NCBI GenBank assembly: GCA_902765005.1
Contig: CACWYB010000027.1
Coordinates: 1 to 32,136 of the forward strand
From: an uncultured Eubacteriales bacterium
Lineage (GTDB): Bacteria > Bacillota > Clostridia > Christensenellales > CAG-138
Direction of reading: 5' to 3'
DNA: 32,136 nt
This document shows, in pieces, positions 1 through 32,136 of the stretch (its first letter is position 1; every line of letters starts with the position of its first letter). The notes under the pieces are model-generated. The model was not told where the DNA came from. It ran no database searches and saw only the letters and a program-made list of their open reading frames with translations. A program made the position numbers and the translations under genes.

Positions 1-137
1 GTTTCGCTCTCGCGTTGTTGTCTCTCAATTACTAAGAATCAACTTGGCTTGTTTGTTGTTTTCACTATATAGTTTTCAAGGTGCTTCGCTGTGGCGTTTC
101 GCTCGCGTTTCCGTTCGTTCCCCGCGACAGCTTCGTT
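1..137 (-). other. Probable rRNA operon leader (rRNA beyond left edge)
   Basis: Read on the minus strand, the stretch downstream of the strong promoter at 138-166 contains a CCTTGAAAACTATATAGTG-like string followed by an A-rich tract. Such strings are typical of clostridial rRNA leaders and spacers upstream of 16S or 23S rRNA. There is no ORF. An imperfect inverted repeat (GCTGT..ACAGC) lies near the promoter-proximal end, and a GCGAGCGAAAC-like motif occurs twice. The rRNA itself is not in the window, so this assignment is an inference from the leader motif and promoter strength. Confidence 0.5.
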
Positions 138-166
138 AGTATACCTCGCACCTCCCGCTTTGTCAA
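138..166 (-). promoter_or_regulatory. Strong leftward sigma-A promoter
   Basis: On the minus strand TTGACA (166-161) is followed after exactly 17 bases by TATACT (143-138). An A-rich tract lies directly upstream, as expected of an UP element. It fires out of the window to the left, away from alaS, and probably drives an rRNA operon. Confidence 0.75.
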
Positions 167-255
167 CCCCTTTTTTTCAAATTTTGTCAATTTATTTTTC
201 AGGGGGTTTCCGCAAGCTTTTTGGGGAGGATTAGCAAGCATTTTACTATATTAAA

Positions 256-284
256 TTGACAAATGCAAGCCTTTTCGTTAAAAT
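256..284 (+). promoter_or_regulatory. alaS promoter
   Basis: TTGACA (256-261), a 17-base spacer, then TAAAAT (279-284). The start codon is about 40 bases downstream, which is too short a leader for a T-box riboswitch; no T-box motif is visible. The AT-rich region 167-255 between the two divergent promoters holds no gene. Confidence 0.75.
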
Positions 285-325
285 ATCTTCGATTATCTTT
301 GAATACAGTATGAGGAGGCACTTTT

Positions 326-2119
326 ATGCGCAATCTGTCCAGCCGAGAGCTCAGGCAGCTGTATCTGGACTTCTTCCGTTCCAAGGGCCACGCGGTGATC
401 CCCAGCGCGTCCCTGATCCCCGAAAACGACCCCACGGTGCTGTTCACCACCGCGGGCATGCATCCTTTGGTCCCCTATCTCATGGGCCAGAAGCACCCCG
501 CCGGCACCCGCCTCACCGACGTGCAGAAGTGCGTGCGCACCGGCGACATCGACGAGGTGGGCGACACCTCCCACTGCACCTTCTTCGAGATGCTGGGCAA
601 CTGGTCTCTGGGCGACTACTTTAAAAAGGAATCTATCGCCTGGAGCTGGGAGTTCCTCACCGACGAGAAGTGGCTGGGTATCCCCAAGGAGAAGCTTTCC
701 TTCACCTGCTTCGAGGGCGACGCGGACGCGCCCCGGGACACGGTCTCCCACGATCGCTGGATCGAGATGGGCGCCGACCCCTCCCACATCGTGTACCTGC
801 CCAAGAAGCACAACTGGTGGGGCCCGGCCGGGCTCACCGGCCCCTGCGGCCCGGACACGGAGATCTTCTACGACACGGGCCGTCCCGCCTGCGGACCGAA
901 CTGCAAGGCCGGCTGCGACTGCGGCAAGTATCTGGAGATCTGGAACAACGTATTCATGGAATATAATAAGGTAGGCGAAGGGAAGTTCGAGCCCCTGGCC
1001 CAGAAGAACGTGGACACGGGGATGGGCCTCGATCGCACCATCGCCACGCTCCAGGGCGTGGAGAGCGTGTTCGACACGGACGCCTTCTCGGGCATCATCG
1101 AGCTCATCGGGAAGCTGTCCCACCATACCTATAAGGAGAACGCCGACACGGTGAAGGCCTTCCGCATCATCGCGGACCACATCCGCTGCGCCACCTTTAT
1201 TCTCGGCGACCAGCGGGGTGTGACCCCCTCCAATGTGGACCAGGGCTACATCCTGCGGCGGCTCATCCGGCGGAGCATCCGCTATTCCATGCAGCTGGGC
1301 ATCCCCCGGTACGGCCTGGCGGAGGTGGCGTCTGCGGTCATCGACCAGTACGGCGACGTGTACCCCGAGCTGGAGGAGAACCGGGAGAAGGTGATCGCCG
1401 AGCTCAAGCGGGAGGAAAACCGTTTCGCCGACACCCTGAAGAAGGGCATCAAGGAATTCAACAAGACCGCCGCCAACGCCCAGGACGGCTGCATCGACGG
1501 CGTGTCCGCCTTCCACCTGTACGACACCTACGGCTTCCCCATCGAGCTCACCATGGAGCTGGCCCAGGAGAAGGGCATCCGGGTGGACGTGGACGGGTTC
1601 CACGCGGCCTTTGCCGAGCACCAGGAGAAGTCGAAGGACGGCTCTGCCCAGCGCTTCAAGAGCGGCCTTGCGGACCATCAGGAGGCCACCACCGCCCTGC
1701 ACTCCGCCACCCATCTGCTGCACAAAGCCCTGCGGGTGGTGCTCAACGACGACACCATCTCCCAGAAGGGCAGCAACATCACCGCCGAGCGGCTTCGCTT
1801 CGACTTCAGCTTCCCCCGGAAGTTGACGCCGGAAGAGCTCAAGGCCGTGGAGGACCTGGTGAACGAGCAGATCCAGCGCAAGCTCCCCATCACCTGCGAG
1901 GAGATGACCGTGGCCGAAGCCAAGGAGCAGGGCGCCATCGGCCTGTTTGAGAGCCGGTACGGCGAGAAGGTGAAGGTCTACACCATGGGCGATTTCAGCA
2001 AGGAGATCTGCGCCGGGCCTCACGCCCAGAACACGGGGGATCTTGGTCACTTTGTGATCAAGAAGGAGGAGGCCTCTTCCTCCGGTGTGCGCCGCATCAA
2101 GGCGATCCTGGAGAAATAA
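326..2119 (+). CDS. alaS: Short alanyl-tRNA synthetase lacking C-Ala domain
   Basis: Class II synthetase that charges tRNA-Ala in the cytoplasm. The catalytic core is at residues 1-240: motif 2 region TSHCTFFEMLGNWS (81-94) and motif 3 GMGLDR (232-237). A Cys cluster at C189, C193, C197 and C199 looks like a zinc site. The tRNA-recognition helices follow (about 245-380). The editing domain carries HSATH (H459, H463) and CAGPH (C562, H566), the HxxxH and CxxxH zinc ligands. The protein ends right after this domain at 597 aa, against about 870 for usual bacterial AlaRS, so the C-terminal oligomerisation/C-Ala domain is absent. Its length agrees with a known group of ~590-aa AlaRS proteins in Firmicutes; whether a full-length copy exists elsewhere cannot be seen. 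AGGAGG at 313-318 supports the ATG at 326. It may be the housekeeping enzyme or a second copy. Confidence 0.92.
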   Translation: MRNLSSRELRQLYLDFFRSKGHAVIPSASLIPENDPTVLFTTAGMHPLVPYLMGQKHPAGTRLTDVQKCVRTGDIDEVGDTSHCTFFEMLGNWSLGDYFKKESIAWSWEFLTDEKWLGIPKEKLSFTCFEGDADAPRDTVSHDRWIEMGADPSHIVYLPKKHNWWGPAGLTGPCGPDTEIFYDTGRPACGPNCKAGCDCGKYLEIWNNVFMEYNKVGEGKFEPLAQKNVDTGMGLDRTIATLQGVESVFDTDAFSGIIELIGKLSHHTYKENADTVKAFRIIADHIRCATFILGDQRGVTPSNVDQGYILRRLIRRSIRYSMQLGIPRYGLAEVASAVIDQYGDVYPELEENREKVIAELKREENRFADTLKKGIKEFNKTAANAQDGCIDGVSAFHLYDTYGFPIELTMELAQEKGIRVDVDGFHAAFAEHQEKSKDGSAQRFKSGLADHQEATTALHSATHLLHKALRVVLNDDTISQKGSNITAERLRFDFSFPRKLTPEELKAVEDLVNEQIQRKLPITCEEMTVAEAKEQGAIGLFESRYGEKVKVYTMGDFSKEICAGPHAQNTGDLGHFVIKKEEASSSGVRRIKAILEK

Positions 2120-2128
2120 GGCCGGGCC

Positions 2129-2832
2129 ATGACGGACTGGCTCACATACGAATGGGATCTGAACGGGGAGCGGGCCACCTTCCGGGTGGACATGCAGTAT
2201 TGGGAGCTGCTCCCCGTGCTTTCCTATTCCCAGCTGGTCTATGTGTGCGTGGCCCCCAAGGACCCCATGGCCGCCAGCTGAACCAGCGGCTGCTGGACGA
2301 GATGGAGGGCCGGGCGATCCCGGTGGGGAGCGTGTTCACCGACACGCTGCGGACCCTCTACTTCTACGCCGCGGAGGCGGAGACCATCCAGCACGCCTCG
2401 GCCATCTGCCGGGAGTTCGGGTCTCTGGCCATCACCTGCGCCCACGCCTCGGAGCCCCATTTCACCACCTACTACCGGTTTTTGTACCCGGACGACGCCC
2501 GGCTCCAGTCCGTGGAGAACGCGGCGTACATCGAATCCATGCGCAAGCGGGGCGGGGATCTGAACATGGTCCGGCGGGTGACGCTGACCATGAGCTTTCT
2601 GTCCGCGGAGGATCGGAGCGCCTTTCTGCGGGAGGTGCCCCGGCTGGGGTTCACCCCGGGGAGCACCTTTGAGCAGGAGGGGAGCATCCACCCGGCCTGC
2701 TGCACCATCAGCGGCTTCACCAACCTGGAGCTGGGGAAGCTGAACCGGTTCACGGCCCGGGCCATCAGCGCCGCCGCCCCCCTGGAGGGCATGCTGACGG
2801 ACATCGACGCGGAGTTTGTGAGACGATATTGA
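2129..2832 (+). pseudogene. DUF695/RraB-like protein, frameshifted
   Basis: The gene begins 9 bases after alaS. From ATG 2129 the first frame gives MTDWLTYEWDLNGERATF... and stops at TGA 2279-2281. The frame one base back then continues with QLNQRLLDEMEG... to 2832. Together they make a protein of about 234 aa: a DUF695-like N-terminal half (aromatic-rich strands, then the VFTDTLRTLYFY segment) and a C-terminal half resembling RraB (YIESMRKRGGDL..., FLREVPRLGF). RraB proteins inhibit RNase E in Gammaproteobacteria; in Firmicutes this fused family has no settled role. The break fits loss of one C in the C runs at about 2248-2268. It is either a real frameshift or a sequencing error. The alternative start at 2152 in the second frame gives an out-of-character N-terminus and was not chosen. 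Confidence 0.7.
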
Positions 2833-2845
2833 GAGAAACGAAAAA

Positions 2846-2872
2846 GGCCGTCGCGGCTGCGGCGGTCTTTTT
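2846..2872. terminator. Bidirectional terminator between convergent genes
   Basis: A GC-rich stem with some G-U pairs (2846-2867) is preceded by five A and followed by five T. It separates the plus-strand alaS unit from the convergent secreted-protein operon. Confidence 0.65.
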
Positions 2873-2886
2873 GTGTTTGTGTTCGC

Positions 2887-3564
2887 TCACTCCCCAACCG
2901 GCTCGCCCTGGGGGACGGCCAGGAGGTAGAGGGTGACGGTCTCGCCGCCGGCGGTGAGGGTCAGGCGGAGGAAGCCGTCGGCTTGCAGGGCCAGGGCGAT
3001 GGACACCTCCCCCTCCGCCCAGGTGAGGGCCCCGTTTTCATAGGCCGTTTCCAGCACGGTCTCCCCGGTCAGGGGCCCGATGAGGGCTACGTTCGTGCCG
3101 TCGATCAGCGCCTCCGTGGGCGACCCGAGCGTGTCCGCAAAGAGCATGGCCCCGTTCACCCCCACATATTGGGCCCGCCAATAGCCGGTGAACAGCTCCA
3201 CGGGCGCGTCAGAAAGGGGGTCCGCCGGGGCATAGATCAGCGGCGCTTCCCGGCGCAGGAAGGCGTCATAGTCCAGCCACTTCATCACGTCCGTCCCCAG
3301 CACATTGATCTGGGGCAGGTCGCTTCCGTCGAAGTACAAAAACCCGTCCTTTTCCGCCCAGGCGCCGGTGATGGATTCGCCGGGCTGGGCGGGGATGGCC
3401 ACGGCATAGGTACCGTCGGCGTTCAAGGTGAGCTCCACCACCATGCCCTCCACCTCCGTATACCAGAGACCGGTGATATCGGCGGGGGTCTCCTCCTCCC
3501 CAAGGGCCAGGGCGGGGACCAGCAGCAGGGACAGGGACAGCAGTATTGCAAACAGTTTTTTCAT
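2887..3564 (-). CDS. Secreted protein of unknown function
   Basis: A 225-aa protein beginning MKKLFAILLSLSLLLV with a clear signal peptide ending near LALGEEE. The rest looks like two beta-rich segments: ITGLWYTEVEGMVVELTLNA followed by a DGTY-type strand, and FTGYWRAQYVGVNG followed by ALALQADGFLRLTL. The first pattern (G-x-W, strand, DGTY, strand) resembles lipocalin-like domains that are common in clostridial exported proteins. The preferred start is the second ATG at 3564, because AAGGGAG lies 8 bases upstream of it; the ATG at 3570 would be only 2 bases from that site. It lies 24 bases downstream of the large surface-protein gene with no promoter visible between, so the two are probably cotranscribed. 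Its function is unknown. Confidence 0.75.
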   Translation of the reverse strand: MKKLFAILLSLSLLLVPALALGEEETPADITGLWYTEVEGMVVELTLNADGTYAVAIPAQPGESITGAWAEKDGFLYFDGSDLPQINVLGTDVMKWLDYDAFLRREAPLIYAPADPLSDAPVELFTGYWRAQYVGVNGAMLFADTLGSPTEALIDGTNVALIGPLTGETVLETAYENGALTWAEGEVSIALALQADGFLRLTLTAGGETVTLYLLAVPQGEPVGE

Positions 3565-3588
3565 AATCATCGCTCCCTTCCCGTGATG

Positions 3589-5760
3589 CTAAGATCGTGG
3601 CTCTGCTTCTTTACCACTGATCATGATCGATATGCTCTTACGATACTGTCCAACAGCATCTACGACTTCTAAATGATATGTGGCATAAACATTAGTATAA
3701 TGTTCAAGATATCCTTCGTTATCATATGTTAACGGCCGATAGTCAGCGGATACTGCCTTGAAATGAGTTTCATTATCATTTATCGTATACTTTCTCATAA
3801 GCACATCATGGAACTCATTCCCTACTCTAAATTCTTGCATTATTTGAACCGTATACGGTGCTTTTCCTCCCTCTATCCGATAATAGAGCAATACAACATT
3901 ATTATAATCCGGCGCATCGTGCCAGACCCATATTTTCATTTTCGTTGCAACTTTCACCTCATCGCTGATGACAAACGCTCCGTTCGTTTTGTCGGTGACT
4001 CTGCAGTGATAAAGCGTGTTCGGTTGAACATCATAGAAGTGCAGCTCCTCATCGGTTACGTCGGTATTACCCCATCCGTCCCCTTGGTCATTCCAAACCT
4101 CCCATACATACTCCAAATTGCTGTCATCCCCGGTCAACGGCGATATGGCTTTGCAAGTGAAGGAGGAGACGTCATATTGTCCGTCCTCCCGGTATTCCAC
4201 AATCACGCTCTTTGGCTGGAAGGTGATGACAGGCCGTATGTCTCGCTCCTCGGAATAGACCTGGGCCGGCTTGGACTGGACCACCTCCAGGGTGTCGTAG
4301 TCCGCCACCTCGCAATAGTACACGCCCATCTGTTCGGCCACATAGGTTTGCTGATCCTCCACCACGTTGCCGTTGCCGTCGTACCAGGTATAGGCATAGT
4401 TGCCGCTGCCGCCTCTCGCCCGGCAAGAGAGTGTGACGGAAGAGAGACCATAGATATTCTTGCTTTCCGGCTGACCGGAGATATAGAGGCCGTACTGCAC
4501 CTGCACCTTGTCGCTGGTCGCATGGTGGCCCGCCTCGTCATAGACAACGACCCAATAGGTGCCGCGTTCCCACGCGTTGATGGATGGGGAATCTTCGGAA
4601 AGCCGCGTGGCAAGCGGGTTGAAGATCTCCATGGTAATGGTCTCCGTCTCGGTAGACGCGATTGTGCCCTCGGTGGCTGTCACGGAATGGTCGACGGTGC
4701 CCGAAATGCCGTTCTGCTTTTTCCACGCCTCCAGAAACTCGGCGGCGATGGGGCTGGTCTTTTCCTTCGCCTGGGAGACGGTCGCCACGGTGTCGCCATA
4801 GAACCCGGTCAAAAAGTCCGTCAGGGCGGAAGTGCCGACCGTGGGCAAGGCCGGCGCATACCACCATTCATAGGTATATTCGCCCTCGCCGCCGGCGGCC
4901 TCCACGGTCAAATCCGTATAGCCGCCCTTGGGGATGAAGCCGCCCTCCGGCTGCTGAACGATGCGCAGAGGATTCCCCGGGACGGGGTCGTTCCGCAAAA
5001 AGCCGAAGCCCGAAGGGAGGCTCATGCCGCTGAAGGGCGCCGCCACCGGGGCGGGCGCAGGCGTGGCCGGGACGGGGGTCGCCGGGACGGGCGTCGCCGG
5101 GACGGGCGTCGCCGGAACGGGCGTAGCGGGCACGAGGGTGGCCGGAACAGGCGTGGCCGGCACGGGCGTGGCCGGGACAGGCGTCACGGGGACCGCGGTG
5201 GGCGGGACCGCCGTGGGCGCGGGGGTCACGGCGGGGTCAGCCGCCCCACAGCGGACGCAGACGCCGCCCTGGTAGCTGTGGCCCAGGGCCGGCAGGGTCT
5301 GCTGGGCCGAGAGCACCTCCCCGCAGACAGAGCACTTGACCCCGTCGCTTAGGCCAGTCTCGGTGCAGGTGGCCGCCTGGCCGGGAAAGGTGACCGGGGT
5401 GTGGCCCTTGGCCGGGATGTCCTCGGTCTCGCTTTCGTGGCAGCGGTTGCACTGGTGATAGCGGGTGCCGCTTTCCGTGCAGGTGGCCTCCTTCCGGGTG
5501 ATCCACTCGCCCCAATCATGGCCCAGGGCGGGAATCTCTTCATAATCCCGGGTGGCATAGCACTTGGTGCACTGATATTCCCGCATGCCGGGGTTGGTGC
5601 AGTCGGGTGGGTTCTCATAGACCACCCAGTCGTGCTTGCCGTCCTCGCTGTTGGGGCAGGTGTCCTCCTCCGCGTGGGCGTGGGGCGCCGGGACCAGGGC
5701 TAACGACGCCACCAGCAGGGCGATGAGCAGCAGGGATAGGATTCGCTTGCCTGTGGTCAT
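3589..5760 (-). CDS. Large secreted Cys-repeat and Ig-like surface protein
   Basis: A 723-aa exported protein. A signal peptide (about 1-30, ending AHA) is followed by about three and a half Cys-repeat modules at 34-175, each with CxxC pairs and an ALGH/AKGH ending (for example HQCNRCHESETEDIPAKGH). This is a type often seen in clostridial surface proteins. A linker at about 180-240 contains eight VPAT(P/L) pentapeptides. Three or four Ig-like/beta-sandwich segments follow (about 255-715), including SVTLSCRARGGSGNYAYTWY and GVYYCEV. No LPXTG, SLH or dockerin is visible, so attachment is unclear; it may be released or held by the Cys modules. The start has AGGAGG 5 bases upstream, and a promoter is at 5821-5849. 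The 3' 500 bases are clearly more AT-rich than the rest. An adhesin or carbohydrate-binding role is possible but not shown. Confidence 0.8.
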   Translation of the reverse strand: MTTGKRILSLLLIALLVASLALVPAPHAHAEEDTCPNSEDGKHDWVVYENPPDCTNPGMREYQCTKCYATRDYEEIPALGHDWGEWITRKEATCTESGTRYHQCNRCHESETEDIPAKGHTPVTFPGQAATCTETGLSDGVKCSVCGEVLSAQQTLPALGHSYQGGVCVRCGAADPAVTPAPTAVPPTAVPVTPVPATPVPATPVPATLVPATPVPATPVPATPVPATPVPATPAPAPVAAPFSGMSLPSGFGFLRNDPVPGNPLRIVQQPEGGFIPKGGYTDLTVEAAGGEGEYTYEWWYAPALPTVGTSALTDFLTGFYGDTVATVSQAKEKTSPIAAEFLEAWKKQNGISGTVDHSVTATEGTIASTETETITMEIFNPLATRLSEDSPSINAWERGTYWVVVYDEAGHHATSDKVQVQYGLYISGQPESKNIYGLSSVTLSCRARGGSGNYAYTWYDGNGNVVEDQQTYVAEQMGVYYCEVADYDTLEVVQSKPAQVYSEERDIRPVITFQPKSVIVEYREDGQYDVSSFTCKAISPLTGDDSNLEYVWEVWNDQGDGWGNTDVTDEELHFYDVQPNTLYHCRVTDKTNGAFVISDEVKVATKMKIWVWHDAPDYNNVVLLYYRIEGGKAPYTVQIMQEFRVGNEFHDVLMRKYTINDNETHFKAVSADYRPLTYDNEGYLEHYTNVYATYHLEVVDAVGQYRKSISIMISGKEAEPRS
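5055..5195 (-). repeat. 15-bp tandem repeats encoding VPATP linker
   Basis: About eight to nine imperfect 15-bp units (core GGGACGGGCGT(C/G)GCC on the plus strand) encode VPAT(P/L) pentapeptides inside the surface-protein gene. Copies differ mainly at synonymous positions; one unit reads VPATL. Such tracts change length by slippage. Confidence 0.85.
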
Positions 5761-5820
5761 ATGAACCTCCTATATGGTCGGTTGGGGGAAAAGAGAATGG
5801 GATTGATGTGATCAATATAT

Positions 5821-5849
5821 AGAATACCAAACAATCCGCCCCGTTGCAA
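5821..5849 (-). promoter_or_regulatory. Promoter of surface-protein operon
   Basis: On the minus strand TTGCAA (5849-5844), 17 bases, TATTCT (5826-5821). It lies about 60 bases upstream of the ATG at 5760. Confidence 0.6.
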
Positions 5850-5852
5850 GTT

Positions 5853-5879
5853 CTTCCCTAAAAATGGGGAAGTTTTTTT
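5853..5879 (+). terminator. Rightward hairpin with seven T
   Basis: CTTCCC (5853-5858) pairs with GGGAAG (5867-5872), followed by TTTTTTT. The T run is on the plus strand, although both flanking genes are on the minus strand. It may stop antisense transcription; as a terminator of the leftward hydrolase gene it would be weak. Confidence 0.45.
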
Positions 5880-5882
5880 CGG

Positions 5883-6809
5883 TCAGTTCAGGCAGCTGTC
5901 GATGAAGGCCTGGGTGATGGCCCGGTAGCGGGGGGTGTCCACCAGGTAGCTCATGCCGTGGCCGGCGGTGGGAAAGGTGAAGCGGGTGACCCGGGCCGGG
6001 TTGGCGGCGGCCATGGGCTCGGACATATAGGCGGGGACAAAGCGGTCGTCCTCCCCGTGGAGGATGAGGATGGGCACCGGGGTTTGCTTCACCGCCTCAT
6101 GGCAGCAGAGGGTGCCGAAGCGGAAGCCCCCGAAGAGAAAGGCCCCCAGGCGCAGGAAGGGCCACAGGACCCTGCCGGGGAAGCCCGCCTTGGTGGCCGT
6201 GAGGACGATGATGTCCCGGGGCAGGTCGTAGGGGCAGTCGGCCAGGATGCCCTTCACCGCCTGGGGCAGGGGCAGGGCCGCGGCCATGAGGACCGTGGCG
6301 GCGCCCATGGAGATGCCGTGGAGGAAGAGGGGCGTGCCGGGGAAGCGGTCGGCACAGTATTGGGCCCAGCGGAGCACGTCGTCCCGCTCCTTGATGCCGA
6401 AGGTCATGGTGTGACCCTGGCTGTCCCCCTGGGCCCGCTGGTGGATGAGGAGGACGCCGTCGCCCCGGGAGAGGAGGGTTTGGGCCCCGCCGCAGAAGTC
6501 CCGCACGCCCATGCCCCGGTAGCCGTGGCAGCAGATGTGGAGGGGGCGGCCCGGCTGACCGGCGAAGTAGTCCCCCGCCAAGCGCAGGCCGTCCTTCGAC
6601 CGGATATACACCCGCTCCTGGGGGAGTTGGAGCAGCTCCTCGATGAGGCGGAGCATCTCCTCCCGCCAGGGGTCATACTGCTCGCCCCGAGGCAGGTGCT
6701 GGGGGATGTTTTGCCGGCCCACGGGGGCATAGAGGACGAAGCGATAGACGCCGTAGCAGAAGGCGAGGAGGAGCAAAAGCAGAATGAGAATGAGAAAAAG
6801 AGGGAGCAT
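5883..6809 (-). CDS. Membrane-anchored alpha/beta hydrolase
   Basis: A 308-aa serine hydrolase of the BEM46/YqkD-like type. A hydrophobic N-terminal segment (1-20, LFLILILLLLLLAFCYGVY) should act as a membrane anchor. The core shows the oxyanion region CHGYRGMG, a QRAQGDSQGHTMTFG segment typical of this family (usually DQRAHGxSxG), the nucleophile elbow GISMGA, the acid in HGEDDRFVP and the catalytic His in AGHGMS. Substrate unknown; relatives are lipases, esterases or peptidases that act at the membrane. GGAGG lies 5 bases upstream of the ATG. It appears to be a single-gene unit between a terminator upstream (6872-6904) and the surface-protein promoter downstream. Confidence 0.88.
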   Translation of the reverse strand: MLPLFLILILLLLLLAFCYGVYRFVLYAPVGRQNIPQHLPRGEQYDPWREEMLRLIEELLQLPQERVYIRSKDGLRLAGDYFAGQPGRPLHICCHGYRGMGVRDFCGGAQTLLSRGDGVLLIHQRAQGDSQGHTMTFGIKERDDVLRWAQYCADRFPGTPLFLHGISMGAATVLMAAALPLPQAVKGILADCPYDLPRDIIVLTATKAGFPGRVLWPFLRLGAFLFGGFRFGTLCCHEAVKQTPVPILILHGEDDRFVPAYMSEPMAAANPARVTRFTFPTAGHGMSYLVDTPRYRAITQAFIDSCLN

Positions 6810-6839
6810 GGGGACCTCCGAGGGATGTGCGATATTATA

Positions 6840-6868
6840 AGTATAGCGCGGTTTTGGGCGCGGGGCAA
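6840..6868 (-). promoter_or_regulatory. Possible promoter of alpha/beta hydrolase gene
   Basis: TTGCCC (6868-6863), 17 bases, TATACT (6845-6840) on the minus strand. A TATAAT lies a few bases downstream, but without a matching -35. The -35 box starts just after the terminator of the upstream cassette. Confidence 0.45.
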
Positions 6869-6871
6869 CAA

Positions 6872-6904
6872 AAAACCGCGGGGCGACCCCTCCCCCGCGG
6901 TTTT
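6872..6904 (-). terminator. Terminator of tail-fibre/holin cassette
   Basis: AAAACCGCGGGG (plus 6893-6904 read on the minus strand) pairs with its mate at 6872-6883, and the minus-strand transcript then runs into TTTTTT. The stem is GC-rich and 12 bp long including the A/T pairs. Confidence 0.8.
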
Positions 6905-6918
6905 GCTTTGCTTTGGGA

Positions 6919-7197
6919 TCAGTTGGACTCCCGGACGGCGTGGTAGCTGCCCACCGCCGCCATGGCCACGATGACGCCGTTGACCAGACACAGCAGGATG
7001 TCCTGGGCCCGGATGGGGCCGCCCCCGAAGACGACGGCCGCCACCAGCAGCACCAGGGCCACCAGATACGCCCAGAGCCGGGTGGGCAGGCGGCGGATGC
7101 CGGGCAGGTCCTTGGTGAACTCGGTGATGATGAGCACCGCCATGACGGCGCCGCCGTAGGTGGCCAGATCGCCCCAGGTCAAAAATCCTTCCATCAT
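6919..7197 (-). CDS. Small holin-like membrane protein
   Basis: A 92-aa protein with about three hydrophobic segments: GGAVMAVLIITEF, LWAYLVALVLLVAAVVFGG and ILLCLVNGVIVAMAAVGSY. Size, topology and the (T/D)LATYGGAV... and ...LVNGVIVAMAAVGSYHAV pattern resemble phage holins that lie at the end of tail-fibre modules. Holins make membrane lesions that release a lysin, but no lysin gene is present here, so the role is open. The start overlaps the stop of the upstream gene by ATGA, which shows translational coupling; a second ATG follows directly. GGAG lies about 8 bases upstream. It ends 15 bases before the terminator stem. Confidence 0.7.
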   Translation of the reverse strand: MMEGFLTWGDLATYGGAVMAVLIITEFTKDLPGIRRLPTRLWAYLVALVLLVAAVVFGGGPIRAQDILLCLVNGVIVAMAAVGSYHAVRESN

Positions 7198-7523
7198 GAT
7201 TCCTTCTCCTTTTCGTTGGTGTACAGAAGGCGTTTGAGCGCCTCCTTCAGGTTGTCCAGATCCCCGTTGCCGCCCAGCAGCTCGTGGTAGATCCTGTGTC
7301 CCCGGTTCCAGTTGCGCAGCTCCTCATAGTCGATGCGGCCCAACCGCAGATGGTGGAGGGCCAGCTGCTCCAGCCGATCCTGCAGCAGCCAGCGCATGCC
7401 CTGGACCTCCCCCGTGTCCAAGCGCTTTTTGGCGGCCCGGTCGTTGAGAAAGGCGGTCACCGCCGCCGTGGCGGCCCCGCTGCCCAGCAGGGCGCAGAGG
7501 ATGGTGATGGCGCCTTCGCTCAT
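7194..7523 (-). CDS. Phage-type membrane/coiled-coil small protein
   Basis: A 109-aa protein. An N-terminal hydrophobic segment (about 5-26, ITILCALLGSGAATAAVTAF) is followed by a charged helical region with QGMRWLLQDRLEQLALHH and a conserved tail ELLGGNGDLDNLKEAL. Proteins with this design (TM segment, DRL helix, LGGNG(D/T) motif) occur in Firmicute prophages close to tail-fibre and holin genes; their role is not well defined. Both ends overlap their neighbours by 4 bases (ATGA): the fibre gene stops at 7520-7522 and the holin-like gene begins at 7197. The frame continues upstream without a stop for a long way, but that part is a shadow of the fibre gene; the ATG at 7523 is the natural start. 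Confidence 0.75.
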   Translation of the reverse strand: MSEGAITILCALLGSGAATAAVTAFLNDRAAKKRLDTGEVQGMRWLLQDRLEQLALHHLRLGRIDYEELRNWNRGHRIYHELLGGNGDLDNLKEALKRLLYTNEKEKES

Positions 7524-8689
7524 CCCAGATCCCCCCACAGGGCCCACTCCCCGCTGCTCAGGCGCTTGAGATGGCAGACGCCGTAACGGTCGGAGATGGC
7601 GCGCTTGCTGTTGGCGGAGAGGATGCTCACGCTGGTGGAAGCGGAGGCGATGGTCACGGTGCCCGTGCCGAAGCGGGCCAGGGTGATCTCCGTGCCGATG
7701 GGCAAGATGGCGGTGCTCTGGGGGATGGTCACGGTCACGTTGGCGGAGCCGTTGTTCAGGCGGATGAAGCGGCCCGCGTCGTCGGCCACCAGGGTGTAGT
7801 TGGCGGTGACGGTCCGGATGGGGGCGCTCAGCTGGCTGGCCTTCACCTTGCCGGAAGAGTCCAGGCCGGCCGCGCCCAGGCTGGCCGCGGTAAGGGAGAC
7901 GGCGCCGGTGGAGCCGTTCACGGAGGTGACCCCGCCGGTGTCCCCCTTGGGCCCCTGCTCCCCCTGGGGCCCCTGCTCCCCCTGAGGGCCCGTCGGGCCC
8001 GGTTCGCCCTGGGGCCCCTGCTCGCCCTGGGGACCCTGCTCCCCCTGGGGGCCCTGGGCGCCGGTGGCGCCGGTGTCGCCCCGCAGCTCCGCCAGGAAGG
8101 ACCAAAGGGTTCCGTCGTAGGCGTAGACCCGGCGGGTGACGGGGTTGAAATAGAAATCTCCCGCCTGGGCCCCGGGCACCTGGGCGCTGATGGCGGAGCC
8201 GGTGCCGCTCATTTCGGTGCCGGCGAACCAGTGGGTGCACCGCTCCATGGCCGCCTGCAGGGCCGGGAAGTTGCTCCAGTTCTCCACCGCCGCCTCCAGA
8301 TCCGCCCCGGGATAGGCCAGGAAGCTGAAGGGCACGGCGGAGATCAGGGTGTCGCCGGCCCTGGTTTCCGTGGAATAGAGCTGCAGGACGCACAGGTTGG
8401 TGCCGGGTCCGTAGCTGCCGGCGAACAGGCGGATGTCCACCTGGTTGGAGCCGGGGCTGAAGGTGATCCCGCTGCCGGCAAGGGCGCTGTCCTGGGTGAC
8501 GACGCCCCGGCTGGAACAGACCACCAGCACCAGCCGATGGTCCGCTGCCAGAGGCAAAGCCTCCCCATCCGCTTCCAGCAGGAAGCGCAGCACGTTTCCC
8601 GTGTCGCCGGCCACGATCCCCCTGAGCTCCCCGGCAAAGGGGCGCAGGGTGTCCAGATGAATGGTCTGGGTTTTCAATAGCTGTGACAT
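7520..8689 (-). CDS. Phage tail-fibre/baseplate-like protein with collagen repeats
   Basis: A 389-aa protein. The N-terminal ~130 residues (MSQLLKTQTIHLDTLRP..., LRFLLEADGEALPLAADHRL) resemble the N-terminal domain of phage baseplate upper proteins (BppU-like). A central segment YFNPVTRRVYAYDGTLWSFL precedes about 16 Gly-X-Y triplets of collagen type (GPQGEQ units, about 7937-8081). Next comes a SVNGSTGAVSLTAASLGAAG motif seen in many phage tail fibres, then a beta-rich tip (TVTANYTLVADDAGRFIRLN...). It should form a trimeric fibre. The start at 8689 was chosen because GAGGAGG lies 4 bases upstream; the longer frame to 8812 has no such site. No terminase, capsid, portal or integrase gene is nearby. 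Confidence 0.82.
   Translation of the reverse strand: MSQLLKTQTIHLDTLRPFAGELRGIVAGDTGNVLRFLLEADGEALPLAADHRLVLVVCSSRGVVTQDSALAGSGITFSPGSNQVDIRLFAGSYGPGTNLCVLQLYSTETRAGDTLISAVPFSFLAYPGADLEAAVENWSNFPALQAAMERCTHWFAGTEMSGTGSAISAQVPGAQAGDFYFNPVTRRVYAYDGTLWSFLAELRGDTGATGAQGPQGEQGPQGEQGPQGEPGPTGPQGEQGPQGEQGPKGDTGGVTSVNGSTGAVSLTAASLGAAGLDSSGKVKASQLSAPIRTVTANYTLVADDAGRFIRLNNGSANVTVTIPQSTAILPIGTEITLARFGTGTVTIASASTSVSILSANSKRAISDRYGVCHLKRLSSGEWALWGDLG
7937..8081 (-). repeat. Collagen-like Gly-X-Y triplet tract
   Basis: About 16 uninterrupted Gly-X-Y triplets, mostly GPQ and GEQ with GDT at both ends, encoded by near-identical 18-bp units (CCCTGGGGGCCCTGCTC-like on the plus strand). The tract can vary in length by recombination. 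Confidence 0.9.
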
Positions 8690-8810
8690 GTTTCCTCCTC
8701 GTGTTGTTGACCCCACACACACAGCATAGCGGCAAATACTAACGGATTTTTCCGATAATTTGTTCATTCCCTGTTGCTTTTGGGCGAAAAGGAGCATACA
8801 ATCTCTGTTC

Positions 8811-10211
8811 ATGAGGCTTGCAAAATATAAGGAAAAGCTGATAGGCGACCGGGCGTTCTACAAGCTGGTGCTGACCATCGCCCTGCCGGTGATGATCCAG
8901 AACGGCATCACCAGCTTTGTGAACATGCTGGACAATCTCATGGTGGGCGGCATCGGCACGGAGCAGATGAGCGGCGTGGCCATCTGCAACCAGCTGATCT
9001 TCGTGTTCAACCTGTGCGTGTTCGGGGGCCTGAGCGGCGCCGGCATCTACGGGGCCCAGTTTTCCGGCAAGCGGGATCTGGAGGGCGTGCGCAGCGTCTT
9101 CCGGTTCAAGCTCTGGCTCATCACGGTGCTGTCCCTGGCGGGGGTGACGGTGCTGATCCTGTTCGACGAGCCCCTCCTCTCCCTGTTTCTCCACCAGGGC
9201 AGCGAGCAGGGGGACCTGGCGCTGACCCTCCGCTGCGCCAAGGAATACCTGGCCGTAGCTCTCATCGGCCTGCCCGTGTACGCCCTGTCCCAGGCCTACG
9301 CCTCCACCCTACGGGAGACCGCCAGCACCACATTGCCCATGGGGGCGGGGATCGCGGCGGTGATCGTGAACCTGGTGGGGAACTGGATTTTGATATACGG
9401 CCACTTCGGCGCGCCCCGGCTGGGGGTGGTTGGCGCCGCCTGGGCCACGGTCCTCTCCCGGTTCGTGGAGCTGGCCATCATCCTGCTCTTCACCCATCTG
9501 CGCCCAGACATCCATCCCTTTGCCGCGGGGCTCTACAAAACCATTCGGGTGCCCCGGAAGCTGGCGGGGCTGATCCTACTCAAGGGCATGCCCCTGCTCC
9601 TTAACGAAGCCCTCTGGTCCTCAGGCCAGACCACCCTGGTGCAGATCTACTCCACCCGGGGCCTGGCTGTGGTGGCGGCCATCAACATCTCCAACACCAT
9701 CTCCATGCTGTTCAACATCGTGTTCATGTCCCTGGGTTCCTCCATCGGCATCGTGGTGGGGAACCTGCTGGGGGCGGGCGAGCTGGAGGAGGCCCGGCGC
9801 ACCAACACCCGGCTCACCGCCTTCTCCGTGATGTGCTGCTTCGCCATCGGCGGCCTCCTGGCGGCCACGGCGGGGGTCTATCCCCGGCTCTACAACACCA
9901 CCGGGGAAGTGCGGGCCATTGCGTCCAGCCTGATCCTCATCACCTCCGCCATCATGCCCGTCCACGCCTTCACCAACGCCTGCTATTTCACCCTCCGCTC
10001 CGGAGGCTTAACGAAGCTCACCATGATCTACGACTGCTGCTTCGTCTGGGGCGTGTGCATCCCCCTGGCCTTCTGCCTGTGCCGGTTCACGGCGCTGCCC
10101 ATCGTGCCGGTGTACGCCGCGGTCACCGCCACGGAGGGGCTCAAGGCCCTCTTCGGCTACGGCTTCGTTCGCCAGGGCAAGTGGGCCCGGAACATCGTGG
10201 AGAACGATTAG
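8811..10211 (+). CDS. MATE family multidrug/Na+ antiporter
   Basis: A 466-aa membrane protein with about 12 predicted helices, starting MRLAKYKEKLIGDRAFYKLV. The family pattern IALPVMIQNGITSFVNMLDN followed by LMVGGIGTEQMSG is clear, and the second half repeats it (LLKGMPLLLNEALWSSGQTT...). MATE proteins export cationic drugs or metabolites using Na+ or H+ gradients; the substrate cannot be told. The start is uncertain: AAAGGAG lies 17 bases upstream of the ATG at 8811, which is far, while an in-frame CTG at 8805 would be 10 bases from it. An in-frame TTG at 8760 adds a cysteine-rich stretch unlike the family. It is divergent from the tail-fibre cassette and followed by hairpin element A. Confidence 0.92.
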   Translation: MRLAKYKEKLIGDRAFYKLVLTIALPVMIQNGITSFVNMLDNLMVGGIGTEQMSGVAICNQLIFVFNLCVFGGLSGAGIYGAQFSGKRDLEGVRSVFRFKLWLITVLSLAGVTVLILFDEPLLSLFLHQGSEQGDLALTLRCAKEYLAVALIGLPVYALSQAYASTLRETASTTLPMGAGIAAVIVNLVGNWILIYGHFGAPRLGVVGAAWATVLSRFVELAIILLFTHLRPDIHPFAAGLYKTIRVPRKLAGLILLKGMPLLLNEALWSSGQTTLVQIYSTRGLAVVAAINISNTISMLFNIVFMSLGSSIGIVVGNLLGAGELEEARRTNTRLTAFSVMCCFAIGGLLAATAGVYPRLYNTTGEVRAIASSLILITSAIMPVHAFTNACYFTLRSGGLTKLTMIYDCCFVWGVCIPLAFCLCRFTALPIVPVYAAVTATEGLKALFGYGFVRQGKWARNIVEND

Positions 10212-10224
10212 TTTTTTCTTCTGT

Positions 10225-10367
10225 GCTTTTTCTTTTCAGTGAAAAGAAAAAGCCCCAAAAAGAAAAGCGCAGGATGAGATTTCGGTATCCCTTCGCATGC
10301 GTTTATCCCCTTGGCTTCTCTTTTTTCGGTCCCTTTTTTACTCTTCTCCTGAAGAGAAAAAAGGGAC
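10225..10367 (+). repeat. Three-hairpin intergenic element, copy A
   Basis: Hairpin 1 is perfect: 13 bp (10225-10237 with 10241-10253), loop AGT, stem made of GCTTTTTCTTTTC. It is followed by CCCAAAAAGAAAAGC, which matches copy B. The middle hairpin is degenerate (GGAT...ATCC). Hairpin 3 spans 10329-10367: GTCCCTTTTTT with AAAAAAGGGAC, then CTCTTC with GAAGAG around a TCCT loop. It lies directly downstream of the MATE gene and upstream of a separate terminator. Confidence 0.75.
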
Positions 10368-10372
10368 AAAAC

Positions 10373-10401
10373 AAAAAGCCCCAAGATCACATCTTGGGGC
10401 T
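10373..10401 (-). terminator. Terminator of metal-transport operon
   Basis: An 11-bp perfect stem, AGCCCCAAGAT (10377-10387) with ATCTTGGGGCT (10391-10401), loop CAC, and five T following on the minus strand (10377-10373). Confidence 0.85.
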
Positions 10402-10417
10402 CGTTCTATTCTTGCTC

Positions 10418-10858
10418 TCAGTGGGCCTTGCGCATGGTGGCGTCCACGAACTGACAGCGGGTAAGGCCGTCCTGGGTGTAGGTCTCCAAGGTGCCCTCCA
10501 CGATGACCTCCGTGCCCACGGCGGGGAGGCTGGCCCCCTCCGGGTCCTTCAGCACGAACTCCACCACGGCGGCGCAGCAGCCCGCCTGGTCCGGCATCTC
10601 CAGGGCGATGCGGTCCGTGGTGTAGGTGCCGTTCTTGTCCCCGTCGGGATAGGGACGGAAATACCCCACCAGCCGGGCGGTCTTGCCCACATACTTATCC
10701 GGGGTCTGGGTCACCTGGGTGATCTCGGCATAGCGCATGTTGGGGTTCATCCGGCTCAGATCCAGGTCCACGTCGGAGGCGCCGCCCCCGCCGCAGCCCA
10801 GGAGGGGAAGCAGGATCATCAGGGCCGAAAGGGCCAGCAGCAACAGCTTTTTACGCAT
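10418..10858 (-). CDS. Lipoprotein associated with metal ABC transporter
   Basis: A 146-aa protein with a signal peptide and lipobox (LLPLLGC, Cys at about 22) followed by a GGGGAS linker, so it should be lipid-anchored outside the membrane. The mature part (ITQVTQTPDKYVGKTARLVG, then a Cys pair GCCAAVVEF, then VGTEVIVEGTLETY) has the strand order of an OB-fold. It overlaps the end of the permease gene by 8 bases and is the last gene of the operon. Context suggests a role in metal uptake or sensing, but no family function is known to me. A CC pair and a later Cys could bind metal; this is speculative. Confidence 0.75.
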   Translation of the reverse strand: MRKKLLLLALSALMILLPLLGCGGGGASDVDLDLSRMNPNMRYAEITQVTQTPDKYVGKTARLVGYFRPYPDGDKNGTYTTDRIALEMPDQAGCCAAVVEFVLKDPEGASLPAVGTEVIVEGTLETYTQDGLTRCQFVDATMRKAH

Positions 10859-11699
10859 GGGAAATGCCTCCTTTTATTCTGCCGATCAGGGTGAAGATAC
10901 CAAAGGCCAGCGCGTCCACCGCCACGATGGTGGAGCCCACGGGGGTGCCTCCCAGGATGGAGATGAGCATGCCCGCCAGGGCGCAGGCCACGGACAGGAC
11001 GGCGGAGCAGATGGTGACGGACAGGAAGGTTTTATGGACCCGCATGGCCGACAGGGCCGGGAAGATGACCAGGGCCGAGATGAGCAATGACCCCACCAGG
11101 TTCATAGCCAGGACGATGATCACCGCGATGATGACCGCGATGATCAGGTTGTAGAGCCGGGCGTTGGTGCCCGTGGCCTGGGCGAAGGTCTCGTCGAAGG
11201 TCACGGCGAAGATCTTGTGGTAGAACAGGAGGAAGGCCGCCACCACCAGCACCGAGAGGACGATGCTCAAAACCACCTCCCGGACCGTCAGGGTCAGGAT
11301 GGAGGTGGAGCCGAAGAGGGTGCTGCACACGTCCCCGGACAGGTTCGAGGAAGTGGAGAAGATGTTCATGAGCAGGTAGCCAAAGGCCAGGGCCCCCACG
11401 GACACCATGGCGATGGCTGCGTCCCCCTTGACGGCGGCCCGCTGGCCCGCGCTCAGCAGCAGCACCGCGCTCAGGACGGTGATGGGCAGCACCAGCAGCA
11501 TCTCGTTGCTTATTCCCAGCACCGTGGCGATGGTCATGGCGCCGAAGGCCACGTGGGAAAGCCCGTCGCCGATGAAGGAGAAGCGCTTGAGCACCAGCGT
11601 CACCCCCAGCAGGGAGGAACACAGGGCGATGAGCACGCCCACGATGAGGGCGTAGCGAACGAAGGGATACTGCAGATACTGCAGCAGGGTCTGGATCAT
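10851..11699 (-). CDS. Metal ABC transporter permease (ZnuB-like)
   Basis: A 282-aa integral membrane protein of the ABC-3 family, with about eight helices. Typical segments are VTLVLKRFSFIGDGLSHVAF near the N-terminus and NLVGSLLISALVIFPALSAM near residue 210. It forms the membrane channel for Zn2+ or Mn2+ uptake together with the adjacent ATPase and binding protein. The ATG at 11699 overlaps the stop of the ATPase gene by 4 bases, which indicates coupled translation. The metal cannot be decided from this subunit. Confidence 0.92.
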   Translation of the reverse strand: MIQTLLQYLQYPFVRYALIVGVLIALCSSLLGVTLVLKRFSFIGDGLSHVAFGAMTIATVLGISNEMLLVLPITVLSAVLLLSAGQRAAVKGDAAIAMVSVGALAFGYLLMNIFSTSSNLSGDVCSTLFGSTSILTLTVREVVLSIVLSVLVVAAFLLFYHKIFAVTFDETFAQATGTNARLYNLIIAVIIAVIIVLAMNLVGSLLISALVIFPALSAMRVHKTFLSVTICSAVLSVACALAGMLISILGGTPVGSTIVAVDALAFGIFTLIGRIKGGISHA

Positions 11700-12400
11700 A
11701 GCTCCACCTCCCTTTGGGTGAACCGCCGGCCCACGGCGCTGTCTAAATACTCTTCTCTGGTGCCGAAGAAGGCCCGCGCCCCCATGTGGAGGATGTGGGT
11801 GGCGTAGGGCAGGGCGGCGGCGATGTCATGGGAGATCATGATGAGGGTGACCCCCTCCCTGTGCAGGCTCTTCAAAACAGCGTACATCTCCGCCGTGGCC
11901 TGGGGGTCAAGGCCCGAGACCGGCTCATCCAGCAGCAAAATCTTCCCCGTGGCGCAGAGGGCCCGGGCCAAAAGGACCCGCTGCTGCTGGCCCCCGGACA
12001 GCTCCCGATAGCACCGATCCTGAAGGGGCAGGACGCCCATGCGCTCCATGTTGCGCCGGGCCAGGGCTTTCTCCTCCGCAGTATAGAACGGGCGCAGACC
12101 GCAACGGCCCTGGCAGCCGGAGAGGACGATCTCCCGGACCGAGGCGGGGAAATCCCGCTGGACGGGGGTCTGCTGGGGCAGGTAGCCGATGTGGCTGCTC
12201 TTGAGCCCCTCCCCGAAGAGGATCTGCCCGGCCATGGGGGGCTGGAGCCCCAGCATGGTCCGCATAAGGGTGGATTTGCCGGAGCCGTTTTCCCCCACGA
12301 TGCACAGATAGTCGCCCTCGTGGACGGAAAAGCTCACATGCTCCGCCAGGATGCGGTTGTCGTACCCCAGCGTCAGGTCCTGAATGGTGAGTAAAGCCAT
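11696..12400 (-). CDS. Metal ABC transporter ATPase (ZnuC-like)
   Basis: A 234-aa cytoplasmic nucleotide-binding subunit. Walker A is GENGSGKST (about 37-45), the Q-loop is YLPQQTPVQRDFPASV, the signature is LSGGQQQR, Walker B is KILLLDEPVSGLD, and the H-loop is MISHD. A CQGRCGLRPF stretch sits where related ZnuC proteins carry a variable loop. It powers the permease encoded next to it. It begins 4 bases after the binding-protein stop and overlaps the permease start, so the three genes are one operon. Confidence 0.93.
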   Translation of the reverse strand: MALLTIQDLTLGYDNRILAEHVSFSVHEGDYLCIVGENGSGKSTLMRTMLGLQPPMAGQILFGEGLKSSHIGYLPQQTPVQRDFPASVREIVLSGCQGRCGLRPFYTAEEKALARRNMERMGVLPLQDRCYRELSGGQQQRVLLARALCATGKILLLDEPVSGLDPQATAEMYAVLKSLHREGVTLIMISHDIAAALPYATHILHMGARAFFGTREEYLDSAVGRRFTQREVEL

Positions 12401-12404
12401 GTCC

Positions 12405-13367
12405 TTATCCTTTCCCGGTCAGCGCCGCTTGGAGCACCGAGAGATTCTCCTCCATGATGGCCAGGTAGTCGGCCCCGTTCTGCACATCCTTTGCGGTGAC
12501 GGACTGGAGGGAGTTCAGCGTCAGGATGGTTTGATCCTTGGTTTGGGTGGTGTTGACGATGGTCTGGGCGATGCGCCCGTCCCCGCCCTCGATCATCAGG
12601 ACGGCGGGGAGCCGCAGCTCGTCCACCTTCCCCGCCAAAAAGGCCACGGTCTCGAAGCTGGCCTCCGTTTCCGCGGAGCAGCCCGAGAAAGCGGCGTAGT
12701 AGGCGAGGCCGTAATCATCCGTCAGATACCGGAAAGGGAACCGGTCCCCGAAGAGCAGGGTGCGCACCGATGCCTGGGCCACGGTTTGCTCATAGCGGGC
12801 GTCCAGGGCGTTCAGCTTCTGCACATAGGCGGCCGCATTGGCGGCATATTGGGAGGCGCCGGCCGGGTCCAGTTCCGACAGGGCCTGGGCGATCCGGTCC
12901 ACCAGGCAGGCGGCGTTTTTCAGGGACAGCCAGATATGCTCGTCCAAAGCTTCGTCCTCCGGCTCCCCTTCCATGCCCTCCGCCAGCTCCTCCGCCTTGG
13001 CCGCGTCGCCCAGTTCAGAAAGGAGGTTCAGCGCCAGCATGTTCTCGTTCTGGGCCTCCTGCAGGGCGTCCGCCACCCAGGAATCGGACTCGCCCCCCAC
13101 GTAGAGGAACACATCGCAGGCGGTAATCTGCAGGATGTCCCGGGCCGTGGGCTGGAAGCTGTGCAGATCCACCCCGGTGTCCAGCAGCATGGTGATCCGG
13201 GCGTCCTCCTCCCCCACCACGTGTTTCACCCAGTCGTAAAGGGGAAAGATGGTGGTGACGATGTGAAGGCCGCCGGCCTGCCGGGGCGTATCTTCCTTCG
13301 GCTCGCCGCAGGCACAAAGACCCAGCAGCAGCGAAAAGGCTAACAGGATACAAACCGTTTTTCTCAT
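12405..13367 (-). CDS. Metal ABC transporter substrate-binding lipoprotein (ZnuA-like)
   Basis: A 320-aa cluster A-I solute-binding protein. The signal peptide ends in a lipobox (LLLGLCAC), so it is lipid-anchored. Metal ligands expected for the family are H in VDLHSFQP and H in DEHIWLS, preceded by an acidic loop EGMEGEPEDEALD that may collect Zn2+. Where ZnuA has its third His, this protein reads FGDRFPFRYL, a variant known in clostridial members; the last ligand may be the E of MIEGGDG. This makes Zn2+ likely but Mn2+ possible. The start MRKTVCILL at 13367 is chosen by the signal peptide; no clear Shine-Dalgarno is seen there. It follows the nuclease-like gene by 31 bases without a terminator. 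Confidence 0.88.
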   Translation of the reverse strand: MRKTVCILLAFSLLLGLCACGEPKEDTPRQAGGLHIVTTIFPLYDWVKHVVGEEDARITMLLDTGVDLHSFQPTARDILQITACDVFLYVGGESDSWVADALQEAQNENMLALNLLSELGDAAKAEELAEGMEGEPEDEALDEHIWLSLKNAACLVDRIAQALSELDPAGASQYAANAAAYVQKLNALDARYEQTVAQASVRTLLFGDRFPFRYLTDDYGLAYYAAFSGCSAETEASFETVAFLAGKVDELRLPAVLMIEGGDGRIAQTIVNTTQTKDQTILTLNSLQSVTAKDVQNGADYLAIMEENLSVLQAALTGKG

Positions 13368-13398
13368 GCTTTGAGCATACAGAGAGGCGGGCGGTTTG

Positions 13399-14160
13399 TC
13401 AATGGCAACCGTCGTCTTTTGGGCGGGAAAGGGAATAAACATAGGCGCTGCCCCGGCGGTCCACCCGGCGGATGGCGTCCATACAGCAGAGCACGTTGGC
13501 GGCGGCGCTCCGGCTGGCCTTGGCAATCCCCATGGCCCGGCCCAGCTCCTGGGCGGTGAAGGTCTCGGGGAGCCCGGCGGGGATGAGGGCGGCGTAGTCC
13601 CCCCTGGTCTTCAGGGGGAGGGCCCCCAGGAACCGGGTGGGGGCGAATTCCAGCTTTCGGACGGCGCGGCGGCCCGCCCCCGCGATCAGGCGTACCTCCT
13701 CCCCTTCCAGCCGCACCAGCAGCAGGGAGAAGTTGGGGTCAGGCAAAAAGGCCTTCAGGTACACCAGCTCCGAAAGGAAGCTCTCCGGCCGCTCCCGCTT
13801 GGGGCTCTTGCGCTTCTGCAGCAGCTCTCCGGTTTGGGCGTCCATGTTCAGGAGCCATTTGGTTTCGATGATGGGGACGACCACGGTGACGGGATAGTAG
13901 GGCAGCAGGGCGGACAGCTTTTCCTTGAGCCGGTGGACGCTGCGGGTCTGGACCTCGAAGACGCCCTGCTCGTTGAGCACGTCCGCAGTGTACCGGCCCA
14001 GCTTCACCTCGTGGCGGGCCATGTCCGGCTCGATCATCCGCTTGAGCACCGCGTGGAGGGTCTTCTCCCCCAGGGTACCCACGCCCTGATCCGCCCGGCC
14101 CGTTTCCTGCACCGCCCGGCAGGCGGCGGCGAAGCTCATCTCATCCAAATGCCATTCCAT
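13399..14160 (-). CDS. Unnamed protein, PD-(D/E)XK-like plus winged helix
   Basis: A 253-aa conserved protein with no established function that I recognise. The N-terminal half has GEKTLHAVLK (E32), then HEVKLGRYTADVLNEQGVFE with D60 and E69-V-Q71. This E...D...ExQ spacing on predicted helix-strand-strand resembles PD-(D/E)XK nuclease folds. The middle holds VTVVVPIIETKWLL and a basic KRKSPKRERP stretch. The C-terminal ~60 residues (FTAQELGRAMGIAKASRSAA...YVYSL) read as a winged helix. A DNA- or RNA-processing role is an inference. It heads the metal-transport operon but probably has its own job. No Shine-Dalgarno precedes the ATG, and a -10 box lies only 6 bases upstream. Confidence 0.75.
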   Translation of the reverse strand: MEWHLDEMSFAAACRAVQETGRADQGVGTLGEKTLHAVLKRMIEPDMARHEVKLGRYTADVLNEQGVFEVQTRSVHRLKEKLSALLPYYPVTVVVPIIETKWLLNMDAQTGELLQKRKSPKRERPESFLSELVYLKAFLPDPNFSLLLVRLEGEEVRLIAGAGRRAVRKLEFAPTRFLGALPLKTRGDYAALIPAGLPETFTAQELGRAMGIAKASRSAAANVLCCMDAIRRVDRRGSAYVYSLSRPKDDGCH

Positions 14161-14166
14161 AGGGCC

Positions 14167-14195
14167 AGTATACCGTATTATTCCACGGGAGTAAA
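14167..14195 (-). promoter_or_regulatory. Promoter with -10 adjacent to ATG
   Basis: TTTACT (14195-14190), 17 bases, TATACT (14172-14167), then six bases (GGCCCT) and the ATG at 14160. Transcription would begin at or very near the start codon. It is the same geometry as the hflX promoter at 20260-20288. Confidence 0.55.
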
Positions 14196-14196
14196 G

Positions 14197-14230
14197 AAAA
14201 AGCAGCGGCGCGAGAGCCTCGCGCCGCTGC
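14197..14230 (-). terminator. gdhA terminator
   Basis: A 13-bp perfect stem, GCAGCGGCGCGAG (14202-14214) with 14218-14230, loop of three, followed on the minus strand by TTTTTC. It lies 30 bases after the original gdhA stop. Confidence 0.88.
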
Positions 14231-14260
14231 GGGTAGGATTAAGGTTCGTTCAGGCGATCA

Positions 14261-15575
14261 TCAGACGATGCCCTGAGCCATCATGGCGTCGGCCACCTTC
14301 AGGAAGCCAGCGATGTTGGCGCCGGCCACCAGGTTGTAGCCAAGGCCGCACTTCTCGGCCGCTTCCACGGAGGCGGCGTAGATGTTGTCCATGATGTTGT
14401 GGAGCTGAGAATCCACTTCCTCGGCCTTCCAGCTGAGGCGCTCGGAGTTCTGGCTCATCTCGAGGCCGCTGACGGACCACGGTGAGGCCCTTGTCCATGA
14501 GGAAGTACAGGGCTTCGTTGGTGGTGGGCATGTTGGCGACTTCGATGTAGTACTTGATGCCGTTGTCCACCATCTGCTGGGCTTCCTTCATGCCGATCTC
14601 GTTCTGATAGGCGCAGGGCATGCAGATGTCGACCTTGCGGCCCCAGGGCTTCTGCTTGGGGAAGAACTCCACGCCAAACTTGTCGGCGTAGTCCTGGACC
14701 CGGTTCCGGTTGGAGGAACGCATCTCCAGCAGGTAGTTGATCTTCTCCTCGGTGACCACGCCGTCGGGATCATAGATGAAGCCGTCGGGGCCGGACAGGG
14801 TGACGACCTTGGCGCCCAGCTGAGCGGCCTTCTTGCAGACGCCCCAGGCCACGTTGCCGAAGCCGGAGACCGCGATGGTCTTGCCTTCCATGGTCTCGCC
14901 GTCATGCTTCAAAACGTTCTCGGCATAGTAGATGGCGCCGAAGCCGGTGGCCTCAGGACGGATCAGGGAGCCGCCGTAGGAACGGCCCTTGCCGGTGAGC
15001 ACGCCGTTCTCATAGGCGTTGCGGATGCGCTTGTACTGGCCGAACAGGAAGCCGATCTCCCGGCCGCCCACACCGATGTCGCCGGCGGGCACGTCCAGGT
15101 TGGGACCGATGTGGCGATAGAGCTCGGTCATGAAGCTCTGGCAGAACCGCATGATCTCCGCATCGGACTTGCCGGTGGGATCGAAATCGGAACCGCCCTT
15201 GCCGCCGCCCATGGGCAGGCTGGTCAGGCTGTTTTTGAAGGTCTGCTCAAAGCCCAGGAACTTCATGACAGACTGGTTCACGTGGGAAGCGAAACGGAGG
15301 CCGCCCTTGTAGGGACCGATGGCGCTGTTGAACTGTACGCGGAAACCGCGGTTTACCTTGACTTCGCCGGCATCATTGACCCAGGGAACCCGGAACTGAA
15401 TGATCCTCTCGGGCTCAACCAGCCGCTCCAGCAAGCCGGCCTTCTCGTACTCGGGGTGCTGCTCAACGACCTTCTCCAGGGAACGGAGAACCTCTTCCAC
15501 GGTCTGAATGAATTCCTTCTGATCCGGATCGCGGCGCTTTACATCCTCAATAACTCTCTCGATGTATGCGTTCAT
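14261..15575 (-). pseudogene. gdhA: NADP-type glutamate dehydrogenase, broken by ~32-nt deletion
   Basis: Hexameric-type glutamate dehydrogenase (glutamate from 2-oxoglutarate and ammonium). Conserved parts are GPYKGGLRF (K90), PMGGGKGG (K126), DVPAGDIGVGGREIG (D166) and the nucleotide loop SGFGNVAWG. After V367 the usual PSKAxNAGGVxxS stretch is missing: the codons run GTG GTC C and then GTCAGCGGCCTCGAG. This fits a loss of 32 nt near 14474, which shifts the frame. The original frame resumes with MSQNSERLSWKAEEVDSQLH and ends ...MAQGIV at 14261; restored, the protein would be 448 aa, the normal length. As read, translation continues out of frame to 14250. The missing segment lines the substrate site, so the product should be inactive if the deletion is real. 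The start at 15575 has GGAGG 5 bases upstream. Confidence 0.88.
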
Positions 15576-15642
15576 AGTGACCTCCATTATGAAATTTGTT
15601 GCCTCCGCCTGCACCGCATACTGCAGGTTTCATTGCATCTCT

Positions 15643-15670
15643 ATCATATCACAACAGAAAAAGATGTCAA
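15643..15670 (-). promoter_or_regulatory. gdhA promoter
   Basis: TTGACA (15670-15665), 16 bases, TATGAT (15648-15643) on the minus strand, about 70 bases upstream of the gdhA start. Confidence 0.7.
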
Positions 15671-15694
15671 CCCGAAAAGACGGCAGGAACAGCC

Positions 15695-15731
15695 AAAAAG
15701 CACCGGGAGACCTGTTGCTGGTCCCCCGGCG
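15695..15731 (-). terminator. Terminator of pyrR-uraA operon
   Basis: A 12-bp stem with one or two mismatches (15720-15731 with 15701-15712) around an AGCAACA-like loop, followed by five T on the minus strand (15699-15695). Confidence 0.8.
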
Positions 15732-15756
15732 AAAGATAATATATTTTATCGGCAGC

Positions 15757-17148
15757 TTACTTGATGAGCTGCTGGGGCTTGGGCTCCTCCCCCTCGGGGG
15801 TGGCGCCCTTGCGGACGATCAGGTTGGTGACGATGCCCAATATCAGAGCGCAGGCCACGGTGGTGATGGTGATGGTGCCCATTCTCGTGGTGAAGCTGAG
15901 GGAAAGGCCGCCCACGCCGGCGATCAGGATGACGGAGGCCACGAACAGGTTCCGGTTGTCGTTCAGGTCAACGGGCTGGAGCATCTTGAGACCGGACACG
16001 GCGATGAAGCCGTAGAGGGTCATGCACACGCCGCCCATGACGCAGGGAGGGATGGAATCCAGGAAGGCCACCAGGGGGCTGACGAAGGCAACCAGGATGG
16101 ACAGGAACGCGGCGTAGGTCACGGTGATGACGGAGGCGTTCTGGGTGATGGCCACGCAGCCGATGGACTCACCGTAGGTGGTGTTGGGGCAGCCGCCGAA
16201 GAAGGCGCCGGCCATGGAGCCGATGCCGTCGCCCAGCAGGGTCTTGTCAAGGCCCGGATCAACGGTCAGATCCTTCTCGATGATGGAGGACAGGTTCTTG
16301 TGGTCGGCCAAATGCTCGGCGAAGACCACCATGGCCACGGGCACGTAGGCAAAGAAGATGCTCAGCACGTAGGTGCCGTTGAGCTCGGAAAGGCCGTCCT
16401 TGGCGATGAGGAAGGAGAACTGGGGCACGCTGAGGAAGGTTTTGAGCTTCACGCCGCCCGCAAACAGGCCGGTGAAGGGGGCAAAGTCGATGACCTTCAA
16501 AGCGTCGTTGCCGGTGGCGTTGCCGATGAGGGTGAAGCAGGCGGCCACCGCGTAGCCGGCCAGGATGCCGATGATGAAGGGGATTAGGCGGATCCGCTTG
16601 CTGCCGTAGACGGAGCAGATGATGACCACGAACAGGGTGACCAGGGCGCAGATGAGGGCCACATAGGGAGAGGTGGCGGGGCCGTCGCCCTTGACCATGT
16701 CGCCCACGGCGTTGCCCGCCAGGCTAAGGCCGATGATGGCCACGATGGGCCCAATGATGACGGAAGGCATGAGCCGATTGATCCACTGGACGCCGGAAGC
16801 CTTCACGATGATGGCGAAGACCACGTACACAAGGCCTGCGAACACGGCGCCCAGGATGAGGCCCAGGAACCCGAGGCTCATGGACACGCCGCCGGCGAAA
16901 GCCGCGAACATGGAACCCAGGAACGCGAAGGAGGAGCCCAGGAACACGGGGCTGCGGAACTTGGTGAAGAGCTGATAGACCAACGTGCCTACGCCGGCGC
17001 CGAAGAGGGCGGCGGAAGCGGTCATGCCGTTGCCGATGATGGCGGGCACGGCGATGGTGGCGGCCATGATGGCCAGCAGCTGCTGGAACGCGAATACCAC
17101 GCGCTCGGAGAATTGAGGCTTGTCCTCCACGTTGTAGATGAGTTTCAT
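15757..17148 (-). CDS. uraA: Uracil permease, NCS2 family
   Basis: A 463-aa membrane transporter that takes up uracil with protons. The NCS2 fold has 14 segments. Visible family marks are QQLLAIMAATIAVP near the start, PVFLGSSFAFLGS, the substrate-site glutamate in VFAEHLADH and the second one in NTTYGESIG. The C-terminal tail is cytoplasmic and charged (PEGEEPKPQQLIK). It lies 47 bases downstream of pyrR, behind the PyrR attenuator, so it should be shut down when UMP/UTP is plentiful. AAAGGGAG lies 8 bases from the ATG. A xanthine substrate is less likely because of the pyrR link. Confidence 0.92.
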   Translation of the reverse strand: MKLIYNVEDKPQFSERVVFAFQQLLAIMAATIAVPAIIGNGMTASAALFGAGVGTLVYQLFTKFRSPVFLGSSFAFLGSMFAAFAGGVSMSLGFLGLILGAVFAGLVYVVFAIIVKASGVQWINRLMPSVIIGPIVAIIGLSLAGNAVGDMVKGDGPATSPYVALICALVTLFVVIICSVYGSKRIRLIPFIIGILAGYAVAACFTLIGNATGNDALKVIDFAPFTGLFAGGVKLKTFLSVPQFSFLIAKDGLSELNGTYVLSIFFAYVPVAMVVFAEHLADHKNLSSIIEKDLTVDPGLDKTLLGDGIGSMAGAFFGGCPNTTYGESIGCVAITQNASVITVTYAAFLSILVAFVSPLVAFLDSIPPCVMGGVCMTLYGFIAVSGLKMLQPVDLNDNRNLFVASVILIAGVGGLSLSFTTRMGTITITTVACALILGIVTNLIVRKGATPEGEEPKPQQLIK

Positions 17149-17195
17149 TGTTTGTACTCCCTTTCTTATTTACCTATATCTTATCCGCCATGATC

Positions 17196-17738
17196 TCAGC
17201 GGATAGCGAACAGCTTGACGCCCATGGGCTCCCCGTCCACCTCGGGTACGGTGACGAAGATCATCTCGTCCCGGGAGGTGGGGATGTTTTTGCCCACGAA
17301 ATCCGGGCGGATGGGCAGCTCCCGATGGCCCCGGTCGATGAGCACGCACAGCTGGATGGACGCCGGCCGGCCGAAAGCGAAGATGCCCTCCATGGCGGCC
17401 CGGGCGGTGCGGCCGGTGAAGATCACGTCGTCCACCAGTATCACATCCTTCCCCGCCACCTCCACGGGGAAATGGGAGTCCCCGGCGTCGGGCAGGGAGC
17501 TGATCTCGGAGAGATCGTCCCGGTAGAGGGTGATGTCCATGTAGCCCACGGGGGCGGACGCGCCATCGAACTTCTCCATGTTGGCGGCGATGGCCTCGGC
17601 CAGAGGCAGGCCCCGGCGCTTGATGCCCACCAGCAAAACGTTTTGGGTGCCCCGGTTCCGCTCGATGATCTCATGGGTCAGCCGGGCCAAAGACCGCTGG
17701 ACCGCGGCCTCATCCATGATCTGGGCTTTGAACTTCAT
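17196..17738 (-). CDS. pyrR: PyrR regulator/uracil phosphoribosyltransferase
   Basis: A 180-aa bifunctional protein: an RNA-binding attenuator of pyrimidine genes that also converts uracil and PRPP to UMP. The PRPP-binding motif is DVILVDDVIFTGRTARAA (about 98-115), preceded by LVGIKRRGLPLAEAIA. The N-terminus MKFKAQIMDEAAVQRSLARL and the C-terminal DEMIFVTVPEVDGEPMGVKL agree with the family, as does the length. The start at 17738 is supported by AAAGGA 6 bases upstream; the longer frame to 17852 only translates the RNA leader. It is first in the pyrR-uraA operon and is expected to control its own leader. Confidence 0.95.
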   Translation of the reverse strand: MKFKAQIMDEAAVQRSLARLTHEIIERNRGTQNVLLVGIKRRGLPLAEAIAANMEKFDGASAPVGYMDITLYRDDLSEISSLPDAGDSHFPVEVAGKDVILVDDVIFTGRTARAAMEGIFAFGRPASIQLCVLIDRGHRELPIRPDFVGKNIPTSRDEMIFVTVPEVDGEPMGVKLFAIR

Positions 17739-17767
17739 GGGACATCCTTTCCGCGGGACGGGCCATG

Positions 17768-17860
17768 AAAAAAGCCCGCCGATGTTCCGGCAGGCTTTGC
17801 ATACATCCTTATGTGCCCGTGGGGGCCCTGTGCTTGCTGACCTTGCCGGCATCTCTGTAC
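17768..17860 (-). promoter_or_regulatory. PyrR-binding attenuator of pyrR-uraA
   Basis: Read on the minus strand, CAGAGATGCCGGCAAGG (17857-17841) matches the PyrR-binding loop consensus (CAGAGAGGCTNGCAAGG). It is followed by a terminator: 9-bp stem AGCCTGCCG (17796-17788) with CGGCGGGCT (17781-17773) and six T (17773-17768). When PyrR with UMP binds the loop, the terminator can form; otherwise an antiterminator involving the region between them would win. The antiterminator pairing was not worked out base by base. Confidence 0.85.
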
Positions 17861-17881
17861 CGCTTAAAAATCATCGGGCGT

Positions 17882-17910
17882 ATATTAGCATACGTTTGTG
17901 GATTTGTAAA
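17882..17910 (-). promoter_or_regulatory. pyrR promoter
   Basis: TTTACA (17910-17905), 17 bases, TAATAT (17887-17882) on the minus strand, about 25 bases before the PyrR-binding loop. Confidence 0.65.
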
Positions 17911-17976
17911 GGGGTTTTGGAAAATAAACACCCACATTTTGTAGCCGCGACTCGTCGCGGCCACAAGCTCTTCCGC

Positions 17977-18636
17977 TCACGCGCCGTAGCCGTAGACTTT
18001 GAGGAAGTAGCGGTAGAGAGGCATGAGAGTGGAGAGGTGGTCGCAGATGAGGGGGACCAGGTCGTGGGAGAAGAGCTTCTCGTTGAAGGGCTCCTCGTGG
18101 CTCATCCACAGATATTTCTTGTTGTACCAGGGGGCGAGTTCGTCGCCCGCGTGACCCTTCTTGCGGCCGTACTCCGGGCCGTTGAGGGTGAAGTAATCCT
18201 GCCGGTTGAACTGGCGGACCAGCTTCAGGAAGGTCTCGGGGTCGTCGTCGATGCTCTTGCGGAAGCCCGCCATGCCCTGAGGATCCCGCCAGTAGTCGCC
18301 GCCGATCTGCCAGCTAAGGGCATTGATGCCGAAGAACAGGGTGCCGCCGCCCGGCATGCTCCTAGAGGGCTTCAAAGAGAACCAAAGCTCCTCCTTGTAG
18401 GGGCTCCGGCCGAAGAGGCGGCGGGCATCCCGGTAGATGCGGGAGATGTGGAGTTCAAAGGGGTCGTCAGGGAAGCGGCGGACCATCTCGGCCATGACCT
18501 CCTTGCCGAGCTCGTCCATGGGCTTTTTCAGGCTCCGCTCGTAGATCTCCCGGCGCGCTTCGAACCAGGGGCGGTCGTTGTTGAGGGCGAGGTTCAGCAT
18601 GAACTCGCTGGTTTCCTGGGAAAATCCAGTGAACAT
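17977..18636 (-). CDS. DUF2461 domain protein
   Basis: A 219-aa cytoplasmic protein of the DUF2461/TIGR02453 family, whose biochemical role is not known. Family marks are FTGFSQETSEFMLNLALNND at the N-terminus with NNDRPWFEARREIYE, the central ISRIYRDARRLFGRSPYKEE (basic, with the K-x-P-Y-K type motif), and the GGGTLFFGI strand followed by NALSWQIGGDYW. It has the usual length. It is divergent from xpt. AAGGAT lies 6 bases upstream of the ATG. A small inverted repeat (GCCGCGAC with GTCGCGGC, about 17945-17962) lies just after the stop, without a T run. Confidence 0.88.
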   Translation of the reverse strand: MFTGFSQETSEFMLNLALNNDRPWFEARREIYERSLKKPMDELGKEVMAEMVRRFPDDPFELHISRIYRDARRLFGRSPYKEELWFSLKPSRSMPGGGTLFFGINALSWQIGGDYWRDPQGMAGFRKSIDDDPETFLKLVRQFNRQDYFTLNGPEYGRKKGHAGDELAPWYNKKYLWMSHEEPFNEKLFSHDLVPLICDHLSTLMPLYRYFLKVYGYGA

Positions 18637-18745
18637 GAGGGTATCCTTCTTCCTTCGGTTTGGTTAGGTCATTTTAGCCTTTTGGAGGTTTTGTTGTCAA
18701 GGGACGGGCGGGGAAAACAAATTTGCACGGAAAACGAAAAATTGC

Positions 18746-18774
18746 TTGCAATTTCGTGCTGTATTCGCCATAAT
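18746..18774 (+). promoter_or_regulatory. xpt promoter
   Basis: TTGCAA (18746-18751), 17 bases, CATAAT (18769-18774). The leader before the ATG is about 27 bases, so there is no room for a purine riboswitch after the start site, and none is seen upstream. A short palindrome (ATTGCTTGCAAT, 18741-18752) overlaps the -35 box and could be an operator. Confidence 0.6.
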
Positions 18775-18808
18775 AAGACATATATTTTTCTTCAGGAGGT
18801 TAGCTTGC

Positions 18809-19408
18809 ATGGCGAATGAGAGCAAGGGTTTCGCGCCCCTTCAGGAGCGCATCCGCAAAGAGGGCCGCGTTCTGCCGGGGAACATTATCAAGGTGGACGG
18901 CTTTTTGAATCACCGGGTGGACATGCAGCTGATGCACGAGCTGAGCCATGAGTTTTTGCGCCGGTTCGACACCTCCAAGGTGACGCTGGTCATGACCGTG
19001 GAGGCCAGCGGCATCGCCCTGGCCTCCGCCGTGGCGGCGGATCTGGGCGTGCCCCTGCTGTATGCCAAGAAGGCCAAGTCCGACAACATTGAGGGCGGCC
19101 TGTTCCAGAGCGAGATCATGTCCTACACCTATAAGAAGAAGGTGACGCTGCTGGTGTCCCGGCAGTGGCTGCATCCTGAGGACAAGGTCCTGGTCATCGA
19201 CGATTTTCTGGCCATGGGCGAGGCGTTGCGGGGCGTGGTGGAGATCGTGAAGCAGTCCGGGGCCGAGCTGGTCGGCATCGGCGCGGCCGTGGAGAAGGGC
19301 TTCCAGCCCGGCGGGCAGAAGCTCCGCGACGCAGGCTACCATGTGGAGTCCCTGGCCATCATCGAGAGCGCGGACCCGGAGAAGGGGATCGTGTTCAGGG
19401 GCGAGTAA
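18809..19408 (+). CDS. xpt: Xanthine phosphoribosyltransferase
   Basis: A 199-aa salvage enzyme converting xanthine and PRPP to XMP. The type I PRT motif is VLVIDDFLAMGEALRGVVEI (about 130-149), with the Xpt-type DDFLA rather than the adenine-type DDLLATGGT. N-terminal LQERIRKEGRVLPGNIIKVD and FLNHRVDMQLM match the family, as does the flexible-loop region AKKAKSDNIEGG and the length. AGGAGG (18794-18799) lies 9 bases upstream of the ATG. XMP feeds GuaA, which is also in this window. Unlike in Bacillus, no pbuX permease follows; hairpin element B lies right after the stop. Confidence 0.92.
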   Translation: MANESKGFAPLQERIRKEGRVLPGNIIKVDGFLNHRVDMQLMHELSHEFLRRFDTSKVTLVMTVEASGIALASAVAADLGVPLLYAKKAKSDNIEGGLFQSEIMSYTYKKKVTLLVSRQWLHPEDKVLVIDDFLAMGEALRGVVEIVKQSGAELVGIGAAVEKGFQPGGQKLRDAGYHVESLAIIESADPEKGIVFRGE

Positions 19409-19423
19409 GGACTGTTTACCTGC

Positions 19424-19550
19424 GACTTTTTCTTTTCAGTGAAAAGAAAAAGTCACCCAAAAAGAAAAGCTCAGGAAGACTGATATGGCAGTATTCCTGA
19501 GTTTTTTGTATTCCCGAAGTTCTATTTGACCTTTTTTTCGAGAAAAGGGC
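19424..19550 (+). repeat. Three-hairpin intergenic element, copy B
   Basis: Hairpin 1 is perfect: 14 bp (19424-19437 with 19441-19454), loop AGT. Then comes CCCAAAAAGAAAAGC. Hairpin 2: CTCAGGAA (19470-19477) with TTCCTGAG (19494-19501), inner pair ACTG/CAGT, followed by six T, so it can act as terminator for xpt. Hairpin 3 is weak (CCTTTT...AAAAGG, 19530-19548). This copy sets the reference orientation. Confidence 0.78.
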
Positions 19551-19595
19551 AAAAATGCCACCCCTTCGGCATAGGGTGTGTCGGAGGGGTTTGGT

Positions 19596-20246
19596 ATGAG
19601 AAGACGCGGTAAAAGAGTGCTGATCCTGCTGCTGGCGGCGGGGCTGCTCACCGGGGCGGCCTTCGGCTACATCAACGCGAACCTGCGGCCCGTGCTGGCG
19701 GGCCTGGCCTCCGCCCGGGTGGAGAGCGCCGCGGCCAGGGCCATGAACGAGGCCATTTTGGAGGTCCTTGGCTCCGCCTCCGCCCGGGAGCTCCTGCGGG
19801 TGCGGGCGTCCCAGGAGGGGCACATCTCCCTGCTCACGGCGGACGCGGGGCAGCTGAACCTGCTGGCGGCGGACTGCGCGGCCTCCGCCCAAAACAGGAT
19901 CATGGAGCTGGGGGAGCAGGGGGTGTCCGTGCCTTTGGGCACCCTGAGCGGCATTCCGCTCCTCTCCGGGCTGGGGCCCCGGCTGAGCTTTCGGTTCACC
20001 CCGGTGGGCATGGTCCAGGCCGGGTTTCACAGCGAATTCCGCTCCGCGGGCATTAACCAGACCCTGCACCGCATCACCCTGGAGCTCACGGGCACGGTCC
20101 GGATCATGCTGCCGGGGAAGGCGGCCACGGTGCTGGTCCAGGCCCAGGCTCCCGTGGCGGAGAACGTGATCGTGGGCGACGTGCCGGAGGCCTACACCAA
20201 CGTGGCCGATGAGGATGACCTGCTGAACTTCGTCCCCCGCAAATAG
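19596..20246 (+). CDS. yunB: Sporulation protein YunB
   Basis: A 216-aa protein with one N-terminal membrane segment (about 8-25, VLILLLAAGLLTGAAFGYI) and an outer domain. Family marks are ARAMNEAILEVL near residue 48, SFRFTPVGMVQAGFHSEFRS near residue 140, and GINQTLHRITLELTGTVRIM followed by LPGK. YunB is made under sigma-E control in the mother cell of Bacillus; its exact function is unknown. The gene points to an endospore former. GGAGGGG ends 6 bases before the ATG at 19596. I did not find a convincing sigma-E promoter in the short gap after element B. Confidence 0.88.
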   Translation: MRRRGKRVLILLLAAGLLTGAAFGYINANLRPVLAGLASARVESAAARAMNEAILEVLGSASARELLRVRASQEGHISLLTADAGQLNLLAADCAASAQNRIMELGEQGVSVPLGTLSGIPLLSGLGPRLSFRFTPVGMVQAGFHSEFRSAGINQTLHRITLELTGTVRIMLPGKAATVLVQAQAPVAENVIVGDVPEAYTNVADEDDLLNFVPRK

Positions 20247-20259
20247 GCCCTTATCCTCA

Positions 20260-20288
20260 TTTACAACCGGCCGGGGCCATGGTATACT
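20260..20288 (+). promoter_or_regulatory. hflX promoter with -10 adjacent to ATG
   Basis: TTTACA (20260-20265), 17 bases, TATACT (20283-20288), six bases (TGCCCC), ATG at 20295. No Shine-Dalgarno can fit on the mRNA if transcription starts at the usual distance, so the mRNA may be leaderless. Confidence 0.6.
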
Positions 20289-20294
20289 TGCCCC

Positions 20295-22029
20295 ATGGAA
20301 CAGAAGATAAACGGAAACATCAGCGGCATCCGCGACGTGCTGCTGGAGGAAATGAAGACCCTCTACGACATGGACCAGCCCGCGGGCACCTTCGCTTCCC
20401 GGGAGCTGCTGGAGGCTTTGTGCGCCTTCACGTATAGGATCAACCGGGAGATCAGCGTGTACATCTCCCGGGCGGGCCTTATCAAGGACGTGTCCGTCGG
20501 CGACGATCGGACCGTGTCCATGCCCGAAATGCGCCTGGTCCGGAACATCGACCGGCTCAACGGCGTCCGCTGCATCCACACCCACCCCAACGGAAGCGGC
20601 TACCTTTCCGACGTGGATTTGGGCACCCTCAATGCCATGCGCCTGGACGCCATGTGCGCTCTACGCCGCCTTTGTGGGCGAGGTGGTGGACGAGGAGCGG
20701 CGCCCCCTGATCTACGGCCCCCTGCGGTGGGACCGGCTCCCCCAGCGGGGGCTGCTGGACGCCATCATGGAGGCCGACCAGCGGCTGAAGGCCCCCGCCG
20801 TGGACGTGGCCGGGTCAAAGCCCGAGCGGGCCATTTTGGTGGGTATCGAGAACAACGAGGGCTACGACACTCTAAGTGAGTTAGAGGAGCTGGCCAAGAC
20901 CGCCGGCGTGGAGGTCATCCGCCGGGAGAGCCAGAAGAAGCGCTCCATCGACAGCGCCACCTACATCGGCTCCGGCAAGGCGGACGAGCTGCGGCTTTTA
21001 GCCAGCGCCACGGAGGCGGATTTGTTCATCTTCGACGACGAGCTCTCCGCCATCCAGATCCGCAACCTGGAGGACATCCTCTGCACCCCGGTCATCGACC
21101 GGACCATGCTGATCCTGGATATCTTCGCCACCCGGGCCACCAGCCGGGAGGGCCGCTTGCAGGTGGAGCTGGCCCAGCTCCAATACCGGCTCCCCAGGCT
21201 TCTCGGCACGGGCCTGGCCCTCTCCCGACAGGGCGCGGGCGTGGGCATGCGGGGCCCCGGTGAAAAGAAGCTGGAGATCGACCGCCGCCGCATCCGCCGC
21301 CGGATTTACGAACTGAAGGAGGAGCTCAAGGAGGTGGAGGGCCAGCGCTCGTTGCGCCGCACCGCCCGGAAGAAGACCGGCGTGCCTCTTATCGCTTTGG
21401 TAGGTTACACCAACGCGGGCAAGAGCACCCTGCTGAACGCCCTCACCAACGCTGCCGTCCTGGCGGAGGACAAGCTCTTTGCCACCCTGGACCCGGTGGT
21501 CCGGCAGATCACCCTGCCCCAGGGCACGGCCTGCATCCTCTCCGACACGGTGGGCTTTATCAACAAGCTCCCCACGGATCTCATCGAGGCCTTCCGCTCC
21601 ACCTTGGAGGAGGTGCGGGACGCGGACTTGATCCTTCACGTGGTGGACAGCAGCTGCCCCCACTACGAGGTCCAGATGCAGGTGGTGGACGAGGTTTTGA
21701 ACTCCCTGGGCGCGGGCAGCACCCCCCGCATCGACGTGTACAACAAGGTGGACAAGGAGGGAGCCCTGCCCGCCCATCGGGGCACCTTCGTTCATATCAG
21801 CGCGCTCACGGGCCAGGGGCTGGACGAGCTTCTGACGAAAGCCGAGGAGATCCTCAATCAGGGCCAGCGGCTCATGGAGCTGTTCATCCCCTACGACAAA
21901 TACGAGGCCATGCAGGCCCTGCGCGCCGCGGGCAGCATCCTGGAGGAATCCTATGAGGACACCGGCACCCGTGTGAAGGTGATGATCGGCGAGGACAAGC
22001 TCTGGAAGGTCAAGCGGTGCTTGGAGTGA
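20295..22029 (+). pseudogene. hflX: GTPase HflX with JAMM-like N-terminal domain, frameshifted
   Basis: HflX binds the 50S subunit and splits or rescues ribosomes with GTP. The GTPase part shows G1 [10 protein letters not shown]3 DTVGF and G4 NKVD, after the HflX glycine-rich domain ([28 protein letters not shown]). Ahead of it lies an extension of about 175 residues with [15 protein letters not shown]95, H97, S105, D108, the exact HxHx7Sx2D metalloprotease spacing of JAMM proteins, with E52 (NREISV) as a candidate fourth residue. Similar extensions occur in clostridial HflX. The frame from 20295 must shift by +1 near 20652-20660 to continue into [20 protein letters not shown]; removal of one base restores a 577-aa protein. 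The disruption may be a sequencing error. The gene is coupled to the ATPase gene 4 bases downstream. Confidence 0.88.
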
Positions 22030-22033
22030 GGCT

Positions 22034-22753
22034 ATGAACGATCTGTTCATCCGCGCGGCCTGCCTGGACTGGGCGGGCATCGAAAAGGACAGCTACCTGT
22101 GGACCATCCCCGCCATTGCCGGGGTGGACCGGGTGGAGTTTGACAGGCCCGTCACCTGCTTCGTGGGGGAGAACGGCAGCGGCAAATCCACCCTGCTGGA
22201 GGCCATGGCCGTGAGCGCCGGCTTCAACCCCGAGGGCGGCACGAAGAACTATGCCTTTTCCACGTTCGATTCCCATTCCGAGCTGTGCGGGAGCATGCGC
22301 CTGGTCAAGGGCGTGAAAAAGCCCCGCTGGGGGTACTTCCTTCGGGCGGAAAGCTTCTACAATGTGGCCACGGCGGAGAATGAGTACAGCCGGGGCCCCG
22401 GCGGCGTGCCCCAGCACCTCCATGAGAAATCCCACGGGGAGAGCTTCTTAGCCACGGCGCAGAACAACTTTCGGCCCGGCGGGCTCTACTTTTTGGATGA
22501 GCCCGAGGCCGCCCTGTCCCCCCAGCGGCAGCTGACCTTGCTTCGGGAGATTTACACCTGCGCCCGGGCCGGGGCTCAGTTCTTTATGGTCACCCACTCG
22601 CCCATCCTGCTGGGCCTGCCGGATGCGGCCATCCTTTCCTTCGACGAAGGGCCCCTCCATCCCATCGCCTACGAGGACACGGACAGCTTTCAGATCACCA
22701 GCCTGTTTCTCTCCGACCGCAAGCGGCTTTTGCGGGACCTGCTGGAACCGTAG
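22034..22753 (+). CDS. AAA/ABC-type ATPase of unknown function
   Basis: A 239-aa cytoplasmic ATPase. Walker A is GENGSGKST (about 44-52). The signature-like stretch EKSHGESFLATAQN (about 130-143) stands in the place of LSGGQ, Walker B is LYFLDEPEAALSP, and the H-loop is MVTHSP. This is the pattern of stand-alone SMC/OLD-like ATPases rather than transporter subunits, and there is no nuclease domain. The start follows the hflX stop by 4 bases, with GGAG in the end of hflX serving as ribosome site, so the two are probably made together. A role linked to ribosome rescue or DNA damage is possible only by context. Confidence 0.82.
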   Translation: MNDLFIRAACLDWAGIEKDSYLWTIPAIAGVDRVEFDRPVTCFVGENGSGKSTLLEAMAVSAGFNPEGGTKNYAFSTFDSHSELCGSMRLVKGVKKPRWGYFLRAESFYNVATAENEYSRGPGGVPQHLHEKSHGESFLATAQNNFRPGGLYFLDEPEAALSPQRQLTLLREIYTCARAGAQFFMVTHSPILLGLPDAAILSFDEGPLHPIAYEDTDSFQITSLFLSDRKRLLRDLLEP

Positions 22754-22787
22754 GCCCAAAGTTCCCATTCCTGCCACAATTTCCCCA

Positions 22788-22815
22788 TTGACATCCGCAC
22801 ACATAGGGCTATAAT
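22788..22815 (+). promoter_or_regulatory. MarR-ABC operon promoter
   Basis: TTGACA (22788-22793), 16 bases, TATAAT (22810-22815). The palindromic operator begins inside the -10 box. Confidence 0.8.
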
Positions 22816-22840
22816 AGTTAACTGACTAACAGTTAACTAT
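22814..22840. promoter_or_regulatory. Palindromic MarR operator
   Basis: ATAGTTAACTG (22814-22824) and CAGTTAACTAT (22830-22840) form a perfect 11-bp inverted repeat around ACTAA. Each arm also contains the palindrome AGTTAACT. It covers the end of the -10 box and the transcription start, so a bound regulator would block its own operon. Confidence 0.85.
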
Positions 22841-22867
22841 TTAATTTTATGCAAAAGGAGGGAATCC

Positions 22868-23353
22868 ATGCAGACGGAGAAATTGGCCAGGCGGATGGCC
22901 TTCGTGTCCGCCCTGCGGCGGGCCGCCCTGAACCGGGAGCGGGAGCAGCTGGGGCAGAAGCTTATCCCCGTGCCCCTCATGGCCTATGTGCTGGAGCATC
23001 CCGGCTGTACCCAGGGGGAGGTGGCCCAATGGCTCTATATCTCCCCGGCCTCCGTGGCCACCAGCTGCAAGCGCCTGGAGAAGGAGGGCCTGCTGGAGCG
23101 GCGGGTGGACCCGGTGAACCGGCGGAAAAACCAGCTCTATGTGACGGAGGAGGGCCGGGCCCTCACCTACGAGAAATGGGCCATGCTCAACCGGGTGAAC
23201 GAACGGACCTTTGCCGGCATCGGGGAAGGGGAGCTGGCCATCTTCTCCCGGGTCCTGGACAGGATGATCGATAATTTGGGCGGCCGGGACGTGGAACCCA
23301 ACCAGGTCTTCGCCTCCCTGATGGAAGCGGAAAAGCGAAAGGAAAAGAAATGA
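22868..23353 (+). CDS. MarR family regulator of ABC exporter
   Basis: A 161-aa winged-helix dimeric repressor. The HTH is TQGEVAQWLYISPASVATSC (about 49-68), followed by the wing KEGLLERRVDPVNRRKNQLY, and flanking helices form the dimer interface. AAAGGAGGG lies about 6 bases upstream of the ATG. The ATGA overlap with the first exporter gene and the palindromic operator over the promoter indicate autoregulation, with release by a ligand, probably an exporter substrate. The C-terminal tail is Lys/Glu-rich (EAEKRKEKK). Confidence 0.92.
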   Translation: MQTEKLARRMAFVSALRRAALNREREQLGQKLIPVPLMAYVLEHPGCTQGEVAQWLYISPASVATSCKRLEKEGLLERRVDPVNRRKNQLYVTEEGRALTYEKWAMLNRVNERTFAGIGEGELAIFSRVLDRMIDNLGGRDVEPNQVFASLMEAEKRKEKK

Positions 23354-25086
23354 AGAACACCGTAAAGCGACTTTTGGGCTACGTGGGCAAGTATAAGTAC
23401 CCGGCCATCCTTACCATCCTGTGCATGATCGGCGAGGTGGTCTTCGAGGTGCTCATTCCCCGGTACATGGCCCTGCTCATCGACAACGGCATCAGCCTGG
23501 GGGACACGGGGTACGTATACCGTATGGGCGGCGTCATGATCCTGCTCACCCTGGGGGCCATGCTCCTGGGCATGCTGGGGGTCATCTTCGGCGCCCGGTC
23601 CTCCACGGGCTTCGCCATGAACCTGCAGAACGCGGTCTTCGGCGCGGTGGAGGACTTCTCCTTCAAGAACACGGATAAGTTCACCACCCCGTCCCTCATC
23701 ACCCGCATGACCAACGACATCACCAACATCCAGCAGGCCTTTCAGATGACCATCCGCATGGCCATGCGCTCCCCGGCTCAGCTTATATTGGCCACCTTCA
23801 TGGCCATCCGCATCTCCGGCCGGCTTTCCCTGGTGCTGCTGGCGGCCCTGCCGGTGCTGGCCGGTTTTTTGATCCTCATCGGCACCAAGGCCCATCCCCG
23901 GTTCATCGCCATGCTCCACCGGTACGACGACATGAACGCCTCCGCCCAGGAGAATCTGATCGCCATCCGGGTGGTGAAGGCCTTCGTCCGGGGAGACTAT
24001 GAGACAAAGAAGTTCAAGAAGTGCGCCGCGGACGTGCGGGACGCCCAGCTGCGGGCGGAAAAGCTGCTGATCCTCAGCGGCCCCCTCATGACCCTGACCA
24101 TGTACGCCTGCATCCTGGCGGTGGTGGGCATCGGCAGCAGCCATATCGCCACGGGCCAGATGCTCTCCGGCGAGCTCATCAGCTTCATCTCCTACATCAG
24201 CTCCATCCTCATCTCCCTCATGATGCTCAGCATGTACTTCATGATGCTCATCATGTCCTCCGCCTCCGCCAAGCGTCTGGTGGAGGTGCTGGACGAGGTC
24301 CCCGCCATCGACGAGAACCGGTCCTCCACCCTGGAGGTGAAGGACGGCTCCGTGGACTTTGACCATGTGGACTTCTCCTACTCCGGCAGCGACGAGAACC
24401 CCACCCTGACGGACATCGACCTGCACATCCAAAGCGGCGAGGTCATCGGCGTTATCGGCGGCTCCGGCAGCGGCAAAACCAGCCTGGTCCAGCTGATCCC
24501 CCGGCTCTATGAGGTGAACGCCGGGACCGTGAAGGTGGGCGGCGTGAACGTGAAGGACTATTCCACCGACACCCTCCGGGGCGCCATCGGCATGGTGCTG
24601 CAGAAGAACGTGCTCTTCTCCGGCACCATCAAAGAGAACCTGAAGTGGGGCGATCCCAACGCCACCGATGACGAGATCGAAGCCGCCTGCAAGGCCGCCT
24701 GTGCCCACGATTTCATCCAATCCTTCCCCCAGGGTTACGACACGAACCTGGGCCAGGGGGGCGTGAACGTGTCCGGCGGGCAGAAGCAGCGGCTGTGCAT
24801 CGCCCGGGCCCTGCTCAAGAACCCCAAGATCCTCATCCTGGACGACTCCACCAGCGCCGTGGATACCGCCACCGACGCGGCCATCCGGGAGGCCTTCAAA
24901 AACGCCTGCCCCCAGACCACCAAGATCATCATCGCCCAGCGGCTCAACTCCGTTATGGACGCGGACAGGATCGTGGTCCTGGACGAGGGAAAGATCAACG
25001 ACGTGGGCACCCATGAGGAGCTGCTCAAGCGGAATCGGATCTACCAGGAGGTCTATGAATCTCAGACCCAGAAGGAGGCGGCATAA
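23350..25086 (+). CDS. Heterodimeric ABC multidrug exporter, degenerate-site subunit
   Basis: A 578-aa half transporter: six-helix membrane domain (about 1-310) and nucleotide-binding domain. Walker A is GGSGSGKT (370-377) and the signature is NVSGGQKQR, both canonical. Walker B ends in LDDSTSAVD with D499 where the catalytic Glu should be, and the H-loop reads IIIAQRL with Q530 in place of His. This is the mark of the degenerate half of heterodimers such as BmrC/BmrD, LmrCD or TM287/288. The partner gene at 25195 has the complementary features. Substrates are likely drugs, dyes or peptides, but cannot be named. Coupled to marR by ATGA. Confidence 0.93.
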   Translation: MKNTVKRLLGYVGKYKYPAILTILCMIGEVVFEVLIPRYMALLIDNGISLGDTGYVYRMGGVMILLTLGAMLLGMLGVIFGARSSTGFAMNLQNAVFGAVEDFSFKNTDKFTTPSLITRMTNDITNIQQAFQMTIRMAMRSPAQLILATFMAIRISGRLSLVLLAALPVLAGFLILIGTKAHPRFIAMLHRYDDMNASAQENLIAIRVVKAFVRGDYETKKFKKCAADVRDAQLRAEKLLILSGPLMTLTMYACILAVVGIGSSHIATGQMLSGELISFISYISSILISLMMLSMYFMMLIMSSASAKRLVEVLDEVPAIDENRSSTLEVKDGSVDFDHVDFSYSGSDENPTLTDIDLHIQSGEVIGVIGGSGSGKTSLVQLIPRLYEVNAGTVKVGGVNVKDYSTDTLRGAIGMVLQKNVLFSGTIKENLKWGDPNATDDEIEAACKAACAHDFIQSFPQGYDTNLGQGGVNVSGGQKQRLCIARALLKNPKILILDDSTSAVDTATDAAIREAFKNACPQTTKIIIAQRLNSVMDADRIVVLDEGKINDVGTHEELLKRNRIYQEVYESQTQKEAA

Positions 25087-25193
25087 TGAAAAAACAAGTT
25101 TTCCATTATGCGCAGTTTGTGACTTTGCCGCGGACCGGCGCGGCAATTTCGCAGGCGAAACCGTCAAAACGGCCAACAGGGAAGGAGGATTGA
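25086..25193 (+). CDS. Small ORF of 35 codons between exporter genes
   Basis: The ATG overlaps the stop of the upstream exporter gene (TAATG), and AAGGAGG (25072-25078) lies 7 bases before it, an ideal ribosome site. The product would be a 35-aa basic peptide starting MKKQVFHYAQFVTLPRTGAA and rich in Lys, Arg and Pro, with no membrane segment or Cys. The stop is one base before the start of the next exporter gene, and the ribosome site of that gene (AAGGAGG at about 25182-25188) lies within it. It may be a real small protein, or a coupling ORF that hands ribosomes to the second subunit. No family is recognised. Confidence 0.5.
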   Translation: MKKQVFHYAQFVTLPRTGAAISQAKPSKRPTGKED

Positions 25194-25194
25194 A

Positions 25195-27009
25195 ATGGCT
25201 AAAGGATTTGCAAAGCCCCAAAACGTGGGCAAAACCTTCTCCCGCCTGTTCAGCTACCTCAAGCCCCACGCGGGCAAGCTCATTCTGGCGGCCCTGCTCC
25301 TGCTGGTGAGCAGCCTGGGCGGCGTGGTGGGCACGTATCTGTTGAAGCCCATCTTCAACATCGCCGCGGACATGTTCCAAACCGGCAGCCGGGATTTCGG
25401 CCCCATCCTTAGGAACATTTTTCTGCTGGCCGCGGTGTACGTGGCCGGCGTGGGGGCCAACTACGGCCTGAACCGCCTGCTCCTCAAGGTGAACACCAGC
25501 GTGCTCTATGAGATCCGCTGCCAGATGTATGAGAAGCTGGAGAAGCTTCCCCTGCAGTACTTCGACAGCCGGACCCATGGCGAGATCATGTCCCGGTTCA
25601 CCAACGACACCGACACCCTCCGGGAGATGCTCAGCAACGCCCTCCCCAACATGATCAGCAGCTCCGTCACCCTCATCGGCGTGCTGGTGGCCATGCTGCT
25701 CATGAACTGGAAGCTCACCCTCCTGGTCCTGGGCATCCTGTTCCTCATGACCCTCTTCGTAGGCCGGCTCACCCGGCTCAGCGCCAAGTATTTCCGGGCG
25801 CGTCAAGCCGCCATCGCCGCCGCCAGCGGCTATGTGGAGGAGCACTTCGAGGGCCAGCGGGAGGTGAAGGTGTTCTGCCATGAGGGAAAGGTCAAAACCG
25901 AGTTCGGCGCCCTGGCGGAGAACCTCAGGAACGCCGCCGCCAAGGCCAACTCCTACGGCATGATCCTCATGCCCATCATGGGCAACGCCAGCTATATCCT
26001 CTTCGCCGTGTCCGCCATGTCCGGCACCGCCCTCATCATCCGGGGGCTCATGGACATCGGCACCCTGGCCGCCTACCTGCAGTACAGCAAGCAGATCGCC
26101 CGGCCCATCAACATGATCTCCCAACAGGTCACCAGCGTGCTCAACGCCATGGCCGGCGCCGAGCGGATCTTCGACCTCATGGACACCGCCCCCGAGGTGG
26201 ATGAGGGCCGGTACACCCTGGAGAAGGTGGGCAAGGATCAGTGGGCCTGGGTTCGGGGGGAGGAGCGGGTGCCCCTTAGGGGCGACGTGCGCTTCGACCA
26301 CGTGACCTTCTCCTACGACGGGAAGGTGGACGTGCTCAAGGACCTGAGCCTCTACGCCAAGCCCGGCCAGAAGATCGCCTTCGTGGGCTCCACCGGCGCA
26401 GGGAAGACCACCATCACCAACCTGATCAACCGGTTCTACGACGTGCAGACCGGGGCCATCACCTACGACGGCATCAACGTGAAGGACATCAAAAAGGACG
26501 ACCTGCGGCGCTCTCTGGGCATGGTGCTCCAGGACACCCACCTGTTCACCGGCACGGTCATGGAGAACATCCGCTACGGCCGATTGGACGCCACGGACGA
26601 GGAGTGCATCGCCGCCGCCAAGCGGAGCAACGCTCACTTCTTCATCTCCCACCTGCCCGAGGGGTATGACACCGTGCTCACCGCCGATGGCGCCAACCTT
26701 TCCCAGGGCCAGCGGCAGCTCATCGCCATCGCCCGGGCCGCCGTGGCGGACCCGCCGGTGCTCATTCTCGACGAGGCCACCAGCTCCATCGACACCCGCA
26801 CCGAGGCTCACATCGAAAAGGGTATGGACGAGCTCATGAAGGGGCGGACCGTGTTCGTCATCGCCCACCGGCTCTCCACCGTCCGCAACGCCAACGCCAT
26901 CATGGTCCTGGAGCACGGCGTCATCATCGAGCGGGGCGACCATCAGGACCTCCTGGCCCAGCAGGGGCGGTATTACCAGCTGTACATGGGCATGTTTGAG
27001 TTGTCTTAA
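25195..27009 (+). CDS. Heterodimeric ABC multidrug exporter, catalytic-site subunit
   Basis: A 604-aa half transporter. The membrane domain (about 15-330) includes PLQYFDSRTHGEIMSRFTND, the coupling-helix region typical of exporters. The NBD has Walker A GSTGAGKTT (about 398-406), Walker B VLILDEATSSID with the catalytic E527, and a normal H-loop FVIAHRLSTV. The signature is changed to LSQGQ (around S503-Q506). Together with the first subunit this gives one working site (Walker A/B and His from here, LSGGQ from the partner) and one degenerate site. A linker of about 20 residues (KVGKDQWAWVRGEERVPL) precedes the NBD. AAGGAGG precedes the ATG by about 6 bases. Confidence 0.93.
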   Translation: MAKGFAKPQNVGKTFSRLFSYLKPHAGKLILAALLLLVSSLGGVVGTYLLKPIFNIAADMFQTGSRDFGPILRNIFLLAAVYVAGVGANYGLNRLLLKVNTSVLYEIRCQMYEKLEKLPLQYFDSRTHGEIMSRFTNDTDTLREMLSNALPNMISSSVTLIGVLVAMLLMNWKLTLLVLGILFLMTLFVGRLTRLSAKYFRARQAAIAAASGYVEEHFEGQREVKVFCHEGKVKTEFGALAENLRNAAAKANSYGMILMPIMGNASYILFAVSAMSGTALIIRGLMDIGTLAAYLQYSKQIARPINMISQQVTSVLNAMAGAERIFDLMDTAPEVDEGRYTLEKVGKDQWAWVRGEERVPLRGDVRFDHVTFSYDGKVDVLKDLSLYAKPGQKIAFVGSTGAGKTTITNLINRFYDVQTGAITYDGINVKDIKKDDLRRSLGMVLQDTHLFTGTVMENIRYGRLDATDEECIAAAKRSNAHFFISHLPEGYDTVLTADGANLSQGQRQLIAIARAAVADPPVLILDEATSSIDTRTEAHIEKGMDELMKGRTVFVIAHRLSTVRNANAIMVLEHGVIIERGDHQDLLAQQGRYYQLYMGMFELS

Positions 27010-27030
27010 TCGGAATCATTTATATTTCGA

Positions 27031-27165
27031 TCCTTTTTCTTGAAAGAAAAAGGACCAAAAAGAACTTTAGGCATACAAAAAAGCTTAGGAATTCTACTTT
27101 GTTAGTCTTCCTGAGCTTTTCTTTTTGCGCCGCTTTTTCTTTTTCTCCTGAAAAGAAAAAGCGGC
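27031..27165 (-). repeat. Three-hairpin intergenic element, copy C (inverted)
   Basis: Inverted relative to copy B. On the plus strand: 10-bp hairpin (27031-27040 with 27045-27054, loop TGAA); middle hairpin AGCTTAGGAA (27082-27091) with TTCCTGAGCT (27108-27117), inner CTA/TAG, followed by TTTTCTTTTT; and a 15-bp hairpin (27129-27143 with 27151-27165). Reverse-complemented, the central ~75 bases match copy B nearly base for base. It follows the exporter operon and could terminate it. Confidence 0.8.
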
Positions 27166-27202
27166 AGATAAGCAATTTATAAAATTGATTTGCAAAATAT
27201 AG

Positions 27203-27231
27203 TTGACAAATCCGAAAATGCAATATATACT
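27203..27231 (+). promoter_or_regulatory. Promoter of HTH-DUF6773 pair
   Basis: Consensus TTGACA (27203-27208), 17 bases, TATACT (27226-27231). Start codon 24 bases downstream. No clear operator palindrome was seen. Confidence 0.85.
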
Positions 27232-27255
27232 GTACATCGTCAGGAGGGAAACGTC

Positions 27256-27474
27256 ATGAGAAACCTGAAGCTGAAATTCAAGCGCATCGAGCGCGGCATG
27301 TCGCAGACGGAGCTGGCGCAAAAGGCTGGCGTGACCCGGCAGACCATCGGGCTAATCGAGGCGGGGGAGTTCAACCCCTCCATCAAGCTGTGCGTGGCCA
27401 TCTGTCGGGCCCTGGGCGTCACATTGAACGATATCTTTTGGGAGGAGGAAGAAAATGAAACAGTGGAAAAATAA
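27256..27474 (+). CDS. Small Cro/CI-type HTH regulator
   Basis: A 72-aa DNA-binding protein of the YozG/Xre type. The HTH is SQTELAQKAGVTRQTIGLIE (about 16-35), followed by AGEFNPSIKLCVAICRALGV and the LNDIFWEEEE end. Such regulators are usually paired with a small membrane protein and control that gene pair. AGGAGG (27242-27247) lies 8 bases before the ATG at 27256; an in-frame start at 27190 would precede the promoter and was rejected. The 3' end overlaps the next gene by 20 bases. Confidence 0.9.
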   Translation: MRNLKLKFKRIERGMSQTELAQKAGVTRQTIGLIEAGEFNPSIKLCVAICRALGVTLNDIFWEEEENETVEK

Positions 27475-27916
27475 TCTGGACGAGCGGCAGGAGCAGGCTC
27501 TGGAAAAAATCGAAGGCAAAGGGTGCTGGCTGGCCTTCTGGGGACTGCTGATCGCCCTTCTGGTGCAGCTGGTGGTGTTTCGAACGGACTTCAAGCCGAT
27601 GATCGGCGAAGCGGCGGTATTTCTGATCCTTTCGGGCTATCTTGCGGTGGGATGCCTGCGGCAGGGGATCTGGGACAGGCGCCTACAGCCCAATCTCAAA
27701 ACGAACCTGCTCGTCTCCCTGGTGGTGGCCCTGATCGTTGGGGCGGTGAACTTCGTGGTGATTCTCATCCGATTCCCCGGCGTGACTGCCCGCGGGGCGA
27801 TAACGGCCCTCATCTGCATGGGGATAACCTTCCTTTTCTGCTTCGGGGTCCTTTCCCTGTTTGCCCGTGTCTACAAAAAGAGGTGCCAGGCCTTGGAATC
27901 CGAGCCGGAGGAGTGA
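27455..27916 (+). CDS. DUF6773-type membrane protein
   Basis: A 153-aa protein with four hydrophobic segments: WLAFWGLLIALLVQLVVF, AAVFLILSGYLAVGCL, LLVSLVVALIVGAVNFVVIL and GAITALICMGITFLFCFGVL. The opening NLDERQEQALEKIEGKGCWL is the family mark. Function is unknown; it is found next to a small HTH gene in many Firmicutes, which suggests a membrane sensor or a target of that regulator. GGAGG lies upstream within the HTH gene, and the 20-base overlap implies coupled translation. The C-terminus is charged (KKRCQALESEPEE). Confidence 0.85.
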   Translation: MKQWKNNLDERQEQALEKIEGKGCWLAFWGLLIALLVQLVVFRTDFKPMIGEAAVFLILSGYLAVGCLRQGIWDRRLQPNLKTNLLVSLVVALIVGAVNFVVILIRFPGVTARGAITALICMGITFLFCFGVLSLFARVYKKRCQALESEPEE

Positions 27917-27935
27917 GCGGAAGGATTGATAGCTC

Positions 27936-28053
27936 GCACCCTTTCTTGAAAGAAAGGGTGCAGACCCAAAGAACTTTAGGAATATAAAAAAGCTTAGGAA
28001 TACTACAGCATTAGTCTTCCTGAGCTTTTCTTTTTGCGCCGCTTTTTCTTTTC
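27936..28053 (-). repeat. Three-hairpin intergenic element, copy D (inverted, one end truncated)
   Basis: Same orientation as copy C. An 11-bp hairpin (27936-27946 with 27951-27961, loop TGAA) has a stem sequence different from copy C but fully paired. The middle hairpin is AGCTTAGGAA (27991-28000) with TTCCTGAGCT (28017-28026), inner ACTA/TAGT. The last hairpin keeps only its first arm (GCCGCTTTTTCTTTTC) and then breaks off into CCCAGAGG, so that end is lost. Confidence 0.78.
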
Positions 28054-28142
28054 CCCAGAGGAGATTTGTCAAGGGGTTTTTCAAATCGGATTGTATGTAA
28101 GCTAAGCTCCATCAAAATGGGGGAACGTGTGACTCAACGAAG

Positions 28143-28170
28143 CAGGAAGCCCGATCACTCGGGCTTCCTG
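28143..28170. terminator. Hairpin at end of nitrilase gene
   Basis: A 12-bp perfect stem, CAGGAAGCCCGA (28143-28154) with 28159-28170, loop TCAC. The plus side is followed by TCTGTTTT. Its right arm overlaps the last codons of the leftward nitrilase gene. It may serve transcripts in both directions, more likely the rightward ones. Confidence 0.6.
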
Positions 28171-29042
28171 TCTGTTTTGGAGTCTTTGTTTTCAGACCGT
28201 GGGGAATTGATCCATGTCACGGCATACACATCCGTCCGGCGGTTGCGGAGGGAGGGGATTTGGGTGCGGACAGTCTGAATACGATCAAGGTCAATCTGGG
28301 CATAGAGGATGCAGGGCTCGCTGCCCGCCCGGGCCAGGATCTGGCCCCAGGGATCGATAATCATGCTGTTGCCGTAGGCCAGGTATTGTTCCTTCTGTCC
28401 GGTTTGATCGGGTGCCAGGATATAGCAGAAGTTTTCGATGGCCCGGGCGCGCAGCAGGGGCTCCCAATGGGCCTTGCCCGTGGGATAGGTGAAGTTGGCC
28501 GGCGTGAAGACGACCTCTGCGCCCTGAAGCGCCATGGCCCGATACAGCTCCGGAAACCGAATATCGTAGCAGATGGATAGCCCCATGCGCCCCAGGGCCG
28601 TGTCTACGGTGACGATTCCAGTTCCGGGATGGATGCGGTCGGATTCCCGGCAAGCTGTCCCATCGGCCAGCGTGGCGTCGAAGGTGTGGAGCTTGCGATA
28701 CCGGGCGACGATCCGGCCTGCCGGGTCGATGAGGACGGAGGTGTTATAGGCCCGGGCGTCTCCGGGTATCCGTTCAAACAAGCTGCCGCTGTGAATATAC
28801 AGACCGTGCTCCCGGGCCTTGTCCATCAGGATCTGGGTGGTATAACCGGGGATCAGCTCTCTGCCGCCGCCCTCGCCCACGTTTTTTCCGTTCAGGTTCA
28901 TGACCTCAGGGAAACAGACCAGCCGTGCGCCCCGCGCCGCTGCCTCGTCGATATAACGGCAGGCCACCTTCAGGTTGGCCCCCTTATCGTTTTGGCTGTC
29001 CATCTGCACGACGGCCGCCATGTATTGTCGGATGGGCTTCAT
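28155..29042 (-). CDS. Nitrilase-family carbon-nitrogen hydrolase
   Basis: A 295-aa enzyme that hydrolyses an amide or nitrile by a Glu-Lys-Cys triad: E in CFPEVMNL (about 46), K in YRKLHTFD (about 118) and C in SICYDIRFPE (about 157). ELYRAMALQGAEVVFTPANF and the RARAIEN helix match the Nit1/Nit2-like branch (omega-amidase or deaminated-glutathione amidase). The substrate is an inference. The C-terminal ~20 residues (SPRSENKDSKTDRKPE) extend past the family core and run into the hairpin at 28143-28170. It is 50 bases downstream of guaA with no terminator between, so it is probably in the glmS-guaA transcript. AAAGGG lies about 7 bases before the ATG. Confidence 0.88.
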   Translation of the reverse strand: MKPIRQYMAAVVQMDSQNDKGANLKVACRYIDEAAARGARLVCFPEVMNLNGKNVGEGGGRELIPGYTTQILMDKAREHGLYIHSGSLFERIPGDARAYNTSVLIDPAGRIVARYRKLHTFDATLADGTACRESDRIHPGTGIVTVDTALGRMGLSICYDIRFPELYRAMALQGAEVVFTPANFTYPTGKAHWEPLLRARAIENFCYILAPDQTGQKEQYLAYGNSMIIDPWGQILARAGSEPCILYAQIDLDRIQTVRTQIPSLRNRRTDVYAVTWINSPRSENKDSKTDRKPE

Positions 29043-29092
29043 GTTTTTTCCCTTTCCTCTGCAGTATCGTCAGCTATGTCCGGATGGTCGCC

Positions 29093-30631
29093 TTATTCCA
29101 GCTCGATAGTGGCCGGGGGCTTGCTGGTCAGGTCGTAGAGGACCCGGTTGACGCCCGGGACCTGGTTCACGATCCGGCTCATGACGGTTTCCAGCAGCTC
29201 ATAGGGCAGGCGCACGGCAGCGGCAGTCATAAAGTCGCTGGTGGCCACGGCCCGCAAGGCCACGGCGTATTCATAGGTGCGGTGGTCCCCCATGACGCCT
29301 ACGGAGCGCATGTCGGTCAGGGCGGCGAAGAACTGGCCCTGGGCTGTGTCCACGCCGTGGCGAAGGAGTTCCTCTTGAAAGATGGCGTCCGCCTCCTGGA
29401 CCATGTGCGCCTTTTCCTTCGTGACCTCGCCCACGATCCTCACCCCTAGCCCCGGCCCGGGAAAGGGCTGCCGAAAGACCATCTCCCGGGGCAGGCCCAG
29501 CTCCAGGCCCAGGGTACGGACCTCATCCTTGAACAGCATCCGAAGGGGCTCCAATATCCCCTCGAAGGACATGCTTTCAGGCAGGCCGCCCACGTTGTGA
29601 TGGGATTTGATCATGGCGCCGCCGGACCCGCTCTCCACCACGTCGGGATAGATGGTCCCCTGGGCGAAGAAGGCTACGTCGCCCACCCCTTTGGACACCT
29701 CCTCGAAGACCCGGACGAACTGTTCACCGATGATCTTTCGCTTTCGCTCCGGCTCCTCCACGCCTTTGAGGGCGTCGAAAAACCGATCCCGGGCGTCCAC
29801 CGAAACAAAATCCAAATCGAAATCCCCCTCGGGGCCGAACACTCGACGGACCCCCTCCGCTTCGTTTTTGCGCAGCAGACCGTGATCCACGAACACGCAG
29901 GTCAACTGCCTTCCCACGGCCCGGGACAGGAGAGCCGCCGTCACGGAGGAATCCACCCCGCCGGACAGTGCTAGCAGCACCCGCTTTTGACCCACCTTGT
30001 CCCGAAGGGCTTTGATCTCGGTCTGGGCGAAGGAGGCCATCTGCCAGGCGCCCTGACAGCCGCAAATGTCCCGGACGAAGCGGCGCAGCATATCTGAGCC
30101 CTCCGGCGTGTGCTCCACCTCCGGATGGAACTGGACGGCGTACAGCCGTCGGCTGCTGTCCTCCATGGCTGCTATGGGACAATTGGGGGTGTGAGCCGTG
30201 GCGCGAAAGCCGGTTGGCAGGGCCGTGATCCGGTCCGTGTGGCTCATCCAGCAGGTGGTGCTTGGAGGGACGTCCGAAAACAGGGGGCTGTCCGCCGCAA
30301 GGGACAAGTCGGTGCGGCCATATTCCGAGGTGTCGGCGGGTTGGACCCGGCCGCCCAAGCGATAAGCCATGAGCTGGGCGCCATAGCAGATGCCCAGCAC
30401 GGGCACGCCCAAATCGAAGAGCTCAGCGGAACAGGTGGGGGCGTCCGGGGCATAGACGCTGCTGGGGCCGCCGGTGAGGATGATGCCCTTGGGCTGCCTG
30501 GCGCGAATGAACTCCAGGGGCGTGGTGTGGGGCAATATCTCGCAATACACACGGCAGGCCCGGATGCGGCGGGCGATAAGCTGCTTATATTGGCCGCCGA
30601 AGTCCAGGATGAGAACGGTTTCCGGTTCCAT
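29093..30631 (-). CDS. guaA: GMP synthase (glutamine-hydrolysing)
   Basis: A 512-aa enzyme that aminates XMP to GMP using glutamine and ATP. The class I amidotransferase domain (about 1-195) has GGPSSVY, the catalytic Cys in LGICYGAQ and the His-Glu pair in FHPEVEHT. The ATP-pyrophosphatase domain has the P-loop SGGVDSSV (about 225-232), and the C-terminal dimerisation domain has PFPGPGLGVRIVGEVT and the ending LYDLTSKPPATIELE. All parts are complete and of normal length. TAGGAGG lies 6 bases before the ATG; its TAG is the stop codon of glmS. Together with xpt it completes a xanthine-to-GMP route. Confidence 0.97.
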   Translation of the reverse strand: MEPETVLILDFGGQYKQLIARRIRACRVYCEILPHTTPLEFIRARQPKGIILTGGPSSVYAPDAPTCSAELFDLGVPVLGICYGAQLMAYRLGGRVQPADTSEYGRTDLSLAADSPLFSDVPPSTTCWMSHTDRITALPTGFRATAHTPNCPIAAMEDSSRRLYAVQFHPEVEHTPEGSDMLRRFVRDICGCQGAWQMASFAQTEIKALRDKVGQKRVLLALSGGVDSSVTAALLSRAVGRQLTCVFVDHGLLRKNEAEGVRRVFGPEGDFDLDFVSVDARDRFFDALKGVEEPERKRKIIGEQFVRVFEEVSKGVGDVAFFAQGTIYPDVVESGSGGAMIKSHHNVGGLPESMSFEGILEPLRMLFKDEVRTLGLELGLPREMVFRQPFPGPGLGVRIVGEVTKEKAHMVQEADAIFQEELLRHGVDTAQGQFFAALTDMRSVGVMGDHRTYEYAVALRAVATSDFMTAAAVRLPYELLETVMSRIVNQVPGVNRVLYDLTSKPPATIELE

Positions 30632-30641
30632 AGCCGTCCTC

Positions 30642-32136
30642 CTATTCCACGGTGACGCTCTTGGCCAGGTTCCGGGGCTTATCCACGTCCAGGCCCTTGG
30701 AAACGCTGGTATAGTAGGCCAGCAGCTGCAGGGGGATGATGGCCAGGCTCCCCATGAAATGGGGGTCCGTCTCGGGCACGAAGAGGGAGAAGTCCAGGAA
30801 TTTGTCCACGGCCCGGCTGCTTTCTCCGGCCAGGCCCACCAGATAGGCCCCCCGGGCCCGGCACTCGGCCATATTGCTGACGGTCTTTTCCAGCACGTCC
30901 CCCTGGGTCAGGGCCCCCACGATCAGCGTGCCCTTCTCCACCAGGCTGATGGTGCCGTGCTTCAGCTCCCCGGCGGCATAGGCCTCGCTGTGGATGTAGG
31001 AGATCTCCTTCATTTTCAGGCTCCCCTCCAGGCAGATGGCGTAATCGAGACCCCGGCCGATGAAGAAGATGTCCCGGGCGTTGGCGTGGCGGGCGGCGAA
31101 CCACTGGATCCGCTCCTTGTCCTGAAGGGTCTGGGCCATCTTTTCCGGCAGGGAGAGAAGGTCCCGGAGCAAAGAGGCGTACCGCTTCTCGTCCAGCTTG
31201 CCCTTCACAAAAGCCAGCTCCACGGCAAAGGCGTACAGGGCGCAGAGCTGGGCGCTGTAGGCCTTGGTGGTGGCCACGGCGATCTCCGGCCCCGCCAAGG
31301 TGTAGAGCACGTGGTCCGCCTCCCGGGCGATGGAGGAGCCCACCACGTTGACCACGGCCAAGGTGGGTACGTCCTGGTCTTTGGCCGCCCGCAGGGCCGC
31401 CAGACTGTCCGCCGTCTCCCCGGATTGGGAGATGACGATGACCAGCGCCCCGGGCCCCAGCAGGCGCTTGCGGTAGCGGAACTCGCTGGCAAGCTCCACC
31501 CGCACCGGTACCTCGCACAAATCTTCGATCACATACTGGATGCTCATGCCCACGTGCCAGGCGGAGCCGCAGGCCACGATATGGATGCTTTGGATGGCCG
31601 CCAGGTGCTCGGCCGAAAGGCCTGCCGCAGAAAGGTCCACCCGGCCGCCCTTGATCAGGCTGTTCAGGGTATCCTTCACGGCCTGGGGCTGCTCGTGGAT
31701 CTCCTTGATCATGAAGTGCTCGTAGCCTCCCTTTTGGGCGGCCTCGGCGCTCCAGGTTACGTGGGTCAGAGGGAGCTCGATCTCGTCGCCGTTCAAATCG
31801 AAGAAGTGGGCCTCCCCGGGCAGAAGGCGGGCGGATTGGTGGTTTTCAATGTAATACACGTCCCGGGTGTGCTGCAGCAGGGCGGGCACGTCGGAGGCAA
31901 GGAAGGTTTCCCCGTCCCCCACGCCGATGACCAGGGGGCTGTCCTTCCGGGCGGCGTAGATCTCCCCGGGATAATCTTTGAACATGAGGGCCAGGGCGTA
32001 GCTGCCCCGGACCCGGACCATCATCCGGTTGATGGCGTCGATGGGCCCGATCCTGTACTTCCGATAGTAATAGTCCACCAGCTTGATGGCCACCTCCGTG
32101 TCCGTGCCGCTGTAGAACCGATAGCCGTTGTTCAGG
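30642..32136 (-). CDS. glmS: Glutamine-fructose-6-phosphate aminotransferase, 3' part
   Basis: Makes glucosamine-6-phosphate from fructose-6-phosphate and glutamine, the first step to cell-wall amino sugars. The frame is open to the right edge, where it reads LNNGYRFYSGTDTEVAIKLV, the middle of the glutaminase domain; the start and the catalytic Cys1 lie outside. Both sugar isomerase (SIS) domains are complete: IVACGSAWHVGMSIQYVIED with the phosphate-binding SQSGETADS, and FFIGRGLDYAICLEGSLKMK with YAAGELKHG. The C-terminus is KPRNLAKSVTVE, canonical for GlmS. The stop overlaps the guaA ribosome site and guaA starts 10 bases later, so they are cotranscribed. Whether a glmS ribozyme lies upstream cannot be seen here. 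Confidence 0.96.
   Translation of the reverse strand, partial: LNNGYRFYSGTDTEVAIKLVDYYYRKYRIGPIDAINRMMVRVRGSYALALMFKDYPGEIYAARKDSPLVIGVGDGETFLASDVPALLQHTRDVYYIENHQSARLLPGEAHFFDLNGDEIELPLTHVTWSAEAAQKGGYEHFMIKEIHEQPQAVKDTLNSLIKGGRVDLSAAGLSAEHLAAIQSIHIVACGSAWHVGMSIQYVIEDLCEVPVRVELASEFRYRKRLLGPGALVIVISQSGETADSLAALRAAKDQDVPTLAVVNVVGSSIAREADHVLYTLAGPEIAVATTKAYSAQLCALYAFAVELAFVKGKLDEKRYASLLRDLLSLPEKMAQTLQDKERIQWFAARHANARDIFFIGRGLDYAICLEGSLKMKEISYIHSEAYAAGELKHGTISLVEKGTLIVGALTQGDVLEKTVSNMAECRARGAYLVGLAGESSRAVDKFLDFSLFVPETDPHFMGSLAIIPLQLLAYYTSVSKGLDVDKPRNLAKSVTVE

What the first reader, a model, noticed from the sequence alone, without database searches (positions are those of the whole stretch)
10225..28053. 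Family of three-hairpin intergenic elements in both orientations
Four intergenic gaps (10225-10367, 19424-19550, 27031-27165, 27936-28053) carry the same architecture: a CTTTTTCTTTTC/GAAAAGAAAAAG hairpin, the string CAAAAAGAAAAGC, a middle hairpin CTCAGGAA...TTCCT(G/A)AG followed by T-rich DNA, and another T/A-rich hairpin. A and B are in plus orientation, C and D in minus; C reversed matches B almost base for base across the middle. They have defined ends, contain no ORF and sit directly after stop codons. This is not an ordinary terminator, since whole units of 120-145 bp are conserved. It could be a MITE/REP-like non-autonomous element that settled as a two-way terminator, or an RNA-processing signal. 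I do not recognise it as a described family.
Basis: seen in the sequence. Interest (0 to 1): 0.8.

Follow-up and report, generated by a model that had tools for sequence, protein, structure and literature searches.

The report
Triplex-armed two-way terminator repeats
A gut bacterium and its relatives carry dozens of copies of a short DNA element that sits just behind gene ends, looks like a two-way stop signal for transcription, and is flanked by hairpins whose letters change together as if a third strand paired with them.

Summary
In detail: the four gaps carry one repeat family. A covariance model finds 124 sites in the 2.38-Mb assembly and 22-138 matches in each of the 12 genomes of the genus. 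No Rfam family reaches threshold.

Anatomy: a central hairpin with T-rich tracts on both strands, flanked by two outward-facing modules. Each module is a pyrimidine-purine hairpin followed by a purine tract that mirrors the hairpin's purine arm. The mirror persists while letters change: 94 of 129 unique genus modules are exact, against 31.0 (maximum 45) after permutation, over 15 different cores. This is the geometry of an intrastrand triple helix.

Elements start a median 13 nt after stop codons. Three orthologous gene ends without it show plain hairpins instead. At one gene end, elements are 97-100% identical between genomes whose third codon positions are 76-87% identical.

Verdict: bidirectional terminator cassettes armed with PIT/BoxC-like modules; a MITE is not supported. 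That a triplex forms, and in which molecule, is inferred. Gene order around B-D differs from 7 of 7 relatives; two of three junctions private to the window lie at elements.

The parts
10221..10370 (-). Element A: long-type modules of different class at the two ends, divergent centre; between convergent genes 8760-10211(+) and 10418-10858(-)
10226..10267 (+). A, left module: Y 10226-10237, loop 10238-10240, R 10241-10252, spacer, mirror purine tract L 10257-10267
   Evidence: read directly
10315..10365 (+). A, right module: third strand T 10315-10326, Y about 10331-10346 (one extra A), loop, R 10351-10365; other class
   Evidence: read directly
19420..19553 (-). Element B, tandem context: Y 19426-19437, R 19441-19452, L 19459-19469, central hairpin about 19470-19501, degenerate distal hairpin; at a gene junction (18746|19578) not seen in the relatives compared
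27028..27167 (+). Element C, tandem context: Y 27032-27041, R 27044-27053, L 27057-27064; central hairpin about 27082-27119; T 27116-27126; Y 27133-27143, R 27151-27161
   Evidence: nearly identical at the same gene end in G006 and G005
27934..28072 (+). Element D between convergent genes: Y 27939-27947, R 27950-27958, L 27968-27973; central hairpin; T 28025-28035; Y 28042-28053; right R arm missing; at a gene junction (27916|28155) not seen in the relatives compared

Best explanation
The element is a bidirectional intrinsic-terminator cassette placed directly behind stop codons. A central hairpin is followed on each strand by a T-rich tract, so that transcription from either side would stop there (inferred from sequence and position). 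The two flanking modules are hairpins whose purine arm is mirrored by a neighbouring purine tract, so that one strand of each module could fold into a pyrimidine-motif (T.A-T, C+.G-C) intrastrand triple helix. Shown by comparison: the mirror relation is kept across many sequence variants. Inferred: a triple helix forms, most likely on the template DNA strand of the gene whose stop codon it follows, when that strand is exposed behind an RNA polymerase at the terminator; it holds the DNA open or the polymerase paused, which helps termination and insulates the neighbour. In the mRNA the same module is a hairpin just behind the stop codon, a plausible barrier to 3' exonucleases. Repeated inverted copies may also serve as recombination sites.
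For: Copy number. Position: stop codon to element median 13 nt (n=151, quartiles 9, 13, 18), start-codon side median 76 nt (n=55); of 124 own sites 51 convergent, 49 tandem, 3 divergent, 18 overlapping a called gene, 3 at an edge. In 15 x 20 kb of G006 not chosen for the element: module in 5 of 16 convergent, 5 of 57 tandem, 0 of 20 divergent gaps >=80 bp; 0 of 279 shuffled gaps. Centre terminator-like (dG <= -6, at least 6 T of 9) on both strands in 51 of 124 and on at least one in 92 of 124; mononucleotide shuffles 0 and 15. Watson-Crick covariation score 0.211 against 0.109, 0 of 500 shuffles as high. Mirror: own inner modules 144 of 200 exact against 58.6, maximum 71; unique stop-adjacent genus modules with cores >=8 nt 94 of 129 (own 48 of 64, relatives 46 of 65) against 31.0, maximum 45; exact direct repeat 0 of 129; 15 cores. 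Odd strand among 1368 triplets of 123 modules: R 21, L 17, Y 1, all differ 1: Y, which is the central purine strand on the opposite strand, varies least. Modules next to a stop are intact in 39 of 49 tandem and 83 of 102 convergent cases, distal tandem ones in 27 of 49 (p=0.017). Conservation beyond neighbouring codons at one gene end.
Against: No transcript ends or structure probing here. The simple terminator scan did not list the centres of A-D (its loop limit is 8). The + strand of A gave no terminator in my own scan. Short cores taken alone differ less from permutation, 59 of 82 against 42.5 (maximum 49). T.G over C.A mismatches in stems, 24 to 13, is not significant (p=0.10, a few loci of other genera included). 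PIT elements showed no terminator activity and in vivo footprinting did not support stable triplexes in E. coli (PMC4666352, passages read). Only 5 of 16 convergent gaps in the G006 sample have a module. Arms are short (6-14 nt) and need 1-3 protonated C.
Confidence: 0.6

Rival explanations
1. RNA level: the sense mRNA hairpin just after the stop codon, with or without the purine tract, is what is selected (3'-end stability or processing); a DNA triplex is incidental.
For: Modules are kept next to a stop codon and decay more elsewhere. 16 of 21 odd changes of the R strand are A to G, which keeps a U.G pair in sense RNA; T.G 24 to C.A 13. By eye, 8 of 10 archaeal pattern hits lie at or inside tRNA genes in the same sense order.
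Against: A hairpin alone does not need the mirror tract. In sense RNA the triplex would be of the purine motif, which Holder et al. state cannot form in RNA (PMC4666352), and its central strand R is the most variable.
Confidence: 0.3
2. RNA triple helix (U-rich third strand before the hairpin) in read-through transcripts, shielding the opposite gene from antisense RNA.
For: In each direction the last module read has the pyrimidine third strand first, the order that RNA can form.
Against: It predicts that in tandem contexts the distal module is kept and the proximal one decays; the reverse is seen, 27 of 49 against 39 of 49.
Confidence: 0.08
3. A MITE/REP-like mobile element that spread and merely sits at gene ends.
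For: High copy number, both orientations (66 +, 58 -), whole units conserved, damaged copies.
Against: Y1 transposase in 2 of 12 genomes; no clean empty site at the three element-less orthologous ends seen; variable centres; tight spacing to stop codons; strong conservation at one site. Target-site duplications and other transposases were not tested.
Confidence: 0.12
4. Recombination or instability element; the position behind stop codons is where such sequences are tolerated.
For: Gene order in the window differs from 7 of 7 relatives with contiguous sequence, and the private junctions 18746|19578 and 27916|28155 hold B and D, which are inverted copies. Holder et al. link triplex motifs to instability (PMC4666352).
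Against: One locus; a third private junction, 19578|20295, has no element, so it is not a simple two-breakpoint inversion; elements are strongly conserved at one orthologous site.
Confidence: 0.1

Closest known systems
Intrastrand triplex repeats: PIT elements / BoxC / TM_ECO (Holder et al. 2015, PMC4666352: abstract, text parts 1-5 of 10 and discussion part 1 of 2 read; earlier work of Hoyne and Maher known only through it)
   Same: Hairpin plus third tract on one strand, intergenic, many copies; in E. coli K-12 five inverted pairs, always of unlike types; linked to rearrangement.
   Different: A/T-rich instead of G/C-rich; third strand covaries over 15 cores; usually two modules around a terminator-like centre behind stop codons; PIT elements showed no terminator activity and no link to gene orientation.
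Bidirectional intrinsic (rho-independent) terminators (general knowledge)
   Same: Hairpin with A-tract before and T-tract after, at gene ends.
   Different: Two extra outward hairpins with mirror tracts, conserved as one unit of roughly 120-170 bp.
REP/BIME and MITE repeats (general knowledge)
   Same: Intergenic palindromic repeats in many copies and both orientations.
   Different: No matching Y1 transposase in most genomes, no clean empty site seen, variable centre.
H-DNA mirror repeats (described in PMC4666352)
   Same: Homopurine mirror repeat.
   Different: Here one half of the mirror is also an arm of an inverted repeat, so all three strands can come from one strand.

Membership tests
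Intrastrand triplex motif (ITxF) | Three tracts of 6-15 nt on one strand with triplet-compatible letters | tested here: met
Intrastrand triplex motif (ITxF) | Loops of 1-6 nt between tracts (a setting of the ITxF search) | tested here: not met
   hairpin loops 3-7 nt in 134 of 134, but the spacer counted from the A-run is 7 nt or more in 87 of 98 exact mirrors, because the stem goes on beyond the core
Intrastrand triplex motif (ITxF) | Folds into a triplex in vitro | not testable with these tools
   needs CD, NMR or probing
BoxC/TM_ECO | Published G/C-rich consensus | tested here: not met
   by inspection; the consensus was not searched for
BoxC/TM_ECO | Inverted pairs always of unlike types | tested here: met
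   0 of 81 pairs alike; pooled permutation mean 21.8; keeping the ends apart mean 3.0, 2.3% as low; long-long pairs 0 of 9 against 2.8, 2.7% as low. The model favours H1-H3 pairs, but of 48 H1-type pattern hits in the genome no two are within 200 bp
Bidirectional intrinsic terminator | Hairpin followed by T-tract on both strands | tested here: met
   51 of 124 on both, 92 of 124 on at least one strand; not in every copy
Bidirectional intrinsic terminator | Located after stop codons | tested here: met
Bidirectional intrinsic terminator | Stops transcription | not testable with these tools
   no RNA data
REP/RAYT system | Y1 transposase (PF01797) in the genome | tested here: not met
   2 of 12 genomes, not the window's own assembly, which is 77% complete
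MITE | Target-site duplications and empty sites | tested here: inconclusive
   no clean empty site at three element-less orthologous ends; duplications not tested
Any Rfam family | Score above gathering threshold | tested here: not met
   0 hits; lowest E-value below threshold: Phe_leader at C, 32.3 of 55 bits, E 0.093

The most novel reading that the evidence does not exclude
Natural triple helices are under direct selection in living bacteria: the third strand coevolves with the hairpin because triplex formation on the template strand behind RNA polymerase is part of how these genes end, a class of triplex-assisted two-way terminators.
Probability: 0.3. Interest if true: 0.9.

Novelty: new variant of a known kind. 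Interest (0 to 1): 0.7.

Why it matters
[quoted passage not shown] Here fifteen different cores in one genus keep the third-strand match while their letters change. That is comparative evidence that triplet pairing itself is selected, and the position behind stop codons gives a testable role.

Tried and rejected
Known RNA family: rejected. REP-type transposase: rejected for most genomes. Direct repeat as the reason for the purine tract: exact in 0 of 129 modules, mirror in 94. Strand of RNA action from wobble counts: tried three ways, not significant; the large ratio (90 to 27) comes largely from pairs outside the stem core. The share 51 of 57 convergent gaps was rejected as biased, since those stretches were picked around elements; the G006 sample gives 5 of 16. 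A first gene caller put a wrong gene over the ABC transporters and was replaced. An earlier count, 98 of 134 modules and 17 cores, held 5 such modules and 2 cores from RGIG9149, a MAG I cannot place in the genus; it was recounted without them. A simple inversion between B and D, read, was withdrawn: homologues of gene 19578 lie on other contigs than gene 18746 in the relatives, gene 28155 was found only in G001, and the junction 19578|20295 has no element; for this the odds of the recombination reading were lowered from 0.15 to 0.1. Paper searches listed no paper describing this family; apart from PMC4666352 only listings were seen.
Full report
Observation. The four gaps read as described. Pattern counts exceed shuffles, and B against C and D are inverted repeats of 66-67 nt. 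No Rfam family reaches its gathering score. BLAST of the own assembly with C scored 40 of 133 candidates. A covariance model was built from 24 of the 30 loci found so, plus B; six truncated or divergent loci were left out. It gave 149 matches at E<=0.1, many of them both strands of one place, which I reduced by hand to 124 sites; one pair overlaps by 29 bases. In a sequence search of 61 genomes, 13 match: the 12 of the genus and one genome (G036) of another genus. A mirror-module pattern is in 13 of 103 family genomes, with 1 to 73 hits in each of the 12 of the genus and one hit elsewhere; the reversed pattern has none. The genus itself has no name in my results.

Anatomy. In the orientation of C: hairpin H1 (Y1-R1), purine tract L, central hairpin, pyrimidine tract T, hairpin H3 (Y3-R3). 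L is the mirror image of R1's A/G core; T is the mirror image of Y3, so it is parallel-complementary to R3. That is the order of an ITxF class IV motif on one strand and class II on the other. Cores include GAAAAGAAAAA, GAAGAGAAAAAA, AAAGAGAAAAA and AAAGAGAAAAAAA. Many copies shown have an unrelated central hairpin. The two ends of an element are of unlike class in 81 of 81 scored pairs.

Covariation. Own sites, both ends: 200 inner modules, 144 exact against 58.6 (maximum 71) in 500 permutations; long cores 85 of 118 against 31.6 (maximum 47); short cores 59 of 82 against 42.5 (maximum 49). Stop-adjacent hairpins: 310 behind 1064 unique stops, 249 unique by my key, 241 after leaving out eight from other genomes (RGIG9149 and G036). 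Of these the 129 with cores of at least 8 nt give 94 exact mirrors and 0 exact direct repeats; permuted mean 31.0, maximum 45; own 48 of 64, relatives 46 of 65; 15 cores of at least 7 nt. Modules share ancestry, so the number of cores is a better measure than the number of modules. RGIG9149 adds two further cores, of 13 and 14 nt, with exact mirrors, and G036 has an H1-like module. Watson-Crick pairs covary too. In 1368 triplets of 123 modules (6 of the 129 dropped for poor register) the odd strand is R 21 times, L 17, Y once, all different once; 16 of the R changes are A to G. If a purine-motif triplex on the sense strand were selected, R, its centre, should vary least; instead Y does, which on the other strand is the centre of a pyrimidine-motif triplex. 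Some R cases are related copies.

Context. Genes were called with a dicodon caller of my own, so single starts may be wrong. Distances, contexts and the biased and less biased gap counts are; in the window itself the strict detector flags 1 of 2 convergent and 2 of 11 tandem gaps, so it misses one of the four. Integrity: convergent 83 of 102, tandem next to the stop 39 of 49, tandem distal 27 of 49; the 24 other sites were not used. The model needs both ends, so decay of distal modules is probably underestimated. In tandem contexts H3 more often faces the upstream gene, 32 against 17, p=0.04. Central hairpins look like terminators in most, not all, copies.

Evolution. After the gene that precedes B, 8 of 9 relatives carry a module of varying class behind the same stop; G008 has a plain hairpin with a weak T-tract. 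After the gene that precedes A, G006 and G001 have modules, while G004 and G009 have plain hairpins with T-tracts. After the gene that precedes C, G006 and G005 are nearly identical to the window while G001 and G011 have other versions. In two groups of three genomes the 155 nt after one stop codon are 97-100% identical, the adjacent coding part 83-90%, its third positions 76-87%. In 7 of 7 relatives with contiguous sequence, genes 20295-27009 (and 27190-27916 in the four that have them) run opposite to the window relative to gene 18746, and one element separates 18746 from its convergent neighbour. The window's private junctions 18746|19578 and 27916|28155 hold B and D; the third, 19578|20295, holds no element, gene 19578 is on other contigs in the relatives, and 28155 was found only in G001. 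So elements lie at two of three junctions of a complex rearrangement; that they caused it is not shown.

Interpretation. Position, two-strand terminator-like centres and exchange with plain hairpins make a bidirectional terminator the best reading. The mirror tract needs more, and parallel triplet pairing is the only cause I found that fits all cores. The tandem data speak against an RNA triplex in read-through transcripts; the strand constraint speaks against a purine-motif triplex on the sense strand; what is left is a pyrimidine-motif triplex on the template DNA strand, with an RNA hairpin role possible besides. None of this is shown by experiment.

Known kinds. Holder et al. 2015 (PMC4666352; parts read as stated) describe intrastrand triplex repeats, their classes, the E. 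coli BoxC/PIT motif, inverted pairs of unlike type, no terminator activity, and association with instability. The present family shares geometry and the unlike-pair rule but is A/T-rich, terminator-centred and stop-codon-bound, and its spacers exceed the ITxF setting. I therefore call it PIT/BoxC-like, not a member. Search listings 30, 56, 60, 61, 70 and 72 showed no paper describing it; that covers only the open-licence library.

Noticed in passing
L213, L252, L256, L257, L265, L268, L274, L277 (positions): By eye, 8 of 10 archaeal pattern hits (Micrarchaeota, Pacearchaeota, a Euryarchaeota MAG) lie inside tRNA genes like introns (T-loop or near the anticodon) or, in L213, directly after a tRNA-Glu, always in the same sense order. 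ARAGORN called only the tRNA-Glu beside a hit, so the split genes are my reading.
   Followed up: partly
L236, L255, L259, L285, L289, L308: Another Oscillospiraceae MAG (S33_Bin3) has six pattern hits; the five read are near-identical copies of a different repeat with the same mirror module.
   Followed up: no
L224, L251, L288: MAG RGIG9149 carries modules with long, different cores (13-14 nt) and exact mirrors, perhaps an independent family.
   Followed up: no
window 28054-28093: D's right arm is replaced by a sequence (GATTTGTCAAGGGG...) that also replaces an arm at G000:C1:133462; three exact copies in the assembly.
   Followed up: partly
own sites C26:11094, C26:26620, C1:148597, C19:26289, C2:2635: Several copies have one arm replaced by a shared GCAGCGCTCGGCT-like sequence.
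   Followed up: no
window 27203-27231: A near-consensus promoter (TTGACA-17-TATACT) before the HTH gene 27190-27474, right after C, is present in 4 of 4 relatives aligned.
   Followed up: no
window 10376-10402: Beside element A the minus-strand gene also has a plain GC-rich terminator-like hairpin.
   Followed up: no
window 5020-5244 and 7934-8077: In-gene tandem repeats with 15-nt and 9/18-nt periods; the second reads as a collagen-like pattern on the minus strand (my reading).
   Followed up: no
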